Shown here: in pieces, positions 1 to 64,000 of the stretch
How positions within the stretch are numbered: position 1 is the first letter of the stretch
Layout: each line of letters begins with the position of its first letter
Assembly (NCBI RefSeq): GCF_030657335.1
Contig: NZ_CP131039.1
Span: forward strand, 1,504,501 to 1,568,500
DNA: 64,000 nucleotides
DNA from: Croceibacterium aestuarii
GTDB lineage: Bacteria; Pseudomonadota; Alphaproteobacteria; Sphingomonadales; Sphingomonadaceae
Direction: 5' to 3'
Translations under genes and position numbers: made by a program
The notes under the pieces: generated by a model
The model's database searches: none
What the model was told of the DNA's origin: nothing
Seen by the model: only the letters and a program-made list of their open reading frames with translations

Positions 1-780
1 GATGTCGCAAGCGGGAACCTGACCGCTGAGACGGGCAACCCATACATCCGTCCGGCAACGGCCTGGCAGTTTGATGCCAGCATCGAATGGTACTTCGCCC
101 GAGTTGGCTCGCTGACTTTCAACGGCTTCTACAAGTCGGTCGACAATTTTTTCTACCAGAACGTCTTCTCGCGCGACGTGACCAGCAACGGCGTCACCGA
201 GAAGGTGTTCGTCCGGGGCCCCGACAATTACGATGGCACTGGCAAGATCAAGGGTTTCGAGCTGGCCTACCAGCAGACCTACGAATTCCTGCCGCAACCC
301 TTCGACGGGCTCGGCTTGCAGGCCAACTATACCTATATCGAAAGCAAGGGGCTGCCGAACACCTTCCTCAACGGCGGCAACATCCCGAACACCTCGACCG
401 TGCCGCCCGGCAATCTGCCGCTCGAGCAGCTCTCGAAGCACAACTTCAACGTCACCGCGTTCTACGAAAAGGGGCCGATTTCGCTGCGCGCAGCGTACAA
501 CTGGCGCTCACGCTTCCTGCTTACCGCATCGGACGTGATCTTCCCGTACTACTCGATCTTTAACGAGCCGACCGGGCAGCTGGACGCCTCGATTTTCCTG
601 AACCTTAAGGATGTTCTCAAGATCGACAATGATTTGAGGATCGGCGTTCAGGGGGTCAACCTGCTCAACGAGGTGACGAAAACGACCCAGGCCTATACCG
701 GCGATCCGAAGGACCTGGCGCCGCGGTCTTACTTCATGAACGACCGCAGGTTCTCGTTCATTATTCGCGGCAATTTCTGA
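1..780 (+). CDS. TonB-dependent receptor, C-terminal part (5' end outside window)
   Basis: The reading frame is open from base 1 to a TGA at 778-780, giving the last 259 residues of an outer-membrane beta-barrel. Alternating hydrophobic/polar strands with aromatic girdles, a stretch reading GLGLQANYTYIESKGLP, and the terminal phenylalanine (FIIRGNF) are typical of the end of a TonB-dependent receptor. The N-terminal signal, TonB box and plug are not in the window. It sits tail-to-tail with a xylanase operon, so uptake of xylo-oligosaccharides or aldouronic acids is a reasonable inference, but no substrate-specific residue can be read from this fragment. The family call is firm. Confidence 0.9.
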   Translation, partial: DVASGNLTAETGNPYIRPATAWQFDASIEWYFARVGSLTFNGFYKSVDNFFYQNVFSRDVTSNGVTEKVFVRGPDNYDGTGKIKGFELAYQQTYEFLPQPFDGLGLQANYTYIESKGLPNTFLNGGNIPNTSTVPPGNLPLEQLSKHNFNVTAFYEKGPISLRAAYNWRSRFLLTASDVIFPYYSIFNEPTGQLDASIFLNLKDVLKIDNDLRIGVQGVNLLNEVTKTTQAYTGDPKDLAPRSYFMNDRRFSFIIRGNF

Positions 781-809
781 ACTCCCAGCGGACATTGCCA
801 GACTCCGAC

Positions 810-843
810 GCCGCCGCTCTCCGGAGCGGCGGCTTTTTCTTTG
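810..843 (+). terminator. Rho-independent terminator after the TonB receptor
   Basis: A perfect 10-bp GC-rich stem (gccgccgctc / gagcggcggc) with a tccg loop is followed by a T-rich run (tttttcttt). It lies 30 bp after the receptor stop codon and separates it from the convergent xylanase gene. Confidence 0.9.
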
Positions 844-892
844 TCACGATTCCTGCAAAGCGCCGCCGTTGACCCGGCCCGCCAAGCCGGGG

Positions 893-2068
893 TCAGGTAG
901 CGGCCATGAACGAGCGGGCGAGCGCGGTGCGCAGCGGCTTGGGCCGGTAGTCCGAGGCGTAGGGGCTCCCGCGCACCTCCAGGCCGTCGTCGCGCGGGGC
1001 GAAACCCTGCAGCCAGTTGAAGCCGTCGACCATCCCCCAGACGAGGATGTCGCCCAGTTCGTCGTACTCCAGCATCAGGTCGAAGTAGCGCCGGGCGTAG
1101 TCGGCGACGCGCTCGTCGCGCAGCGCGATCTCGCCGGGCAACGCCTTGTCCTTTACGTCGAACTCGGTGATCAGCAGCTTGTAGCCCATGCCGACCACCT
1201 CATCGAGGAAGCGCCGCCAACCGGCCTCGTCATAAGAGCCGACGCCGGTCGCCGGATCGAGCGAGAACATCTCGATATGCGACTGAACGCCGAGCGCGTC
1301 GACGGGGACGCCGCGTTTGCGGAAGCCCTCGAGCAGGCGGAGCACGTCGTTGCAGTGATGGCGGTGCTGGGGCTCCCAGCTCATGTAGTCGTTGTAGACC
1401 AGTTGCCCGTCGGGCAGCTGCTCGCGCGCGCTGTGAAAGGCGAGGTCGAGCACCGCCTCCGGACTGCCCATGGCCCGGCTCAGGCTCGTTGCCAGGGTCC
1501 CATGGCTATCGTGATCGATGGCTTCGTTGACGACGTCGTAGCTATGGATCGTGCCGCGATAGCGATCGGTGACAGTGCGGATATGCTCGACGACCAGCCG
1601 CTCGGCTTCCCGCACCGGGTTGGCGCCGAAATCGTAGTCGTTGAGCCATTGGGGAAACCACTTGGGCCGATGCCACAGAAGGGTGTGGCCGCGCACCGCC
1701 AGGCTGTTGGCCTGCGCCCAGGCTACGATCGCGTCCATGCGCGCGAAATCGAAAGCTTCGGGGCCGGGGCGGGTGGCCTGCCACTTCAGCTCGTTTTCAG
1801 GGACCACAAGGCTGCATTCGCCTTTGACGATCGCCGCATAGGCGGGGTTGCCGATCGTACCGCCTTGCCGGCGTCCACCGGGGTTGGCGCCGATCGAGCT
1901 GCCGAAGCGCCGGCCCGACCGGCGAGAGAGGGTGTCGAGCGAGGGGCTTGGCACGCGGGCCATGCTGGCGGGCTCACCGCCGCGCCCGGCGAGGGTTGTG
2001 CAGCCGGCCAGCGGGACCGCGGCGGCAAGGCCGGCGAGGGCTTGGCGGCGGGTCAAGCGCCAGGTCAT
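893..2068 (-). CDS. GH10 endo-1,4-beta-xylanase, Tat/lipoprotein signal
   Basis: 391 residues. It cleaves internal beta-1,4 bonds of xylan. The GH10 barrel shows the acid/base glutamate E182 in YDVVNEAID and the nucleophile E302 in LLITEFDVK, with HTLLWH near 128-133. The N-terminus combines a twin arginine (TRRQALAG) with a lipobox ending LAGC (Cys23), so export as a lipoprotein, perhaps through Tat, is likely. I place the start at the ATG at 2068, which forms an ATGA overlap with the upstream transporter stop; the frame stays open further upstream but runs inside that gene. It is the last gene of the GH3-GH3-transporter-GH10 operon. Confidence 0.93.
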   Translation of the reverse strand: MTWRLTRRQALAGLAAAVPLAGCTTLAGRGGEPASMARVPSPSLDTLSRRSGRRFGSSIGANPGGRRQGGTIGNPAYAAIVKGECSLVVPENELKWQATRPGPEAFDFARMDAIVAWAQANSLAVRGHTLLWHRPKWFPQWLNDYDFGANPVREAERLVVEHIRTVTDRYRGTIHSYDVVNEAIDHDSHGTLATSLSRAMGSPEAVLDLAFHSAREQLPDGQLVYNDYMSWEPQHRHHCNDVLRLLEGFRKRGVPVDALGVQSHIEMFSLDPATGVGSYDEAGWRRFLDEVVGMGYKLLITEFDVKDKALPGEIALRDERVADYARRYFDLMLEYDELGDILVWGMVDGFNWLQGFAPRDDGLEVRGSPYASDYRPKPLRTALARSFMAAT

Positions 2069-3375
2069 TGTACTGTTCCCAAGGGGGCGGGTTCCATGCG
2101 CGGAACCAGCAGGTGAATGACGGCCAGGGCAATCAGGTAGCCGAGGCCCGCATAGATCACGATCGGCAGGTAGGATCCGGTCAGCTCGAGGGTCCAACCG
2201 GTCGCCTGGGCAATCAGGATGCCGCCGATCGCTCCGGCCATTCCGCCCATGCCCGCCACCGTCGCCACGGCGCGGCGCGGGTAAAGATCGGAAATCATCG
2301 CGAAGATGTTCGAAGAGAACGCCTGGTGGCCCGCCGTCCCCAGGCCGATCAGAAGGACCACGACGGCGGTGTTGTCGATACTTGTGACGCTGACCAGCGG
2401 CAGTGCGCACAGCGCCGCCGCCAGCAGGGTCGTCTTGCGCGCCGCGTTCACACTCCACCCGCGATGAATCAGAAACGAGGAAAGCCAGCCGCCGGCGATC
2501 GAGCCGAGGTCGGCCAGCAGATAGACTCCGATCAGGGCCGGGCCGATCGTCGCCAGCACGCCGCTATCCCCCGTCGGGAAAAGATTGAGCCCCTGGGTGC
2601 GCGAGAAGAAGTCGGGCAGCCAGAACAGAAACAGGTACCACACCGGGTCGGTAAAGAACTTGCCGGCGATGAAGTACCAGGTCTGTCTCTGGTGCAGCGC
2701 CTGATTCCATGAGAGCGGCGCGCCTTCGGCATCGGCGCCGTCCTGCTCGATGTAGGCAAGTTCCTCCTTGCTCAGGTTCGGATGCTTGCGGGGAAGCCGG
2801 AACAACCACAGCCAGGCGCCGAGCACGATGAAGCCGAGCAGACCGGTGACGATAAAGGCCGCGCGCCAGCCATAGAGCCCGGCGACCATGATGCCGACCA
2901 CGGGCGTGGAGAGGACGCCGACGTTGGCGCCGGCGTTGAGAATGCCCACGCCGAGGGCGCGCTCGCGCCGGGGAAACCACTCCGCGACCGACTTGACCGT
3001 GCCGGGATAGGCCGCGCTCTCGGCGAGCCCGAGCGCCATTCGCGCGAGTATAAAACCGAGCACCGTGCGTGCCGCCGCGTGAAAACAGGCGGCCAGGCTC
3101 CAAAGCCCGATGGCGATGGCCATGCCGCGGCGTGTGCCGACCCTGTCGAGCCAGCGGCCGACCACCAGCAGCCCGACCCCGTAGCTGGCCTGGAAGGCGG
3201 TCACGATGTTGCCGTAGTCGACCTCGCTCCAACCCATGTCCTGCTCGATCACGGGCTTGAGCACACCGATCACCTGCCGGTCGATGTAATTGATGGTGAT
3301 GACGAAGAAGAGCAGCGCGCAGATTGCCCAGCGATAGCGCCCGATTTTGGCAGGAACGGCTGGCGCGATGCTCAC
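2065..3375 (-). CDS. MFS hexuronate/aldouronate transporter (ExuT-like, ACS family)
   Basis: 436 residues with about 12 membrane segments. The start of helix 1 (TINYIDRQVIGVLKP) is characteristic of the anion:cation symporter (ACS) family that includes ExuT for glucuronate and galacturonate. Start is a GTG at 3373-3375, sharing GTGA with the stop of the upstream GH3 gene; its own stop shares ATGA with the xylanase. The context of glucuronidase and glucuronate catabolism supports uptake of glucuronate or a 4-O-methyl derivative across the inner membrane. Exact substrate is inferred. Confidence 0.88.
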   Translation of the reverse strand: MSIAPAVPAKIGRYRWAICALLFFVITINYIDRQVIGVLKPVIEQDMGWSEVDYGNIVTAFQASYGVGLLVVGRWLDRVGTRRGMAIAIGLWSLAACFHAAARTVLGFILARMALGLAESAAYPGTVKSVAEWFPRRERALGVGILNAGANVGVLSTPVVGIMVAGLYGWRAAFIVTGLLGFIVLGAWLWLFRLPRKHPNLSKEELAYIEQDGADAEGAPLSWNQALHQRQTWYFIAGKFFTDPVWYLFLFWLPDFFSRTQGLNLFPTGDSGVLATIGPALIGVYLLADLGSIAGGWLSSFLIHRGWSVNAARKTTLLAAALCALPLVSVTSIDNTAVVVLLIGLGTAGHQAFSSNIFAMISDLYPRRAVATVAGMGGMAGAIGGILIAQATGWTLELTGSYLPIVIYAGLGYLIALAVIHLLVPRMEPAPLGTVQ

Positions 3376-5765
3376 GTGACGACGAATCCGGCGCTCTTGA
3401 GGCTGGCCGAGCTGTTGCCGACATGCACCGCGACCGGTCCGGGTCCGTTGACCTCGTTCATCGCGCGGTCCCAGTAGGCGAGTTGTTTGGGTGTCAGCGT
3501 GAAGCGCACCGTCCGGCTCTCGCCGGGCTGCAGCGTCACCCGCTCGAAGCCCTTGAGCAGCAGGACCGGCTGAGTCACCGGCACCTCGGTGCGCGTGATG
3601 TAGAGCTGGACAACCTCATCGCCGGCGCGCGCACCGGTGTTGGTCACCGTCGCCTCGACATCTACGGATTGGCTGGCCGCGACTTGGGTGGCGGACAGGC
3701 GCGGCTCCGATATTTCGAACGTCGTGTAGCTCAACCCGTGGCCGAACGGGAACAGCGGCGCGGCGTCGTCGAACAGGTACCCGCGCCGCGCAGTCGGCTT
3801 GTGGTTGTAGAACAGCGGCACCTGCCCGACGTCGCGCACCACGCTGACCGGCAGCTTGGCGCCGGGGTTGATCTTGCCGAGCAAGGCCTCGGCAATCGCC
3901 GTTCCCCCTTCCTGTCCGGAATACCAGCATTCGAGCACCGCGTCGGCCTTGGCCATGACGTTGGGCCAGCTCGGCGGCCGGCCGTTGATCGCGCAGACCA
4001 CCAGCGGCTTGCCGAGCGCGGCGATGGCATCGACGAGTTCGTTTTGCTCACCCACGATGTCCAGATCGTCGCGGTCGCCGAGATGGGTCACGGCAAAGCC
4101 CTCGCGGCTGGTCTGCTCGGTGTCGCCAATGGCCAGCACGATGGTGTCGGCGGTCTTTGCCACGCTCACCGCCTGGTCGATCAGCTGCAGGTTGCGCTGA
4201 CGCGGGAACAGCTCGATCAGGTCGACCGAGCGGTCGTCGCTCTCGGTGATGAACACCCCCTGCGCGGATACGAATTGAACCTGGGGCGCGGCTTGGCGTA
4301 GCCCTTCGAGCAGCGTCACCGCCTGTTTCGGCACGCTCGAGTAACCGCCGAAGCGCACGATGTCGTGATTCGGCCCGATTACCGCGACCTTGCCCATCTT
4401 CGCGGCGTCGAGCGGCAGGACGCCGTTGTTGGTCAGCAGGCACAGGCTCTTGCGCGCCGCCTCGAGCGCCAGTGCGCGCCCGGCAGCGTCGCCGGTGACG
4501 GCCTCGGTGCGATCCGCGTCGCCGTAGGGATTTTCGAACAGCCCGGCGCGCATCTTGAAGGTCAGCATGCGGGCGCAGGCGCGGTCGATCAGCGCCGTGT
4601 CGACGGTCCCCGCCGCGACCTGGTTGGCGAGCGTGAGGAAGGCCTGGCCGTCGGGCAGCTCGCTGTCGACCCCGGCGGCGAGCGCCAGGCGGGCCGCCTC
4701 GGCATCGTCGGCGGCGACGTGATGCAGCGAGTTGAGCTGGTCGATTCCGTTATAGTCGCTCGAGATGATCCCGTCGAAACCCCATTCGCCGCGCAGGATC
4801 TTGCCGAGAAGCCAGATATTGGAGTGGCTCGGGATGCCGTCGATCTCGTTGTAGCTCGGCATGACTGCGCCGATCGAGGTGCGCTCGACAACGGCGCGGA
4901 ACGGCGGAAAGAAGTTCTCGCGCAGGTCCCGTTCGGAGGTTTCCGCCGGTCCGGCGTTGGTTCCGCTGTCCGGCTGCCCGTGGCCGGTCATGTGCTTGAG
5001 CGTGGCAAAGATCTTGTTCGGGGCGAGTCTTTCGAACTTGCCCGGTCCCTGCAGGCCCTCGACCGTCGCCACGGCCATCTCGGAGACGAGGTAGGGATCC
5101 TCCCCGAATGTCTCCTCGATCCGCCCCCAGCGTGGGTCGCGCACGATGTCGACCACCGGGCTGAGCGTATAGAACACGCCGCGCGCGCGCATTTCGTCGG
5201 CGATTTTCGAGTGGACGCGGCGCAGCAATGCAGGGTCGAAAGTACCCGCCATCGCGATGGCCTGCGGAAACGAGGTCGCGTCGGTGGCCATGTAGCCGTG
5301 CAGCGATTCCTCGTGGCAGAGCACCGGGATGCCGAGCCGGGTGTCTTCGAGCGCCCACTTCTGCAACGCGTTGATGAACTCGACCGTCTGGCGCGGCGTG
5401 CGCCAGCGATCGCGCGATCCGCCCGAGGCCTCGCCGACGCCCGGCGTGCCGCGTTTGTCGGACGGGCGGCCCAGCGCGCCGATCCCGTCGGGGAAGTTCG
5501 TGCTGGCCCTGGCCGGGTCGAACTCGAGGCCGCTGAGCATGCCGCCCTTGCCGGCCCAGACGCCGCGGATCTGGGCGATTTTCTCGGCCAGCGTCATCCG
5601 CGCCAGAAGGTCGGCGACGCGCGCCGGAATCGGCGCGTTAGCGTTCTTGTAGAGCGGTGCGGCCTCCTTTGCGAAGGCGAGGGGGGCCTGCGCCACGGCG
5701 AGTGCCGAGGCGCTGCCGCCGGCGAGCAGCTTGAGCGCGCCGCGGCGGGCGAGCGGCCGGCTCAC
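3372..5765 (-). CDS. GH3 beta-glycosidase (beta-xylosidase/beta-glucosidase) with Tat-type signal
   Basis: 797 residues. GH3 catalytic domain with SPVVDIVRDPRWGRIEE near 202-218, KHMTGHGQ near 257-264, and the predicted nucleophile D337 in IISSDYNG. A GH3 C-terminal domain and a fibronectin-III-like end domain follow (LLKGFERVTLQPGE). The N-terminus has a twin-arginine type leader (LARRGALKLL). The GTG start at 5765 overlaps the stop of the preceding GH3 gene as GTGA; the open frame further upstream is inside that neighbour. It is a tandem paralogue of the next gene, probably releasing xylose from xylo-oligosaccharides, though beta-glucosidase activity cannot be excluded. Confidence 0.9.
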   Translation of the reverse strand: MSRPLARRGALKLLAGGSASALAVAQAPLAFAKEAAPLYKNANAPIPARVADLLARMTLAEKIAQIRGVWAGKGGMLSGLEFDPARASTNFPDGIGALGRPSDKRGTPGVGEASGGSRDRWRTPRQTVEFINALQKWALEDTRLGIPVLCHEESLHGYMATDATSFPQAIAMAGTFDPALLRRVHSKIADEMRARGVFYTLSPVVDIVRDPRWGRIEETFGEDPYLVSEMAVATVEGLQGPGKFERLAPNKIFATLKHMTGHGQPDSGTNAGPAETSERDLRENFFPPFRAVVERTSIGAVMPSYNEIDGIPSHSNIWLLGKILRGEWGFDGIISSDYNGIDQLNSLHHVAADDAEAARLALAAGVDSELPDGQAFLTLANQVAAGTVDTALIDRACARMLTFKMRAGLFENPYGDADRTEAVTGDAAGRALALEAARKSLCLLTNNGVLPLDAAKMGKVAVIGPNHDIVRFGGYSSVPKQAVTLLEGLRQAAPQVQFVSAQGVFITESDDRSVDLIELFPRQRNLQLIDQAVSVAKTADTIVLAIGDTEQTSREGFAVTHLGDRDDLDIVGEQNELVDAIAALGKPLVVCAINGRPPSWPNVMAKADAVLECWYSGQEGGTAIAEALLGKINPGAKLPVSVVRDVGQVPLFYNHKPTARRGYLFDDAAPLFPFGHGLSYTTFEISEPRLSATQVAASQSVDVEATVTNTGARAGDEVVQLYITRTEVPVTQPVLLLKGFERVTLQPGESRTVRFTLTPKQLAYWDRAMNEVNGPGPVAVHVGNSSASLKSAGFVVT

Positions 5766-8173
5766 GGCGCCACCGTCAGCGTGACGCTCTTGAGGTCCTG
5801 CGAATTGGGGCCGGCCATGATGCTGAATTGACCCGGCTCGACCACGCGTTTCATCTCGCGGTTCCATAGCGCGAGGCTGTCGGGGCGGATGGCGATTTCG
5901 ACCGTTTTGGTCTCGCCGGGTTGCAGCGTCACGCGCTGGAAGCCAGCGAGTTCCTTGACCGGGCGGGTAACGCTGCTGACCTCGTCGCGCAGGTAGACCT
6001 GGACCACTTCGTCGCCCGCCACTTTGCCGGTGTTCGCCACCGGTACGCGCACGCTGACGCCTTGGCCCGGCTTGATCGCCGCAGCGGACAGCACCGGGGC
6101 GCCGATCTCGAATGTGGTGTAGCTGAGGCCGTAGCCAAACGGATAAAGCGGCGTGATGTCGCTGAACAGGTAACCGCGCCTTGCGCTCGGCTTGTGGTCG
6201 TAGAACGCCGGCACCTGGCCGACGTCGCGCACCACCGTCACGGGGAGTTTTCCGCCCGGATTGACTCGGCCGAATAGCGCATCGGCAATCGCATTGCCCT
6301 GCTGCTCGCCGCCGTACCAGGTTTCGAGGATCGCGTTCGCTTTCGCGGCGATGGTCGGATAGCTCGGCGGTCGGCCGTTGACGAGTACTGCGACGACCGG
6401 TTTGCCGAGCGCTTTGAGCGCATTGAAGAGGTCGTTCTGCTGCCCCACGAGGTCGAGATCGGTGCGGTCGCCGAGATGGCTCTCGGCCCAGCCTTCGCGG
6501 CTGGTCTGCTCGGTGTCGCCGATGAACAGCACGATCGTGTCGGCCTTCTTCGCGACGTCGACGGCCTCGGCGATGCGCTTCGCGTTCTCGGCCGGATCGC
6601 CGAGCTTGACCTCGTCGGCCCACCAGTCGTCGTTCTCGGTAATGACCACGCCCTGCGCGGTGACGAGGTTGGCCTTGTCGCCGACGAGCGCTTTAAGGCC
6701 TTCGAGCGGCGAGACGGTGCTGCGCGGGATGCCGTAGTAGCCGCCGAGACGCGCGACCGCGGCATTGGGACCGATCACCGCGATTGTCCGCTTGGCTGCG
6801 TCCGCTTTCGGTAGCGAGAGCGGCAACGTTCCGTCGTTCTTGAGCAGGATGAGCGATTCGGCGGCGGCCTTGCGCGCCAGCGCGCGGGCTTGCGGACCGT
6901 CGGACTTTTTCGCCGCGGCAAGGTCGGCCCAGGGGTTCTCGAATAGCCCGGCGTTGAACTTCATCGTCAGCATTCGAGCCACGGCCCGGTCGATGGCAGC
7001 CATCAGCACCTGGCCCGATTTCACGGCATCGCCCAACGTGATGTAGGCGTTGCCGGTCGGCAGGTCGGTATCGACGCCGGCGGCGAGCGCCATTTCCGCG
7101 GCCTCCTGGAGGTCGGCGGCGATCTTGTGCCGCGTCGCCAGCTCACCGATGGCGTAATAGTCGGAGACCACAGCGCCCTGGTATCCCCATTCGCCGCGCA
7201 ACACGTCGCGCAGCAGCCAGACGTTCGAGTGGCTCGGGATGCCGTCGATCTCGTTGTAGCTGGCCATGACCGCGTCGATCCCGGTGCGCTTCACGACCTG
7301 TTCGAACGGCGGGAAGAAGAACTCGCGCAGCGTCCGCTCGCCGATCGGCGCCGGGCCGACATTGGTGCCGCTTTCGGGCTGGCCGTGACCCGTCATGTGC
7401 TTGAGCGTGGCGAGGACGTGGTTCGGCCCGATCTTGCGGCTTGTGCCCTTGCCCTGCAGCCCTTCGACCGCGGCGACGCCCATTTCGCCGACAAGGAACG
7501 GATCCTCGCCGAATGACTCCTCGATCCGGCCCCAGCGCGGGTCGCGCGCAACGTCGACGACTGGCGACAGCACCAGGTGGACCCCCCGCGGACGAACCTC
7601 GCTCGCGATCAGCGCGTTGACTTCGCGGATGAGATCGGGATCCCAGGTCGAGGCGAGGGCGATGGCCTGCGGGAAGCTGGTAGCATCCCTCGCAGCCAGA
7701 CCGTGGAGCGATTCCTCGTGAAACAGGACCGGGATGCCGAGCCGCGTGTTCTCGCGCGCCCATTTCTGCACCGCATTGACGTAGGCGACGCTCTGTTCGA
7801 TCGACCGCGGCGGCTGGACGCGCGGACTGCCGGGACCGTGGAGGTCCGAGGGACGAGCGATCATGCCGATGCCGGCCGGATGGGCCTTGCTCGCCTTGGC
7901 CGGGTCGAAAGAGAAATCGTCGTCCTGGATTTCGACCTTGTTGTCCCACAAGGTGATGATCTGGGCGATCTTCTCGTCGAGAGTCATCCGTGCGAGGAGG
8001 TCGGCGACCCGCTGTTCGGTCGGCAGCGAGGCGTTCCAGTAGGGCGCATCGGCCATTGGCCGGGCGACCGAACTTGCAGGGTCCTGCGCCGCGAGGTGGC
8101 TCGGTGTGACGCCAGTCAGGGCGACGAATGCGATACCCGCGGCGAGCGCGGCGGCCCTGGTGCGGCCCTTCAT
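5762..8173 (-). CDS. GH3 beta-glycosidase (beta-xylosidase/beta-glucosidase), first gene of operon
   Basis: 803 residues. The signal peptide (MKGRTRAAALAAGIAF...) looks Sec-type, unlike its Tat-type neighbour. Catalytic domain shows SPVVDVARDPRWGRIEES near 203-220, KHMTGHGQ near 258-265 and nucleophile D338 in AVVSDYYAIG, with the GH3 C-terminal and fibronectin-III-like domains after it. ATG at 8171-8173 has a gggagag Shine-Dalgarno upstream. It opens the minus-strand operon and starts 44 bp from a LacI-type operator shared with the divergent alpha-glucuronidase. Probable periplasmic exo-acting beta-xylosidase; substrate is inferred from context. Confidence 0.9.
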   Translation of the reverse strand: MKGRTRAAALAAGIAFVALTGVTPSHLAAQDPASSVARPMADAPYWNASLPTEQRVADLLARMTLDEKIAQIITLWDNKVEIQDDDFSFDPAKASKAHPAGIGMIARPSDLHGPGSPRVQPPRSIEQSVAYVNAVQKWARENTRLGIPVLFHEESLHGLAARDATSFPQAIALASTWDPDLIREVNALIASEVRPRGVHLVLSPVVDVARDPRWGRIEESFGEDPFLVGEMGVAAVEGLQGKGTSRKIGPNHVLATLKHMTGHGQPESGTNVGPAPIGERTLREFFFPPFEQVVKRTGIDAVMASYNEIDGIPSHSNVWLLRDVLRGEWGYQGAVVSDYYAIGELATRHKIAADLQEAAEMALAAGVDTDLPTGNAYITLGDAVKSGQVLMAAIDRAVARMLTMKFNAGLFENPWADLAAAKKSDGPQARALARKAAAESLILLKNDGTLPLSLPKADAAKRTIAVIGPNAAVARLGGYYGIPRSTVSPLEGLKALVGDKANLVTAQGVVITENDDWWADEVKLGDPAENAKRIAEAVDVAKKADTIVLFIGDTEQTSREGWAESHLGDRTDLDLVGQQNDLFNALKALGKPVVAVLVNGRPPSYPTIAAKANAILETWYGGEQQGNAIADALFGRVNPGGKLPVTVVRDVGQVPAFYDHKPSARRGYLFSDITPLYPFGYGLSYTTFEIGAPVLSAAAIKPGQGVSVRVPVANTGKVAGDEVVQVYLRDEVSSVTRPVKELAGFQRVTLQPGETKTVEIAIRPDSLALWNREMKRVVEPGQFSIMAGPNSQDLKSVTLTVAP

Positions 8174-8216
8174 AGTTACTCTCCCGTCCCACCGCATCTT
8201 GACTGCGCGGCCTCGT

Positions 8217-8232
8217 ATGATAGCGCTACCAT
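8217..8232. promoter_or_regulatory. LacI-type operator, divergent GH3 / GH67 promoter
   Basis: ATGATAGCGCTACCAT, a near-palindrome around TAGCGCTA. The same element occurs at three other divergent sugar promoters in the window (20379, 27259, 33183). A central CG palindrome is the usual form of a LacI-family operator, and the gene at 10397 is the obvious candidate binder. Confidence 0.8.
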
Positions 8233-10342
8233 GATTATGGGGAGAGGGCTTGTCAATCGTCTGTTGCGGTTGTGTGCGGTCATCGCGGCATTGACCCTGC
8301 CGGGGGTGACGAATGCGGAAGACGGCTATGACCTGTGGCTGCGCTACGCCCCCCTGGCAGAGGACAGGGCGGCCGATACCGCCGCCGCGCTGGGGCCGGT
8401 CCTGGTCGTCTCGGCACCGACGCCGACCATCGCCGCTGCCCGGCGCGAACTGGAGCGCGGGCTCGCCGGAATGCTCGGCGGGCACCGGGCGACCGGTCCG
8501 GGAATCGTGCTCGGGCGGGCGCGCGATCTCGAAGGCGATGCCGCGCGCGAGGCGGCGCCGCTCGATGGCCTGCCGCCGGGCGCCTACCGCATTGCACGCC
8601 TCGCCGATGGCCGGGTGCTCATCGCCGGGAACGACGATAACGGCGTGCTCTACGGCGCTTTCGCATTCCTGCGGCATCTCGGCTCGGGCGAAGGGGTATC
8701 CGCGATCGGCGGGACCTCGGCTCCAGTCTATCCGCTGAGGATGATCGACCACTGGGACAATCCCGGCGGGCCGGTCGAGCGCGGCTATGCCGGGCGTTCG
8801 ATCTTCGACTGGTGGCACCTGCCCGACCATCTCGATCCGCGAATGATCGATTACGCCCGCGCCGAGGCCTCGATCGGCATCAACGGCGTGGTGGTCAACA
8901 ACGTCAACGCCAAAGCCTACCTGCTCGAGCCGCGCTATATCGCCAAACTGGCGCGTCTGGCCGATGCCTGGCGGCCCTACGGCATCCGCGTCTACCTGAG
9001 CGCGCGTTTCTCGGCGCCGATGGAAATCGGCGGGACCGGCACCGCCGACCCGCTCGACCCGCGCGTGCGCGCGTGGTGGAAAGCCAAGGCGGACCAAATC
9101 TACGCGGCAATTCCCGATTTCGGCGGTTTCCTGGTCAAGGCCAACTCCGAAGGCCAGCCCGGACCCCAGGACTACGGGCGCACCCACGCCGACGGGGCCA
9201 ACATGATGGCCGCTGCGCTTGGCAATCGCGGCGTGGTGCTGTGGCGCGCCTTCGTCTACTCGGCCGAGGATTCGACCGACCGTGCGATGCAGGCCTATAA
9301 CGAGTTCGTGCCGCTCGGCGGCAAGTTCGCCGACAACGTGATCCTCCAGGTCAAGAACGGTCCGATCGACTTTCAGCCCCGCGAACCGTTCCACCCGATG
9401 TTCGGGGCGATGCCCCACACGAAGCTCATGCTCGAAGGGCAGATCACCAAGGAGTACCTCGGCTTCGCCACCCACCTGGCGTTTCTTGCGCCGCTCTGGA
9501 AGGAAGTCTTGAGCGTCGATACCGGACGCGGCGGGCCAGTGGCACAGACCATCGCCGGAATGGCCGGCGTCGCTAATACCGGGTCCGATCGCAACTGGTC
9601 CGGATCGCATTTCGACCAGGCCAACTGGTACGCCTTGGGCCGTCTGGCGTGGGATCCGAGCATGAGCAGCGAGCAGATCGCGCGCGAGTGGGCGGCGCAG
9701 ACGTTCAGCCGCGATCCCGCTTTCCTCGCCGAAGTCGTGCCGATGATGCTCGGCAGCCGCCAGGCGGTGGTTGACTACATGACCCCGATGGGGCTCGCTC
9801 ACCAGATGGGCACAGGTCACCATTACGGCCCGGCGCCCTGGGTCTGCGACCTTGCGAGGCCCGAATGGAACCCTTGCTACTACAGCCGCGCCGACGTGCA
9901 GGGCATTGGCTTCGATCGGACTGCAACCGGCAGCAACGCGTTGGCGCAATATGCTCCCTCGGTCGCCTCCAGATGGCGCGATCCGAAGGCGATTGACGAG
10001 GACTACCTGCTCTGGTTCCACCACTTGCCGTGGGATTTCCGCACCCGGTCGGGCCGCGCGCTCTGGCCCGAGCTGGTCCACCGCTACGACCGCGGGGTTG
10101 CGGCAGTCGATGCCATGGCTGCTAAGTGGTCCACTCTCGCGCCCTATGTCGATGGGCAGAGGTTCGAGGACACCGCCGAGTTCCTCGCCATCCAGCAGCG
10201 CGAGGCGCGCTGGTGGCGCGACGCATCGGTCGCTTACTGGCAATCGCTCAATCACTTGCCGCTCCCGCTTGGAGCCGCTCCGCCGGCGCATTCGCTCGAA
10301 TGGTACCAAGCGCTCCGCTTTCCCGATGCACCGGGCGGCTGA
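8231..10342 (+). CDS. aguA: GH67 alpha-glucuronidase
   Basis: About 703 residues. It removes (4-O-methyl-)glucuronic acid from the non-reducing end xylose of aldouronic acids. E307 (KANSEGQPGP), D380 (NGPIDFQPREP) and E408 (GQITKEYLG) have exactly the spacing of the known GH67 catalytic acid and base pair (E292, D365, E393 in the Cellvibrio enzyme). A hydrophobic leader ending near TNA suggests export. The start is uncertain: ATG 8231 and ATG 8237 have no clear ribosome site and overlap the operator, while ggggagagg at 8239-8247 would better serve a TTG about 14 bases later. It leads an operon with the LacI regulator and xylD. Confidence 0.92.
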   Translation: MIMGRGLVNRLLRLCAVIAALTLPGVTNAEDGYDLWLRYAPLAEDRAADTAAALGPVLVVSAPTPTIAAARRELERGLAGMLGGHRATGPGIVLGRARDLEGDAAREAAPLDGLPPGAYRIARLADGRVLIAGNDDNGVLYGAFAFLRHLGSGEGVSAIGGTSAPVYPLRMIDHWDNPGGPVERGYAGRSIFDWWHLPDHLDPRMIDYARAEASIGINGVVVNNVNAKAYLLEPRYIAKLARLADAWRPYGIRVYLSARFSAPMEIGGTGTADPLDPRVRAWWKAKADQIYAAIPDFGGFLVKANSEGQPGPQDYGRTHADGANMMAAALGNRGVVLWRAFVYSAEDSTDRAMQAYNEFVPLGGKFADNVILQVKNGPIDFQPREPFHPMFGAMPHTKLMLEGQITKEYLGFATHLAFLAPLWKEVLSVDTGRGGPVAQTIAGMAGVANTGSDRNWSGSHFDQANWYALGRLAWDPSMSSEQIAREWAAQTFSRDPAFLAEVVPMMLGSRQAVVDYMTPMGLAHQMGTGHHYGPAPWVCDLARPEWNPCYYSRADVQGIGFDRTATGSNALAQYAPSVASRWRDPKAIDEDYLLWFHHLPWDFRTRSGRALWPELVHRYDRGVAAVDAMAAKWSTLAPYVDGQRFEDTAEFLAIQQREARWWRDASVAYWQSLNHLPLPLGAAPPAHSLEWYQALRFPDAPGG

Positions 10343-10396
10343 GATGGCCCGAAAAAACGCTTTTGCCGCCCTCGTGTGCGCCCTAAGGACCTCGCA

Positions 10397-11503
10397 ATGA
10401 GCAAGGGCAAGAGCGAGGGGGCGGCGCGCAAGACCGGGCGGCGGCACAAGGGTGCGCCGACGATCGCCGACGTGGCCCGGCTGGCCCACTGCTCGCCCAT
10501 GACCGTGAGTCGGGTCATCAATGGCGAGGCCAGCGTGCGCGAGGGCACCCGCAATGCGGTGCTCGAGGCCGTACGTCAGCTCAACTATGCGCCCAATCGC
10601 GCGGCCCGTAGTCTCGCCGGCGGCGAACAGCTGCGCATCGCGCTGCTTTTCGACAATCCATCGGCGTCCTACCTCAGCGAATTTCTCATGGGCGCGCTCG
10701 AGGAATCGAGCCGCGGCGACATCCACCTCGAAGTGCAGAGCTGCGAAACCGTGGCCGACGCCACGGTGCTGATGCGCAAGTTGGCGGAAAGCGGTATCCA
10801 GGGCTTCATCCTGCCGCCACCGCTATGCGACGACCAGAGCGTCCTGGATCTCGTTGGAGAACTCGGCGCGGTGGCCGTCGCGGTCGGTCCGGGCAAGGCC
10901 AGCGGATCCGACGCCGCCGTCATGATCGACGACTTTCGCGCCGCCTACGACATGACCAAGCACATTATCGACCTTGGGCATTCCCGCATCGGCTTCATCA
11001 TCGGCAATCCCGAACAGGTCGCCAGCGGGCGGCGCCTCAACGGCTACCGTGCCGCACTCAGCGATGCCGGGATCGAGATCGACGATCAGCTCATCGTACA
11101 GGGACGTTTCACCTATCGCTCGGGGCTCGATGCCGCCGAACGTCTGCTCGCCGCCGAACCGCGACCGACGGCGATCTTCGCCTCGAACGACGACATGGCC
11201 GCCGCGGTGGTGGCGATGGCGCATCGCCGCCACCTCGACGTGCCGAACGACATTACGGTGTGCGGGTTCGACGATACCGACATGGCGCGCACGATCTGGC
11301 CGGAGCTGACCACCATCCGCCAGCCGATCCGCGAAATGACCGCCTGGGCGGTCAATGCGATCGTGCGCATAGTTCGCGCCCGGCGAACGGGCGAAAAGCT
11401 CCAGCCCGAGCACACGACGCTCCCCTACAAACTCGTGCGACGGGAATCCGACGCCGCCCCCAGCCTCGCGGCGCGAAACGCCAGCCGCCCTGGCGCCTCG
11501 TGA
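10397..11503 (+). CDS. LacI-family transcriptional regulator (probable xylose/xylan regulator)
   Basis: 368 residues. An N-terminal LacI helix-turn-helix (TIADVARLAHCSPMTVSRVI, about residues 22-41) with the hinge (YAPNRAARSLAGG) is followed by a periplasmic-binding-protein-like effector domain (VCGFDDTDMA near 290). ATG 10397 has an aagga site at suitable spacing; an in-frame GTG at 10376 lacks one. It lies 54 bp after the glucuronidase and overlaps xylD as GTGA. The four TAGCGCTA palindromes near it are plausible targets, and one lies upstream of its own operon, suggesting autoregulation. The inducer is likely xylose, xylonate or a derivative; this is inferred. Confidence 0.9.
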   Translation: MSKGKSEGAARKTGRRHKGAPTIADVARLAHCSPMTVSRVINGEASVREGTRNAVLEAVRQLNYAPNRAARSLAGGEQLRIALLFDNPSASYLSEFLMGALEESSRGDIHLEVQSCETVADATVLMRKLAESGIQGFILPPPLCDDQSVLDLVGELGAVAVAVGPGKASGSDAAVMIDDFRAAYDMTKHIIDLGHSRIGFIIGNPEQVASGRRLNGYRAALSDAGIEIDDQLIVQGRFTYRSGLDAAERLLAAEPRPTAIFASNDDMAAAVVAMAHRRHLDVPNDITVCGFDDTDMARTIWPELTTIRQPIREMTAWAVNAIVRIVRARRTGEKLQPEHTTLPYKLVRRESDAAPSLAARNASRPGAS

Positions 11504-13287
11504 GCGACGACGGCGAACGCTCGCCGCGGCTGCGCTCGCGCGATTGGTTCGACAACGCCGAGCGCTGGGACCAGACCGCGCTCTACCTCGAGCGGTTCAT
11601 GAACTACGGCGTCACGCCGGAGGAACTGCGTAGCGGCAAGCCGATCATCGGTATCGCCCAGTCGGGCAGCGACCTCAGCCCCTGCAACCGCATCCATCTG
11701 CATCTGGCCAAGCGGACGCGTGACGGAATCCGCGATGCGGGCGGGATTCCGCTCGAGTTCCCGGTCCATCCTATATTTGAGAACTGTCGCCGCCCGACGG
11801 CCGCGCTCGATCGCAACCTGCTCTATCTCGGGCTGGTCGAACTGCTTAACGGCTACCCGATCGACGGCGTCGTGCTGACCACCGGCTGCGACAAGACCAC
11901 GCCGAGCCAGGTCATGGCCGCCAGCACGGTCGACATCCCGGCTATCGTCCTTAGCGGTGGGCCGATGCTCGACGGCTGGCACGAGGGCGAACTGGTCGGC
12001 TCGGGCACGGTCATCTGGCGCAGCCGCCGCAAGCTGGCCGCTGGCGAAATCGACGAGGCGGAGTTCCTCGACCGGGCAACGAGCAGCGCGCCGAGCGCCG
12101 GGCACTGCAATTCGATGGGCACTGCCAGCACGATGAACGCGGTCGCCGAGGCCCTCGGCCTGTCGCTGACCGGGTGCGCTGCGATACCGGCGCCCTATCG
12201 CGAGCGCGGCCAGATTGCCTATCGGACGGGGCGGCGCATCGTCGAGATGGTGCTCGAAGACCTGCGTCCTAGCCGGGTCCTTACTCGCGAAGCCTTTCTC
12301 AACGCGATTGCCACGACAAGTGTGATTGGAGGTTCGTCGAACGCACAGCCGCACATCGTGGCGATGGCGCGCCATGCCGGAGTCGAGCTCGAACCCGAGG
12401 TTTGGCAGCACCACGGCTACGATCTGCCGCTGCTGGTCAACATGCAGCCGGCGGGCAAGTATCTCGGCGAGCGCTTCCACCGCGCCGGCGGTGTTCCCGC
12501 GGCGATGTGGGAGCTGCTGCAGGCCGGCAAGCTGCATGGCGATTGCGTGACCTGCACCGGAAAGACGATGGCCGAGAACCTCGCGGGCCATGAAAGTCCC
12601 GATCGCGAGATGATCCGCCCGTTCGATAATCCGCTGATGGAGCGGGCAGGATTTGTCGTCCTTTCGGGCAACCTGTTCGACTTCGGTATCCTCAAGACCT
12701 CGGTCATCTCCGACGACTTTCGCGGGCGGTACCTGTCGCGGCCGGGTGCCGAGGGTATCTTCGAAGGCCGCGCGGTCGTGTTCGACGGGTCCGACGATTA
12801 CCACCACCGGATCAACGATCCTGCGCTGGGCATCGACGAGGATTCGATCCTCGTCATGCGCGGCTCGGGCGTGATCGGCTGGCCGGGCAGCGCAGAGGTG
12901 GTCAACATGCAGCCGCCCGACGCGCTGATCCGACGCGGGGTGATGTGGCTGCCCACGCTCGGCGACGGCCGCCAATCGGGCACCAGCGACAGCCCGTCGA
13001 TCCTCAATTGCTCGCCCGAAAGCGCGGCGGGCGGTGGACTCGCCTGGCTGCGCGACGGCGACACGATCCGCATCGACCTTAACGCCGGCACCTGCAACGC
13101 GCTGGTGGACGAGGCCGAGATCGCCCGCCGGCTGGCCGAGGAGCCGCCTGCCGCGATCCCGGAATCACAGACGCCATGGGAAGAACTGTACCGCGAGAAA
13201 ACCGGTCAGCTGTCGGAAGGCGGAGTGATGGACATGGCGCTCAAATACCGCGGCACATCGAAAAAGCTGCCGCGCCACAACCACTGA
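11500..13287 (+). CDS. xylD: D-xylonate dehydratase (IlvD/Edd family)
   Basis: 595 residues, close to the size of Caulobacter XylD. It converts D-xylonate to 2-keto-3-deoxy-D-xylonate, third step of the Weimberg pathway. Cysteines C62 (SPCNR), C130 (TTGCDKTTPS) and C203 (AGHCNSMGTAS) match the [2Fe-2S] ligands described for the sugar-acid dehydratases (C60, C128, C201 in the Caulobacter enzyme). The GTG at 11500 shares GTGA with the regulator's stop, so the two are probably translationally coupled. The xylX-A-B-C genes for the other steps are on the facing strand. Confidence 0.93.
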   Translation: MSDDGERSPRLRSRDWFDNAERWDQTALYLERFMNYGVTPEELRSGKPIIGIAQSGSDLSPCNRIHLHLAKRTRDGIRDAGGIPLEFPVHPIFENCRRPTAALDRNLLYLGLVELLNGYPIDGVVLTTGCDKTTPSQVMAASTVDIPAIVLSGGPMLDGWHEGELVGSGTVIWRSRRKLAAGEIDEAEFLDRATSSAPSAGHCNSMGTASTMNAVAEALGLSLTGCAAIPAPYRERGQIAYRTGRRIVEMVLEDLRPSRVLTREAFLNAIATTSVIGGSSNAQPHIVAMARHAGVELEPEVWQHHGYDLPLLVNMQPAGKYLGERFHRAGGVPAAMWELLQAGKLHGDCVTCTGKTMAENLAGHESPDREMIRPFDNPLMERAGFVVLSGNLFDFGILKTSVISDDFRGRYLSRPGAEGIFEGRAVVFDGSDDYHHRINDPALGIDEDSILVMRGSGVIGWPGSAEVVNMQPPDALIRRGVMWLPTLGDGRQSGTSDSPSILNCSPESAAGGGLAWLRDGDTIRIDLNAGTCNALVDEAEIARRLAEEPPAAIPESQTPWEELYREKTGQLSEGGVMDMALKYRGTSKKLPRHNH

Positions 13288-13353
13288 TTCGCGCGCCCAA
13301 GATCGCACCCGGTTGACCCGTCGACAGTGCCCTAGGAGAGAGTTCGCCTGCGC

Positions 13354-13372
13354 ACCGGGATAGCTTCCCGGT
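13354..13372. terminator. Possible bidirectional terminator between xylD and the mutarotase
   Basis: Seven-bp inverted repeat accggga / tcccggt with a 5-nt loop in the 89-bp gap between two convergent genes. It is followed by a short A/T-rich stretch (cgaattat) but lacks a clear T run, so function is tentative. Confidence 0.4.
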
Positions 13373-13376
13373 CGAA

Positions 13377-14231
13377 TTATCCGGCGAGGGTCGCCGAGAT
13401 GCGCAGGGTCAGACTGGCGGTGCACCCGGGGGCGAGCACAGTCATCTCTGCGGGCGCGCGGTTGAGCGCGTCGGGTCCGTGGCTGACGGGCTCGAGGCAC
13501 AGTGCGCTGCCGTCCGCTGGCGCATAGAGATGCAGGAACGGCGCGCCGCGGGCGGTCATCGCGATGCTGCCGAGGTCGTCTTCGATCAACGCGCGACCGC
13601 TCCACCCGGCGAAGCAGTGATCGACGGTTTCAGAGGGCAGGGCGGCGCCCATGTTCGAGTCGGCGAAGCGGGGCGACGCTGCGATCTCCCCGTTTGGGAT
13701 CAAGCCTGCGTCCGCGAGCAACATGCCCGTCGAGCTGAACCGCACGTGCGTTTCCGGGCGACGTCGCACATAGGGATGCAGGCCGAGACCGCAGGGCATC
13801 GGCGTCTCGCTGCGGTTGGTCACGTCGAGCGTGATCGCGCAGCCTTGCGAGCCGAGGCGTATTCGCTGCTCGGCTTCGTAGGACCAGGGCCAGGCATCTG
13901 TGCCGCTGTGGGAGTGTCCGAGCGTGCACTTGAATCCCGCTTCGGCGGTGACCTGCCAGACACTGTGCCAGCCGAGTCCGTGTAGGCTATGCGGCTCGGG
14001 CGGGAAATTCTCCGGCAATTGCACCATGCGGCCGGACCAGGAAAAACGGCCGCCGCGAATCCGGTTGCACCAGGGCACAAGCGGAAAGCAGGCGGATTCG
14101 AGAGGATCGATCGCGCTGCCCGGCATGGTGCGCAGGACGTCCGTCCCGCCCAGACGCAGCGCCGCGAGCGCGCCGCCTGTGTCGGGACGCAGTTCTGCCA
14201 CCCAGTCCCCGGCGCGAAGCGTCAGCGTCAC
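13377..14231 (-). CDS. Aldose 1-epimerase (mutarotase)
   Basis: 284 residues of the galactose-mutarotase-like beta-sandwich. Family signatures are PLVPWCNRIRGGRF near 50, the HSLHGLGW segment near 80, a conserved histidine in GLGLHPYVRR and the catalytic glutamate in LCLEPVSHGPDALNR near the C-terminus. It interconverts the alpha and beta anomers of an aldose, here probably xylose, ahead of oxidation by XylB. Start is the GTG at 14231, sharing GTGA with the esterase stop. It is the last gene of the xylX operon and is convergent with xylD. No signal peptide is visible, so it is cytoplasmic. Confidence 0.87.
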   Translation of the reverse strand: MTLTLRAGDWVAELRPDTGGALAALRLGGTDVLRTMPGSAIDPLESACFPLVPWCNRIRGGRFSWSGRMVQLPENFPPEPHSLHGLGWHSVWQVTAEAGFKCTLGHSHSGTDAWPWSYEAEQRIRLGSQGCAITLDVTNRSETPMPCGLGLHPYVRRRPETHVRFSSTGMLLADAGLIPNGEIAASPRFADSNMGAALPSETVDHCFAGWSGRALIEDDLGSIAMTARGAPFLHLYAPADGSALCLEPVSHGPDALNRAPAEMTVLAPGCTASLTLRISATLAG

Positions 14232-16123
14232 TTGACCAGCGGCAGCTCGAACGTCGGCACCGGCAACGGGCGCGCGTCGTACGTATTGACCACCGGACTG
14301 TCGATCCAGGCATAGCGAACGCGCGTTACCGGCTTGCCGTCGCCCGCAAGGACGACGGCATCGCCGGCGACCTCGGCCGCGGCGTACCGGCAGCTGTCCT
14401 GCGTCTCGCCGCACAGCTCGAAACCGAGCGGCGGCCCGCTCCAGGCGTGAAGGCCGCCTTCGATTCCCGCAAAGGTCACGACAATCTCGCCGCCCGCTTG
14501 GCGGGCCGAGACGGGCATCGGCATCGGCTCGCCCTGCGCCGCCATCGCCAGCCGCAGGCCGACGTTCAGCTTGTCCAAGGGATGCAGGTTGTCGTTCTCG
14601 CCGAGGTCGAGCGTGGCGATCAGCGCAGCGTTCGCGTCGGCCGCAACGGCCCTCAATTCTTCGTTGCGGATCTCTGCCCAGCCAGACGCGGCGGGGCGTT
14701 CGGTGGTCGGGCCCCAGTTGGGCAGCTGCACGACGAGCATCTTCGCGCCTGTCCCGATTTGCTCTCGCCAGCCGGAAAAGAGCGCCTTGAGACGCTCGGC
14801 GTAGCCAGGGATGCCGACGTCGCTCTCGCCTTGGTACCAAGCTGTCCCAGCCATAGCGAAGTGCCCGAGCGGGGCGATCATCCGGTTGTACATGATGCCG
14901 ATTCCGGCAATTCCGTCCCACGGCGTGCGCGGCGGGTAGTCGGTGATCTCCGAAATCGCGTAGCGCCAGCCTTCGCCGAGCGAGATGCTCGCGCCGCCGG
15001 CGAGATCGAGCGACAGGCGCTCGGGCGGGCTTTCGAAGCCGCCCGCGCCATAGCTGTTGGTCACCAGTACCATGATCTCGTTTGCCCCGGCCCTGAGGTA
15101 CGAGGCGGGCACGCGGTAATGTCGCTCGTCGCTCCAGCTCGAGGTGTTGCCGACCGGGTGGCCGTTGACGAACGTCATGTCGATATCGTCGACCAGGCCG
15201 ATGTTGAGCGTTCCCCCGGCCTTCGCCTGTGCCGGCGTCAGCATGACGGTTCGGCGCATCCACACGTTGCCGTTGCCGTTGCTCGCCAGCGGAGTGCCCG
15301 TCCATTCGCCCCATGCCGCAATCTTGGGCACGGGTTGCCAGTCGAGTTCGTCGGGGTTGGCCCACGGGCTCCCTCCGGTGCGGTCGGTCCACCACTTCTC
15401 CCATCCGGGCGCAAAAGCCGTGACCGCGCCGAGCGGATCTTTCGCGTACTGCTCGAGCTGGGTCATCGCGGCCGGACCATAGAGCGCCTTGCCCCCTTCG
15501 GGCGTGAGCCAGGCGCGGATTTGCGAGCCGCCCCAGTTCGAGTGAATGGCCCCGATCGGCACGCCGAGATCGCGCCGGAGCTGGCGCGCCATGAAATAGC
15601 AGGCGCCGGAGAAGTCCTTGACGCTATCCAGCGAGGCAGCGGCCCAGGCGACCTTGCCGCCGAACTCCTTCTGCGGGGTCAGCGCGCTGACCTTGGGGAT
15701 CATCAGCAGGCGCAAGCCGTCGTCGCCCGAATGCTGCGCTGCGAGCGGTCCACCGGCCGAGGACCAGACCGAGAACTCCATGTTCGACTGTCCGCCGCAC
15801 AGCCACACGTCGCCGACCAGCAAGTCGGAGACGGCGATTTTCGACCCGTCGGCGCCGGTAACGGTCAAGGTGACCGGGTCGGCGCTGGCGGTACGGGCGG
15901 GAAAGTGCAGCGCGAAGCTGCCTCCCGTCGTGGCAGTGGTGCTCGCTGTCGCTGAACCCAGCGTGGCGCTGAGCTTCTCGCCGGGCGCGGCGGTCCCTTC
16001 CACCACCACGGGGCGGTCGCGCTGAATCACCGCGTGGTCGGTCCACACCGGCGTCAGTACTGGCGCTGCGCTGGCAGCCCCGGCGGTTACGAGGGCAGCG
16101 AGCGCCAGGCCGGTGCGTATCAT
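14228..16123 (-). CDS. Sialate-O-acetylesterase-like SGNH esterase, probable acetylxylan esterase
   Basis: 631 residues with a Sec signal peptide ending ASAAP. The SGNH hydrolase motifs are present: nucleophile serine in CGGQSNMEF, GAIHSNWGGS, the AWYQGESD segment, and the Asp/His pair in GENDNLHPLDK. A jelly-roll insertion lies between the two halves of the hydrolase domain, as usual for this family. In a xylan locus the likely job is removal of acetyl groups from xylose or glucuronate residues in the periplasm. ATG 16123 overlaps xylC as ATGA. The acetylated substrate is inferred from the neighbours. Confidence 0.85.
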   Translation of the reverse strand: MIRTGLALAALVTAGAASAAPVLTPVWTDHAVIQRDRPVVVEGTAAPGEKLSATLGSATASTTATTGGSFALHFPARTASADPVTLTVTGADGSKIAVSDLLVGDVWLCGGQSNMEFSVWSSAGGPLAAQHSGDDGLRLLMIPKVSALTPQKEFGGKVAWAAASLDSVKDFSGACYFMARQLRRDLGVPIGAIHSNWGGSQIRAWLTPEGGKALYGPAAMTQLEQYAKDPLGAVTAFAPGWEKWWTDRTGGSPWANPDELDWQPVPKIAAWGEWTGTPLASNGNGNVWMRRTVMLTPAQAKAGGTLNIGLVDDIDMTFVNGHPVGNTSSWSDERHYRVPASYLRAGANEIMVLVTNSYGAGGFESPPERLSLDLAGGASISLGEGWRYAISEITDYPPRTPWDGIAGIGIMYNRMIAPLGHFAMAGTAWYQGESDVGIPGYAERLKALFSGWREQIGTGAKMLVVQLPNWGPTTERPAASGWAEIRNEELRAVAADANAALIATLDLGENDNLHPLDKLNVGLRLAMAAQGEPMPMPVSARQAGGEIVVTFAGIEGGLHAWSGPPLGFELCGETQDSCRYAAAEVAGDAVVLAGDGKPVTRVRYAWIDSPVVNTYDARPLPVPTFELPLVK

Positions 16124-17004
16124 CCGAGTTTCACCTTGGGAGTGGCGAAGCCGGCCACGGGGCTGTCGAAGGCCAGCAGGCTGCCGGCGGCCGGATAGTC
16201 GGCTGCGTCGGCCGGTTCGAGGTTCTTGGTCGCGGTGGTGACGTAGGCGGTCCTGAAATCCGGTCCGCCGAGTGTCATCTTGGTAATGTCGCGCGCCGGG
16301 AGCTTCACGGTGGCCACCAGCTTGCCGTCGGGCGAATATCGGGCGACGTGCGAGCCGAAATAGAGCCCGGTCCAGACATGGTCCTCGGCATCGACCATCG
16401 GCCCGTCGGGATAAGCATCGGGGAAATCCTTCGCGACGTCCGCGAACAGCCGCGCCTCGCCCACGCCCGCGGCGGACAGGTCAGCGACCAGGATCTTCTT
16501 GCCCACGGTGTCGGTGAAATAGATTCGGTCACCCGAACCGCTGACCGCGGGCCCGTTGGTGATCGATATGCCGCTCGGCCCGGCCTGGCGGGCCTCGCCC
16601 TTTTCGAAGACGTAGAACCGGCCGCTGGTGTCCTCTTCGGCGTCGTCCATCGAGCCGAACCAGGCGCGGCCCCACGGATCGCTGCAGGCGTCGTTGAGAC
16701 GATTGCCGGCGGGCTCGCCGGGCACGGCCATCAGCTTCTCGAAGGTCTGATGCTCCGGATCGAACGTATAGAGCCCGTCCTGCACTCCGCACAGCAGCAA
16801 GCCGCCTTCGGCCGGTAGCGCCCAGCCGATCTGGCCCGGCGCCTCGGCGCTGGCATTGCTGCCCGTCGCGGGGTCGAAATGCCACAGCAGGTGGCGCTTG
16901 ATGTCGACGCACCACACGACTTGCCGCCCGGCGTCCCACAGCGCGCCTTCGCCCAGCTTGAAGCCGGGCCTGAGAACCTCGTGAACGTCGGTCTCTATCT
17001 CCAT
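16120..17004 (-). CDS. xylC: SMP-30/gluconolactonase family, D-xylonolactonase
   Basis: 294 residues of the six-bladed SMP-30/regucalcin propeller. Metal-site signatures include KLGEGALWD near 14-22, RLNDACSDPWG (Asn/Asp ligands) near 100 and AYPDGPMVDAEDHVW near 200. It hydrolyses D-xylono-lactone made by XylB to D-xylonate. The product class and its position immediately after xylX-xylA-xylB reproduce the Caulobacter xylXABC order. ATG 17004 overlaps the xylB stop by 10 bp. Confidence 0.9.
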   Translation of the reverse strand: MEIETDVHEVLRPGFKLGEGALWDAGRQVVWCVDIKRHLLWHFDPATGSNASAEAPGQIGWALPAEGGLLLCGVQDGLYTFDPEHQTFEKLMAVPGEPAGNRLNDACSDPWGRAWFGSMDDAEEDTSGRFYVFEKGEARQAGPSGISITNGPAVSGSGDRIYFTDTVGKKILVADLSAAGVGEARLFADVAKDFPDAYPDGPMVDAEDHVWTGLYFGSHVARYSPDGKLVATVKLPARDITKMTLGGPDFRTAYVTTATKNLEPADAADYPAAGSLLAFDSPVAGFATPKVKLG

Positions 17005-17756
17005 CCCGCATCGACCCAGTAATTGTGGCCGGTGCAGAAGCGAGCATCGTCGCTGGCCAGGAACAGAGCCATCGCGGCGATGTCCCGTGGCTGGATCCGC
17101 CCGTCGAGGCACTGCTGCGCGACGATCTCGGCTTCGCCTTCGGGCGAGTACCATTTCATCTGCCGCGGCGTCTGGACGTTGCCGGGGATGATCGCGTTGA
17201 CGCGGATGTTCTGCCGACCGAATTCGCGGGCCAGGCTGCGGGTGAGGCCTTCGATGGCCGCTTTGGCGGTCTGGTAGAGGGTCAGGTCGGGCAGGGCGAG
17301 ATGCCAGGAGATCGAGCCGAGGTTTATGATCGAGCCGCCTCCGGCGCTGGCCATGTGCGGATGCACCGCCTTGGCGGCGAAGAACTGGTGCTTCAGGTTC
17401 ACCGCCATCCGCTCGTCCCAGTATGCGGGTGTAACTTCGTCCACGCTGTGCCGATCGTCGTTGGCCGCGTTGTTGACCAGCACATCGCAGCCGCCGAGCC
17501 GGTCGACAAGCTTGCCGATTTTAGCGGTGTAATCGGCGCAGTCGGTAATGTCGCATTCGAGAAAGAGCGGCTGGATCTGCGCGTCGGCCAGACGCCCGAC
17601 CAGCGTCTCGCTGGCGTCGGTGAGGACATCGACGAATGCCACCGCCGCACCCTGACGAGCGAAGCTCTCGACGATACCTTCGCCGATACCGCTCGCGCCG
17701 CCACTGATGATGACGCGCTTGCCGGCGAGGCTGGGATAGACCGCCCTGTTCGACAC
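16995..17756 (-). CDS. xylB: D-xylose 1-dehydrogenase, short-chain dehydrogenase
   Basis: 253 residues from a GTG at 17756. It oxidises D-xylose to xylonolactone with NAD, the first Weimberg step. The Rossmann motif GGASGIG is at 19-25, the catalytic serine in LGSIS near 148, and Y161/K165 in LYQTAKA. The segments VLVNNAANDDRH, YWDERMAVNL and the end TGHNYWVDAGWR closely follow Caulobacter XylB. The frame is open upstream into the aldehyde dehydrogenase gene, but homology begins at AVYPSLAGKRV, which supports the GTG. It follows xylA after 28 bp. Confidence 0.92.
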   Translation of the reverse strand: MSNRAVYPSLAGKRVIISGGASGIGEGIVESFARQGAAVAFVDVLTDASETLVGRLADAQIQPLFLECDITDCADYTAKIGKLVDRLGGCDVLVNNAANDDRHSVDEVTPAYWDERMAVNLKHQFFAAKAVHPHMASAGGGSIINLGSISWHLALPDLTLYQTAKAAIEGLTRSLAREFGRQNIRVNAIIPGNVQTPRQMKWYSPEGEAEIVAQQCLDGRIQPRDIAAMALFLASDDARFCTGHNYWVDAGWR

Positions 17757-17784
17757 CGGTTTGAAAACCCCTTCGGCCAAGTCC

Positions 17785-19224
17785 TCAATCCCCCGTGTAG
17801 ACAGTTTTGATCTGTGTGTAGAATTCGACTGCCGCAAAGCCCTGTTCACGCGGCCCGTAGCTCGATCCGCGCGTCCCGCCGAACGGAACGTGGTAATCGA
17901 CCCCCGCGGTGGGCAGGTTGACCATCACCATTCCGGCGCGCACGTTCTTGCGGAAGTCGCGGATTTTCGCCGCGTCGTTGGAAACGATGCCGCTCGACAG
18001 GCCGAAATCGCCCATATTGGCGACGGCGAGCGCTTCCTCGTAATTCTTGACCCGTACGGTAGAGACCACCGGGCCGAACACTTCCTCGCAGTTGATGCGC
18101 ATCTCGGGGTTGGTGTCGGCGATCACCGTCGGCTGCATGAAGAAGCCGGGGGTATCCAGTTCGATCTTGCCCCCTCCGGCGGCGAGCCGCCCGCCTTCGC
18201 CGGTGGCGATGTCGACGTAGCTCAGGTTCTGCTCGAACTGGCTTTCGCTCGAGGCCGGGCCGACCTGCGTGCCCTCGGCCAGCGCGGAGCCGACCTTGAG
18301 GCCTTTGGCCCGTTCGACCAGCGCGGCGACAAAGCGGTCGTGGATCGCGTCTTCGACAATGACCCGGCTCGAAGCGGTGCAGCGCTGGCCGGTCTGGAAG
18401 AACCCGCCGTCCGCGGCGATCGCCACCGCCTTGTCGAGGTCGGCGTCGGCAAGCACGACCAGCGGATTCTTGCCGCCCATTTCGAGCTGGACTCTCGCCT
18501 GGCGGGCGACTGTCGCCTGAGCGACCTGCGATCCCACGCCCTGCGAACCGGTAAAACTGATGGCGGCAACGTCCGGGTGGTCGACGATGGCCCGGCCGAC
18601 GTCGCCGCGGCCCAGGACGAGGTTGAACACGCCGGCCGGGACGCCCGCCTCGTCGAGCACCTCGGTCAGCGCCGCAGCCACCGCCGAGGTGATGTTGGCG
18701 GGCTTCAGAACGACCGTATTGCCGAAGGCGAGGGCCGGGGCGGCCTTCCATGCGGGAATCGCGATCGGGAAGTTCCACGGGGTGATCAGGCCGACCACGC
18801 CCAGCGCTTCGCGGTAGGTCGCGACATCGAGACCGGGGCGTGTCGATTCGAGCGTCTGGCCGTGGCGCCGCAGCGCCTCGCCGGCGAAATAGCGGAAGAT
18901 GCGCGCCGCGCGCAGCGTTTCGCCGAGGCCTTCGGCGCGGGTCTTGCCTTCCTCGCGGGCAAGCAGCTCGCCGATCTCGGCCGAACGGGCGAACAGCGCC
19001 TCGCCGGCCTTGTGCAGCACGTCGCTGCGCAGTTCGGGCGATGCGTTCGCCCAACCGGGCTGCGCTTGCTTGGCGGCCGCTACGGCCCGCGCGACGTCAT
19101 CGTCGCTGCCGTCGGGAAAGCGCGCGACGATGTCGTCGGTGTTCGAGGGATTGCGGCTTTCGAGCGCTTCGTCTGCGCCGGTCCATTGCCCGTCGATATA
19201 GTGGCCGAGAGTCTTGATATCCAT
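17785..19224 (-). CDS. xylA: 2-oxoglutarate semialdehyde dehydrogenase
   Basis: 479 residues of the aldehyde dehydrogenase family. It oxidises 2-oxoglutarate semialdehyde to 2-oxoglutarate, the last Weimberg step, with NAD(P). Catalytic C282 lies in TGQRCTASSR and the general base E248 in QLEMGGKNP; the cofactor segment ITPWNFP is at 147-153. ATG 19224 has an aggatt ribosome site. Position between xylX and xylB matches the Caulobacter operon, where the gene is called xylA; it is unrelated to xylose isomerase. Confidence 0.92.
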   Translation of the reverse strand: MDIKTLGHYIDGQWTGADEALESRNPSNTDDIVARFPDGSDDDVARAVAAAKQAQPGWANASPELRSDVLHKAGEALFARSAEIGELLAREEGKTRAEGLGETLRAARIFRYFAGEALRRHGQTLESTRPGLDVATYREALGVVGLITPWNFPIAIPAWKAAPALAFGNTVVLKPANITSAVAAALTEVLDEAGVPAGVFNLVLGRGDVGRAIVDHPDVAAISFTGSQGVGSQVAQATVARQARVQLEMGGKNPLVVLADADLDKAVAIAADGGFFQTGQRCTASSRVIVEDAIHDRFVAALVERAKGLKVGSALAEGTQVGPASSESQFEQNLSYVDIATGEGGRLAAGGGKIELDTPGFFMQPTVIADTNPEMRINCEEVFGPVVSTVRVKNYEEALAVANMGDFGLSSGIVSNDAAKIRDFRKNVRAGMVMVNLPTAGVDYHVPFGGTRGSSYGPREQGFAAVEFYTQIKTVYTGD

Positions 19225-19232
19225 GGTCAATC

Positions 19233-20357
19233 CTAAATCCTGTCTATGAGCCCGCGCGAGGCGAGATTGCGCACGAATGCGCCAATGCCGAGTTCCCACG
19301 GCGGCGCATCGCGCGAGGTGGTTACGGTGTTGGTCAGCCTGCCGATCCGCTGCGACGATATCGTCACGCGGTCGCCAAGCTTGTGGGTGAAACCGCCGCC
19401 CGGCGTGTCGCGGTCCTGCGTGGGCGCGAACAGCGTGCCGCAGAAGAGCACGAAGCCGTCGGGGTAATGGTGCTCCGAAAGCGTCTGCGCGACCAGGTCG
19501 AGCGGGTCGCGGCTGATTTCGCCCATCACGTTGGTGCCTTCGAGCCGGTAGCCTTCCGGCCCCTCGATGAGCAGGTCGACGTTGGCCTGCCGGACATCGT
19601 CGATACCGAAGCCGTCGTCGAAGAGGCGGATGAACGGGCCGATCGCGCAGCTCGCGGTATTGTCCTTGGCCTTGGACAGCAACAATGCCGAGCGGCCCTC
19701 GAAGTCGCGCAGGTTGACGTCGTTACCGAGCGTGGCCCCGACGACGTCTCCTTGCCGGTCCACGACAAGTACGACTTCGGGCTCCGGATTGTTCCAGGCG
19801 GAATCCGAGCGAACCCCGATCTCGGCGCCAGCTCCCACGGTCGAGAGGACCGGCGACTTGGAAAAGACTTCGGCGTCGGGCCCGACGGCCACTTCGAGGT
19901 ACTGCGACCACATGCCTTCGTCGATGAGAGCCTGCTTGAGTTCGGCCGCATCGGCGCTGCCCGGGACGACCGAGCGGATGCCCGCGCCGACCTTGTCTTC
20001 GAGCATCCGGCGGATCTCGGCCGCTTTCGCCGCATCCCCGCGGGCGCGCTCCTCGATCACCCGCTCGATCGCCGAAAGGGCGAAGGTCACGCCGCAGGCC
20101 TTCACGCACTGCAGGTCGATCGGCGAGAGCAGGCTCCACCCCTCTGGCAATCCGCCGTCGACCGGGCCGAGCTCGCGCCCGCCGTCGAACTGGCGCCGCT
20201 CGACGGCCCCGGCGACACTGGCTACTGTTTCGGTAAGGTCGAAAATTCGCCCCTCGCGAACGGCGATCACGCAGGGTCCTTCGGGCGAAAGGGCGCGCCC
20301 GATGAAACGACCGGACGCATAGTCCGGCGGCAGGATTTCCTGCAGCGCTTGACCCAT
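19233..20357 (-). CDS. xylX: 2-keto-3-deoxy-D-xylonate dehydratase (FAH family)
   Basis: 374 residues. The C-terminal half has the fumarylacetoacetate-hydrolase fold, with metal-ligand signatures in WNNPEPEVVLVV and GNDVNLRDFEGRSA. XylX-type enzymes dehydrate 2-keto-3-deoxy-xylonate to 2-oxoglutarate semialdehyde. It heads the minus-strand operon xylX-xylA-xylB-xylC-esterase-mutarotase and starts 21 bp from the shared operator at 20379. An aggagagg site lies about 12 bp before the ATG, slightly long. Assignment rests on fold plus operon position. Confidence 0.9.
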   Translation of the reverse strand: MGQALQEILPPDYASGRFIGRALSPEGPCVIAVREGRIFDLTETVASVAGAVERRQFDGGRELGPVDGGLPEGWSLLSPIDLQCVKACGVTFALSAIERVIEERARGDAAKAAEIRRMLEDKVGAGIRSVVPGSADAAELKQALIDEGMWSQYLEVAVGPDAEVFSKSPVLSTVGAGAEIGVRSDSAWNNPEPEVVLVVDRQGDVVGATLGNDVNLRDFEGRSALLLSKAKDNTASCAIGPFIRLFDDGFGIDDVRQANVDLLIEGPEGYRLEGTNVMGEISRDPLDLVAQTLSEHHYPDGFVLFCGTLFAPTQDRDTPGGGFTHKLGDRVTISSQRIGRLTNTVTTSRDAPPWELGIGAFVRNLASRGLIDRI

Positions 20358-20378
20358 TTGTGCTTCTTGCCCTCTCCT

Positions 20379-20394
20379 GTGATAGCGCTACCAT
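20379..20394. promoter_or_regulatory. LacI-type operator, divergent xylX / GH43 promoter
   Basis: GTGATAGCGCTACCAT, differing from the copy at 8217 only in its first base. It lies between the divergent xylX operon and the GH43 gene and so could control both. Confidence 0.82.
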
Positions 20395-20449
20395 AAGGAC
20401 GAGAATGGACGAGGGCAAGGGCGTTCGTTCGCCCTGGGGAGGATTTCAG

Positions 20450-22114
20450 ATGCGTGAAAACTGGGTCGTTGCAACGGGCGCCTTGGCCCTTCTTGCCGCG
20501 CCGGCGGCGGCAAACCCCGTGGCCAGCTTCTCGAGCATCAATTACCGCGCCGAGGGGCCCCGAACAGCTCCTGCCGAGCGTTATCGCAACCCCGTCCTCC
20601 CGGGCTTTCATCCCGATCCGTCGACGGTGCGGGTTGGCGACGACTTCTACCTCGTGACGAGCACCTTCGGCTGGTTTCCGGGCATCCCGGTATTCCACAG
20701 CCGCGATCTGGTGAACTGGGAACTGATCGGCCACGCGATCGACCGGCCGGGCATGCTCGATCTGACGGGAATGCACGCCGTCTCCGACGGGGTCTACGCG
20801 CCGGCGATTAGCTGGCACGACGGCACGTTCTATATCTTCAACACCTGCGTGCGCTGCGGGGGCAACTACTACGTCACGGCCCGGGACCCGGCCGGGCCGT
20901 GGTCGGATCCCGTGTGGGTACCGTTCGCCGGAATCGATCCCTCGCTGTTCTTCGACGACGACGGCAAGGTCTGGGTGATCAACAACGACCTGCCAGAAGG
21001 CGGCGAGACCTATCCCGGCCACCGCGCGCTGTGGGTGCAGCAGATCGACCTCGACCGGGGCCGGATGTTCGGCCCGCGCACGATGGTGGTAGATGGCGGG
21101 GTCGATCCGGCGGCCAAGCCGGTCTGGGCCGAGGGGCCGCACATCTTCAAGAAGGACGGCTGGTACTACATCAACGCCGCCGAGGGCGGCACGGCGGAAA
21201 ATCACTCGCAGACCATCTGGCGCTCGCGAAGCGTGACTGGGCCTTACGTGCCCGGCCCGAACAACCCCACGCTGACCCAGCGCGACCTCCCGGCGGATCG
21301 GCCCAACCGCGTCGAGGCCACCGGTCATGCCGACCTGTTCGAACTCGCCGACGGATCGTGGTGGGCGACCTTCCTCGCCACCCGCCCGTTCGCCGGGCAA
21401 TCGACGCTGCTCGGGCGCGAGACCTACCTGCTACCGGTGACGTGGCGCGACGGGTGGCCGACGATCCTTCCTCCCGGCGAGCCGGTGCCGGCCGTCGCTG
21501 ACCGGCCCGATTTGCCGGCGGGCAAGGAAGCCAACTGGCGCAGCTGGCACGCGGATTTCCGTGGCCCGCGCCTGTCCCCGGAGTGGATACAGCTTCGCAA
21601 TCCAGCGGACGTGCAATGGTACGCGCTCGATCGGGAACGCGGCGCGCTGCAGATCGTCGCCGGGAGCGACGCCGCGAGTACGCTGGCCAAGCCGCATTTT
21701 CTCGGGCGCCGGATGCGCGACCCGGTCGCGCAGTGGACCGCCCGCTTCGCGTTCGCGCCCGAGGCGCAGGGCGACTTTGCCGGATTGATGGCCTTCGCCA
21801 GCGAGGAGCATTTCTTCATGGCCGGAATCGAAGGCGGCAAGCGCGGCGCATACCTTGCCGTGCGATATCGCAACGGCTCCGGCGATCCGGCGAACGGCGC
21901 GCTGGTCGCTCGCGCACCGCTGCCCGATGCCTCCGAAGCAGTCGAACTCAGGCTGGCCATCGATCGCGGCACGGCAGATGTCTCATGGCGCCGCGCAGGA
22001 GGCACGACCTGGCAGCGTCTGGCGAGCGACGTCGACGTCGAGGGCCTAGCCTCGATCCACACGGGCCTTTTCACCGGCGTGACGGTCGGTCCCTACGTCT
22101 ATTCGGCGCGCTAA
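20450..22114 (+). CDS. GH43 beta-xylosidase/alpha-L-arabinofuranosidase
   Basis: 554 residues with a Sec signal peptide ending PAAANP. The five-bladed GH43 propeller shows the catalytic base D56 in PGFHPDPS, the pKa-modulating aspartate in AGIDPSLFFDDDG near 163 and the catalytic acid in VWAEGPHIF near 227. The C-terminal 190 residues form the beta-sandwich (DUF1349/XynB C-terminal) common in larger GH43 enzymes. ATG 20450 has a ggggagga ribosome site; an in-frame ATG at 20405 has none. It trims xylose or arabinose side groups and is driven from the operator-bearing promoter shared with xylX. It ends overlapping the stop of the convergent GH5 gene. Confidence 0.9.
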   Translation: MRENWVVATGALALLAAPAAANPVASFSSINYRAEGPRTAPAERYRNPVLPGFHPDPSTVRVGDDFYLVTSTFGWFPGIPVFHSRDLVNWELIGHAIDRPGMLDLTGMHAVSDGVYAPAISWHDGTFYIFNTCVRCGGNYYVTARDPAGPWSDPVWVPFAGIDPSLFFDDDGKVWVINNDLPEGGETYPGHRALWVQQIDLDRGRMFGPRTMVVDGGVDPAAKPVWAEGPHIFKKDGWYYINAAEGGTAENHSQTIWRSRSVTGPYVPGPNNPTLTQRDLPADRPNRVEATGHADLFELADGSWWATFLATRPFAGQSTLLGRETYLLPVTWRDGWPTILPPGEPVPAVADRPDLPAGKEANWRSWHADFRGPRLSPEWIQLRNPADVQWYALDRERGALQIVAGSDAASTLAKPHFLGRRMRDPVAQWTARFAFAPEAQGDFAGLMAFASEEHFFMAGIEGGKRGAYLAVRYRNGSGDPANGALVARAPLPDASEAVELRLAIDRGTADVSWRRAGGTTWQRLASDVDVEGLASIHTGLFTGVTVGPYVYSAR

Positions 22115-23106
22115 GGCTGCTCGGGCAATCCGAAGGCGGCCAGCATGCCGGGAATCCACTTGCCCGCTTCGTGGTCGTAAAACGGGAAGGTGTTGGTGTA
22201 AGCCCAGGCGCAGATGCCGATTCCGGTCGGGGCAAAGGCCTCGCGCACTGCGCGATGGTACGCCGCTCGCTCCGGGGGCGCGATGTATCCTTCGTAGGCG
22301 CCGGTCTCGCCCATGAAGGGCACCTTGCCCGTGCGCTCGACATAGGCGCGAATCTTGGCGACATCGCGCACCAGCCGCGCAGCATCATCCTCCGTGCCGT
22401 AAGAGCGGCCGATGGCGGGCGGCGGGTCGCCTGCCCAGGTCGCACCCTGATGGGTGAAATCGAACGGCTCGTAATAATGAAAGGTGGGATAGACGTTGGG
22501 ATCGTCGGGGAGCTTCAGCGTCGCCAGCGAATCGATTCCCGACCAGAACTCGCCGCCAATGATCACCGGGCGGTCGGGATTGGTCGCGCGGATTTCCGCC
22601 AACGCCGGATTGAGCGTCGCCAGCAGGTTGGCGTTGGTCAGCTTGTTGTGTGGTTCGTTCTCGATCTCGAACCACAGGCGATCGGTCGGGCGGTCGGCGA
22701 AATGCCCGGCCACTTGCCGCCAGATCGCTGCGAGCTTGGCGGAGTTTGCCGCCGGGTCGTCGTCGAGCGCGTCGAAGTGGTGGTCGTTGAGGATCACGTT
22801 GAGGCCCGCGCCGAGCGCCTGGTCGACCGCCTTGTCGACCTGCGCCATCCACTTCTTTTCGATGGTGTAGCCCGGCTCTGCGCCGGTCTTGTCCGACCAG
22901 CGCACGGGCAACCGGATCGTCTCGAACCCGGCGCGGGCAATTCGCGCGAAATCCTCCGCGCCGGCGTTGCTGACGCCGCTCTTGCCCACCTCGGAAACTT
23001 CGAAGCTGTTGCCCATATTGATGCATCTGCCCACCGGCAGGCTGTCGCCGGCAGAAGCGGGGGCGGCGAAGGCCAGCGAAGTGGCGAGCGCTATTAGATA
23101 CTTCAT
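22111..23106 (-). CDS. GH5 endoglucanase-like glycoside hydrolase
   Basis: 331 residues with a Sec signal peptide (cleavage near APASAG). GH5 signatures: GRCINMGNSFE at the start of the barrel, RLPVRWSDK near 65-73, acid/base E151 in WFEIENEPHN and nucleophile E267 in PFMGETGAYEG. This subfamily pattern fits beta-1,4-glucanase activity (cellulose, xyloglucan or mixed-linkage glucan). ATG 23106 has a ggagagag site and overlaps the 34-codon ORF upstream as ATGA. It is the last gene of the GH3-carboxylesterase-sORF-GH5 transcript. Confidence 0.88.
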   Translation of the reverse strand: MKYLIALATSLAFAAPASAGDSLPVGRCINMGNSFEVSEVGKSGVSNAGAEDFARIARAGFETIRLPVRWSDKTGAEPGYTIEKKWMAQVDKAVDQALGAGLNVILNDHHFDALDDDPAANSAKLAAIWRQVAGHFADRPTDRLWFEIENEPHNKLTNANLLATLNPALAEIRATNPDRPVIIGGEFWSGIDSLATLKLPDDPNVYPTFHYYEPFDFTHQGATWAGDPPPAIGRSYGTEDDAARLVRDVAKIRAYVERTGKVPFMGETGAYEGYIAPPERAAYHRAVREAFAPTGIGICAWAYTNTFPFYDHEAGKWIPGMLAAFGLPEQP

Positions 23107-23207
23107 GTCTCTCTCCGGTTGTTCCCATGGCGTCCGGCCCTCTGCGCCATGGCCGGGGCGGACGGCAGGCTGGCGAGCATGCAGAGCAGCAAGGCCAGCC
23201 GCCGCAT
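23103..23207 (-). CDS. 34-residue ORF consisting almost only of a signal peptide
   Basis: MRRLALLLCMLASLPSAPAM begins the product, which continues for 14 further, mostly polar residues ending RRET. It starts on the last base of the carboxylesterase stop (TGATG) and its own stop forms ATGA with the GH5 start, so translation could pass straight through all three genes. It has arginines, a hydrophobic core and an Ala-x-Ala site (AMA) like a Sec signal, but no mature domain. It may be a remnant of a deleted exported enzyme, a coupling peptide, or a true micropeptide. Confidence 0.45.
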   Translation of the reverse strand: MRRLALLLCMLASLPSAPAMAQRAGRHGNNRRET

Positions 23208-24703
23208 CAGAACGCCTCGCTGAAGGTGCAGGTCTCGGCGCGCGGCTTGCCCGGCGCCATGGCCGTGGCGGATTGGCCGAATTCGATCTGGCGCGGCTTG
23301 GCGGGCGTCCAGCGTTCCCACTTGGGCCGCACGGCGGAAATTGCGGTCTTGCCGTTGGGGTCGCCGCTGACCGCCAGCGCCGCCCAGTAATCCTGCATGG
23401 GCACGCCGCCGCCGACCGGCTTGCGCTCGAACACCCAGCCGATTTCGAAGGCATGGCTGGTCAGGCCGCCGTCCGGGCCGACATCGAACTGGTAGCGCCA
23501 CGTCGGCCAGCCGTTGCTTGCCAGCAGGTCCGCAAGGTGGTCGGTCGGGCAATGAAACAGCGCATCGGAGATGATACGCGTGGCGATTTTACCGCGCCGC
23601 GGGTCGGCCTGTTCTGCCTTGAATACCGCCAGCGCCGCAGCGCCTTGCCCGCCAAACATCGCCTGCGCGTAAGGCTTCAGGTTGGCTTCGTCGAACTGCT
23701 CGTTGGCAAACTCCACCTTGTTGGTGCCGAGGATTACCGGCTTCGGCTTGTTGGCGGCGATCAGCTTGTCGGGCGTGGCGGGCAGCACCTTGCCATCGAC
23801 GGTGGTGTGCAGGAAGATCATCCCGTTGCCGTGGGGCGGCTCCTCCAGCTGGTCCTCGATGGCGTAAAGCGCGATCGGCGATAGAGCGCGCATTTTCGCG
23901 AGGTCGTTACCGGTGCCGGCCTTTGCGGCGAACTGCTCGCCCAGCGCTTCGCCTTCGGCCAGGGTGCGAAAGGGGAGGCCGAAGCCGGGCGTGCCGCTTT
24001 CCATGATCGCCTCGTCGAACAAGCCCTGCGCGGCCGGCGCGGCGAGCAGCAACGAGACGTCCTGCGACCCGGCGCTCTCGCCGAAGATCGTCACGTTGTC
24101 CGGGTCGCCGCCGAATTTCGCGATGTTGTCGTGGACCCATTGCAGCGCGGCGATCTGGTCCATCAACCCGTAGTTGCCGCTCGACCCGCCCTGCTCTGCG
24201 GAGAGCGCGGGGTGCGACAGCCAGCCGAGCACGCCGAGCCGATATTGCACGCCGACCGCGACCACGCCCTGCGCGGTCAGGTCGGAATCCGCCGGACCCC
24301 CGCTCGCACCGGCGCGGTTCGAGCCGCCGTGGATCCAGACCATCACCGGGCGCTTGCCACTAAGGCCCGGCGTCTTGACGTCGAGCGTCAGGCAATCCTC
24401 GCTCGCGTGGAGCCACTGCGCGCGGTTCCACTCGGAGCTTTCGAGGTGCTGCAGGCAAGCCGGCCCGACGTCCATCGCCGCGCGAATCCCGTCCCACGGC
24501 ACGACTGGCTGCGGCGGCTTCCAGCGCAGATCGCCGGTGGGCGCGGCAGCAAAGGGAATCCCGCGAAACACCAGCGCATCGCCTGTGACTTCTCCGCGCA
24601 CCCGGCCACCCCCGACCGTCACGACAGGGTCGGCCGGGGCCTGCGCCGCGAGCGGGCATGCGAGCGCGAGTAACGCTGCGGCAGTGAGGCGCCTCAATTG
24701 CAC
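23207..24703 (-). CDS. Type B carboxylesterase (alpha/beta-hydrolase)
   Basis: 498 residues with a signal peptide (ACPLAAQA). The carboxylesterase-B fold shows FRGIPFAAAPTGDLRW, SEDCLTLDV, VMVWIHGGS (oxyanion hole) and the nucleophile serine in TIFGESAGSQ. Substrates could be feruloyl, acetyl or glucuronoyl esters on hemicellulose; the family is too broad to choose. The GTG at 24703 has ggagaagg at good spacing and overlaps the GH3 stop by 10 bp; a TTG at 24697 (TTGA overlap) is the alternative. Confidence 0.85.
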   Translation of the reverse strand: MQLRRLTAAALLALACPLAAQAPADPVVTVGGGRVRGEVTGDALVFRGIPFAAAPTGDLRWKPPQPVVPWDGIRAAMDVGPACLQHLESSEWNRAQWLHASEDCLTLDVKTPGLSGKRPVMVWIHGGSNRAGASGGPADSDLTAQGVVAVGVQYRLGVLGWLSHPALSAEQGGSSGNYGLMDQIAALQWVHDNIAKFGGDPDNVTIFGESAGSQDVSLLLAAPAAQGLFDEAIMESGTPGFGLPFRTLAEGEALGEQFAAKAGTGNDLAKMRALSPIALYAIEDQLEEPPHGNGMIFLHTTVDGKVLPATPDKLIAANKPKPVILGTNKVEFANEQFDEANLKPYAQAMFGGQGAAALAVFKAEQADPRRGKIATRIISDALFHCPTDHLADLLASNGWPTWRYQFDVGPDGGLTSHAFEIGWVFERKPVGGGVPMQDYWAALAVSGDPNGKTAISAVRPKWERWTPAKPRQIEFGQSATAMAPGKPRAETCTFSEAF

Positions 24704-27198
24704 GGCAGGACCTTCTCCGCGTCGGTCCCGAGCCGCACCTCGGCGAGCGCATAGTCTGCCGGACCGGTGGTCTCGAGAATGAACGGCGCGGTGACCTTGC
24801 TCATATCGGCGCCCTTCGATGCCAGGCACTTGAGCGGGATCCCGTAACGAACGAACGTACCGCTGGCGGGCAGCGTGACCGGTTCGCGCGAGCCGCATCC
24901 CGATCCCTCGCAGCGCAGCGCGACCGCCGCCCTCGCGGGCGCCTTGTTCACTTTTACCGTGAACAGCACCATCACGTCGGCATTGGTCTCGCGGCCGAGG
25001 TCGAGCGGATCGTGGCTGGACACCGCCAGTGCGGCGCCGCCGTCCTTGACCTCGATCCGGCGCGCGCCTTCCTGCACCGCGGCATCGGTCGCGGTGATGT
25101 GCGCCCGTCCACCGATGGCATCCGCCGGGACCGTGGTGATGCGCTTTTCCTCGGCGCGGTCGATGTTGCCGAGCACCAACGACCAGCTTGCGGTTGGAAC
25201 GCCCCTGGCGAAATAGATCCGCGCGTCGCCAGCTTTGCTGTCGGCGATTTCGGGCAGCGGCTTCCACGCCGCGCGCGGCGCAGCATAAGTCAGGCCGTAG
25301 CCGAAGGGAAAGAGTGCGCCATCGGCCATCGCCGGGGTCTTCGGCCAGGCTGCGGGGAGCTTGCCGGTGAAGTCGAACCGGGTCTTGCCCGCGGCATCGC
25401 CGATCAGCACGTCGGCCAGGCCTTTGCCGCCTTCGCTTCCGGGAAGCCACGCCACCACGAAGGCATCGGCGGCGTTGAGCGCCGGGTTCACGTAGAGCGG
25501 ACGGCCGGTGATCATCACCGCGACGACCGGAATGCCCTGCGCCCTGAGCTTCTTCATGGTGGCGTAGGGACCGGTGAGGTCGGCATCGAGTGCCAGCGTC
25601 GCGCGGTCGCCCTGGAACTCGGCATAGGGCTTCTCGCCGAAGACCACCACGGCCGCATCGGGCTTCTCGGAGAAGCTGCCATCGGGCGAGAGCGTCGCGC
25701 TGCCGCCGCCGGCCTCAGCGGCCTGCTTGAGGCCGGCCCATAGCGAGGTCGAGCCCGGGAACATCGCGTTGGTCAGACCTGTACCCTGCCACGAGATGGT
25801 CCACCCGCCCGAAGCGCGGGCGACGTCGTCCGCTCCTTCGCCGGCGACGAGCAGGCGCGCACCTGCCTTGAGCGGCAGCACGCCCTGGTTCTTGAGCAGG
25901 ACGAGCGACTTGCGCACCGCCTCGCGGGCGAGTTCGCGGTGTTGGGGAGAGCCGAGCACTTTCCAATCGCCGGCGAGCGGGCGGCTGGAGGGCTTGCCCG
26001 CCTCGAACACCCCGAGCCGGAACTTGACGCGCAGAATGCGCGAGACGGCATCGTCGATCCGCTGCATCGGGATTTCGCCCGCCTTGGCGCGTCTGAGCAG
26101 GTCTTCGTAGATCGCCTTCCAGCTGTCGGGCGCCATGTACATGTCGAGCCCGGCGAGCAGCGCCTGCGGGCACGCGCTGTTGGTGCAGCCCTCGACCTGG
26201 CCGTGCGCGTTCCAGTCGGAGACGACGAAACCGCCGAAACCCATCCGGTCCTTGAGCACGTCGGTGATCAGCGACTTGTTGCCGGTCAGCTTCTTGCCTT
26301 GCCAGCTCGAGAAGCTGACCATGACCGTGGCGACGCCGTTTTCGATCGCCGGGCCGTAGGGCAGGCCGTGAATGTCGCGCAGATCCTCTTCGGAAATCTG
26401 CGCATCGCCCTGGTCGACGCCGTCCTTGGTGCCGCCGTCGGCCAGGAAGTGCTTGGTCGAGGCGATGACCTTGTCGCGCGCCAGCAGGTTGGCCTGGTCG
26501 GGCGGCCCCTGCAGCCCGCGGACCATCGCCCCGACATAGGATGCGACGAGCTTGGGATCCGAGGAGTAGCCCTCATAGGCGCGGCCCCAGCGGTAGTCCT
26601 GCGGCACGGTGACCGTTGGCGCGAAGGTCCATTCCTGCCCGGTCACGCGCACTTCCTGTGCCGTTGCAGCGCCGATCCGTTCGATCAGGGCGGGATCGTG
26701 GGCGGCGCCGAGGCCAATGTTGTGCGGGAAAACCGTAGCGCCGATGATGTTGGCGTGGCCGTGAACCGCGTCGATCCCCCAGATGACGGGGATGCCTGCG
26801 CCCCCGTCGCGCTTGTCGACCGAGGCGAGGTAGAACGCGTCCGCCGCCTTGAGCCAGTCGGGCGCCGGCGCGAAATCGTTGCCGTTCGGGCCGCTGTTGC
26901 CGCCGACGAGGATCGAGCCGAGGTTGTACTCGCGCACCTCCTCGGGGGTGACGCAGCACAGGTCGGCCTGGATCAGCTGGCCGATCTTGTCCTCCAGCGT
27001 CATCGTCTTGAGCAGGTCGGCGATCTTCGCCTCGACCGCCGGATCGACGGGCACGGGATACTCGTACTTGGGCCAGATTTCGGGGTGGGCGACGGCATCG
27101 CCTTGCGCCGAAGCGGTATCGCCGGGCAAGGCATCCTGCGAACAGGCGTTGAGCAACAGCGCGGCACCGACCAGCGCGAATCGCAGCGGACGTTTCAA
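24694..27198 (-). CDS. GH3 exo-beta-glucosidase, lipoprotein
   Basis: 834 residues with a lipoprotein signal (LLLNACSQ). This is a different GH3 branch from the tandem pair near the left end: it carries GIDAVHGHANIIGATVFPHN, KHFLADGGT and a VVSDWNAHGQ nucleophile segment, the pattern of exo-1,3/1,4-beta-glucosidases, and a long C-terminal carbohydrate-binding-like extension instead of the fibronectin-III end. I start it at the TTG at 27198, which sits just after aggggagaag; an ATG at 27216 would include that sequence in the protein. First gene of a minus-strand operon with the esterase and GH5, opposite a LacI-type operator. Confidence 0.89.
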   Translation of the reverse strand: MKRPLRFALVGAALLLNACSQDALPGDTASAQGDAVAHPEIWPKYEYPVPVDPAVEAKIADLLKTMTLEDKIGQLIQADLCCVTPEEVREYNLGSILVGGNSGPNGNDFAPAPDWLKAADAFYLASVDKRDGGAGIPVIWGIDAVHGHANIIGATVFPHNIGLGAAHDPALIERIGAATAQEVRVTGQEWTFAPTVTVPQDYRWGRAYEGYSSDPKLVASYVGAMVRGLQGPPDQANLLARDKVIASTKHFLADGGTKDGVDQGDAQISEEDLRDIHGLPYGPAIENGVATVMVSFSSWQGKKLTGNKSLITDVLKDRMGFGGFVVSDWNAHGQVEGCTNSACPQALLAGLDMYMAPDSWKAIYEDLLRRAKAGEIPMQRIDDAVSRILRVKFRLGVFEAGKPSSRPLAGDWKVLGSPQHRELAREAVRKSLVLLKNQGVLPLKAGARLLVAGEGADDVARASGGWTISWQGTGLTNAMFPGSTSLWAGLKQAAEAGGGSATLSPDGSFSEKPDAAVVVFGEKPYAEFQGDRATLALDADLTGPYATMKKLRAQGIPVVAVMITGRPLYVNPALNAADAFVVAWLPGSEGGKGLADVLIGDAAGKTRFDFTGKLPAAWPKTPAMADGALFPFGYGLTYAAPRAAWKPLPEIADSKAGDARIYFARGVPTASWSLVLGNIDRAEEKRITTVPADAIGGRAHITATDAAVQEGARRIEVKDGGAALAVSSHDPLDLGRETNADVMVLFTVKVNKAPARAAVALRCEGSGCGSREPVTLPASGTFVRYGIPLKCLASKGADMSKVTAPFILETTGPADYALAEVRLGTDAEKVLPCN

Positions 27199-27258
27199 GA
27201 CAGCTTCTCCCCTCATGCCGCGCCATCCGTCCACCGGAATTGTCGCAACCAGAAACCT

Positions 27259-27274
27259 ATGGTAGCGCTATCAT
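27259..27274. promoter_or_regulatory. LacI-type operator, divergent GH3 / GH5 promoter
   Basis: ATGGTAGCGCTATCAT, the exact reverse complement of the copy at 8217. It lies between divergent GH3 and GH5 genes, 61 bp and 25 bp from their starts. Confidence 0.82.
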
Positions 27275-27298
27275 TGCTTGTTGGGAAGAGGGTGCGAA

Positions 27299-27314
27299 AT
27301 GGTAGAGCTAACAT
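27299..27314. promoter_or_regulatory. Degenerate second LacI-type operator overlapping the GH5 start codon
   Basis: ATGGTAGAGCTAACAT matches the operator at 27259 in 14 of 16 positions, 40 bp downstream centre to centre, and begins on the GH5 start codon. The centre GAGC is broken, so it would be a weak auxiliary site at best. Confidence 0.35.
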
Positions 27315-28642
27315 TCCCGATTTGCGGCCGCCGCACGGCCCTGGCCGGCCTCGCGGCGGCGGGTCTGGCTGGGTGCAGCGGCGCGCGCGGCGTCCTGGCG
27401 CCCCCCAAGCGCTTCGTTGCGACAAGGGGCATGCGCTTCGTGCGGGGCGGCGGGTGGTATCGCTACACCGGCGCCAACGCCTGGTACCTTGCCTGGCTTG
27501 GCAGCGACACGAAATACGGCGATCGGGCGCGGCTGAGGCGCGAACTCGACCGCCTGCAGTCGATCGGCGTCGGCAACGTGCGCCTGCTCGCGGGAGCCGA
27601 GGAGAGCCCGGTAAAGAACAGCATCAAGCCCGGCTTCGAAACGCAGGACGGCACGCTCAACCGGTCTCTTCTGACCGGTCTCGACGTGGCCATGGCCGAA
27701 CTCGGCAAGCGCGGAATGACCGCGGTGCTCTATCTCACCAACAACTGGGAATGGTCGGGCGGCATGATGAGCCGGCTCTATTGGGAAACCGGCCGGTACA
27801 AGGACATGAACGATCCGGCCGATCCCTGGCCCGCGTTCCCCGACGCCGCCAGTGCGTTCTATGCCAATCGGGACGCGGTTGAGCGCTTCTTTCGCTCGGT
27901 GCGCATGCTTGTCGGGCGGACCAACACCGTAACCGGAACGGCCTACAAGGACGATCCCGCGTTGATGGCCTGGCAGCTCGCCAACGAACCGCGTCCGGGC
28001 GTATCGCCGGAGGTCATGCAGGCGATCCTCCCTGACTACTACAGGTGGATCGACGACAGCGCTGCGCTGATTCGCTCGCTCGACCCGAACCATCTCGTCT
28101 CGCTCGGTATGGAAGGCACGATTGCTACCGATGGGGACGTCGAGATCGTCGCCCGCGCCCACCGCAACATCGATTACCTGACCGCGCATATCTGGCCGCT
28201 CAACTGGGGCTGGGTCGATGGCAAGGATCTCGCCGGCACCTGGGCTGCCGGTGCGGCCAAGGTGAGGGATTACATCGATAGGCACGTCAAGCTCGCCGCA
28301 ACGCTGGGCAAGCCGCTGGTGTTCGAGGAATTTGGCTTTCCGCGCGACGGCGAACTCTACGATCCTGCGGCGACGACCCAGTTTCGCCAACGCTTCTACC
28401 GGATGATCTACGCCGCCGCAGAAGCCAGTCGCGCCGCCGGGGGGCCGGTGCAGGGCACAAATTTCTGGGCCTGGAACGGCGAAGCGCGAGCGCAACACCC
28501 GGATCACCGCTTTCGGGACGGCGAGACCCAGTACATGGGCGACCCGCCGCACGAGCCGCAGGGGTGGTACGGAAATTTCGACAGCGACGACGCGGTGATT
28601 GCGATTGTGCGACAGCACGCACAGACCTTTGCCACCGCCTGA
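27299..28642 (+). CDS. GH5 beta-mannanase-like glycoside hydrolase, Tat/lipoprotein signal
   Basis: 447 residues. The barrel has acid/base glutamate in AWQLANEPRPG near 228, nucleophile in VFEEFGFPRDG near 350, and YLTNNWEWSGG and NFWAWNGEA segments as in GH5_7 endo-beta-mannanases. The N-terminus has a twin arginine (GRRTALAGLAA) and a lipobox ending LAGC. ATG 27299 has gggaagagg upstream; the TTG at 27278 has none. It adds mannan to the polymers this locus can attack and shares its promoter region with the GH3 operon. A following MFS gene 39 bp downstream is likely co-transcribed. Confidence 0.87.
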   Translation: MVELTFPICGRRTALAGLAAAGLAGCSGARGVLAPPKRFVATRGMRFVRGGGWYRYTGANAWYLAWLGSDTKYGDRARLRRELDRLQSIGVGNVRLLAGAEESPVKNSIKPGFETQDGTLNRSLLTGLDVAMAELGKRGMTAVLYLTNNWEWSGGMMSRLYWETGRYKDMNDPADPWPAFPDAASAFYANRDAVERFFRSVRMLVGRTNTVTGTAYKDDPALMAWQLANEPRPGVSPEVMQAILPDYYRWIDDSAALIRSLDPNHLVSLGMEGTIATDGDVEIVARAHRNIDYLTAHIWPLNWGWVDGKDLAGTWAAGAAKVRDYIDRHVKLAATLGKPLVFEEFGFPRDGELYDPAATTQFRQRFYRMIYAAAEASRAAGGPVQGTNFWAWNGEARAQHPDHRFRDGETQYMGDPPHEPQGWYGNFDSDDAVIAIVRQHAQTFATA

Positions 28643-28681
28643 CGGGGATGGCTGCGCGCATTCGAGGGGAGGGACTGCATC

Positions 28682-30262
28682 TTGGTGACGGCTCTCAGCG
28701 ATCGCCGGGCGGCGGGCGTGTTCGTCCTCGGAGTCATCGCCGTAACCGCCGGCGTGCTGATGCATCTGCCGATGTTCCTCGTGGCTCGCGACATGGGCTA
28801 CCGGCTCAACGGTATGGGGATGGGCCCGGAGATGGTCTGGGGCATGGTCTTGATCGTCGCGGGGGTCGCCGTCGCCGCTTACGGCTTGCTGCCCAGGAAT
28901 GTCGCAGCCCAGGTTGCCGCCTCGCGCACAATCGTCGTCTCCCCGCCCGAAGACGCGCCGCTGTCGGCAGCGCACTGGCGGCTGATGCTGGTGCTGGTGC
29001 TCGCACTGGTCATCGATGTGATGAAACCGTCGAGTCTGGGTTTCACGATCCCCGGCATGATCGACGAGTACCGGCTCGGCAGACAGGTCGTCTCGCTCGT
29101 CCCGCTGTTCGCGCTCCTCGGCACCGCGACGGGATCGGTCCTGTGGGGGATGATTGCAGACGTTTACGGGCGCAAGGCTTCGATCCTGCTTTCGGCGGTC
29201 GTGTTCGTGGGCACCTCGATCTGCGGGGCGATGCCCTCGCTGGCCTGGAACGTCGGGATGTGTTTCCTGATGGGGTTGGGGGCGGGCGGTATGCTTCCCG
29301 TCACCTATGCCTTGCTCGCCGAGATGATGCCGTCGAAACACCGCGGCTGGAGCCTGGTCCTCGTCGGCGGACTTGGCTCGGTGGGTGGATACTTCGCTGC
29401 AAGCGGACTCGCGGCCACGCTGGTTCCGGCGTACAGTTGGCGCGTCTTGTGGCTGGTCAATCTGCCGACAGGCCTTGCCCTGGTCGCACTCGGCGGGCTG
29501 ATTCCCGAATCCGCCAAATTCCTTCTCGCCCGGGGCCGCAACCGCGAAGCGCAGCGGATTATGGCGACGTTCGGCTCGGAGGCGCGTACGCCCGGCGAGG
29601 CCGTGAAAGCGCAGACTGTCCGGGGCGGATCCGACCCGCTGACCGGGTTCGCCCTGTTCGCCAAGCTCTTCGCTCTCAGCATGGCGGCCGCGTGCTACGG
29701 TCTCATCAATTTCGGGCTGCTGCTCTGGCTTCCCGCCGATCTGCTTGCCAAGGGCTATAGCATCGAGTTGTCGAGCCGCCTGCTGGCCGAATCCGCGTTG
29801 ATCGCCTTGCCGACCATTCTGTTCGCCGCCTGGGGCTATAGCCGGTGGAGTTCCAAGCGGTCGGTCCTTGTCGCGCTGGCGGTGACCATTGTCGGCCTTC
29901 TGCTCGTGCTGCGGCTGGAGATCGCGGGGCGAGGGAGCCCGGTCATCCCGGTCGCCTTGCTGATCATCGGCACCAACGCGCTGATCGCCATGCTGCTACC
30001 CTATGCTGCCGAGAGCTTTCCGTTTCGAATTCGCGGCCGGGCGACCGGAGTTGTGGCCGCTTGCAGCAAGGGGGGCGGGGTGCTCGCGCAAGTCTTTGCG
30101 GTCCTCGCGTTGGTACCGGCGATGGGGGCCGTTTCGCTGGCCCTGCTGATACCCGCGGTGACGGCGCTCGTTCTCGTCACCCTGTTTGGCCGGGAAATCC
30201 GCGGCCGCGACCTGCGCGACCTCGACGTTGACGGTCACACGTTCCACGCGGCCGGCATCTAG
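28682..30262 (+). CDS. MFS sugar/aromatic-acid type transporter with extra N-terminal membrane segments
   Basis: 526 residues. The core has 12 predicted helices with the cytoplasmic ADVYGRKAS loop and a PESAKFLLARGR segment, as in sugar-porter and AAHS-type families. About 95 residues with two hydrophobic segments precede it (GVFVLGVIAVTAGVLMHLP and VWGMVLIVAGVAVAAYGLL), which is not usual. Start is a TTG at 28682 (or GTG 28685) after gaggggaggg. It follows the GH5 gene by 39 bp and ends overlapping the uxuB stop. It may import the monosaccharide or disaccharide products; substrate unknown. Confidence 0.82.
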   Translation: MVTALSDRRAAGVFVLGVIAVTAGVLMHLPMFLVARDMGYRLNGMGMGPEMVWGMVLIVAGVAVAAYGLLPRNVAAQVAASRTIVVSPPEDAPLSAAHWRLMLVLVLALVIDVMKPSSLGFTIPGMIDEYRLGRQVVSLVPLFALLGTATGSVLWGMIADVYGRKASILLSAVVFVGTSICGAMPSLAWNVGMCFLMGLGAGGMLPVTYALLAEMMPSKHRGWSLVLVGGLGSVGGYFAASGLAATLVPAYSWRVLWLVNLPTGLALVALGGLIPESAKFLLARGRNREAQRIMATFGSEARTPGEAVKAQTVRGGSDPLTGFALFAKLFALSMAAACYGLINFGLLLWLPADLLAKGYSIELSSRLLAESALIALPTILFAAWGYSRWSSKRSVLVALAVTIVGLLLVLRLEIAGRGSPVIPVALLIIGTNALIAMLLPYAAESFPFRIRGRATGVVAACSKGGGVLAQVFAVLALVPAMGAVSLALLIPAVTALVLVTLFGREIRGRDLRDLDVDGHTFHAAGI

Positions 30263-31626
30263 GCGAGCTTTCGGGTCAGCTCGGCGAGCGTCGCCTCGCC
30301 GGCGCGCCAGCTATCCGCAAACAGACCGCCCGGACCGAACAGCGCCGCGGCGATTCCCGAGCGTCCGGCTGTTCGCCACAGCTCCGCGAGGTGCGCGGCC
30401 ATGGGGTCGTCGACCGCCCCGCGGTCGCCGCGGACATAGCGCATCCAGGACGCCAGCGCCTCCAGCAGCGCGGGACAGCGCTCGCCGCGCGCGTCATGCG
30501 CGCGAAGGGTCTCGAGCCAACGCTGCGGGATCTTCTCGCTGCCGTCGGCCGCGATCTGGGCGAGGCGGTGCTCGAGCGCGGGGTTGGCGAAGCGAGCGAT
30601 CAGGTCGGCGGCGTAGCGGCGAAGGTCCTGTCCCTCGGCGGGGACGAAACTCGTGGCCGCTTCCTCGAGCATGAGCCGTTCGACCAGTGCGCGAAGCTCC
30701 TCGTCGGCAATCGCCTGGTCGACGAACCCGTGACCCCGCTCGAGCCCGAGATAGGCCATGGCGGAATGGGCGCCGTTGAGCATTCTGAGCTTGGCGGTTT
30801 CGTACGGCGCGACATCGCCGACCAGCCGCGCACCATGCCTGTCCCATCCGGGGCGCGGCCCGGCGAAGCGATTCTCGATGATCCACTGGCTGAACGGCTC
30901 GGTGAAGACCGCGCCTTCGTCTCGAACGCCGAGCCGACCTTCGAGCGCGGCCAGGTCGGCTTCGGTCGCCGCCGGGACGATCCGGTCGACCATCGAGTTC
31001 GGACAGGCGCATTCGCCATCGAACCAGCGGACCGTGTCGGGGGCATGCGCGGCGAGCCATTCGGCCAGCAGCCGGGCAAGGACCTCGCCGTTGCGCGGAA
31101 GGTTATCGCACGAAAGCAAAGTCAGGCCGGGAAGGTTCCTACGCATCCGTTGGCGCAGGCACTCGGCCAGGTGCGGATAGAAGCTTCTCCCTGCAAGCTC
31201 GAGATCGAGCGAGCCGTCGGGCCTGCGGGCGTAACCCTTTTCGGTGACGGTGAAGCTGACGATCCGCGTCGAGGGCGCGGTGAGGGCGATTGCCAGCCTT
31301 TCCGGGCTCCGGTCCGCCACGATCGCTTCGCGTAGCGCACCGACGACCCGCGTCGCCTCGCCGGCCGCGCCCCGCTCGGTCAGCGTGTAGAGCCCGCCTT
31401 GCGGATCCAGCCGGCGCGCCACCGCGTCCGATCGCAGGGAAGCGCCGGCAATCGCCCAATCGCGCTCGCCGCCGCTCATTGCGAGGTCCGTGTACCACGC
31501 CTGGTGCGCGCGGTGGAACGCGCCGAGGCCGAAGTGGACGATCCCGACCTTTTGCTCGTCGCGGTCGTAATCGAAACGGGCGACGTCGGGCGGAAGCAGG
31601 TTCAGGATCGCAGGCGAGAGCCTCAC
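30259..31626 (-). CDS. uxuB: D-mannonate oxidoreductase (fructuronate reductase)
   Basis: 455 residues of the long-chain mannitol dehydrogenase family. It reduces D-fructuronate to D-mannonate with NADH. Family signatures are GIVHFGLGAFHRAHQAWY near 29, LLSCDNLPRNGE near 170, the NSMVDRIVP motif near 213 and KLRMLNGAHSAMAYLG near 280. Start is GTG 31626. It lies 118 bp downstream of uxaC on the same strand, completing glucuronate to fructuronate to mannonate; manD and kdgK on the other side of the shared promoter continue the route. Confidence 0.92.
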   Translation of the reverse strand: MRLSPAILNLLPPDVARFDYDRDEQKVGIVHFGLGAFHRAHQAWYTDLAMSGGERDWAIAGASLRSDAVARRLDPQGGLYTLTERGAAGEATRVVGALREAIVADRSPERLAIALTAPSTRIVSFTVTEKGYARRPDGSLDLELAGRSFYPHLAECLRQRMRRNLPGLTLLSCDNLPRNGEVLARLLAEWLAAHAPDTVRWFDGECACPNSMVDRIVPAATEADLAALEGRLGVRDEGAVFTEPFSQWIIENRFAGPRPGWDRHGARLVGDVAPYETAKLRMLNGAHSAMAYLGLERGHGFVDQAIADEELRALVERLMLEEAATSFVPAEGQDLRRYAADLIARFANPALEHRLAQIAADGSEKIPQRWLETLRAHDARGERCPALLEALASWMRYVRGDRGAVDDPMAAHLAELWRTAGRSGIAAALFGPGGLFADSWRAGEATLAELTRKLA

Positions 31627-31744
31627 CGCCCCGCCTCGTCACCGTGAAATCGCTTCAGGGTCCATTTTTCGGTCCGCGCCGTCTGTGCAGGCGGCTTGAT
31701 CGATCGCGGATCACGTTCGGGATGACGACCTTTGGAATGGTGCT

Positions 31745-33130
31745 TCACAACCGGTAGGCCGCTTTCGCCAGATCGTAAGACAGCGCGCGCGCGACCTCGT
31801 GCGCTTCGTCGAGTTCGAGCCGATGCTCGGCGACCAGCTCGGCGAGAAAGCCGCAGTCGATGCGCCGCGCGACGTCGTGCCGCGCCGGGATCGACAGGAA
31901 GGCGCGGGTGTCGTCGTTGAACCCGACTGTGTTGTAGAAGCCGGCGGTCTCCGTGGTCATGCGGCGGAAGCGGCGCATGCCCTCGGGGCTGTCGTGGAAC
32001 CACCAGGCCGGGCCGAGCCTGAGGCAGGGATAGTGCCCGGCGAGCGGGGCCAGTTCGCGGGAATAGGCGCTCTCGTCGAGGGTGAAGAGGATCAGCGTGA
32101 AATCGCGCTCGTTGCCGAACCGGTCGAGCAGCGGCTTGAGCGCCGCAACATAGTCGGTGCGGGTGGGAATGTCGGCGCCCTTGTCGCGCCCGTGAACGGC
32201 AAACAGTTTGGCGTTGTGGTTGCGAAAGCTGCCGGGATGAATCTGCATCACCAGGCCGTCATCCTGGCTCATTGCCGCCATCTCGGTAAGCATCTGAGCC
32301 CGAAACAGTTCGGCGTCCCCTTCGGAGAAATCGCCGGCGACAATCTTCCCGAACAAGGCCTCCGCCTCGGCGGACGAAAGGTCGGCGGTGCGTGCGGTAG
32401 GATGGCCGTGGTCGGAAGAAGTGGCGCCCATTGCGGCGAAGAAGGCACGCCGCTTGCGGTGCGCCGAAAGGTAGCCGCGCCAGTCGTGGCAATTCTCGCC
32501 GGTCAGCACGGAGAGAGCCGACAAGTTGGCCGCGAAGCCTTCGAACTCGGGATCGACCACCGGGTCGGGGCGGTAAGCGGTTACGACCCTACCTCGCCAG
32601 CCGCTCTCGCGGATCGAGCGATGCTGGTCGAGGGTATCCAGGGGGCTCTCGGTCGTGGCGATAACTTCGATACCGAAGCGCTCGAACAGGGCGCGGGGAC
32701 GAAATGCATCGCTCTCCAGCGCCTCGGTGATGCGATCGTAATAGAGGTCCGCCGTTTCGCCTTCGAGCCGCACGTCCAGTCCGAAAACCTCGGCGAAGAC
32801 CCAATCGAGCCACAGCCGCGACGGGGTGCCGCGAAACAGCGCGTAGTTCTCCGCCAGGATGCGCCAGGCCTCGCGCGGGTCGGCGGGCGCGCCGATGCCA
32901 AGCTGTTCGAGCCGCACGCCCTGCGAATACAACATGCGCAGCAGGTAATGGTCGGGCTGCAGCAACAGCTGCGCCGCGTTGCCGAACGGCGCGTTCGTTG
33001 CAAACCACGCAGGGTCGGTGTGTCCGTGCGGGCTTATGATGGGCAAGCCGCACACCTCGTCATAGATCTCGCGCGCGATTCTCCTCACGCCGGGGTCGGC
33101 AGGAAACAGCCGGTCTGCGTGAAGTTTCAA
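31745..33130 (-). CDS. uxaC: Glucuronate isomerase
   Basis: 461 residues, close to the usual 470. It isomerises D-glucuronate to D-fructuronate. Signatures are HADRLFPADPGVRR at the N-terminus, LPIISPHGHTDPAWFA (metal histidines), and GRDKGADIPTRTDY and PAWWFHDSPEGMRRF late in the protein. The family start pattern points to the TTG at 33130, although the gggaga site lies 17 bp upstream; an upstream extension in frame has no homology. First gene of a minus-strand uxaC-uxuB unit, 52 bp from a LacI-type operator. Confidence 0.93.
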   Translation of the reverse strand: MKLHADRLFPADPGVRRIAREIYDEVCGLPIISPHGHTDPAWFATNAPFGNAAQLLLQPDHYLLRMLYSQGVRLEQLGIGAPADPREAWRILAENYALFRGTPSRLWLDWVFAEVFGLDVRLEGETADLYYDRITEALESDAFRPRALFERFGIEVIATTESPLDTLDQHRSIRESGWRGRVVTAYRPDPVVDPEFEGFAANLSALSVLTGENCHDWRGYLSAHRKRRAFFAAMGATSSDHGHPTARTADLSSAEAEALFGKIVAGDFSEGDAELFRAQMLTEMAAMSQDDGLVMQIHPGSFRNHNAKLFAVHGRDKGADIPTRTDYVAALKPLLDRFGNERDFTLILFTLDESAYSRELAPLAGHYPCLRLGPAWWFHDSPEGMRRFRRMTTETAGFYNTVGFNDDTRAFLSIPARHDVARRIDCGFLAELVAEHRLELDEAHEVARALSYDLAKAAYRL

Positions 33131-33182
33131 GCGTTGGATGGGCCCAATCTCCCGTGTTGACCTTTCGCCTGCCCCTAGCGCA

Positions 33183-33198
33183 ATGGTAGCGCTAACGG
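33183..33198. promoter_or_regulatory. LacI-type operator, divergent uxaC / manD promoter
   Basis: ATGGTAGCGCTAACGG keeps the left arm and core of the other sites (ATGGTAGCGCTA) with two changes in the last three bases. It places both arms of glucuronate catabolism under the same regulator as xylan degradation. Confidence 0.78.
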
Positions 33199-33216
33199 GA
33201 GGGAGGGTTTTCGGCC

Positions 33217-34425
33217 ATGAAGATAACTTCGGCAAGGGTCGTCGTGACGTGCCCTGGCCGCAACTTCGTCACTCTGGTCGTCGAAACCGACGCCGGGGTG
33301 ACCGGGATCGGCGATGCCACGCTCAACGGCCGCGAGCTGGCGGTCGCCTCGTACCTCACCGACCACGTCATCCCCTGCCTGCTCGGCCGCGATCCGGCGC
33401 GCATCGAGGATATCTGGCAGTATCTCTATCGCGGCGCGTACTGGCGGCGCGGCCCGGTGACGATGAGCGCGATCGCCGCGGTCGACACCGCGCTGTGGGA
33501 CATCAAGGGCAAGGTCGCCGGCCTGCCGCTTTACCAATTGCTGGGCGGGCGGAGCCGAGACGGGGTGCTGGTCTACGGCCATGCCAATGGGGCCAATCTC
33601 GAGGCCACGGTCGACGCGGTCGGGCGCTACATCGACATGGGCTACAAGGCGATCCGCGCGCAAAGCGGCATTCCCGGCATCGACAAGGCCTACGGGGTGG
33701 GGCGGGGTGAGATGCACTACGAGCCCGCCGATGCACGGCTGCCGACGGAAACCGTGTGGGACACTCCCAAATACCTGAACTTCGTGCCCCAGCTGTTCGA
33801 GAAGCTGCGCGATACCTATGGCTTCGAGCATCACCTGCTGCACGACGTCCATCACCGCCTCACGCCCAACGAGGCCGCGCAGCTCGGCAAGGCGCTCGAA
33901 CCGTACAAGCTGTTCTGGATGGAAGATGCCACCCCGGCCGAGAACCAGGAGGCGTTTCGCCACATCCGCCGCCACACCACCACGCCGCTTGCGGTGGGCG
34001 AGGTGTTCAACACGATCTGGGACTGCAAGCAGCTGATCGAGGAGCAGCTGATCGACTACATCCGCTGCACCGTGGTCCATTCCGGGGGCATCACCCACTT
34101 GCGGCGCATCGCCGATCTTGCCGCGCTTTATCAGGTGCGCACCGGTAGCCACGGCGCGACCGATCTCAGCCCGGTGTGCCTGGGCGCAGCGCTGCATTTC
34201 GATACCTGGGTGCCCAACTTCGGAATTCAGGAATACATGCGCCACACCGAGGAGACCGACGCGGTCTTCCCGCACGACTACCGCTTCGAGGACGGTTTCC
34301 TGTTGTGCGGCGAGAGCCCGGGCCATGGCGTGACCTTGGACAGTGACCTCGCTGCAAAGTACCCTTACGATCCCGCCTGTCTGCCGGTAGCCCGGCTCGA
34401 GGACGGTACCATGTGGAATTGGTGA
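33217..34425 (+). CDS. manD: D-mannonate dehydratase, enolase superfamily (ManD)
   Basis: 402 residues, the same length as the characterised Novosphingobium ManD. It dehydrates D-mannonate to 2-keto-3-deoxy-D-gluconate. The enolase-superfamily barrel carries metal ligands in [22 protein letters not shown] and AVGEVFN, and the [11 protein letters not shown] segment near 310 typical of ManD. ATG 33217 follows gggagggagg. It replaces the unrelated UxuA of enterobacteria. kdgK begins 1 bp after its stop codon. Confidence 0.94.
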
Positions 34426-34426
34426 C

Positions 34427-35365
34427 ATGCTGACGGGGCGCAAGAGGATCGTCTGCGTGGGCGAGGCGATGGTGGAACTCGCACCGCGCGGGAACGCCTG
34501 GGATGTCGGTAGTGGCGGCGACATACTCAACCAAGCGCTTCATCTGGCGCGTTTCGGGCACGATGTGGCCTTTCTCAGTGTGCTCGGCGAAGACCCTTTT
34601 GCCCCGCGTATGCTCGGCGACTGGGCCCGCGAAGGGCTCGACACCTCGCTCATCCTGCGCGATTCCGAGCGCGCGACGGGGCTCTATGCGATCTCGATCG
34701 ACCAGCATGGCGAGCGACATTTCACGTACTGGCGGATGCATAGCGCGGCGCGGCGGCTCTTTGCGCACCCGGATGTGGGCGCGGCGATGGCGCGGGCAGA
34801 AGAAGCCGACGTGCTGGTCTATTCGCTCATCTCGCTGGCGATCCTGCCCGAATACGGCCGTGAGGCCCTGCTCGGGCTGGCTCGCGAAATGCGCCGGCGG
34901 GGCGGCCAGGTGGCCTTCGACGGCAACTATCGCGAAGGTCTCTGGGAGGATGTGAGCCTGGCGCAGAGCTGGCGCACGCGCGCGGCCGGCGAGGCCGACT
35001 TCGGTTTCCCCACCATCGACGACGAGCGCGAACTGGTCGGTTTGCAGGACGCCGAGGAGGTTGCCGCGCTCTGGACTGAGGCGGGATGCGGCGAGGTCGT
35101 AGTCAAGCTCGGCGGCGAGGGCTGCCGTCTGCCCGATGGCGCCTTTCTTCCGCCCGCAATGTTGCTCAAACCGATCGATTCGAGCGGCGCGGGAGATGCA
35201 TTTTCCGCGGGCTATCTCGGCTGCCGGCTACGCGGTTCGAGCATCGAGGAATCCGCGCGCTGCGCGCACGAGCTCGCCGGCTGGACCGTCATGCGCGGCG
35301 GAGCGATCCCCCCGCGGGACCATGCGGTTCCCTACAGCTCGAGCTCCAGCTCGTCTCCCGAGTAG
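34427..35365 (+). CDS. kdgK: 2-keto-3-deoxygluconate kinase (PfkB family)
   Basis: 312 residues. It phosphorylates 2-keto-3-deoxygluconate to KDPG for the Entner-Doudoroff aldolase, which is not in this window. PfkB signatures: an N-terminal VCVGEAMVELAP segment, SGGDILNQALHLARFG and the ATP/catalytic motif DSSGAGDAFSAGYLG near 250. The C-terminus is a run of serines (YSSSSSSSPE) encoded where the gene overlaps the end of the convergent GH31 gene by 34 bp. Start follows the manD stop by a single base. Confidence 0.9.
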   Translation: MLTGRKRIVCVGEAMVELAPRGNAWDVGSGGDILNQALHLARFGHDVAFLSVLGEDPFAPRMLGDWAREGLDTSLILRDSERATGLYAISIDQHGERHFTYWRMHSAARRLFAHPDVGAAMARAEEADVLVYSLISLAILPEYGREALLGLAREMRRRGGQVAFDGNYREGLWEDVSLAQSWRTRAAGEADFGFPTIDDERELVGLQDAEEVAALWTEAGCGEVVVKLGGEGCRLPDGAFLPPAMLLKPIDSSGAGDAFSAGYLGCRLRGSSIEESARCAHELAGWTVMRGGAIPPRDHAVPYSSSSSSSPE

Positions 35366-38169
35366 TCGAGCCATCGAGCTGGCTGCTGGTCGAGAACGGC
35401 GGTGCCCCTCGCGCCGTCGTGCACGACGATGCCGATCTTGCGGGTTCTGCGCATTCCGGGATAGCTGCCCTGCCGTGCGCCGATCGTCAGAGTCCGGTCC
35501 GTGTCGTTCCAGCGAAACTGGGTCCGGGCGAATTCACCGCGTTCGTATCCCATGTCGGTACCCTGATCCTCGTAGAGGGTGAAGGTGCCGTCGGCGCCCG
35601 GGAAAATGTGGAGCGTGATCGGTCCTTGCAGATTCTCGCCGCTCCACTGCACGGCCGGCCCCATCGGCACGAGCGACCCACTACGGACAAACAGCGGCAT
35701 TCGTTCGCGCGGAGCCCCCGCCGTAACCACTTGGCCACCGCGAAGCCGCTTCCCGCTCGCGGTGTCGTACCAATCGCTGCCGGCGGGCAGATAGACGCGG
35801 CGCTCGCGCGCCTCGAATTCGGTAACCGGAGCGACGAGAAACGCCGGGCCGAACATGTATTCGTCGTCGATGCTCCAGACGGTGCGATCGGCTCTGAAGT
35901 CCATCACCAGCGGCCGCATCATCGTGCCGTCGTCGAAGTGCGTTCCGGCTGCCATAGTGTAGATGTAGGGCAGCAGCCGGTAGCGCAGCGCATCGTAATA
36001 GGTCAGGCTTTCCAGCATGGCGGGATCGCCCTTCGCTACGATCGGCGTCTCCCTGTACGGGTATTCGCCGTGGCTGCGAAACAGCGGACTGAAAGCGCCG
36101 AACTGGAACCAGCGTGTGTAGAGTTCGCGCCACTCGGGCATGGCTTGCGGGTCTTCCTGCGAATAGCGCGCCTCGACCGCAAAACCGCCGATGTCGTGTG
36201 TCCAGTTGGGCACGCCAGAGATCGACAGGTTGGCGCCGGCGCTGATCTGATCGCGCAGGTCGTTCCATCGCGCGGCCACGTCGCCCGACCACAGCGCGGC
36301 CGAAGCGCGCTGGATCCCGCCGAAGCCGCTGCGGGTCAGGATGAAGGGGCGCCGATCCGGTTGCGCCGCGCGTAGCCCCTCGGCGACGCCCGCTGCATGG
36401 ACGAGCGGATAGGAATTGAAGATCGCGGGGCCCGGAACACCTGTTGCCGGTGAGGTCATCTGGTAGGCACGCTCCTCAACCGAAAGGTTCGAGTGCCAGT
36501 CCGGTTCGGTCGCATCCATCCACCAGGCGTCGAACCCGGTTTCGACGAGCCCTTGGCGCATCTGGCGAAAGTAGATGTCGCGCGCTTCCGCAGCGTAGGG
36601 ATCGTAGAATGTGTTGGCATAGCCCGGGCCGACCCAGTCCTTCTGCCCGGCCGCCAGCGGGCGCGGGTAGAGATAGCCTTTGTCCGCCAGCTCCTTCCCG
36701 TTCCGCGTGGTCGGATAGAACTTGGGCCAGACCGAAATCATGATGCGCCCGTTCAGCGCGTGAACATCATCGACCATCGCTTGGGGGTCTGGGAAACGGA
36801 CCGGGTCGAAGCAGTGGCAGCCCCACTTTTCCTCTGGCCAGTAGAACCAGTCCTGAACCACGCTATCGATCGGGATGCCGGCATTCCGATATTGCTTCAG
36901 GACGCCGACAAGCTGCTCCTGCGTTTCGTAGCGTTGGCGGGACTGCCAGAAGCCATAGGCCCAGCGCGGCATCATCGGCGCCTTGCCGGTCAGGCGCCGG
37001 TATCCGGCCACCAGCGCGTCCATGTCGTCGCCCGGCACGACATAGTAGTCGATCGCCTTGGCGGCCTCGCTGGCGAAGCTGACCGAACGACGATCCTGCT
37101 CGGGCAGGGGATCGGCGTGGAATAGCGCGATATAGCCCTGGTTGGGCTCCCACTCGATGCGCAGGTCGACTGGCTTTCCCGCCTCCAGTACGAGATCGAA
37201 GTTGTGGTACCAGGGATTCCAGTTCTGCCGCCAACGCGACAGCACTTCCTTGCCGCCGGCGAAGACCTTGACATAGCTCGACGAATAGAGCCGGAACTTG
37301 TGGTTGCCACCCGTCGCGGGAACGTAGCGACCGGTCCACACCACCCTTTGCGTCTGCACCGCGTTGCCCTGGGTATTCTGACCGGTGGTCGCCGCCTCGA
37401 CAGCGCTGAGCGCTTTCGCCGGCCAGTTCTTTTGGTCGCGGATATACCGGTAGTCGATCGACTTTTCATGCCGCGAGACGACCAGTTCCTCGCCCAGATA
37501 ATAATCCGCCTTCCAGTCGATGCCGAGCTTCCCGTAGGGCTCGGGATTGCCCAGTCGGGTAATCGAATTGTTGTCCCACAGGATGCCGTACCCGCGGGTC
37601 GAGAGCAGGTAGGGGATCGCGATGTCCATGTTATGCTGGGCGAGTTCGACGTCCTCGCCGTTGTAGTTCATCTGCCGGTTCTGGTGCTGCCCGAGACCGT
37701 AAAGCCCTTCGTCGGTCCCGCGGTTGAACTGCGACCGGATGGCGAGCCAGTCCTGCCCCTCGATCTCTACCGGCAACAACCGCCGCGCTTCGGGATTTTC
37801 TTCTAGCAATATGTGCCCTGCTGGATCGAACACTCGCAGCTTCCCGTCGGACAGTCCGACACTGGCACTGGAAGAGGCGGTCCCCAGAACCGCGACATGG
37901 TCTTCGGTGCGAAAATCGGGACTGCCGTCGGCGCTCTCCACGACCATCAAGCTGGCGGGCGCGTCGCCCGGATCGCGAGCCACGGTGACCCGAAACGTGC
38001 CGTTCGCAAAGGCCAGCACGCGGACCTTTAGACCGTTATCGGTGGTAACGATCATTCCATGCGGAACGCGCTCAACGCTGCCGGCCCAAACGGGCCCGGC
38101 GCAAGCCGCCGCAATGACCGCAATCAGCGCCGCCTGCCTGCCAATTTTCCCGATCGGATTGCGCGCCAT
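35332..38169 (-). CDS. GH31 alpha-xylosidase/alpha-glucosidase with PA14 insert
   Basis: 945 residues with a signal peptide ending PVWAGS. N-terminal beta-sandwich, then a PA14-like domain about 235-390 (RVVWTGRYVPATGGNHKFRL and LRIEWEPNQGYIALFHADP), then the GH31 barrel with nucleophile aspartate in WWMDATEPDW and acid/base aspartate in WSGDVAARWNDL. A PA14 domain in this place is known from xyloglucan-active GH31 alpha-xylosidases such as Cellvibrio Xyl31A, so that activity is favoured. ATG 38169 directly follows gcagaggg. It is the last hydrolase of the locus and has no TAGCGCTA operator in front. Confidence 0.9.
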   Translation of the reverse strand: MARNPIGKIGRQAALIAVIAAACAGPVWAGSVERVPHGMIVTTDNGLKVRVLAFANGTFRVTVARDPGDAPASLMVVESADGSPDFRTEDHVAVLGTASSSASVGLSDGKLRVFDPAGHILLEENPEARRLLPVEIEGQDWLAIRSQFNRGTDEGLYGLGQHQNRQMNYNGEDVELAQHNMDIAIPYLLSTRGYGILWDNNSITRLGNPEPYGKLGIDWKADYYLGEELVVSRHEKSIDYRYIRDQKNWPAKALSAVEAATTGQNTQGNAVQTQRVVWTGRYVPATGGNHKFRLYSSSYVKVFAGGKEVLSRWRQNWNPWYHNFDLVLEAGKPVDLRIEWEPNQGYIALFHADPLPEQDRRSVSFASEAAKAIDYYVVPGDDMDALVAGYRRLTGKAPMMPRWAYGFWQSRQRYETQEQLVGVLKQYRNAGIPIDSVVQDWFYWPEEKWGCHCFDPVRFPDPQAMVDDVHALNGRIMISVWPKFYPTTRNGKELADKGYLYPRPLAAGQKDWVGPGYANTFYDPYAAEARDIYFRQMRQGLVETGFDAWWMDATEPDWHSNLSVEERAYQMTSPATGVPGPAIFNSYPLVHAAGVAEGLRAAQPDRRPFILTRSGFGGIQRASAALWSGDVAARWNDLRDQISAGANLSISGVPNWTHDIGGFAVEARYSQEDPQAMPEWRELYTRWFQFGAFSPLFRSHGEYPYRETPIVAKGDPAMLESLTYYDALRYRLLPYIYTMAAGTHFDDGTMMRPLVMDFRADRTVWSIDDEYMFGPAFLVAPVTEFEARERRVYLPAGSDWYDTASGKRLRGGQVVTAGAPRERMPLFVRSGSLVPMGPAVQWSGENLQGPITLHIFPGADGTFTLYEDQGTDMGYERGEFARTQFRWNDTDRTLTIGARQGSYPGMRRTRKIGIVVHDGARGTAVLDQQPARWLDYSGDELELEL

Positions 38170-38380
38170 CCCTCTGCCCCATGTTCGCTCCGCGTTCCAC
38201 GGTACCGCATTCGCACGTCGCGTGCCATCAGGGCCTGCGCCAGACGGCCTGGTCAAACAGGTGCGACAGATGGCAAAAGACCGTTGACCGTCGATACGCC
38301 AATCGCCAAACGGGGCGCCGGTTTGCAGGCGGCGAGACGCTTGCAGACCGGACTTCGGTCGGCTGCTCAAGCGATCGAAT

Positions 38381-38454
38381 GCGGGTATGATGTAATGGTA
38401 GCCTGTCAGCTTCCCAAGCTGAACGCGCGGGTTCGATTCCCGCTACCCGCTCCA
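38381..38454 (+). tRNA. tRNA-Gly (anticodon CCC)
   Basis: 74 nt including encoded CCA. Acceptor stem gcgggta / tacccgc, anticodon stem tcagc / gctga around loop ttcccaa giving CCC, and T-arm gcgggttcgattcccgc. It marks the right border of the sugar locus. Confidence 0.95.
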
Positions 38455-38540
38455 ACCCCCGTCGCAGAAAACAGTCGGTCAGGCCTGGGAAATTGACCGA
38501 TTGCGGTAACGCCCTTCCCGGAGGGTGCTGTTCGACCCAG

Positions 38541-39257
38541 CTAGAACTCGATGGTCAGCTTGACTTTGTCGGGGGAGGTCCCGGCAATCTGCGCAATCCG
38601 CTCCTTGCTCGAGAGAATGGCGCGGCGCAGCGGATTTGCCGGGTCGGAACCAGCCATCTCGTCGGGTTGCGCATCGGCGGATTCGGGCGCGTTCTTCTCT
38701 CCTTCTCCGTCCACCAGATACTGTTCGGAGGTCGTCAGAGCGTGGGCCAACGCGTGGATATTCTGAGGCCGCGGCATGCTCTTGCCAGCCTCCCAAGCCC
38801 AAAGGCTGGGCTTGCTAACGCCAGTTCGCCTGCTCAGTTCGGCCTGTGTGAAACCGCGCTCCTTGCGCAGCCTCGCAAGGCGTTCGGCAAATGTTTCTGA
38901 TCCCCCCTGTTCGGACACTTCAAGCAGGCCGCGAGAATCGCCGGGGCTCTGCAATCGCGCGGCGCTCAGCGCCGCACGGGTGAGCGGTTTGTCGAAGCGA
39001 CAACCAAAGTAGGTGTCGTCGCTCCAGATCACGCTCGCCCGGCATTGTCCGGTTTCGGGAAGATCGATCCAAAACGTCTCTCCAATGGCCAGAGATGCAT
39101 GCGTTTGGAGTAGGAGGCCAGTTTCCGACAGATTATGAACGATTGCCTTAATGCCTAAAGTATCGGATGCGCCATTGACAGGCAAGCTTAATTGAAGGCG
39201 ATCGGAGGCTCGCGGACCAGTGCCGCGTTCCCAGTTAAGTTGTGCATTTATGCTCAT
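38541..39257 (-). CDS. PilZ (c-di-GMP-binding) - XRE helix-turn-helix fusion protein
   Basis: 238 residues. The N-terminal PilZ domain has both c-di-GMP-binding signatures: R16xxxR20 (RASDR) and NLSETG at 42-47. A Cro/C1-type helix-turn-helix lies at about 122-182 (TQAELSRRTGVSKPSLWAWE). The C-terminal 50 residues are acidic and low complexity with a short conserved-looking end. It is a single open frame with no sign of frameshift. It is read away from the fimbrial locus, whose promoter region lies directly upstream of it. A c-di-GMP-responsive transcription factor is the natural inference; its target is not shown by sequence. Confidence 0.85.
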   Translation of the reverse strand: MSINAQLNWERGTGPRASDRLQLSLPVNGASDTLGIKAIVHNLSETGLLLQTHASLAIGETFWIDLPETGQCRASVIWSDDTYFGCRFDKPLTRAALSAARLQSPGDSRGLLEVSEQGGSETFAERLARLRKERGFTQAELSRRTGVSKPSLWAWEAGKSMPRPQNIHALAHALTTSEQYLVDGEGEKNAPESADAQPDEMAGSDPANPLRRAILSSKERIAQIAGTSPDKVKLTIEF

Positions 39258-39777
39258 TAGGAGCGATCATCGCCTGTTATCCTTGCGAAAGAGTTAACAC
39301 TGCCGGCGGTGTTCTTGGTATCCGCATAAACACCCACTTTCAGGCGCGTTTAGATACCGCTTCTTGGACCTTTTTGTTAAGTTTCGGTAAGGCTGTTCGG
39401 CATGTGAAGAATGGCGTTAATTTTGAGCGGCCGCCCGATGCGCTCACCGTCGGCATCTGACTGGCTCCCGCAATGCTACCGACGCTTCCCCATCAAAAAC
39501 AAACGTGAAATCTAATCAACCTTGGCGCCCTGTTTGACCGCAAACACGGAGACGTTACGCCGCGGAAACTCGCTTAAGCTATTGAAAATATATATTAATT
39601 CTAGTTTGTGCCAGCACGGGACGCTCTGGCGACATTAGCCAGCGTTAGGCGAATGTGGCTAGATTCTTACCACCATTGCGTTAGGAGACCGTTAGCCAGA
39701 AGGGGTGGCCGAGTCGAATTCGGGTCGGACAAAGGGATTGCAACTCATAATCGCGCCGCATCCTGGTCTGGTTTTCC
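39258..39777. promoter_or_regulatory. Long AT-rich intergenic region upstream of fimbrial operon
   Basis: About 520 bp with no convincing gene between the PilZ-HTH gene and the pilin. It is clearly poorer in GC than its surroundings, with an AT tract near 39585-39602 (aaaatatatattaattct). Short repeated words occur: GCGTTAGG at 39642-39649 and 39678-39685, TTAGCCAG at 39635-39642 and 39692-39699. These may be regulator sites for the divergent promoters. An open frame running through this DNA into the pilin lacks any coding character and was not used. Confidence 0.5.
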
Positions 39778-39807
39778 GGAAGGATCGAACCTGTGTCCGA
39801 TCCTTCC
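39778..39807 (+). promoter_or_regulatory. Hairpin in the pilin mRNA leader
   Basis: Perfect 10-bp inverted repeat ggaaggatcg / cgatccttcc with a 10-nt loop, ending 4 bp before the ccaaggag ribosome site. A stable leader hairpin can protect an abundant mRNA or control access of ribosomes. Confidence 0.6.
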
Positions 39808-39826
39808 AGTCCAAGGAGTATTACAC

Positions 39827-40396
39827 ATGAAGAAGATCATTATCGCCACGGCGGCCTCGGTCGCGTTCTTTTCGACCGCCGCTTCTGCCGCGTCGAGCGA
39901 CACGGCGACTCTCGCCATCAGCGCCACCGTTGCCCCGGAATGCAGCATCGAGCAGCCTTCCGCTTTCACCTTCTCGTCGGTGAACATCAATCAGGGCGCC
40001 GGCGCCAACGCTCTGCTCCTCAAGAACGGCTCGCAGGGCGCCGACTCGGGCACCCAGAACATCTACGTCAGCTGCAACTACGCCGCGACGATCAAGGCCC
40101 AGTCGACCGCCAACAACGGTCTTCTGAACACCGCCGGCCAGTCGCTCGTGGATAACGATCCCAACGACTTCACCAACTTGATCAACTACCGGATCGAGCT
40201 GAAGTCGAACGACAGCAGCTTCAGCAAGGTCGACTATCGCACCAACGGCCACGGCGCCTCGCCGAGCGTCACCCCGGGTGGCGCGTTCCACGACAACGCC
40301 AGCCTGCGCGTCTACATCGACCGCGACGACACCGCCAAGCGCCCGGTCGAAGGTCAGTACGTCGACACCGCCACGATCACGCTCGGCGCCATCTAA
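39827..40396 (+). CDS. Major fimbrial subunit-like exported protein
   Basis: 189 residues with a Sec signal peptide (MKKIIIATAASVAFFSTAAS). The mature part is Ser/Thr/Asn-rich beta-structure with two cysteines (APECSIEQ and YVSCNYA) able to form the disulphide of pilins secreted by the chaperone-usher route, and a C-terminal strand (DTATITLGAI) suited to donor-strand exchange. It is followed by chaperone, usher and tip-like genes. A strong ccaaggag ribosome site precedes the ATG, and hairpins flank the gene on both sides, consistent with high expression. Exact pilin family (spore-coat U or DUF4402 type) cannot be fixed by eye. Confidence 0.82.
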   Translation: MKKIIIATAASVAFFSTAASAASSDTATLAISATVAPECSIEQPSAFTFSSVNINQGAGANALLLKNGSQGADSGTQNIYVSCNYAATIKAQSTANNGLLNTAGQSLVDNDPNDFTNLINYRIELKSNDSSFSKVDYRTNGHGASPSVTPGGAFHDNASLRVYIDRDDTAKRPVEGQYVDTATITLGAI

Positions 40397-40419
40397 GGCG
40401 TTCGTATCGCACGACTCAC

Positions 40420-40447
40420 GAAAGGAGGGGCTTCGGTCCCTCCTTTC
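40420..40447 (+). terminator. Hairpin after the pilin gene (attenuator or 3' stabiliser)
   Basis: Perfect 10-bp stem gaaaggaggg / ccctcctttc with loop gcttcggt, 23 bp after the pilin stop and before the chaperone. The T run after it is weak (aactttct), so partial termination giving more pilin than chaperone/usher mRNA is likely. Confidence 0.65.
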
Positions 40448-40532
40448 AACTTTCTAGTCCACCTCCTGCGAGCGTTTCCGTGACGGGGTTCGGCGGGGGC
40501 CGGCGCTAAGACTTTTGGGTCGGGATAGCTTG

Positions 40533-41267
40533 ATGTTCAGAACAGTATTGCTTGCCTTGGGCGCGTGGGCCCTGGCCCTGGTTTCCACTGCCGCCGAGGC
40601 GGCGCGAATTTCGCCGATGATCGTCGATGTGAAGCCGCTGGGACGCGAGTCGGTTGACCGGGTCGAGTTGAACAACCCCGGCGACAGCGAATTCCCCGTT
40701 GAAGTGCTCATGTTCAAAGGAGCGATCACCGACGACGGCCAGCTCGAACTTACTCCCGCCGACGAGGATTTCCTGGTGTTTCCGGCCCAGATCGTGGTGC
40801 CGCCGCACTCTCGTCAGGCGTTCCGGGTGCAATATGTCGGCGAACCGGCGCTCGCCAAATCCGAGATCTACTACATGCAGGTACGGCAGGTACCCGTCGA
40901 GGTCAGTCCTGGCGAGTCGCAGGTGCAGGTGGTCGTCAATTTCAACGTCCTGGTCAACGTGGTCCCGGACGGCGCGAGCGCGATGCCCGTGGTCGAATCG
41001 ATCCAGCCCACGGTGCGCGACGACGTGCCCGGCATCGAGGTCCGGGTAGCCAACCACGGCACGCGCTATTTCACCGCCGGGACCATGCCCTGGCAGGTGC
41101 ACGGCACCAGCGTCGATGGCGACCAGGTGAATCTCGAACTCGCACCGCAGGATATGGCCCGGATGATAGGGGCCGGCGTTGTTGCACCCGACAGGACGAG
41201 ATTGTTCTTCATTCCCACCGGTAAATCGTTGGTCGAGGGAACCGTTCAGGCCAGCTTGGGCGGTTGA
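40533..41267 (+). CDS. Periplasmic fimbrial chaperone (PapD-like)
   Basis: 244 residues with a signal peptide ending AAEAARI. Two immunoglobulin-like domains: the N-terminal one has ISPMIVDVKPLG and the strand-rich segment with VFPAQIVVPPHSRQAFRVQY, the typical region of the PapD-type chaperone that binds subunits. It holds subunits before delivery to the usher. Start ATG 40533 is preceded by a weak cggga; a TTG at 40515 is the alternative. The usher begins within 3 bp of its stop. Confidence 0.85.
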   Translation: MFRTVLLALGAWALALVSTAAEAARISPMIVDVKPLGRESVDRVELNNPGDSEFPVEVLMFKGAITDDGQLELTPADEDFLVFPAQIVVPPHSRQAFRVQYVGEPALAKSEIYYMQVRQVPVEVSPGESQVQVVVNFNVLVNVVPDGASAMPVVESIQPTVRDDVPGIEVRVANHGTRYFTAGTMPWQVHGTSVDGDQVNLELAPQDMARMIGAGVVAPDRTRLFFIPTGKSLVEGTVQASLGG

Positions 41268-41269
41268 GG

Positions 41270-43744
41270 ATGACAAGGGGGGCAAAAGGAACGCTGATCT
41301 CGGCGGTCAGCGGTCTCGCACTCGTTGCAGGCTTCACCGGTCTGCCGGCACGCGCTGCGGCGCAAGCGTCGCCGCCGCCTGCGTGGGATGGCGGGGCACC
41401 GAAATCCGCGAAACGCACGATCACCATGTCCGTGCCGCTCACCTGGAACGGGCAGGTCCTGGGCGACGTGATCGTCCAGGTCAAGCCCGGCGGCAGCGTC
41501 GCCATCGAGAGCCAGTCGCTGGAAACGCAGTTGTCGCTCCTCCTCAATGCTGCGGGCCGCCAGCGGCTCCAGGAGGTGACAGCGGGTAGTCCCTTCCTTA
41601 CCGCGGCTCAGCTGGAGGCCGCCGGTTTCACGCTCGTCTTCGATTTGTCGGCGCTCGAGCTCAGGGTGGATGCCATCGCCGCCGAGTTCCGCCCGGTTGA
41701 GCCGCTGGGCGGCCGAAGGGAAGTCGACGAACCCGTCCTTCCGGCGATGGGGCCGGCCAATTTCAGCGCCTATCTCAACTCCACCGTGAATCTCCTTTAC
41801 CGCGACGTCGACGGACTGGCCCGGCCCGATGTGTTCCTGTCCGGCGCGGCTCGCTATCGCGGGGTCGTGCTCGAATATGAGGGCGGCCTCAGCGAAAGCT
41901 CCGACGACTACCGCTTCTATCGGCGTGCCGTTCGCGGGGTTTACGACGAGCGCGACAAGTACCGCCGCTGGAGCGCCGGGGACCTCCGGCTCGAGAACAC
42001 CGGGGCATTACGCACGCCGTTCATCGCCGGCGTTGCCGTCGAGAAAAGCCGCCGTGTGTTCGATCCCTTCACCCCCTCGGCCAACTTCGGCGGGCGGCAA
42101 ATTCTCCTGACCTCGCCTTCGACGGTCGAAGTCATTGTCAACGGAGCCTCCTACAAGACGCTCGATCTGCAGCCGGGAACTTACAGCCTCGAAGATCTGC
42201 CCATCCAAACGGGGTCGAACGATGTGCAGCTCCTCGTGCGCGACGCAGGCGGGCGGGAACAGGTCACTCGGTTCGACTACTTCTACGATCCGATCGAACT
42301 CAAGGCCGGGGAGGTGGAATACACCGCCGCTTTTGGCGTCGCAGCTTCGGAATATAACCTCCAGCCCGACTATTCGGATCGTCCTGTCTTCATCGGCAAC
42401 TATCGCAAGGCGCTGAGCGATACCTTCATTCTCGGCGGCGGTGTGCAGATCGATCAGGATATCCAGGTCGTCTCGGCCGAAACGCAGATGGTGCCGCAGG
42501 TCATTCCGGGAAGTTTCGACCTTAATGGGGCGGTGAGCACCGGCGATGGCTTCGGTTTCGCACTGCGCGGGGGTTACCGCTTGATCCTCGGCAGCGGCAT
42601 CGAGGCGAAGCGCTTCACCGCGACCTTCAACTACGAAAGCAAGAATTTTCGCACCGTCGGCGACCTGGCCGGTTTCCGGCTGGAGAACCTCTCGGCGAAC
42701 GCAACCTACAGCCAGAATCTGTCCGAGCGGACGACGCTGGTGGCTGGCGGGAACTATTTCAAGCGCGGGGGCGGGCAAAGCACTGTCTACGTCGACGTCA
42801 ATCACCGGCTGACGCCCAATATTCGCGCGACGCTGGGTGTGGAATACGGGACAGGATCGCTCTTCGGCCCCAACTACGGTATCCGCGCCGGGATATCGGT
42901 TCTGTTGGGCGCGCGCCATCGCGCCGACGCCGCGTACCAGAGCCGCCGCGGATTGAGCCGCGCTTCGCTTGCGCGAAGCTCGACCAACGCAGTGGGCTCG
43001 CTCGGCTACTCGTTGAATTTGCAGAATTCGGATTCCGGCGCATCGATCGACGGGGTTGCCGACTATGTCGCCAACCGCTTCGAGACGCGGGCGTCTCTCG
43101 GGGCATCAGGGAACAGCATCGGCGACGTAACCGACAATCGTACGGCCAGATTGCAGATCGGCACGTCCTTCGCCTTCGCGGACGGGGTGTTCGGCATCGG
43201 CAGGCCGATCCAGGACGCATTCCTTCTCGCCCGTCCGCACGAAACGCTGCGCGGTACCGACGTGATTGCCGGGCGCAGCCTGAGGGACGGCGAATACGAA
43301 GCCGCCAGCGGGCCGCTGGGCGCAGCCGTCGTGAACCGTCTGTCGTCCTACAACTCGCAGGACGTGCGATACGACATCGATACGCTTGAAGCGGGATACG
43401 ATATCGGTGCCGGCGTGGTCCGGGTCGATCCGCCGTTCCGGAGCGGCTACCAACTGACGGTGGGTACCGATCGCTTCGTCAGCGCCGTCGGGTTCCTCAA
43501 AATCGGGACTGAGCCTGCTGAACTCGCGGTGGGTCTCATTAGCTCGGCCGACGATAAGGGTTTCGAGCCGCAGCCGTTCTTTACGAATTCCGCAGGCAGG
43601 TTCGGTATCATCGGCCTGGCCCCGGGCCGGACCTACACCGTCCGTCTGAACGACAGCGGACAGACGTTCGAAATCCACGTTTCCGATGACAATACCGGCC
43701 TCTACCGGCTGGGAACCATCACCCTGCCCGGCACAGGCGACTAG
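41270..43744 (+). CDS. Fimbrial outer-membrane usher
   Basis: 824 residues with signal peptide. Contains the N-terminal domain, a long beta-barrel region and the plug (PSTVEVIVNGASYKTLDLQP), with the segment LPIQTGSNDVQLLVRDAGG typical of FimD/PapC-type ushers, and a C-terminal domain (AGRFGIIGLAPGRTYTV). It is the pore for subunit polymerisation. Start ATG 41270 is preferred, but a TTG at 41264 overlapping the chaperone stop is possible. The tip-like gene follows 9 bp downstream. Confidence 0.88.
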   Translation: MTRGAKGTLISAVSGLALVAGFTGLPARAAAQASPPPAWDGGAPKSAKRTITMSVPLTWNGQVLGDVIVQVKPGGSVAIESQSLETQLSLLLNAAGRQRLQEVTAGSPFLTAAQLEAAGFTLVFDLSALELRVDAIAAEFRPVEPLGGRREVDEPVLPAMGPANFSAYLNSTVNLLYRDVDGLARPDVFLSGAARYRGVVLEYEGGLSESSDDYRFYRRAVRGVYDERDKYRRWSAGDLRLENTGALRTPFIAGVAVEKSRRVFDPFTPSANFGGRQILLTSPSTVEVIVNGASYKTLDLQPGTYSLEDLPIQTGSNDVQLLVRDAGGREQVTRFDYFYDPIELKAGEVEYTAAFGVAASEYNLQPDYSDRPVFIGNYRKALSDTFILGGGVQIDQDIQVVSAETQMVPQVIPGSFDLNGAVSTGDGFGFALRGGYRLILGSGIEAKRFTATFNYESKNFRTVGDLAGFRLENLSANATYSQNLSERTTLVAGGNYFKRGGGQSTVYVDVNHRLTPNIRATLGVEYGTGSLFGPNYGIRAGISVLLGARHRADAAYQSRRGLSRASLARSSTNAVGSLGYSLNLQNSDSGASIDGVADYVANRFETRASLGASGNSIGDVTDNRTARLQIGTSFAFADGVFGIGRPIQDAFLLARPHETLRGTDVIAGRSLRDGEYEAASGPLGAAVVNRLSSYNSQDVRYDIDTLEAGYDIGAGVVRVDPPFRSGYQLTVGTDRFVSAVGFLKIGTEPAELAVGLISSADDKGFEPQPFFTNSAGRFGIIGLAPGRTYTVRLNDSGQTFEIHVSDDNTGLYRLGTITLPGTGD

Positions 43745-43753
43745 GAGGCATCC

Positions 43754-44671
43754 ATGCGCTACCTGACACTTCTCGCTCCACTTGCCTTGTCCGCGTTTTC
43801 CGCAGCGGCGGGCGCTGCCGATTGTCAGCCCGCGCTGCTCGGCGGTGACGTGTCGGTCATCGTCGACGGGGTCGAAATCGTGTCGGGAGGCCGCGCCACG
43901 GACAATTTCCAAATCCGGGTGCAGAACCAGGCTGACACGGGGACGCCCGGCGCGGGCGGGGCGGGGCAGTGCGGGGCAACGATCCGCCTCGCAAGGATCG
44001 ATCCCGGTGTTGATCCGGACTTTCCGCCGTACTCGCTCAGCGCCCCGGGCAACCGTAATATCGAGGTCCTTCCGGACCTGACTTCGGGCGGCAGCGTCGA
44101 CAGCGACATAATCATAGCCAACGCCCCCTCCGGTCCACAGGGACGCGTGGTGCCGTTCCAGCTTAACCTGGCGACCGAATGGGGCTTGCGCGCAGGTACC
44201 TACACACAGCACCTGCGGATTTCGCTGGTCGATGAGAGCGGCAACGTCACCGACACCGGGACCCTGACGATAACCATCATCATCCCGCCGACCGTGTCGA
44301 TCCGCTTCGTCGGCGCCGTCGTCGGGGGAACCGCCGGGGCCGCCCGCATCGATCTGGGCAATCTCTCGAGCACGCGCGAGACGCGCTCCGATCCCTTCGG
44401 CGCGCTGATCCTCAGCACCTCGCCCTACCTCGTCAGCTTCAGCTCGCTCAATCTCGGCAATCTTGCGCACGACCGAAGCGGTGAGAAAATCCCCTATCGC
44501 CTCTATTTCGAGGGCGCCGAGGTCGATCTCGCCGGGGTGAGCGAATTTCCGTATTTCTCACGGACACCGCCGAGCGGCGACCGCCGGCCGATGAGCATCG
44601 TGGTTGCGCCGACGCAGGCGCCGGCCGGCCGTTACGAAGATCGCATCACAGCGACGGTAACCGCCATGTAG
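43754..44671 (+). CDS. Fimbrial tip/adhesin-like exported protein
   Basis: 305 residues with signal peptide (LALSAFSAAAGAADC). Beta-rich with two cysteines in its first 75 mature residues (ADCQPALL and GAGQCGATI) and a C-terminal strand (YEDRITATVTAM) resembling a pilin donor strand. It is the last plus-strand gene of the fimbrial operon after an aggagg site. Position and two-domain size suggest a tip adhesin, but I recognise no ligand-binding domain. Confidence 0.65.
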   Translation: MRYLTLLAPLALSAFSAAAGAADCQPALLGGDVSVIVDGVEIVSGGRATDNFQIRVQNQADTGTPGAGGAGQCGATIRLARIDPGVDPDFPPYSLSAPGNRNIEVLPDLTSGGSVDSDIIIANAPSGPQGRVVPFQLNLATEWGLRAGTYTQHLRISLVDESGNVTDTGTLTITIIIPPTVSIRFVGAVVGGTAGAARIDLGNLSSTRETRSDPFGALILSTSPYLVSFSSLNLGNLAHDRSGEKIPYRLYFEGAEVDLAGVSEFPYFSRTPPSGDRRPMSIVVAPTQAPAGRYEDRITATVTAM

Positions 44672-44672
44672 C

Positions 44673-45074
44673 TCAGATGGCGGCTATGCCGAGGCTGATC
44701 GCCAGGACTTGGTTCAAACCCGTGGTTTGCACGGAAATCGGAACATGGCGCACCATGGGGCCGCGGCGCAGTCCGACATCGCTCATCCCGGAACTGTCGA
44801 GCTGGTGAACCTCGCCGCCGTAGTTGATTTGGACTTGCTCGTCGTCGTCTAGCGCCCGGTAGGATGCGATCACGCGAAACTGCCGCCCGCTGTTGCACAT
44901 CTCGAAGACGCTACCAGCGGTCGTTCCGGCCTGAGAATCGACCACCAGGGCCGTCGATTCGATCTCGCAAACCTCCGGCACATACGCGGAAATCTGCATG
45001 CCGGCAGACCCGTCTCTGGCTTGGGCTGCCGTGGAGCATGCTGCTACGATAAGGAACGTGAGTATGCGGCGCAT
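44673..45074 (-). CDS. Small exported pilin-like protein, convergent with the fimbrial operon
   Basis: 133 residues with a signal peptide ending AAQARD. Mature part has a cysteine pair (VPEVCEIES and FEMCNSGRQ) and ends in a hydrophobic strand (VLAISLGIAAI), like a minor pilin. ATG 45074 follows gaggaga. Its stop is 1 bp from the tip-like gene's stop, so it is transcribed separately. It may be a minor subunit or anchor; no family was recognised with certainty. Confidence 0.6.
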   Translation of the reverse strand: MRRILTFLIVAACSTAAQARDGSAGMQISAYVPEVCEIESTALVVDSQAGTTAGSVFEMCNSGRQFRVIASYRALDDDEQVQINYGGEVHQLDSSGMSDVGLRRGPMVRHVPISVQTTGLNQVLAISLGIAAI

Positions 45075-45262
45075 GACAGTCTCCTCGAAAGCCCTGACTA
45101 CCCGTGGCAGGGTTAAGATAGAGTGCATGTCGGACGCGATCATTCCGGGCCGCCACCTAGGTCGCGGGTGCGGCACCGGGTGAGCAAGGGAACGGCCCGC
45201 TGGTGCCGTTCCGAGTTTGGACGCGCCCGCGCCTGGCGGGCGCGCATGGGGCGAACGGAGAC

Positions 45263-46873
45263 ATGATGACTGAGAGATACGATGCCGTCATCGTCGGGGC
45301 GGGGCATAACGGCTTGGTTTGCGCCTTCTATCTCGCCAAGGCAGGCCTTAAGGTCCGCATCGTCGAGCGCCGCGACGTGGTCGGCGGCGCGGCGGTGACC
45401 GAGGAGTTCCACCCTGGCTTCCGCAATTCGGTGGCGAGTTACACCGTCAGCCTGCTGCAGCCCAAAGTCATCGCCGACATGCGGCTGCCGGCGCACGGTT
45501 ACCGGGTGATCGAGCGGCCGATCTCGAATTTCCTGCCGCAGGAGGATGGCAGATACCTCAAGGTCGGCGGCGGGATCGAGCGAACGCAGGCGGAGTTCCG
45601 CAAGTTTTCGCTCGCCGATGCCGCGGCGCTTCCGGCCTATTACGGCGCGCTGGAGGGCGTGGCCGAGGTGCTGCGAAATCTGGCGCTCAAGACCCCGCCC
45701 AACGTCGGCGAGGGGCTGCGCACGTTGCTCGCCGGGGCCGCGCAGGGCTGGGGCGTTTCGCGCCTCCCGCTCGAAACCAAACGCGACGCGCTCGACCTGT
45801 TCACGAAGTCGGCAAGCAGCTTCCTCGGCCAGTGGTTCGAGAGCGAGGCGGTCAAGGCCGCGTTCGGGTTCGATTCCGTGGTCGGAAACTACGCCAGCCC
45901 CGACACCCCGGGCAGCGCATACGTCCTGCTGCACCACATCTTCGGCGAAGTGAACGGCAAGAAGGGCGCCTGGGGCCACTGCGTCGGCGGAATGGGCACG
46001 ATCACGCAGATCATGGCCAAGGTGTGCCGCGAGGCGGGTGTCGAGATCACGCTCGAGACGCCGGTTGCCGAAGTGCTGGTGGACGGCGACAGGGTCGCGG
46101 GCGTTCGGCTCGAGAGCGGCGAGGAAATCGCCGCCGCGCGGGTCATCGCCAACGTCGGGCCCAAGCTGCTCTACGGCAAGATGCTCCCCGAAAGCGCGCA
46201 GCCCGAGGACTTCCGCCGCCGCATGAGGGGGTTCAAGGCCGGCGGCGGCACCTTCCGCATGAACGTGGCGCTGAGCGAGTTGCCCAAGTTCACCTGCCTG
46301 CCCGAGCCCGGCGAGCATCACCAGTCGGGCATCATTCTCGCGCCGACGCTGGCCTACATGGACAGGGCTTTCCTCGATGCGAAGCAGCTGGGCTGGTCGA
46401 AGGCGCCGATCGTCGAGATGCTGATTCCCAGCACAGTCGACGACAGCCTCGCCCCGGCCGGCCGGCACGTCGCCAGCCTGTTCTGCCAGCAGTTCGCCCC
46501 CGAGCTGCCCGATGGTCGCGACTGGGACGACGCGGAGGATGCCGCAGCCGACACCGTCATCGACACCGTCGAGCGCCACGCCCCCGGCTTCCGCGCCTCA
46601 ATCCTTGGCCGTCAGGTGCTCAGCCCAAAGGGCCTTTTCCGCAAGTTCGGTCTCGTCCGCGGCGACATCATGCACGGTCACATGAGCCTCGACCAATTGT
46701 GGAGCGCGCGACCCCTTCTGGGGCACGGCGCCTACCGCGGCCCGGTCAAGGGGCTCTACATGTGCGGGGCGGGGACCCATCCGGGCGGCGGGGTGACCGG
46801 CGCACCGGGGCACAACTGCGCCCGCGAGGTCATTGCCGACGGCGGCCGCTTCGCGCGCTTTCGCGCCGACTGA
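45263..46873 (+). CDS. FAD-dependent phytoene-dehydrogenase-like oxidoreductase (PYROXD2-like)
   Basis: 536 residues. N-terminal FAD Rossmann motif (DAVIVGAGHNGLVCAFYLAK) and the C-terminal flavin segment GLYMCGAGTHPGGGVTGAPGHN. The second motif and overall length fit the PYROXD2/CrtI-related group rather than true CrtI, which is encoded at 56850. Substrate is unknown. Start is ATG 45263 or ATG 45266; acggag lies directly upstream and favours the second slightly. Confidence 0.82.
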   Translation: MMTERYDAVIVGAGHNGLVCAFYLAKAGLKVRIVERRDVVGGAAVTEEFHPGFRNSVASYTVSLLQPKVIADMRLPAHGYRVIERPISNFLPQEDGRYLKVGGGIERTQAEFRKFSLADAAALPAYYGALEGVAEVLRNLALKTPPNVGEGLRTLLAGAAQGWGVSRLPLETKRDALDLFTKSASSFLGQWFESEAVKAAFGFDSVVGNYASPDTPGSAYVLLHHIFGEVNGKKGAWGHCVGGMGTITQIMAKVCREAGVEITLETPVAEVLVDGDRVAGVRLESGEEIAAARVIANVGPKLLYGKMLPESAQPEDFRRRMRGFKAGGGTFRMNVALSELPKFTCLPEPGEHHQSGIILAPTLAYMDRAFLDAKQLGWSKAPIVEMLIPSTVDDSLAPAGRHVASLFCQQFAPELPDGRDWDDAEDAAADTVIDTVERHAPGFRASILGRQVLSPKGLFRKFGLVRGDIMHGHMSLDQLWSARPLLGHGAYRGPVKGLYMCGAGTHPGGGVTGAPGHNCAREVIADGGRFARFRAD

Positions 46874-46929
46874 CGCGCCGCGGAGGAGCGCGCTTCCCTT
46901 TCGCACTGCAATCCCGCAACACTGGCGCC

Positions 46930-47493
46930 ATGCCGTCGCTGTTCCTCCCCCTGATCGCCAGCGCGCTCGCCATACTCGGCACGCGTCAGGCGCGGCTCGT
47001 CGCGCAGCTCTCCGCGCGGCTCGGCGGCAACGCCGCACTGCTCGCAGTGTGCTGGCTGACTGCGGCCTTCGCGACGACGGCGGTGGCCTGGGGCGGCGCG
47101 GCTCTGGCTCCGTTGATGCCGCCGGAGGGCAAGACGATGTTCGTCGCCGCGGCGCTCGCCGCGGCCGGGCTCGAGCTGGTCTGGCCGATGCGCAAGGCGG
47201 CGCCGCGCGAGCCGACGCGATCGCTCGGCGCGATAGCACTGGTCTTGCTCGCCGGGCAGGTCACCGACGCCGCGCGATTCCTCGTCCTCGCGCTCGGCGT
47301 GGCGACGGCGCACTGGCAACTCGCCGCCGCAGGCGGGACGCTCGGCTCCGGTGCAGTGCTGACCGTGGCCTGGTCGCTTGGCCACCAGTGGGAAGAACGG
47401 CTGCCCTTGCGGGCGATCCGCACGGCCTTGGCCGCAACTTTCGTCATCGCCGCCGTCGTGGTCGCCATGACCGCGCGCGGCATCATCGGATGA
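46930..47493 (+). CDS. Small integral membrane protein, function unknown
   Basis: 187 residues with about five to six hydrophobic segments covering almost the whole chain. Size and topology recall the GDT1/TMEM165 family, but the E-x-G-D-K/R-T/S cation motif is not visible, so I leave it unassigned. It begins 57 bp after the flavoprotein gene on the same strand. Confidence 0.65.
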   Translation: MPSLFLPLIASALAILGTRQARLVAQLSARLGGNAALLAVCWLTAAFATTAVAWGGAALAPLMPPEGKTMFVAAALAAAGLELVWPMRKAAPREPTRSLGAIALVLLAGQVTDAARFLVLALGVATAHWQLAAAGGTLGSGAVLTVAWSLGHQWEERLPLRAIRTALAATFVIAAVVVAMTARGIIG

Positions 47494-47576
47494 GGCGATT
47501 ACTGAAACCCGTTTTGATCGAGAAACCGATTACCTTGTCTGTGGTATTGTAAGAGAAAGCAGACAGGAGACAGATC

Positions 47577-48038
47577 ATGGCCCCCAAGGGCGACAATTCG
47601 AACAAGGCACTGGTAGAAGCGCTCAACGGCGCACTGGCAGACCACCTCGCGCTCTACGTCAAGACCAAGAACTTCCATTGGCACGTCAGGGGTCCGCGCT
47701 TTCGCGACCTGCATTTGCTGTTCGACGAGCAGGCCCAGCAGATCCTGAGCGTGACGGACTCCATCGCCGAGCGCGTGCGCAAGAACGATGCCCCCACGCT
47801 CACCTCGATCGGGGCGATTGCCGGCGCGACGCAGGTCAAGGACGAGGATTCGACCGGGCTCGAAGCCGAGGCGATGGTCGCACAGCTTCTCGACGACAAC
47901 GGCAAGCTGGTCGAACGCCTCAAGCAGGTCAAGGACGCGGCGGAAGAGGCGGGCGACAACGCCACCAGCGGCGTGGTCGACGAATGGACCGACTTTGCCG
48001 AGGAGCGCGTCTGGTTCTTGCGCCAGACCACGCGCTGA
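47577..48038 (+). CDS. dps: Dps-like DNA-binding/ferritin-like protein
   Basis: 153 residues forming a four-helix ferritin-like bundle. The Dps ferroxidase signature is present: KTKNFHWHVRGPRFRDLHLLFDEQ with the conserved His, Asp and Glu (split about residues 28-52). It oxidises and stores iron with peroxide and protects DNA in stationary phase or oxidative stress. The upstream 80 bp contain an acaggagaca ribosome region and probable own promoter. Good family match, typical length. Confidence 0.9.
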   Translation: MAPKGDNSNKALVEALNGALADHLALYVKTKNFHWHVRGPRFRDLHLLFDEQAQQILSVTDSIAERVRKNDAPTLTSIGAIAGATQVKDEDSTGLEAEAMVAQLLDDNGKLVERLKQVKDAAEEAGDNATSGVVDEWTDFAEERVWFLRQTTR

Positions 48039-48076
48039 CCCCTCGACAGGCCAAACCCAGTCTCTAAGGCTGGGGC

Positions 48077-48697
48077 GTGGCGAAAGTCGAAATGATCTCG
48101 GGACTCGGCGATCTTGCGATCGCCGAATGGATTCACGGCCGGCTGGAGCGAGCCATGGCCGCCACCGCCGCGCCGGTGGCCATCACGGTGCCCGGCGGCA
48201 GCACGCCGTTTCCGATTATGGCGCACCTGGTAGAAATGGAGCTCGACTGGGCACGCCTGACGGTGTGGCCCGGCGACGATCGGGCGGTCCCGGAAGATCA
48301 CCCGGCCAGCAACGCCGGCAAGATCAGGTCGCTGTTCGAACCGGTCGGCGCGGAGGTGGTGAAGCTCACCGTGATGGAGGAAATCCCCCATTTCGCGCTG
48401 GCCTGGCTCGGCATGGGCGGCGACGGACACATTGCCTCGCTCTTTCCGAACACCGACCCGCGGCCCGACGATCCTCAGCCGATGCGAATGCTGACGCCAG
48501 ATCCACTGCCCCCTGAGGCTCCGTTCGACCGCATCACCCTGACCATCCCGGCGCTGCTCAACTCCGACGAATTGCTGTTCGTCTTTCGCGGTGAGGAACG
48601 GCGCACTCTGTTCGAGCAGGCGGTGCGCGGCGAGCACGAGCTGCCGGTGGCGCGACTGCTGGCCGCCGCCCGCCAGCCGGTGACATGCTTCACCTGA
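48077..48697 (+). CDS. pgl: 6-phosphogluconolactonase
   Basis: 206 residues, slightly short for the family. It hydrolyses 6-phosphogluconolactone in the oxidative pentose-phosphate/Entner-Doudoroff route. Signatures: VPGGSTPFPIMAHL near 40, DWARLTVWPGDDRAVPEDHPASN near 55-80 (split) and LGMGGDGHIASLFP near 115. Start is a GTG at 48077. The NUDIX gene overlaps its 3' end by 13 bp. Confidence 0.9.
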   Translation: MAKVEMISGLGDLAIAEWIHGRLERAMAATAAPVAITVPGGSTPFPIMAHLVEMELDWARLTVWPGDDRAVPEDHPASNAGKIRSLFEPVGAEVVKLTVMEEIPHFALAWLGMGGDGHIASLFPNTDPRPDDPQPMRMLTPDPLPPEAPFDRITLTIPALLNSDELLFVFRGEERRTLFEQAVRGEHELPVARLLAAARQPVTCFT

Positions 48698-49164
48698 TCC
48701 CGCCGTTCCTCCATCGCTGGCTCTATCGAGCGGCCTACCGTCTGCGCGGGCGCTGGAGACGCTGGAGCAAGCGCCCAAGCCAGGGTGTCGCGGTCATCGG
48801 TCGCGACGCGGAGGAGCGCATCTTGCTTGTCCGTCATTCGTATGGCTCCGGGCGCTGGGCCCTGCCCGGCGGCGGTCTCGGCCGCCGCGAGGACCCGGCC
48901 GACTGCGCGAGGCGCGAACTGCGCGAGGAACTGGGCTGCGACCTCGCGGCGCTGGAACTTTTCGAAGTGGTCGAGCGCGAAATCCAGGGGGCGCCCAACC
49001 GAAGCTTTATCTTCGTTGCGCGTATCGAAGGTCGGCCGGTGCCCGACGGGCGCGAGCTGATCGCCGCCGATTGGTTTGCGCCGGGCGCGCTGCCGGCCGA
49101 ACTCGTTTACCTGTCGCGTCGCCAGATCGAGCGCTTTCTCGGCCCTCAGAGCAACGACAGCTGA
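48685..49164 (+). CDS. NUDIX hydrolase
   Basis: 159 residues. A complete NUDIX box (GGGLGRREDPADCARRELRE followed by ELG) occupies about 58-80. A basic N-terminal segment with RLRGRWRRWSKRP precedes it. It hydrolyses a nucleoside diphosphate linked to another group; substrate cannot be deduced. It overlaps pgl by 13 bp and ends convergent with dinB with an 18-bp overlap of the two frames. Confidence 0.85.
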   Translation: MLHLIPPFLHRWLYRAAYRLRGRWRRWSKRPSQGVAVIGRDAEERILLVRHSYGSGRWALPGGGLGRREDPADCARRELREELGCDLAALELFEVVEREIQGAPNRSFIFVARIEGRPVPDGRELIAADWFAPGALPAELVYLSRRQIERFLGPQSNDS

Positions 49165-50261
49165 GCCGTATCGGGCGGCCGCTCGTCGCCCTTTTCGCCT
49201 TCGAGGTTCGATAGCGTCAGCCCCATCAGCCGCACCGGCATGGGCAGCGGCAGAACCTCCTCGAGGATAGCGCGCGCGAGCTGCTCGAACTCGGCGCGCC
49301 CGGACACCGCCTGCTGCAGCGACTTGGCGCGGGTCATGGTCTGGAAATCGGAAAAGCGCAGCTTGAGCGTGACCGTGCGCCCGCGCGACTGGTGCTCGTC
49401 GATCCGTTCCCAGACGATGGCGATGATCTCCTCGAGCGTGTCGCGCAGCGCCGCTCCGCTCGAAATGTCCTCACTGAAAGTCCGCTCGCCGCCCAGCGAC
49501 TTGCGAATCCGGTTCGCGCGCACCGGCCGCAGGTCGATGCCTCGCGCGGCGCGATAGAGGTAGTCGGCGAAGCTGCCGAAATTGGCGCGCAGGAACGCGA
49601 GGTCCTTGGCGGCGAGGTCGGCGCCGGTTTCGATCCCGAGCCGGGCCATCTTCTCGGCGCCGCGCGGTCCGACCCCGTGGAAGCGCCGGACCGGAAGCGA
49701 AGCGACGAACTGCGCCCCCTGTCCAGGGCGGATTACGCAGATTCCGTCGGGCTTGTTCTGGTCGCTCGCCAGCTTGGCGAGGAACTTGTTGTAGCTGACC
49801 CCGGCGCTGGCGGTGAGCTGGGTTTCCTCGCGAATCTGCTGGCGGATCAGTTCGGCGATGCGCGTCGCCGAGCCGATTCCGCGGATGTCGTCGGTGACGT
49901 CGAGGTAGGCCTCGTCGAGGCTCAGCGGTTCGACGTGCGGGGTGTAGTGGCGGAATATCTCGCGGATCTGCTGGCTGACCTTGCGGTATTCATCGAAACG
50001 GTGGCGCACGAAGATCAGGTCCGGGCAGAGCCGGCGGGCGGTCATCCCCGGCATAGCGCTGCGGACCCCGAACTTACGTGCCTCGTAACTCGCCGCGGCG
50101 ACCACGCCGCGCCCGCCTGCGCCGCCGACCGCCACCGCTTTGCCGCGCAAATCGGGATTATCGCGCTGTTCGACGCTGGCAAAAAAGGCGTCCATGTCGA
50201 TGTGGATGATCTTGCGCAGTCCTTGCGCTTCCTCGCCGTCATCCTCGGTCTCGCCAGTCAT
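49146..50261 (-). CDS. dinB: DNA polymerase IV (Y-family)
   Basis: 371 residues. Translesion polymerase: metal-binding IIHIDMDAFFASVEQRDNP at the start, LSLDEAYLDVT near 110 with the catalytic Asp-Glu, and the helix-hairpin-helix region FHGVGPRGAEKM near 180. I use ATG 50261, leaving 92 bp for the divergent promoters; the frame continues to an ATG at 50324 (392 residues), which remains possible because neither start has a clear ribosome site. Confidence 0.92.
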   Translation of the reverse strand: MTGETEDDGEEAQGLRKIIHIDMDAFFASVEQRDNPDLRGKAVAVGGAGGRGVVAAASYEARKFGVRSAMPGMTARRLCPDLIFVRHRFDEYRKVSQQIREIFRHYTPHVEPLSLDEAYLDVTDDIRGIGSATRIAELIRQQIREETQLTASAGVSYNKFLAKLASDQNKPDGICVIRPGQGAQFVASLPVRRFHGVGPRGAEKMARLGIETGADLAAKDLAFLRANFGSFADYLYRAARGIDLRPVRANRIRKSLGGERTFSEDISSGAALRDTLEEIIAIVWERIDEHQSRGRTVTLKLRFSDFQTMTRAKSLQQAVSGRAEFEQLARAILEEVLPLPMPVRLMGLTLSNLEGEKGDERPPDTAQLSLL

Positions 50262-50353
50262 GAAGCGCTTGTAGGACGCCCGAGCGGGTGCGTCATCCGC
50301 TGGCGAGAAAGAGCTTTGCCGCATTGCAGCACGAGGCTAGGGCCTCAGGTCCG

Positions 50354-51601
50354 ATGGCCACGACCGCACCTTCCTCCGAGCACACGATCGGCCGGCGCGA
50401 GCTGGTGGTGCTGATCGCGCTGCTGATGAGCCTGAACGCGCTGGCGATCGACGGCATGTTGCCCGCGCTCGACGAGATCGCCCACGAATTCGGCGTGGCG
50501 GCGGGCAACCAGCGGCAGTTGATCGTCTCGGTCTACCTGCTCGCCAATGGCATCGGCAGTCTCGTGCCCGGCGCCTTCGCCGACCGCTATGGCCGCAAGC
50601 CGGTGATCATGATCGCGCTCGCATCCTACGTCTTGTTCTCGCTGATCGTCGCGCTGTCGGCCGATTTCACCGTCATGCTGATCGCCCGCGGGGCGCAGGG
50701 TGTGCTGGCGGGCGGATTGATGGTCGCCCCGGTGGCGCTGATCCGCGACCGCTACGAAGGCGACCAGATGGCGCGCATGATGAGCATGGTCTCGGCGGTG
50801 TTCATCATCATGCCGGTGATCGCGCCTAGCCTGGGTCAGGCGGTCATGCTGCTGGCGGGCTGGCGCTGGATTTTCGTCAGCCTCGCCATGGCCGCCGCCA
50901 TTGCCGCGCTCTGGACCTGGATCCGCCTGCCCGAGACGCTGTCCGAGGACAACCGCCAGACGATCGACGTCCCGGTGATCCTGCGCAACATGCGAACCGC
51001 GCTCTTCAACCGCGCATCGATCGGCTACGTGATCGGCACCGCGCTGCTGATCGGCGCGGTATTCGGCTACGTCAACAGCGCGCAGCAGCTGATCGGAGAG
51101 CACTTCGGGGCGGGCAAGTGGTTCCCGGTCGTATTCGGCGGAACGGCGGCGATGATGGCGGTGTCGAACATCGTCAATTCGCGCATCGTCACGCGTTTCG
51201 GTGCGCGCCGCGTGAGCCACAGCGGCGTGCTGATCTTCATAGTCGTCAGCTGCGTCCAGGTCTGGGCCTCGATCAACCGCGACGGCGACATCTTCTGGTT
51301 TATCCCGCTGATGGCGACCAACCTCGCGCTGCTCGGCTTCCTTGGCGCGAATTTCGGCTCGATCGCCATGCAGCCCTTCGCCAACATCGCGGGCGCGGCA
51401 TCGAGCGTGCAGACCTTCTTCCGCATGTTCGGCGCGGCGATGGTCGGGATGGTGATCGGCCAGTCCTATGACGGCACCGCGCGGCCCTTCGCCTTCGCGC
51501 TGCTGACCTGCTCGGTGCTGGCTCTGCTGCTGGTCCTCTACAGCGAGAAGGGCAAGCTGTTCCGCCGTCTCAACAAGCCGCTGCAGGCCCACGTTCCTTG
51601 A
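50354..51601 (+). CDS. Bcr/CflA-type MFS drug efflux transporter
   Basis: 415 residues with 12 predicted membrane helices. Helix 1-2 region LIALLMSLNALAIDGMLPAL and loop ADRYGRKPVIMI are characteristic of the DHA1 Bcr/CflA group (the ALDxxxPALP-like motif). It probably exports drugs or metabolites. ATG 50354 follows caggtcc. The glpD start overlaps its stop as TTGA. Confidence 0.87.
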   Translation: MATTAPSSEHTIGRRELVVLIALLMSLNALAIDGMLPALDEIAHEFGVAAGNQRQLIVSVYLLANGIGSLVPGAFADRYGRKPVIMIALASYVLFSLIVALSADFTVMLIARGAQGVLAGGLMVAPVALIRDRYEGDQMARMMSMVSAVFIIMPVIAPSLGQAVMLLAGWRWIFVSLAMAAAIAALWTWIRLPETLSEDNRQTIDVPVILRNMRTALFNRASIGYVIGTALLIGAVFGYVNSAQQLIGEHFGAGKWFPVVFGGTAAMMAVSNIVNSRIVTRFGARRVSHSGVLIFIVVSCVQVWASINRDGDIFWFIPLMATNLALLGFLGANFGSIAMQPFANIAGAASSVQTFFRMFGAAMVGMVIGQSYDGTARPFAFALLTCSVLALLLVLYSEKGKLFRRLNKPLQAHVP

Positions 51602-53070
51602 GCGCGCCGTTCGACCTCATCGTCATCGGCGGCGGGGTCAACGGCGCGGGCATCGCGCGCGATGCAGCGGGGCGCGGTGCCAGCGTGTTACTCTTAGAGG
51701 CGGACGACCTCGCCAGCGGCACGTCGAGCGCCTCGACCAAGCTCGTCCACGGCGGGCTGCGCTACCTCGAATACTACGAATTCGGCCTCGTGCGCGAGGC
51801 GCTGCTCGAGCGCGAGCGGCTGTGGCGAATCGCCCCGCACATCGTTCGCCCGATGCGCTTCGTCTTGCCGGCAATGCCCGGCATGCGCCCGCGCTGGATG
51901 CTGCGCGCGGGGCTGGCGCTCTACGATCTGCTGGCGCTGGGGGGCTCGCTGCCGGGCACGCGCTCGATCCGGCTCGACAGCCACGCTTCGGGCAAGCCGC
52001 TCAAGCCGGGCCCCACGCGGGGTTTCGAGTACTCCGATTGCTGGGTGGACGATGCCCGGTTGGTGGTCTTGACCGCGAAGGACGCCGCCAGGCGCGGCGC
52101 CGCGGTTCGGAGCCGAACCCCCGCTACGGCCGCACGGCGCGAAGGCGAAAAGTGGATTGTCGAGACCCCGGCTGGCAACTACTCGGCCAGCGCGCTGGTC
52201 AACGCCGGCGGTCCTGCCGCCGAAGCCGTGGCCCGGCTGGCGGGGGTCGAACCGGCCTGGCACATCCGCCCGGTGCGCGGGTCGCACATCGTCGTGCCCA
52301 AGCTGTTCGATCACCCCTTTGCCTACATCTTCCAGCTGCCCGATACACGGATCTGCTTCGCCATCCCGTGGGAGGACGACTTCACCCTGATCGGCACCAC
52401 CGACGCCGACCACCACGGTTCGCTCGACCATGTCGAGGCGAGCGACGCGGAGGTCCGCTATCTGTGCGAGGCGGCGAGCCGATACTTCGCACGGGGCGTG
52501 ACGCCGGCCGACGTCGTCTGGACTTACGCCGGGGTCCGCGCGCTGGTCGACGACGGCAGCGGGCGGCCCGAGGCGGCGACGCGCGGCTACCGCCTGCCGC
52601 TAAGTGAGCCGGGGGAGGGCGCGCCGCTGCTCGGGGTCTACGGCGGCAAGATCACCAGCCACCGCCATCTCGCCGAAGAGGCGGTCGACAAGCTGGCCGA
52701 GCGCCTGCCCGCGCTGTCCCGCCCGGCCTGGACCGCCAGCGAACCGCTGCCCGGCGGCGATTTCCCGCACACCGAGCAGGCCGGAGTGATTGCCCTGCTG
52801 CAGCGCGACTATTCCTTCCTCGGCGAACGCGACGCCACCAGGATTGTCCGCGCCTACGGGACGCTGGCGCGCGACTGGCTGGGGACGGCTCGCGCGTGGG
52901 ACGACCTCGGCCGCCAGTTCGGCGCCGGGCTCAGCGAAGCCGAAGTCGATTACCTCAAGCGCGAGGAATGGGCGCAGACCGCCGAGGACGTCCTGTGGCG
53001 CCGAACCAAGCTGGGGATGCACATGAGCGAGGCCGGGCAGGTGGCGCTGTCGGAATATTTAGGCAGCTAA
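51598..53070 (+). CDS. glpD: Glycerol-3-phosphate dehydrogenase (FAD, respiratory)
   Basis: 490 residues. It oxidises glycerol-3-phosphate to dihydroxyacetone phosphate and passes electrons to quinone. FAD motif DLIVIGGGVNGAGIARDAAG at 6-25, STKLVHGGLRYLEYYEFGLV near 45-64, and GTTDADHHGSL near 265 are diagnostic. The C-terminal GlpD domain is present. Start is a TTG at 51598 overlapping the transporter stop; the first residues fit the family exactly. Confidence 0.92.
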   Translation: MSAPFDLIVIGGGVNGAGIARDAAGRGASVLLLEADDLASGTSSASTKLVHGGLRYLEYYEFGLVREALLERERLWRIAPHIVRPMRFVLPAMPGMRPRWMLRAGLALYDLLALGGSLPGTRSIRLDSHASGKPLKPGPTRGFEYSDCWVDDARLVVLTAKDAARRGAAVRSRTPATAARREGEKWIVETPAGNYSASALVNAGGPAAEAVARLAGVEPAWHIRPVRGSHIVVPKLFDHPFAYIFQLPDTRICFAIPWEDDFTLIGTTDADHHGSLDHVEASDAEVRYLCEAASRYFARGVTPADVVWTYAGVRALVDDGSGRPEAATRGYRLPLSEPGEGAPLLGVYGGKITSHRHLAEEAVDKLAERLPALSRPAWTASEPLPGGDFPHTEQAGVIALLQRDYSFLGERDATRIVRAYGTLARDWLGTARAWDDLGRQFGAGLSEAEVDYLKREEWAQTAEDVLWRRTKLGMHMSEAGQVALSEYLGS

Positions 53071-53071
53071 T

Positions 53072-53207
53072 GCCTCCCCGGGGACGGGGAGGGGGACCAC
53101 CGAAGGTGGTGGAGGGGATTCGCCCCAAGCGATGCCGCATTAGGCCGCGACTCCCCTCCGTCAGCCGCCTGCGGCGCCTGACACCTCCCCGCACCGGGGA
53201 GGAACTA
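53072..53207. repeat. Intergenic inverted-repeat element (sphingomonad-type)
   Basis: Between glpD and the carboxylase gene. Ends carry cctccccggggacggggagg and cacctccccgcaccggggagg, and inside are ccaccgaaggtggtgg and gcctgcggcgcctg hairpins. Its structure resembles short palindromic intergenic repeats frequent in this bacterial order. It may also end transcription of the two convergent genes. Confidence 0.7.
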
Positions 53208-55136
53208 TTTCGGCGCCTTGACCCGCGCGAGCAGCGCCTCGACCTGCACCTGGCTGCCTTCGGACACCGACAGTTCGGCCACGGTTCCCGCGAACGGCGC
53301 TGTGAGCGCGTGCTCCATCTTCATCGCCTCGAGCACCAGCAGCCGCTGCCCCACCTCGACCGCATCGCCCTCGGCGACATCGACCGCGATCACCTTGCCC
53401 GGCATCGGCGCGAGAATGTCGCCATCGTGGGCGGAGTGGTGGCCGGAGCCCTCGGGACGGGAAAGCCGGATGCGGTGTGCGAAGCCTTTCTCAAAATAGA
53501 TTCGTGTGGGGCCGTCGATGACACTTCGACGCAAGCTGTCATACGCCAACGCATGCGAGCCAACGGACGTCTCGGCAGTCTCCCCGTCTACCTCGAGGCG
53601 TACAGTTCGCTGTTGAGGAGCATTCAGTCGGAATCCGAAGCGAAGTTGCTGAAACTCATGCGCTAGATCGTTGAGGCCATCGGGCAGCAATTCAGTGGCA
53701 AAATCGTCCGCTGCGTATTGTAGTAGTGCGTCGTCGGCTTTGGGTGCTCCAATAAGCCTTTCGAGGTTGTCCCCAATGAACGCCGTCGTCATCGAACCCT
53801 CTCGGACATCCTCTTCATCGCATAGGCGCGCGAGAAACCACGCGTTGGTTCTGACTGGCTCGATTTCAACTGCTTCACAGGCGTTTGCTAGCAAATCGAG
53901 CGCTTCATTTCGATTTTTACCCCAGCAAATTATCTTGGCGATCATCGGGTCATAGAAAGGCGAAATTAGGTCTCGTTCTTCAACCCCCGTATCGACCCTC
54001 GGCTCACCGCCGGTGGCGACGCTTGCGATGCCGGTTTTCGGAAGCAGCATATAATCCAGCCGCCCTGTGCTCGGCAGGAACCCCTTCGCCGGATCCTCCG
54101 CATAGAGCCGCGCTTCGATCGCCCAACCGTCGATGCTCAGCTCGTCCTGCCTGAGCGGCAGCGGCTCGCCGCTCGCCACGCGCAGTTGCCATTCGACCAA
54201 ATCGACCCCGGTGATCTCTTCGGTCACCGGATGTTCGACCTGCAGGCGGGTGTTCATTTCCATGAAGAAGATGCGGTCGGCCTTGAGGCCTTCGGAAGCA
54301 TCGGCGATGAATTCGATGGTGCCGGCGCCGACATAGTCGACCGCCTTGGCGGCGCGCACGGCGGCGCCGCAGATCGCCTCACGCGTCGCTTCATCCATGC
54401 CGGGGGCGGGGGCTTCTTCGATGACCTTCTGGTGGCGCCGCTGCAGGCTGCAATCGCGCTCGAACAGATGGACGACATTGCCGTGCGTGTCGCCGAACAC
54501 CTGTACTTCGATATGCCGCGGGCTGGTGATCCATTTCTCCAGTAGGACCTCGTCGTTGGCAAAGCTCGACTTAGCTTCACGTTTGCAGGATTCGAGCGCG
54601 GCGAGGAAATCCTCCGGCGCATCGACCTTGCGCATCCCCTTGCCGCCGCCACCTGCGACGGCCTTTATGAGTACCGGATAACCGATTGAGTCCGCTTCTT
54701 TCTTGAGCCGTTCGGGAGACTGGTCTTCGCCGAGATAGCCCGGGGTAACCGGCACGCCGGCCTCCTGCATCACCTTCTTGGCCGCGTCCTTCAGGCCCAT
54801 CGCCTCGATGCTTTCGGGAGCGGGTCCGACCCAGGTGATCCCGGCGTCGATCACGGCGCGGGCGAAGTCCGCGTTCTCGCTCAGGAAACCGTAGCCGGGG
54901 TGGATAGCGTCGGCCCCGGTCTCCGTCGCGGCGGCGATGATCCTTTCGCCCACGAGGTAGCTCTCGGCCGCGGGCGAGGGGCCGATATGCACCGCTTCGC
55001 CGGCCATGCGGACATGCAGCGCCTTGGCGTCGGCGTCGGAATAGACCGCGACCGTGGCAATCCCCATCGCCTTCGCGGTGCGCATGACCCGGCAGGCGAT
55101 TTCGCCGCGGTTGGCTATCAGCAGCTTTCGTATCAT
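53205..55136 (-). CDS. Biotin-dependent acyl-CoA carboxylase alpha subunit (probably methylcrotonyl-CoA)
   Basis: 643 residues: biotin carboxylase domain (LLIANRGEIACRVMRTAKAM near 5-24, AVAGGGGKGMRKV ATP loop near 158, EMNTRLQVEHPVTE near 278) and a C-terminal biotinyl domain with the modified lysine in LEAMKMEHAL near 605. The length and layout fit 3-methylcrotonyl- or related acyl-CoA carboxylases; propionyl-CoA carboxylase is the alternative. No beta subunit lies nearby. ATG 55136 is part of a palindrome. The 3' half of the gene, about 53500-54000, is visibly poorer in GC than the rest. Confidence 0.85.
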   Translation of the reverse strand: MIRKLLIANRGEIACRVMRTAKAMGIATVAVYSDADAKALHVRMAGEAVHIGPSPAAESYLVGERIIAAATETGADAIHPGYGFLSENADFARAVIDAGITWVGPAPESIEAMGLKDAAKKVMQEAGVPVTPGYLGEDQSPERLKKEADSIGYPVLIKAVAGGGGKGMRKVDAPEDFLAALESCKREAKSSFANDEVLLEKWITSPRHIEVQVFGDTHGNVVHLFERDCSLQRRHQKVIEEAPAPGMDEATREAICGAAVRAAKAVDYVGAGTIEFIADASEGLKADRIFFMEMNTRLQVEHPVTEEITGVDLVEWQLRVASGEPLPLRQDELSIDGWAIEARLYAEDPAKGFLPSTGRLDYMLLPKTGIASVATGGEPRVDTGVEERDLISPFYDPMIAKIICWGKNRNEALDLLANACEAVEIEPVRTNAWFLARLCDEEDVREGSMTTAFIGDNLERLIGAPKADDALLQYAADDFATELLPDGLNDLAHEFQQLRFGFRLNAPQQRTVRLEVDGETAETSVGSHALAYDSLRRSVIDGPTRIYFEKGFAHRIRLSRPEGSGHHSAHDGDILAPMPGKVIAVDVAEGDAVEVGQRLLVLEAMKMEHALTAPFAGTVAELSVSEGSQVQVEALLARVKAPK

Positions 55137-55156
55137 CGGTAACCGGTTAGCCGATG
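55134..55156. promoter_or_regulatory. Palindrome at the carboxylase start codon
   Basis: CATCGG-TAACCGGTTA-G-CCGATG: a perfect 10-bp core palindrome with 6-bp flanking arms, covering the start codon and the short gap to crtB. It could be an operator for the carboxylase gene. Confidence 0.5.
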
Positions 55157-55176
55157 CATCGCGCAAGAGCTAGCCG

Positions 55177-56271
55177 TCACTCCTCGTCGGGCAGCGGGGT
55201 CATCGGCATAGGAGCGACGGGACCAGCCATGCGCGCGGCGGTCATCAGGCTGCCGCGCGTATGCTGCGGCCATTCTTCCGGCTCGGGCGCACCGCGCAAC
55301 GCTTCGACGAAAGCGCGGGCGACGAAGCCGAGCTTGGCCAGGCCGCCCGTATGGATACGATGATCCCATGCGTGCGGCCCCGCTGCGCGCACCTTGCGTC
55401 CGATCGCGCCGTAGATATTGGCGGCGGACAGCACCGCCCAGCGCTGGCGAAAGCGTAGTCCGTTGGCGCCGTAGCGCGCCGCAGCCTCGTGCACTTCGGC
55501 GAGGTCGAGCATCCGCCCGACCAGTTCGACCAGTTGCTCGCGGTACTCGGGCCGCAGCCGCATGCCGGGCGGCAGGTCGGCCTCGGCCTGCCACTCGGTC
55601 GGGATGTAGCAGCGCCCCGCGGCATCGTCGTCGGACACATCGCGGGCGATGTTGACCAGCTGGAAGGCAAGCCCGAGATCGCAGGCGCGGTCGAGCGTCT
55701 CGTGGTCCTCGCCCGAGACGCCCATGACCTTGGCCATCATCACCCCGACCGCGCCCGCGACGTGGAAGCAATAGCGCATCAGGTCTTCCTCGGTGCGCGG
55801 GCGCCAGCCCTGCGCATCGAGCGCGAAGCCCTCGATCACGTCGTCGGCCTCTTCCTTGGTTAGGCGGCATTCGGCGCTGACCTGGTTGAAGGCGTCGAAG
55901 GCCAGTTCGGCCGTCGGTTGGCCTTGCAGCGCACGTTCGGTGAGAATGCGGATGGCAAGAATGCGCTGCTTGTTGCTGGCGTCGTCGAGCTTGAGCACGC
56001 TGACAGGCGCGCTCTGGCCATGGTCCTGCCCGTCGGCGATGTCGTCGCAGCGCCGGCACCATGCATAGAGCAGCCAGACCCGCTCGCGCGTCGGCTTGTC
56101 GAACAGCTTGCTGGCTAGCGAGAAGCTCTTGCTGCCGCGCGCGATCGACTTTTTTGCTTGGCGCACCAGCGCCGCCCGTTCGCGTCCCCCGCCGACCTGG
56201 CGCGGGGTCTGCCGCAATATGCTGGACGAAACCAGCCGCCGGTTACCGAACCGCAGGATGCGTCCCGGCAT
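55177..56271 (-). CDS. crtB: Phytoene synthase
   Basis: 364 residues. It condenses two geranylgeranyl diphosphates to phytoene. The two Asp-rich motifs are WCRRCDDIADG near 70-80 and NIARDVSDDDAAGRCYIP near 205-222. ATG 56271 abuts the stop codon of the LOG gene (TAGATG), so it is the last crt gene of the operon crtY-crtI-LOG-crtB. Confidence 0.93.
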   Translation of the reverse strand: MPGRILRFGNRRLVSSSILRQTPRQVGGGRERAALVRQAKKSIARGSKSFSLASKLFDKPTRERVWLLYAWCRRCDDIADGQDHGQSAPVSVLKLDDASNKQRILAIRILTERALQGQPTAELAFDAFNQVSAECRLTKEEADDVIEGFALDAQGWRPRTEEDLMRYCFHVAGAVGVMMAKVMGVSGEDHETLDRACDLGLAFQLVNIARDVSDDDAAGRCYIPTEWQAEADLPPGMRLRPEYREQLVELVGRMLDLAEVHEAAARYGANGLRFRQRWAVLSAANIYGAIGRKVRAAGPHAWDHRIHTGGLAKLGFVARAFVEALRGAPEPEEWPQHTRGSLMTAARMAGPVAPMPMTPLPDEE

Positions 56272-56853
56272 CTAGAGGTCCTCGGCCTTCATCTGGAAGA
56301 TCGGCGTGTGCGGCCTGTATTCGGCCATGCGTTCGAGCAGGGCAGGCAGTTCGACTTCGGCGATGATGATGCCCTGATGCGCCGGGCGGACGAAGCCGAC
56401 CTCGGCCATGTGGCGATTGAATTCGAGCAGCCCGTCGTAGAACCCGAAGGCGTTGAGCACGCCGACGGGCTTGTTGTGGTAGCCGAGCTGGGCCCAGCTG
56501 ACCGCTTCCCACAGCTCGTCCATCGTGCCGACCCCGCCGGGGATGGTCAGGAACCCGTCGCTGAGGTCGGTGAAGGCCTGCTTGCGCTCGTGCATGTTGG
56601 CGACGACCTTGAGGTCCGTGCACTCAAGGTTGGCGACCTCGGCCTTGATCATGGCTTCGGGAATGACGCCGATGACCTCGCCGCCTGCGTGCAGCGCGCC
56701 GCTCGCCAGCGCACCCATCAGCCCGAGCCGCCCACCGCCGTAGACCACCCCGACCCCGCGCGCAGCCAGGGTCGCTCCGACCTCGCGGGCCAGCTCGATG
56801 TAGCGCGAGTCTTCCGGCGTGGCGGAGCCGCAATAGACGGCGAGGCGGTTCAC
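56272..56853 (-). CDS. LOG-family phosphoribohydrolase (TIGR00730)
   Basis: 193 residues. LOG proteins cleave cytokinin riboside 5'-monophosphates or AMP-like nucleotides to base and ribose 5-phosphate. Motifs are GVVYGGGRLGLMG near 36-48 and the catalytic PGGVGTMDELWEA near 105-117. The GTG at 56853 shares GTGA with the crtI stop and its own stop abuts crtB, so it is embedded in the carotenoid operon although its chemistry is unrelated. Confidence 0.9.
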   Translation of the reverse strand: MNRLAVYCGSATPEDSRYIELAREVGATLAARGVGVVYGGGRLGLMGALASGALHAGGEVIGVIPEAMIKAEVANLECTDLKVVANMHERKQAFTDLSDGFLTIPGGVGTMDELWEAVSWAQLGYHNKPVGVLNAFGFYDGLLEFNRHMAEVGFVRPAHQGIIIAEVELPALLERMAEYRPHTPIFQMKAEDL

Positions 56854-58343
56854 TGGGCCAGATCCTCCAGCATCAGCCCGGCAGTCGCCTTGGCGCTGCC
56901 GACCACTCCGGGAATGCCTGCCCCGGGGTGCGTTCCTGCGCCGACAAGGTAGAAATTCCCGATCACGTCGTCCCTGTTGTGCCCGCGGAACCAAGCGCTC
57001 TGGGTGAGGATCGGTTCCAGCGAGAAGGCGCTGCCGACATGGGCGTGCAGGTCGTGGGCGAAGTCGCTTGGGGCGTAGTGGAACTTGGTGACGATGCGAT
57101 CGTGGATGTCGGGGATCAGGCGCCGCCCGACCTCGTCGAGGATGCGCTTTTCGAGCTTCGGCCCGACCTCGTTCCAGTCGATCGTCAGCTTGCCCATATG
57201 CGCCACCGGGATGAGCGCGTAGAACGTGCTCTTCCCCTGCGGCGCCATGCTCGGATCGGTCACCGTGGGGTGATGGAGGTAGATCGAGAAGTCCTGCGGC
57301 AGAACGCCGCGGTCGTAGATGTCCTCGAGCAGCCCTTTGTAACGCGGGCCGAACAGGATCATGTGGTGCGGGATGCCCGGCCAGGTGCCCTCGATCCCGA
57401 AATGGACCACGAACAGGCTCGGGCTGAAGCGTTTCTTCGCCAGCGACCGGCCCATCTCGTCGCCGCGCTTGGTGCCGCCGAGCAGGTCGCGGTAGGAATG
57501 GACGATGTCGGCATTGCTGGCGGCGGCGTGAAACGCCTCGCGCCAGCCGCTCTCGGTCTGCACTTCGGACGCGCGGTTGCCGATGGTGTGGACGCGGACC
57601 ACTGGGTCGCCGAGGCGGATCGTGCCGCCCAGCCGCTCGAACAGGCGGACCATGCCGGCGACGAGCCGGTTTGTCCCGCCGCGCGCCCACCAGACCCCGC
57701 CGTCCTTTTCCAGCTTGTGGATCAGCGCGTAGATCGCGCTGGTGGTCATCGGGCTGCCGCCGACCAGCAGCGTGTGGAAGCTCAACGCTTCGCGCAGCTT
57801 CTCGTTGCGCACGTACTTGGAGACCACGGAATAGACGCTGCGCCAGGCCTGGTGCTTGGCCAGCGCCGGGGCCGCCTTGAGCATCGACTTGAAGTCGAGG
57901 AACGGCACCGTGCCGAGCTTGACGTAACCTTCCTCGTAGACCGCTGCGGAATATTCGAGGAACGCGTCGTAGCCGGCGATGTCGGCGGGATCGAGCTTGC
58001 CGATCTCGCCGCGCAGCAGCTTGTCGTCGTTCGAATAGTCGAAATTCGTGCCGTCGGGCCAGTTGAGGCGGTAGAACGGCATGACCTTCATCAGTTCGAC
58101 ATCGTCGCGGATGTCGCTGCCCGACAGGTTCCACAGTTCCTCGAGGCAGGCCGGGTCGGTAATGACCGTCGGCCCGGCGTCGAAGGTAAAGCCCTCGCGC
58201 TGCCAGTGGTAGGCGCGGCCGCCGGGCTTGTCGCGCCCCTCGACGATCGTCGTCTGCACCCCCGCCGATTGCAGGCGGATGGCAAGCGCGAGGCCGCCGA
58301 ATCCGCTGCCGATTACGCAGGCGCGCTTGCTCTCAACGGTCAT
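56850..58343 (-). CDS. crtI: Phytoene desaturase
   Basis: 497 residues. It converts phytoene to lycopene by four desaturations. FAD motif ACVIGSGFGGLALAIRLQSA near 8-27, FDAGPTVITDP near 56 and the C-terminal YLVGAGTHPGAGIPGVVGSA near 465 are diagnostic for bacterial CrtI. ATG 58343 overlaps the crtY stop as ATGA. Confidence 0.95.
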   Translation of the reverse strand: MTVESKRACVIGSGFGGLALAIRLQSAGVQTTIVEGRDKPGGRAYHWQREGFTFDAGPTVITDPACLEELWNLSGSDIRDDVELMKVMPFYRLNWPDGTNFDYSNDDKLLRGEIGKLDPADIAGYDAFLEYSAAVYEEGYVKLGTVPFLDFKSMLKAAPALAKHQAWRSVYSVVSKYVRNEKLREALSFHTLLVGGSPMTTSAIYALIHKLEKDGGVWWARGGTNRLVAGMVRLFERLGGTIRLGDPVVRVHTIGNRASEVQTESGWREAFHAAASNADIVHSYRDLLGGTKRGDEMGRSLAKKRFSPSLFVVHFGIEGTWPGIPHHMILFGPRYKGLLEDIYDRGVLPQDFSIYLHHPTVTDPSMAPQGKSTFYALIPVAHMGKLTIDWNEVGPKLEKRILDEVGRRLIPDIHDRIVTKFHYAPSDFAHDLHAHVGSAFSLEPILTQSAWFRGHNRDDVIGNFYLVGAGTHPGAGIPGVVGSAKATAGLMLEDLAQ

Positions 58344-59521
58344 TCGGTCGGTTCCAGGGTTGGGCGCGAGGTGGTGAGTGCGGCAAACGCGCGCGAGATC
58401 GGGACAGGGGGACGACCGCACACGACGCGGCGGCGATCGGCGCGGGTCGAGCGGGCGGCGTAGAAGCGTTCCACCAGCCCTTCGTCGAGGCTGTAGAATC
58501 GCGCGAAAACCCGCCAACGTTCATGGCTGCGGGCGGCGCCGAACAGCATCGAACCGAGCCGGCGGTAGAATTTCGTTTCGCTCCAGTGCTTGCGGGCCCG
58601 CGCGCCGAGCATGGCAGACAGTCGCTCGCCGGTCAGGTCTCCAGCTCGGGCAATGGCGTTCGCCGTCGCCGCGGCGAAGGGCAGGGTGTAGCTGGTCAGC
58701 GGATGGAGGAACCCGGCACCCGCTCCCGCGCGAGCGACCCCCGCGGTGCGTTCTTCGGCCTGCCAGCGGGCAAAACTGCCGCCGGTCACCACCGGCAGAA
58801 CGCCGGTTTCGGAACCGAGGTCTTCGCCGCGCCAGCCGTTGTCCTCGCAGTAGCTGTCGATGCGGTCCGAAAGCAGGCTGCGGTCGAGCTGCGGCCGATC
58901 CTGGTAGTACGTGTCTTCGACGAACAGCTCGTCGGCGCCGAGCGGGAGGACATAGACGAACCGGTAACCGTCCTCCTGACCGACCCTGGCATCCATGATC
59001 ATGGGCCGCGCCACCTGGTGCGGCCGCTCGGTACGCAGGTGACGGCCGAGAAAGACCTGCCAGCCGCCCGAAAGGTGACGTGTCGGGGCGAAACCGCGGC
59101 AGTCGATCACCGCACGCGCGCCGACCCAGCCGCCGTCCTCGAGGAACACGCCGTCGGCGAGCAGGATTTTGGCCTTGCGCTTGGTCATGATCGCCCCCGG
59201 AGCCAACTCGCGCTGGAGCGCCGCGGCGAAATCCTCGCTCGATAGCGAGTTGTAGGCGGTGCCGAGATGGCGGACCCTGCCCGGGAATGCCACGTCATAG
59301 CCGTCGCCCCAGCGCGTCGTGCGGAACGCCCCCAACAGTTGCCGGCCCGCCTCGTCGAGGTCGCTTTCGAACCAGCTCCAGCGGTGGTTGCCGCCCGGCG
59401 CCGCGCCGCTTTCGATGAGGCGGACGGAAACCTCCGGACGGGCCCGGCGCAGAGCCAGTGCGATGAGGCCTCCGGCGAGACCCCCGCCGACAATCGCAAT
59501 GTCGCATGTACGTCCGGGCAT
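58340..59521 (-). CDS. crtY: Lycopene beta-cyclase
   Basis: 393 residues. It cyclises lycopene ends to beta-carotene. Flavin motif DIAIVGGGLAGGLIALAL at 7-24, the HRWSWF segment near 46, RFVYVLPLGADELFVEDTYY near 195-214 and GAGFLHPLTSYTLP near 280 are typical of CrtY. First gene of the minus-strand carotenoid operon; no hydroxylase or ketolase is in the window. Confidence 0.94.
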   Translation of the reverse strand: MPGRTCDIAIVGGGLAGGLIALALRRARPEVSVRLIESGAAPGGNHRWSWFESDLDEAGRQLLGAFRTTRWGDGYDVAFPGRVRHLGTAYNSLSSEDFAAALQRELAPGAIMTKRKAKILLADGVFLEDGGWVGARAVIDCRGFAPTRHLSGGWQVFLGRHLRTERPHQVARPMIMDARVGQEDGYRFVYVLPLGADELFVEDTYYQDRPQLDRSLLSDRIDSYCEDNGWRGEDLGSETGVLPVVTGGSFARWQAEERTAGVARAGAGAGFLHPLTSYTLPFAAATANAIARAGDLTGERLSAMLGARARKHWSETKFYRRLGSMLFGAARSHERWRVFARFYSLDEGLVERFYAARSTRADRRRVVCGRPPVPISRAFAALTTSRPTLEPTE

Positions 59522-59580
59522 TGCAGTCGCCTTAGCCTATGGGGATTGCATGGCAACTGCCGTGCTTGCACAAGCCGGCG

Positions 59581-60165
59581 ATGAACCGACTGCTTCCCGA
59601 CCGCCGCGGCCTCTTCGCGACCCTGGCGCTGATCGTGATCGCCGCCGCCGTCCTGCTGGCAATGGGCCGCAACCCGATCTGCGAATGCGGCTACGTCAAG
59701 CTGTGGCACGGCGTGGTGCAGTCGTCGGAGAATTCGCAGCATGTCACCGATTGGTATTCGCCGAGCCACTTCACTCACGGGCTGATCATGTACTTCGTCG
59801 CGTGGCTGCTGTGGTCGAGGCTCAGGCTGTTCGGCGGACGCCCGGCGCGTTGGGCGCTGCCGATCGCGGTCGCGGTCGAGGCGGCATGGGAGATCGCCGA
59901 AAACACGCCGATGGTCATCGACCGCTACCGCGCGGTGACGGTCAGCTTCGGCTATTCGGGAGACAGCGTGGTCAATTCGCTCAGCGACATCGGCTGGATG
60001 ACGATCGGCTTCCTCGTCGCCGCGCGAATCCCGGTGAAATTCAGCGTGGCGCTGGCGGTGTTTCTCGAACTTCTCACGCTCTACACCATCCGCGACAACC
60101 TGACGCTCAACGTGGTGATGCTGTTCTGGCCGATCGAGGCGATCCGCCAGTGGCAGGCGGGTTAG
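59581..60165 (+). CDS. DUF2585 (UPF0314) membrane protein
   Basis: 194 residues with about four hydrophobic segments. The segment DWYSPSHFTHGLIMYFVAWL and EAAWEIAENTPMVIDRYR are characteristic of DUF2585 proteins of alphaproteobacteria, whose function is not known. I start at ATG 59581; an in-frame ATG at 59539 has a leader of no clear character. It is divergent from crtY. Confidence 0.8.
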   Translation: MNRLLPDRRGLFATLALIVIAAAVLLAMGRNPICECGYVKLWHGVVQSSENSQHVTDWYSPSHFTHGLIMYFVAWLLWSRLRLFGGRPARWALPIAVAVEAAWEIAENTPMVIDRYRAVTVSFGYSGDSVVNSLSDIGWMTIGFLVAARIPVKFSVALAVFLELLTLYTIRDNLTLNVVMLFWPIEAIRQWQAG

Positions 60166-60237
60166 ACAACCGGTTGCGCTTGTAACCGCCCGCTGCGCGC
60201 TCTAGCGCACCGCAATGCCGACATCCCGGAGACACCC

Positions 60238-62049
60238 TTGAAGCCCTTCCTCTCCGTCGCCCTCCTTGCCGCCGCTGCTTGCTCGCTCGGCGGCTGCGCC
60301 ACGACCGCACAGGGCGATACGGCACAAGGCACCGCGACCAGCCCGCACCAGCGCCTGTTCGCCGCCTTCACGGCGGCCGACGAGGCCGACCTCAAGCTCA
60401 ATCCCCTCGACGCGCTGAGCCGCGGCGACATGCGCTATGCCGAGCATTTCGGCGACTACGATTCGGATTCCTACTACGCGGCTGAAAAGCGCCAGGCGCA
60501 GGCCAACCTGGCAGCGCTGCGCGGGATCGACCGCGCCGCGCTCTCGCCGACCGACCGCATCGCCTACGACGTCTTCGCCTGGAACCAGCGCAACGCGCTC
60601 GCCGGTCTCGCCGACGATATCCTGCCGTTCACCCAGGTCCGCCCGGTCAACCACTACGCCAGCTGGCAGGTCTACTACCCGACCATCGCCAGCGGGCAGG
60701 GCAGCGCCCCGTTCGAGACGCTCGCGGACTACGAGAACAATCTCAAGCGCCACGCCGAATACGTAGCCTGGATCGATCGCGCGATCGCCCGGATGCGCGA
60801 GGGACTGGCGAGCGGCGTGGTCGAGAGCCGGATGACCATCGACCGCACCATCGAACAGCTCGATGCGCAGCTGGCCGCGCCGATCGAGGATTCGCCGTTC
60901 TATGGCCCGGTGAAGCAGTTTCCCGAGGGTTTCAGCGCCGCCGACAAGGCCCGCCTGACGGCGGCGTACCGGCGCAGGGTGGGCGATATCCTGGCCGCCT
61001 ATCGCCGCCTCGATACCTTCCTCAAGGACGAATACGCGCCGCGCGCCCGCAAGGACCCGGGCCTGTGGGCTATGAAAGGCGGCGACAAGGTCTACCGCCA
61101 GTTGATCGAGCGCTACACCACGCTCCCGCTCGATCCCGAGCAGGTTCACCAGACCGGCCTCAGCGAAGTCGCGCGGATTCTCGATGCGATGCGCGAAACG
61201 CAGAAGGAACTCGGCTTCGAGGGCACGCTGCAGGACTACTTCACCTGGCTGCGCACCGATCCGCGCTTCAAGCGCAAGACCGTGCAGGAGAAGATCGACG
61301 CCTTCAACCGCATCTCCAGGATGGTCGAAGCCAAGGCGCCCGAATACTTCGCGCAGCTCCCCAAGCTGCCGCTCGAAGTTCGTCCGGTCGAAGCGTTCCG
61401 CGAGAAATACGCCGCCGAAGCTTCCTACAACGAAGGCTCGCCGGACGGTTCGCGCCCGGGAATCTTCTACTACAGCACCTACGATCTGCCGGCGCGCACC
61501 ACGCCGAACGAAGTGACGCTCTACATGCACGAGGCAGAGCCCGGGCACCATTTCCAGATCAGCATGGCGATGGAGAACGAGAGTCTGCCCAATTTCATGC
61601 GCTTCGGCGGCAACACCGCCTATGTCGAAGGCTGGGCGCTCTATGCCGAGACGCTCGGCTACGACATGGGCTTCTACGACGACCCGGCCTCGCGCTTCGG
61701 CACGCTCAACGACGAGATGCTGCGCGCCATGCGGCTGGTCGTCGATACCGGAATTCATGCCAAGGGCTGGAGCCGCGAGCAGGCGATCCAGTACATGACC
61801 GACAATTCGGCGCTGGGCCTCGAGGACATTCGCGCCGAGGTCGAGCGCTATATCGCGATGCCGGGACAGGCGCTGGCCTACAAGACCGGGGCGATGACCA
61901 TCCAGCGGCTGCGGGCCAAGGCGGAAAAGGAACTCGGCGACAAGTTCGACATCCGCGAATTCCACGCCCAGGTGCTGAACACCGGCGCGCTGCCGCTGCC
62001 GGTCCTCGAAGCGAAGATCGACGCCTGGATCGCCGCGAGCAAGGCCTGA
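60238..62049 (+). CDS. DUF885 metallopeptidase-like lipoprotein
   Basis: 603 residues with a lipobox (SLGGCATT). The DUF885 domain carries the zinc motif MHEAEPGHHFQ near 429-439 and the downstream glutamate in YVEGWALYAE near 463. It probably hydrolyses peptides in the periplasm. Start is a TTG at 60238 preceded by cggagacaccc. Confidence 0.87.
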   Translation: MKPFLSVALLAAAACSLGGCATTAQGDTAQGTATSPHQRLFAAFTAADEADLKLNPLDALSRGDMRYAEHFGDYDSDSYYAAEKRQAQANLAALRGIDRAALSPTDRIAYDVFAWNQRNALAGLADDILPFTQVRPVNHYASWQVYYPTIASGQGSAPFETLADYENNLKRHAEYVAWIDRAIARMREGLASGVVESRMTIDRTIEQLDAQLAAPIEDSPFYGPVKQFPEGFSAADKARLTAAYRRRVGDILAAYRRLDTFLKDEYAPRARKDPGLWAMKGGDKVYRQLIERYTTLPLDPEQVHQTGLSEVARILDAMRETQKELGFEGTLQDYFTWLRTDPRFKRKTVQEKIDAFNRISRMVEAKAPEYFAQLPKLPLEVRPVEAFREKYAAEASYNEGSPDGSRPGIFYYSTYDLPARTTPNEVTLYMHEAEPGHHFQISMAMENESLPNFMRFGGNTAYVEGWALYAETLGYDMGFYDDPASRFGTLNDEMLRAMRLVVDTGIHAKGWSREQAIQYMTDNSALGLEDIRAEVERYIAMPGQALAYKTGAMTIQRLRAKAEKELGDKFDIREFHAQVLNTGALPLPVLEAKIDAWIAASKA

Positions 62050-62064
62050 TCCGCCGCGGCGGAT
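62049..62064. terminator. Palindrome between convergent genes
   Basis: Perfect 16-bp palindrome atccgccgcggcggat beginning on the last base of the DUF885 gene, in the short gap to the convergent membrane-protein gene. It has no loop or T run, so a terminator role is uncertain. Confidence 0.3.
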
Positions 62065-62086
62065 TCGCCGTCTCAGCTCCGCAGGA

Positions 62087-62296
62087 TCATGCCCCGGTGG
62101 CGCAGGCTTTCTTGCCCTTGGCCATCCAGACGAGGCCGGCGAGCGCCAGGCCGATCGGCACGCCCACGACCGCGCCAAGCGCGGCGTCTGAGAGCTCGAG
62201 CTTGCCAAGCAGCGGAAGCAGGATAGCAGGCAGGACTGCCGGCATCACGACGATCGAAAGGAAGCGTGCGCGCGGGTTTCTGGGTTTGCTTGTCAT
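62087..62296 (-). CDS. Small two-helix membrane protein
   Basis: 69 residues with two hydrophobic segments (LSIVVMPAVLPAILLPLLG and GAVVGVPIGLALAGLVWMA) and a basic N-terminus. The ATG at 62296 has an almost perfect ribosome site (aaaggaggt). It follows the winged-helix gene by 33 bp and is probably the last member of that operon. Function unknown. Confidence 0.7.
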   Translation of the reverse strand: MTSKPRNPRARFLSIVVMPAVLPAILLPLLGKLELSDAALGAVVGVPIGLALAGLVWMAKGKKACATGA

Positions 62297-62329
62297 GTGA
62301 AAGGTACCTCCTTTGTGGGTCTATCCGCC

Positions 62330-62641
62330 CTACTGGGCGGCGACTGCCTGTTCGGCGCTGTCGATCAATGCCTGCAGCGCGCTCATGTGCGACGCGAAGG
62401 CGGCGCGGCCCTTGCGGGTGAAACTTGCCCAGGTCCGCGAGCGTCCGTCGAGCGGGCTCTTCTTGAGGCTCACGTAGCCGGCCTCGACCAGCGCCGCGAG
62501 ATGCTTGGAGAGCACCGAATCGCTCACGCCAGTGATCTCGCGCAGCTTGGCGAATTCGGCGCTGTCCGCGGTCGCCAGCACGGTGGCGATCTGCAACCGG
62601 GCCGGCGCGTGGAGCTGCGGGTCGAGTACGACCGGAGTCAC
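62330..62641 (-). CDS. Winged-helix transcriptional regulator
   Basis: 103 residues, little more than one DNA-binding domain: LHAPARLQIATVLATADSAE, a recognition region TGVSDSVLSKHLAALVEAGY, and wing (GRSRTWASFTRKGRAAF). This is the small ArsR/MarR-like group (HTH_34) with no effector domain. The GTG at 62641 shares GTGA with the upstream membrane-protein gene and has ggag upstream. It probably represses its own operon through the inverted repeats at 63903-63979, with release depending on a membrane partner, by analogy to SdpR/SdpI; this is inference. Confidence 0.83.
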   Translation of the reverse strand: MTPVVLDPQLHAPARLQIATVLATADSAEFAKLREITGVSDSVLSKHLAALVEAGYVSLKKSPLDGRSRTWASFTRKGRAAFASHMSALQALIDSAEQAVAAQ

Positions 62642-63096
62642 AAGCGACGCTCCATTTCGCGGCGGAAGATGCGGCCCCAGATGACACTGGCGCCCGTCGC
62701 GATAATGGCCGCTACGACGCCCACCGCGATGTGGGCTGCGGCGCTCGCACTCTGGTCGAGCAGCCAGATCTGGGTGAGCACCAAGGCTAGCATGGCGCCG
62801 ACCAGCACGAAGGTGAAAGGCCGAGTCGCGCCCTTGCGGTAGCCGTTGACGAATACGCCATAGCGCTTGAGATCGTAGCGAAAGACCAGCGCGAGGCCGC
62901 CCATCGCCACCGCGAGAGTCGCCATCTGGGTGGTGCCGGGAAAGCCCATCCCGCCGATCAGCAACCCCATGATCGCGCCGAAGGCGGCATGCCGCCATGG
63001 CGGACACAGCCCGAGAGCCGCCAGTTGCGCGCGGGTCGCGCCGACATTGTCGAGCGCGGCGCGTGCTTCGGCGGGGGACAGGGTTTCGTTGCTCAT
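62638..63096 (-). CDS. Membrane protein of the winged-helix regulator operon
   Basis: 152 residues. A soluble N-terminus (about 35 residues) is followed by four hydrophobic segments and a basic end (RIFRREMERRL). It is coupled to the regulator gene by GTGA, which suggests that the two proteins work together, for example with this one sequestering or signalling to the regulator. No named family recognised. Confidence 0.7.
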   Translation of the reverse strand: MSNETLSPAEARAALDNVGATRAQLAALGLCPPWRHAAFGAIMGLLIGGMGFPGTTQMATLAVAMGGLALVFRYDLKRYGVFVNGYRKGATRPFTFVLVGAMLALVLTQIWLLDQSASAAAHIAVGVVAAIIATGASVIWGRIFRREMERRL

Positions 63097-63133
63097 CGGT
63101 GCTTTCCTCTGTTGCAGGGTGTCGGAGGCCGGG

Positions 63134-63889
63134 TCATGCGACCAGTGACGAATTGGCTGTTCGGCGCAGCATCAGCCGCGAGACGGCAGGCCGTACGATC
63201 AACGCCATGATATCGACCAGCGCGTGCAGGATGATGACTTTGGGCAGCGAACCCGAGACGACGTAGATCCAGGCGAAAAGGGCCCCGACCTGGCTCGTCA
63301 CCAGCACGCCTTTCCAGCCTTGGTACCAGTGCATCAGGCCGAACGCGATCGTGGCCGCGACCAGCCCCACGAGGGCGGAACCGGTCACTGCGGCGATAAG
63401 GAGCGGAAGAGCGAGGCGAAAGAACAGTTCTTCGCTCAGTCCGGCGTTGAGCGAAACCGGGATCGCCATCAGCGTCTCGTGCCCATTGCGGGGCAGCAGG
63501 GGCTCGATATCGCCGACGACCGGATGGGTCATCTTGCGCAACCGGCGATGCCACACGAACGCCACGACCCCCAACGAGAGGGCCGCTCCGATGAAGAATC
63601 CCGCCAGCGTGTCGCCCGACATGTTCTCTATCGGGACATTGGGGTCGCGCGGAGCCAGCCGGGCAAACTCCGAAGGAATGGCGAAAAGAGCGTCCATCCG
63701 GCCTATCGCGGCGAGAATACCGATCGAGCCGAGGCCCAGGATCACAAAGCTCGTCCAGGTCCAGCTCCAGTAGAAGGCCAGGCGGCGCGCCGAATCCTCG
63801 CACGCACGAAATTCCCTGTAGCGGCGGGTTTCGCGCCAGTTCCATGCGAAGATGATGGTCAGCACGGCGGCCAGCAGCATTGTCGGCAT
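63134..63889 (-). CDS. CPBP-family intramembrane metalloprotease (Abi)
   Basis: 251 residues with about eight hydrophobic segments. The CPBP motifs are present: E153-E154-xxx-R158 (SEELFFR), H187 (FGLMHWYQG) and H222/D226 (LHALVDI). Such proteins are CAAX-protease-like enzymes of the inner membrane. I use ATG 63889, preceded by ggag; an in-frame TTG at 63964 would translate the regulatory repeats and is unlikely. First gene of the four-gene minus-strand operon. Confidence 0.85.
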   Translation of the reverse strand: MPTMLLAAVLTIIFAWNWRETRRYREFRACEDSARRLAFYWSWTWTSFVILGLGSIGILAAIGRMDALFAIPSEFARLAPRDPNVPIENMSGDTLAGFFIGAALSLGVVAFVWHRRLRKMTHPVVGDIEPLLPRNGHETLMAIPVSLNAGLSEELFFRLALPLLIAAVTGSALVGLVAATIAFGLMHWYQGWKGVLVTSQVGALFAWIYVVSGSLPKVIILHALVDIMALIVRPAVSRLMLRRTANSSLVA

Positions 63890-63902
63890 TTCGCGACTCC
63901 AG

Positions 63903-63979
63903 ACTTTCCAATGTGGAAAGTGACTAGCCGTGACTTTCCGATTCGCCAAGAGACAATTTTCCAAAATGGAAAGTCACGG
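63903..63979. promoter_or_regulatory. Array of inverted repeats in the CPBP operon promoter
   Basis: Two near-identical sites: ACTTTCCA-atg-TGGAAAGT at 63903-63921 and ATTTTCCA-aaa-TGGAAAGT at 63956-63974, 53 bp apart. A third half, CCGTGACTTTCC at 63928-63939, is the exact complement of GGAAAGTCACGG at 63968-63979. This is the arrangement expected for a cooperatively bound repressor. Confidence 0.75.
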
Positions 63980-64000
63980 ATTGCCGGACGTGGCCGGCGG

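What the first reader, a model, noticed from the sequence alone, without database searches (positions are those of the whole stretch)
8217..33198. One 16-bp LacI-type operator links xylan attack, the Weimberg pathway and glucuronate catabolism
ATGRTAGCGCTAYCAT-like palindromes occur at 8217, 20379, 27259 and 33183, each inside a divergent promoter, and I saw none elsewhere. The genes under them are GH3/GH67/lacI/xylD, xylX operon/GH43, GH3/GH5 and uxaC-uxuB/manD-kdgK. LacI-family operators are known to be such palindromes. The inference is a single regulon that treats xylose and glucuronate, the two parts of glucuronoxylan, as one signal.
Basis: partly seen in the sequence, partly recalled or inferred. 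Interest (0 to 1): 0.7.

Follow-up and report, generated by a model that had tools for sequence, protein, structure and literature searches.

The report
Xylose repressor also controls glucuronate genes
The repeated DNA motif is the already known binding site of a xylose-sensing repressor (XylR), and in this bacterium and its close relatives the same switch also sits in front of the genes for the other sugar of wood xylan, glucuronate: a modest extension of a known system.

Summary
The four palindromes are real and far above chance. They are the "xyl-box" of XylR, the LacI-type xylose repressor known from Caulobacter and Xanthomonas. As a 14-mer (TGDTAGCGCTAHCA) the window has three perfect sites and two with one mismatch (27300, 33184). 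The genome has 11 sites with at most one mismatch, all at sugar-use or TonB-uptake genes. The genome has only two LacI-family genes; one lies inside this regulon. In relatives a site precedes xylX in 19 of 19 cases. The weakest site, 33183 between uxaC and manD, is conserved in 9 genomes of 3 genera (13 of 14 columns invariant, against 10 of 53 other intergenic columns) and fits a single gain in a UxaC tree. Most other uxaC loci examined lack it; several have a GntR or another LacI regulator beside uxaC. A distant clade put glucuronate genes under the same box by another route, operon fusion. So the single-regulon claim holds for this lineage. "One signal" is likely but untested, and probably means xylose standing in for glucuronate. 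Known kind, with a lineage-specific extension.

The parts
10397..11503 (+). XylR: LacI-type repressor, the presumed binder of all sites
   Evidence: Pfam LacI and Peripla_BP_3; one of two LacI-family genes in the genome; orthologs go with the motif in relatives
8217..8232 (.). xyl-box between GH3 (-) and GH67 (+); overlaps the first ATG of GH67
   Evidence: 0 mismatches; site upstream of the GH3 ortholog in 16 of 16 and of GH67 in 13 of 14 relatives
20379..20394 (.). xyl-box between xylX operon (-) and GH43 (+)
   Evidence: 1 mismatch to the 16-mer, 0 to the 14-mer; upstream of xylX in 19 of 19 relatives
27259..27274 (.). xyl-box between GH3 (-) and GH5 (+)
   Evidence: 0 mismatches; upstream of the GH3 ortholog in 13 of 14 relatives
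27299..27314 (.). weaker second box, 40 bp further, overlapping the GH5 start codon
   Evidence: 2 mismatches to the 16-mer, 1 to the 14-mer
33183..33198 (.). xyl-box between uxaC (-) and manD (+)
   Evidence: 3 mismatches to the 16-mer, 1 to the 14-mer; conserved in 9 genomes, 13 of 14 columns invariant
5762..8173 (-). GH3 enzyme, first gene of the left-hand operon
   Evidence: Pfam
3372..5600 (-). second GH3 enzyme (upstream end approximate)
   Evidence: Pfam
2065..3375 (-). MFS transporter nearest to the D-galactonate transporter model, candidate glucuronate importer
   Evidence: Pfam and NCBIfam, below the curated cut-off; under an xyl-box by gene order in several relatives
893..2050 (-). 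GH10 xylanase (start approximate)
   Evidence: Pfam
8231..10342 (+). GH67 alpha-glucuronidase
   Evidence: Pfam GH67 domains
11500..13287 (+). XylD-type sugar acid dehydratase (start approximate)
   Evidence: Pfam ILVD_EDD, NCBIfam subfamily
13377..20357 (-). xylX operon: xylX (19233-20357), aldehyde dehydrogenase, SDR (XylB), lactonase (XylC), esterase, epimerase
   Evidence: Pfam; single genes overlap as drawn by longest reading frames
20450..22114 (+). GH43 beta-xylosidase-like
   Evidence: Pfam
24694..27200 (-). GH3 enzyme (upstream end approximate)
   Evidence: Pfam
27299..28642 (+). GH5 mannosidase-like enzyme
   Evidence: phmmer 4.3e-101 to Man5A 1uuq
31745..33139 (-). uxaC, glucuronate isomerase; probable non-ATG start (ATC at 33137-33139)
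   Evidence: Pfam and NCBIfam equivalog; start comparison
30259..31626 (-). uxuB-like fructuronate reductase
   Evidence: Pfam, NCBIfam best match PRK15037 below its cut-off
33217..34425 (+). manD, D-mannonate dehydratase
   Evidence: NCBIfam equivalog ManD over the cut-off
34427..35365 (+). kdgK-like sugar kinase
   Evidence: Pfam PfkB, best NCBIfam match KdgK below its cut-off

Best explanation
The motif is the operator (xyl-box) of XylR, the LacI-type repressor encoded at 10397-11503. Without inducer XylR sits on the palindromes and blocks the divergent promoters for xylan attack (GH3, GH10, GH43, GH67), uptake (TonB receptors, MFS porters), the Weimberg pathway (xylX operon, xylD) and glucuronate breakdown (uxaC-uxuB, manD-kdgK). 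Xylose set free from xylan binds XylR and opens all promoters together. Glucuronate cut off by GH67 arrives with xylose, so xylose serves as the signal for both. Shown: sites, their placement, their rarity in the genome, their conservation together with XylR, and the conservation of the uxaC/manD site in 9 genomes. Inferred: binding by this protein, repression, xylose as the effector.
For: Site counts against shuffles; 11 genomic sites with at most 1 mismatch, all at sugar-use or TonB-uptake genes; two LacI-family genes in the genome; in 23 relatives 113 sites, 98 of them upstream of the listed orthologs, against a mean of 1.0 (largest 14) for 60 permuted palindromes; uxaC/manD site in 9 genomes with 13 of 14 invariant columns against 10 of 53, one group in the tree, a XylR ortholog in all nine; same sequence as the published xyl-box.
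Against: No binding or expression data. The 33183 site is the weakest of the four. Most uxaC loci examined lack it (28 of 38); in the relatives it precedes uxaC in 2 of 10 and manD in 1 of 8. The sites outside the window at the epimerase/arabinofuranosidase pair (0 of 2 and 1 of 4) and at the oxidoreductase (1 of 3) are poorly conserved. In a Caulobacter MAG with a 55% identical LacI protein the strict motif is absent and a different core, TACCGGTA, stands before xylX. No sigma-70-like promoter was found at 33100-33260.
Confidence: 0.85

Rival explanations
1. The glucuronate genes answer to XylR and also to a second, glucuronate-sensing regulator that was not recognised, so that two signals meet at one promoter.
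For: Relatives have GntR or other LacI regulators beside uxaC or manD; a Caulobacter MAG has both a palindrome and a GntR-like word between manD and GH67.
Against: No such regulator lies beside uxaC or manD in this genome; of its 3 FCD-type GntR matches the two compared are at most about 31% identical to the uxaC-linked clade, the third was not compared. Other regulator families were not searched.
Confidence: 0.25
2. The 33183 palindrome is a chance look-alike and the glucuronate genes are outside the regulon.
For: It is the weakest site, and most uxaC loci lack it.
Against: 13 of 14 columns stay invariant in 9 genomes while 43 of 53 neighbouring columns vary; the one variable column is a position the motif leaves free.
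Confidence: 0.05
3. The second LacI-family protein (3070203) binds these sites instead of, or besides, the one at 10397.
For: It is the only other LacI-family protein in the genome.
Against: It stands beside a GH3 and an MFS gene with a different palindrome-like word upstream; the motif travels with orthologs of the window protein.
Confidence: 0.04

Closest known systems
XylR regulon of Caulobacter crescentus (Stephens et al. 2007; not held, recalled; described in passages of PMC7198004, PMC10380989, PMC1790865)
   Same: LacI-type repressor, short palindromic operator (14 bp in PxylX), Weimberg-pathway xylX operon, TonB receptors; released by xylose according to PMC10380989
   Different: Here the box also stands between uxaC and manD; whether C. 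crescentus has this could not be checked
XylR / xyl-box xylan utilisation system of Xanthomonas campestris (Dejean et al. 2013; not held, recalled; described in passages of PMC7748154, PMC10380989, PMC3826837)
   Same: Same box sequence TGGTAGCGCTAACA (one own-genome site, 1501857, is identical), XylR repressor, TonB receptors, alpha-glucuronidase in the xylan loci
   Different: Xanthomonas uses xylose isomerase, this genome the Weimberg pathway; I recall glucuronate genes in the Xanthomonas xylan loci but could not verify it
UxuR-like GntR/FCD regulators beside uxaC or manD in sphingomonad relatives
   Same: Regulators standing beside the same uxaC/manD genes (G191, G179, G117, G203, G499, G433, G108, G056)
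   Different: No regulator of that clade was found in this genome; the xyl-box stands in the uxaC/manD promoter instead. Their function is inferred from position only

Membership tests
XylR (xyl-box) regulon | LacI-family repressor with LacI-type HTH and sugar-binding domain inside the regulon | tested here: met
   Pfam PF00356 and PF13377 for 10397-11503
XylR (xyl-box) regulon | Operator of the published form TGGTAGCGCTAACA | tested here: met
   Identical at 1501857; window sites differ at the free positions, 33184 also at its last base
XylR (xyl-box) regulon | Sites at xylan, xylose and TonB-receptor genes | tested here: met
   conserved in relatives
XylR (xyl-box) regulon | Orthology of the regulator to C. 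crescentus CC3065 or X. campestris XylR | tested here: inconclusive
   Those two sequences are not held; homologs of a Caulobacter MAG (55%) and a Phenylobacterium MAG (57%) lie next to xylX, but the Caulobacter one goes with a different core
XylR (xyl-box) regulon | Binding to the sites and release by xylose | not testable with these tools
   Needs gel shifts or expression data
UxuR-type control of glucuronate genes | FCD-type GntR regulator of the uxaC-linked clade in the genome or beside uxaC | tested here: not met
   3 FCD matches in the genome, none beside uxaC; the two compared are at most about 31% identical to the clade, the weak third one (256693) was not compared

The most novel reading that the evidence does not exclude
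In these sphingomonads glucuronate catabolism came under the xylose-sensing XylR at least twice and by different routes: once by an operator between uxaC and manD (9 genomes, one origin), once by joining manD-transporter-uxaC to the GH3 operon opposite GH67-xylR (Sphingobium-type clade). Such bacteria would not sense glucuronate at all and would need xylose to use it. In the first lineage uxaC also lacks an ATG or GTG at its conserved start, so its output may be damped at translation too.
Probability: 0.4. Interest if true: 0.55.

Novelty: new member of a known kind. Interest (0 to 1): 0.42.

Why it matters
It names the likely regulator and operator of xylan use in environmental bacteria with the Weimberg pathway, and gives a clean case of regulon rewiring, in which the signal for one pathway may have been replaced by a companion sugar of the same polymer. 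It makes a sharp prediction: xylose, not glucuronate, switches on uxaC and manD, and glucuronate alone should be used poorly unless XylR is removed.

Tried and rejected
Rejected: that the motif is unspecific; that the second LacI protein is the binder; that the 33183 site is chance. The reversed-pattern counts of the genome search, which exceed the motif counts, were set aside as an unfair control and are reported here.

Led nowhere: no sigma-70-like promoter at 33100-33260. I found no statement on whether the Caulobacter or Xanthomonas XylR regulon includes uxaC, uxuA or uxuB (paper searches, of which I saw listings; passages of PMC4052901, PMC7198004, PMC10766802, PMC10380989, PMC7748154, PMC3826837, PMC1790865, PMC12125979; one section of PMC7198004). 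Stephens 2007, Hottes 2004 and Dejean 2013 are not held: nothing of them was seen.

Rows dropped: BLAST matches shorter than 40% of the query (35%); also matches under 45% identity or with an upstream window running off the stretch. 24 relatives were searched for sites and uxaC but stretches were fetched from 23 of them (G134 not). Only 100-odd places of the longer pattern listings were shown. Of the 17 genome sites with exactly 2 mismatches I looked closely only at 1658865. One search found uxaC in 126 of 397 genomes; loci were examined for 28 of them, with 10 more (38 genomes), and further stretches with a slightly different pattern. One search covered 37 of those 38 loci (L210 left out) and found its motif in 36. 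Several named loci are the same genomes as G handles, so the two sets are not independent.
Full report
What is there. Shuffles of the window give 0.28 matches at up to 3 mismatches on average (largest 2), against 6 found. The two extra matches are 27299, overlapping the start codon of the GH5 gene, and 50609, inside a reading frame. Trimmed to 14 bp, TGDTAGCGCTAHCA, the window has three perfect sites (8218, 20380, 27260) and two with one mismatch (27300, 33184).

Genome context. The window lies at 1504501-1568500 of a 3.35-Mb single-contig genome. Of 28 genome sites at up to 2 mismatches, 11 have at most 1. The six outside the window are 1481749 (aldose epimerase and alpha-L-arabinofuranosidase), 1492793 (sugar porter), 1501857 (a large gene running into the window, taken as a TonB receptor from its conservation; divergent from a tryptophan-halogenase-family gene), 1658966 and 1658986 (TonB receptor, SapC, cupin and halogenase-family genes) and 2088568 (Gfo/Idh/MocA oxidoreductase). 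The first TonB receptor was not itself run against Pfam; the second was. The core TAGCGCTA occurs 12 times, 10 of them in this set; the other two lack the flanks. The reversed-pattern counts of the tool are larger than the motif counts (81 against 28; 144 against 12), since ATCGCGAT is a common word here; I do not take them as a fair control, but they are a result.

The regulator. The genome has two LacI-family genes: 10397-11503, and one at 3070203 beside a GH3 and an MFS gene with a different palindrome-like word upstream. In 296 genomes of the order, 203 have a match to the window protein at E <= 1e-40; the nearest are 60-78% identical.

Conservation. From 23 relatives I fetched 30 stretches (1.1 Mb) around this regulator and around uxaC and mapped orthologs and sites. 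There are 113 sites with at most one mismatch, 98 of them upstream of the listed orthologs and 2 inside coding matches; 60 permuted palindromes of the same composition average 1.0 (largest 14). Sites precede xylX in 19 of 19, the GH3 next to GH67 in 16 of 16, the TonB receptor in 15 of 15, the sugar porter in 14 of 14, GH67 in 13 of 14, the second GH3 in 13 of 14 and GH43 in 10 of 12. Less conserved: oxidoreductase 1 of 3, arabinofuranosidase 1 of 4, epimerase 0 of 2, uxaC 2 of 10, manD 1 of 8, uxuB 0 of 10, kdgK 0 of 2, GH5 (the 27278 gene) 0 of 6. The stretches were chosen for holding the regulator or uxaC, so this shows that motif and regulator go together, not how common the motif is at large. 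In 80 named loci with a homolog of the regulator there are 118 sites, against 4 for the reversed pattern. Not all homologs go with this box: many Massilia-type loci show none, and a Caulobacter MAG (L198) has TACCGGTA-centred palindromes instead.

The glucuronate arm. Of 24 relatives searched, 10 have uxaC, and 2 of 10 have a site upstream: G019, at the same place between manD and uxaC, and G100, about 260 bp upstream and, by my reading of the sequence, inside the start of a divergent lipoprotein-like frame. A search of 397 genomes of the family found uxaC in 126. I examined 28 of those loci plus the 10, 38 genomes in all: 10 of 38 have a site close upstream, namely the own genome, G409, G437, G368 (same genus), G466, G487, G412, G374 (a second genus), G019 (a third) and G100. 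In the first nine the site lies between divergent manD and uxaC; 13 of its 14 columns are invariant against 10 of 53 other intergenic columns, and the one variable column (C, A or T) is a position the motif leaves free. All nine have an ortholog of the regulator (the eight others 61-92% identical). In a maximum-likelihood tree of 47 UxaC proteins the nine form one group (support 95/99; 92% of bootstrap trees), so one gain is enough.

What other relatives do. GntR/FCD regulators of one clade stand directly before uxaC in G191, G179, G117, G203 and one of two copies in G499, about 1 kb before it in G433, and beside manD in G108 and G056; no xyl-box was seen before uxaC in these eight. A different LacI protein (35-39% identity) stands near uxaC in G236, G039, G148 and G250. 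G025, G174 and G509 have divergent manD and uxaC, no site, and no regulator recognised beside them. In a distant group the glucuronate genes are under the box by another route: GH3-GH3-manD-transporter-uxaC-uxuB reads away from GH67-xylR with a site between in G263 and G224. Six Sphingobium-type loci (L163, L164, L179, L189, L190, L195) show the same order with a near-consensus site, uxaC being visible only in L195, whose stretch ends inside it; L168 has transporter and uxaC under a perfect site. G263, G224 and L168 lie in a separate branch of the UxaC tree, with G290 among them. So the coupling arose at least twice.

Comparison with what is known. The box is the published xyl-box: TGGTAGCGCTAACA for X. 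campestris as quoted in PMC7748154 and PMC10380989 (passages). XylR of C. crescentus is a LacI-type repressor with a 14-bp operator in PxylX (PMC7198004, passages and one section), and leaves the box in the presence of xylose (PMC10380989, passage). A palindrome shared by the xylose regulons of C. crescentus and X. campestris, also at TonB receptor genes, is reported in PMC1790865 (passages). I therefore file this under the XylR regulon, with orthology to those two proteins not directly tested. I did not find the uxaC/manD box in print, but the three key papers are not held, so this is no proof of novelty; I recall glucuronate genes in the Xanthomonas xylan loci.

How it probably works. XylR on the palindromes blocks the divergent promoters; xylose from xylan frees them. 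GH67 cuts glucuronate off xylo-oligosaccharides, so glucuronate comes together with xylose and one repressor suffices. The box at 8217 probably also commands an MFS transporter (2065-3375) whose best model is a galactonate transporter, a fair candidate for glucuronate uptake; by gene order it is under an xyl-box in G019, G025, G108, G236 and L120, and in L145 and L147 (G437 and G374) as well. Shown: sites, placement, rarity, conservation. Inferred: binding, repression, xylose as effector, and which gene starts are used.

Verdict. The regulon inference is well supported for this lineage. The operator itself is known. 'One signal' is best read as xylose standing in for glucuronate, and is untested.

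Noticed in passing
window 33137-33139 (uxaC start); loci L200-L207 and L040: In the nine genomes with the uxaC/manD xyl-box the conserved uxaC start is never ATG or GTG: CTG in five, TTG in two, ATT in G409, ATC in the own genome; in 27 other loci it is ATG (24), GTG (2) or TTG (1). Start positions are read from the alignment; in two of the nine (G437, G412) an in-frame GTG lies a few codons upstream, and the own genome has an in-frame TTG three codons downstream.
   Followed up: partly
G236:C30:154298-155497: A manD homolog (68%) sits in the GH3-transporter-GH10 gene row downstream of the GH67/xylR xyl-box, while uxaC of that genome lies elsewhere without a site: another variant of glucuronate genes drawn to the XylR locus.
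   Followed up: no
L198 (uncultured Caulobacter sp. MAG), upstream of xylX and between manD and GH67: The strict xyl-box is missing; TGATACCGGTAACA and TGATACCGGTATCA stand there instead, the latter beside a GntR-like word, although the LacI protein is 55% identical and has the same SPMTVSR helix. The operator core may have shifted.
   Followed up: no
G000:C1:3070203 (L009): The only other LacI-family gene stands beside a GH3 gene and an MFS gene, with the palindrome-like word GTGAACGTTATC upstream; probably a separate small beta-glucoside regulon.
   Followed up: no
G000:C1:1658864-1658999 (L004): Three boxes within about 135 bp (one weaker) before a TonB receptor, SapC, cupin and halogenase-family gene row: the densest cluster of sites seen in the genome.
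   Followed up: no
G000:C1:1487577-1488437 (L002:77-937): A GntR/FCD regulator beside an esterase and a second IlvD/Edd-type dehydratase, between two xyl-box sites; a 69% identical protein lies near xylR in G100.
   Followed up: no
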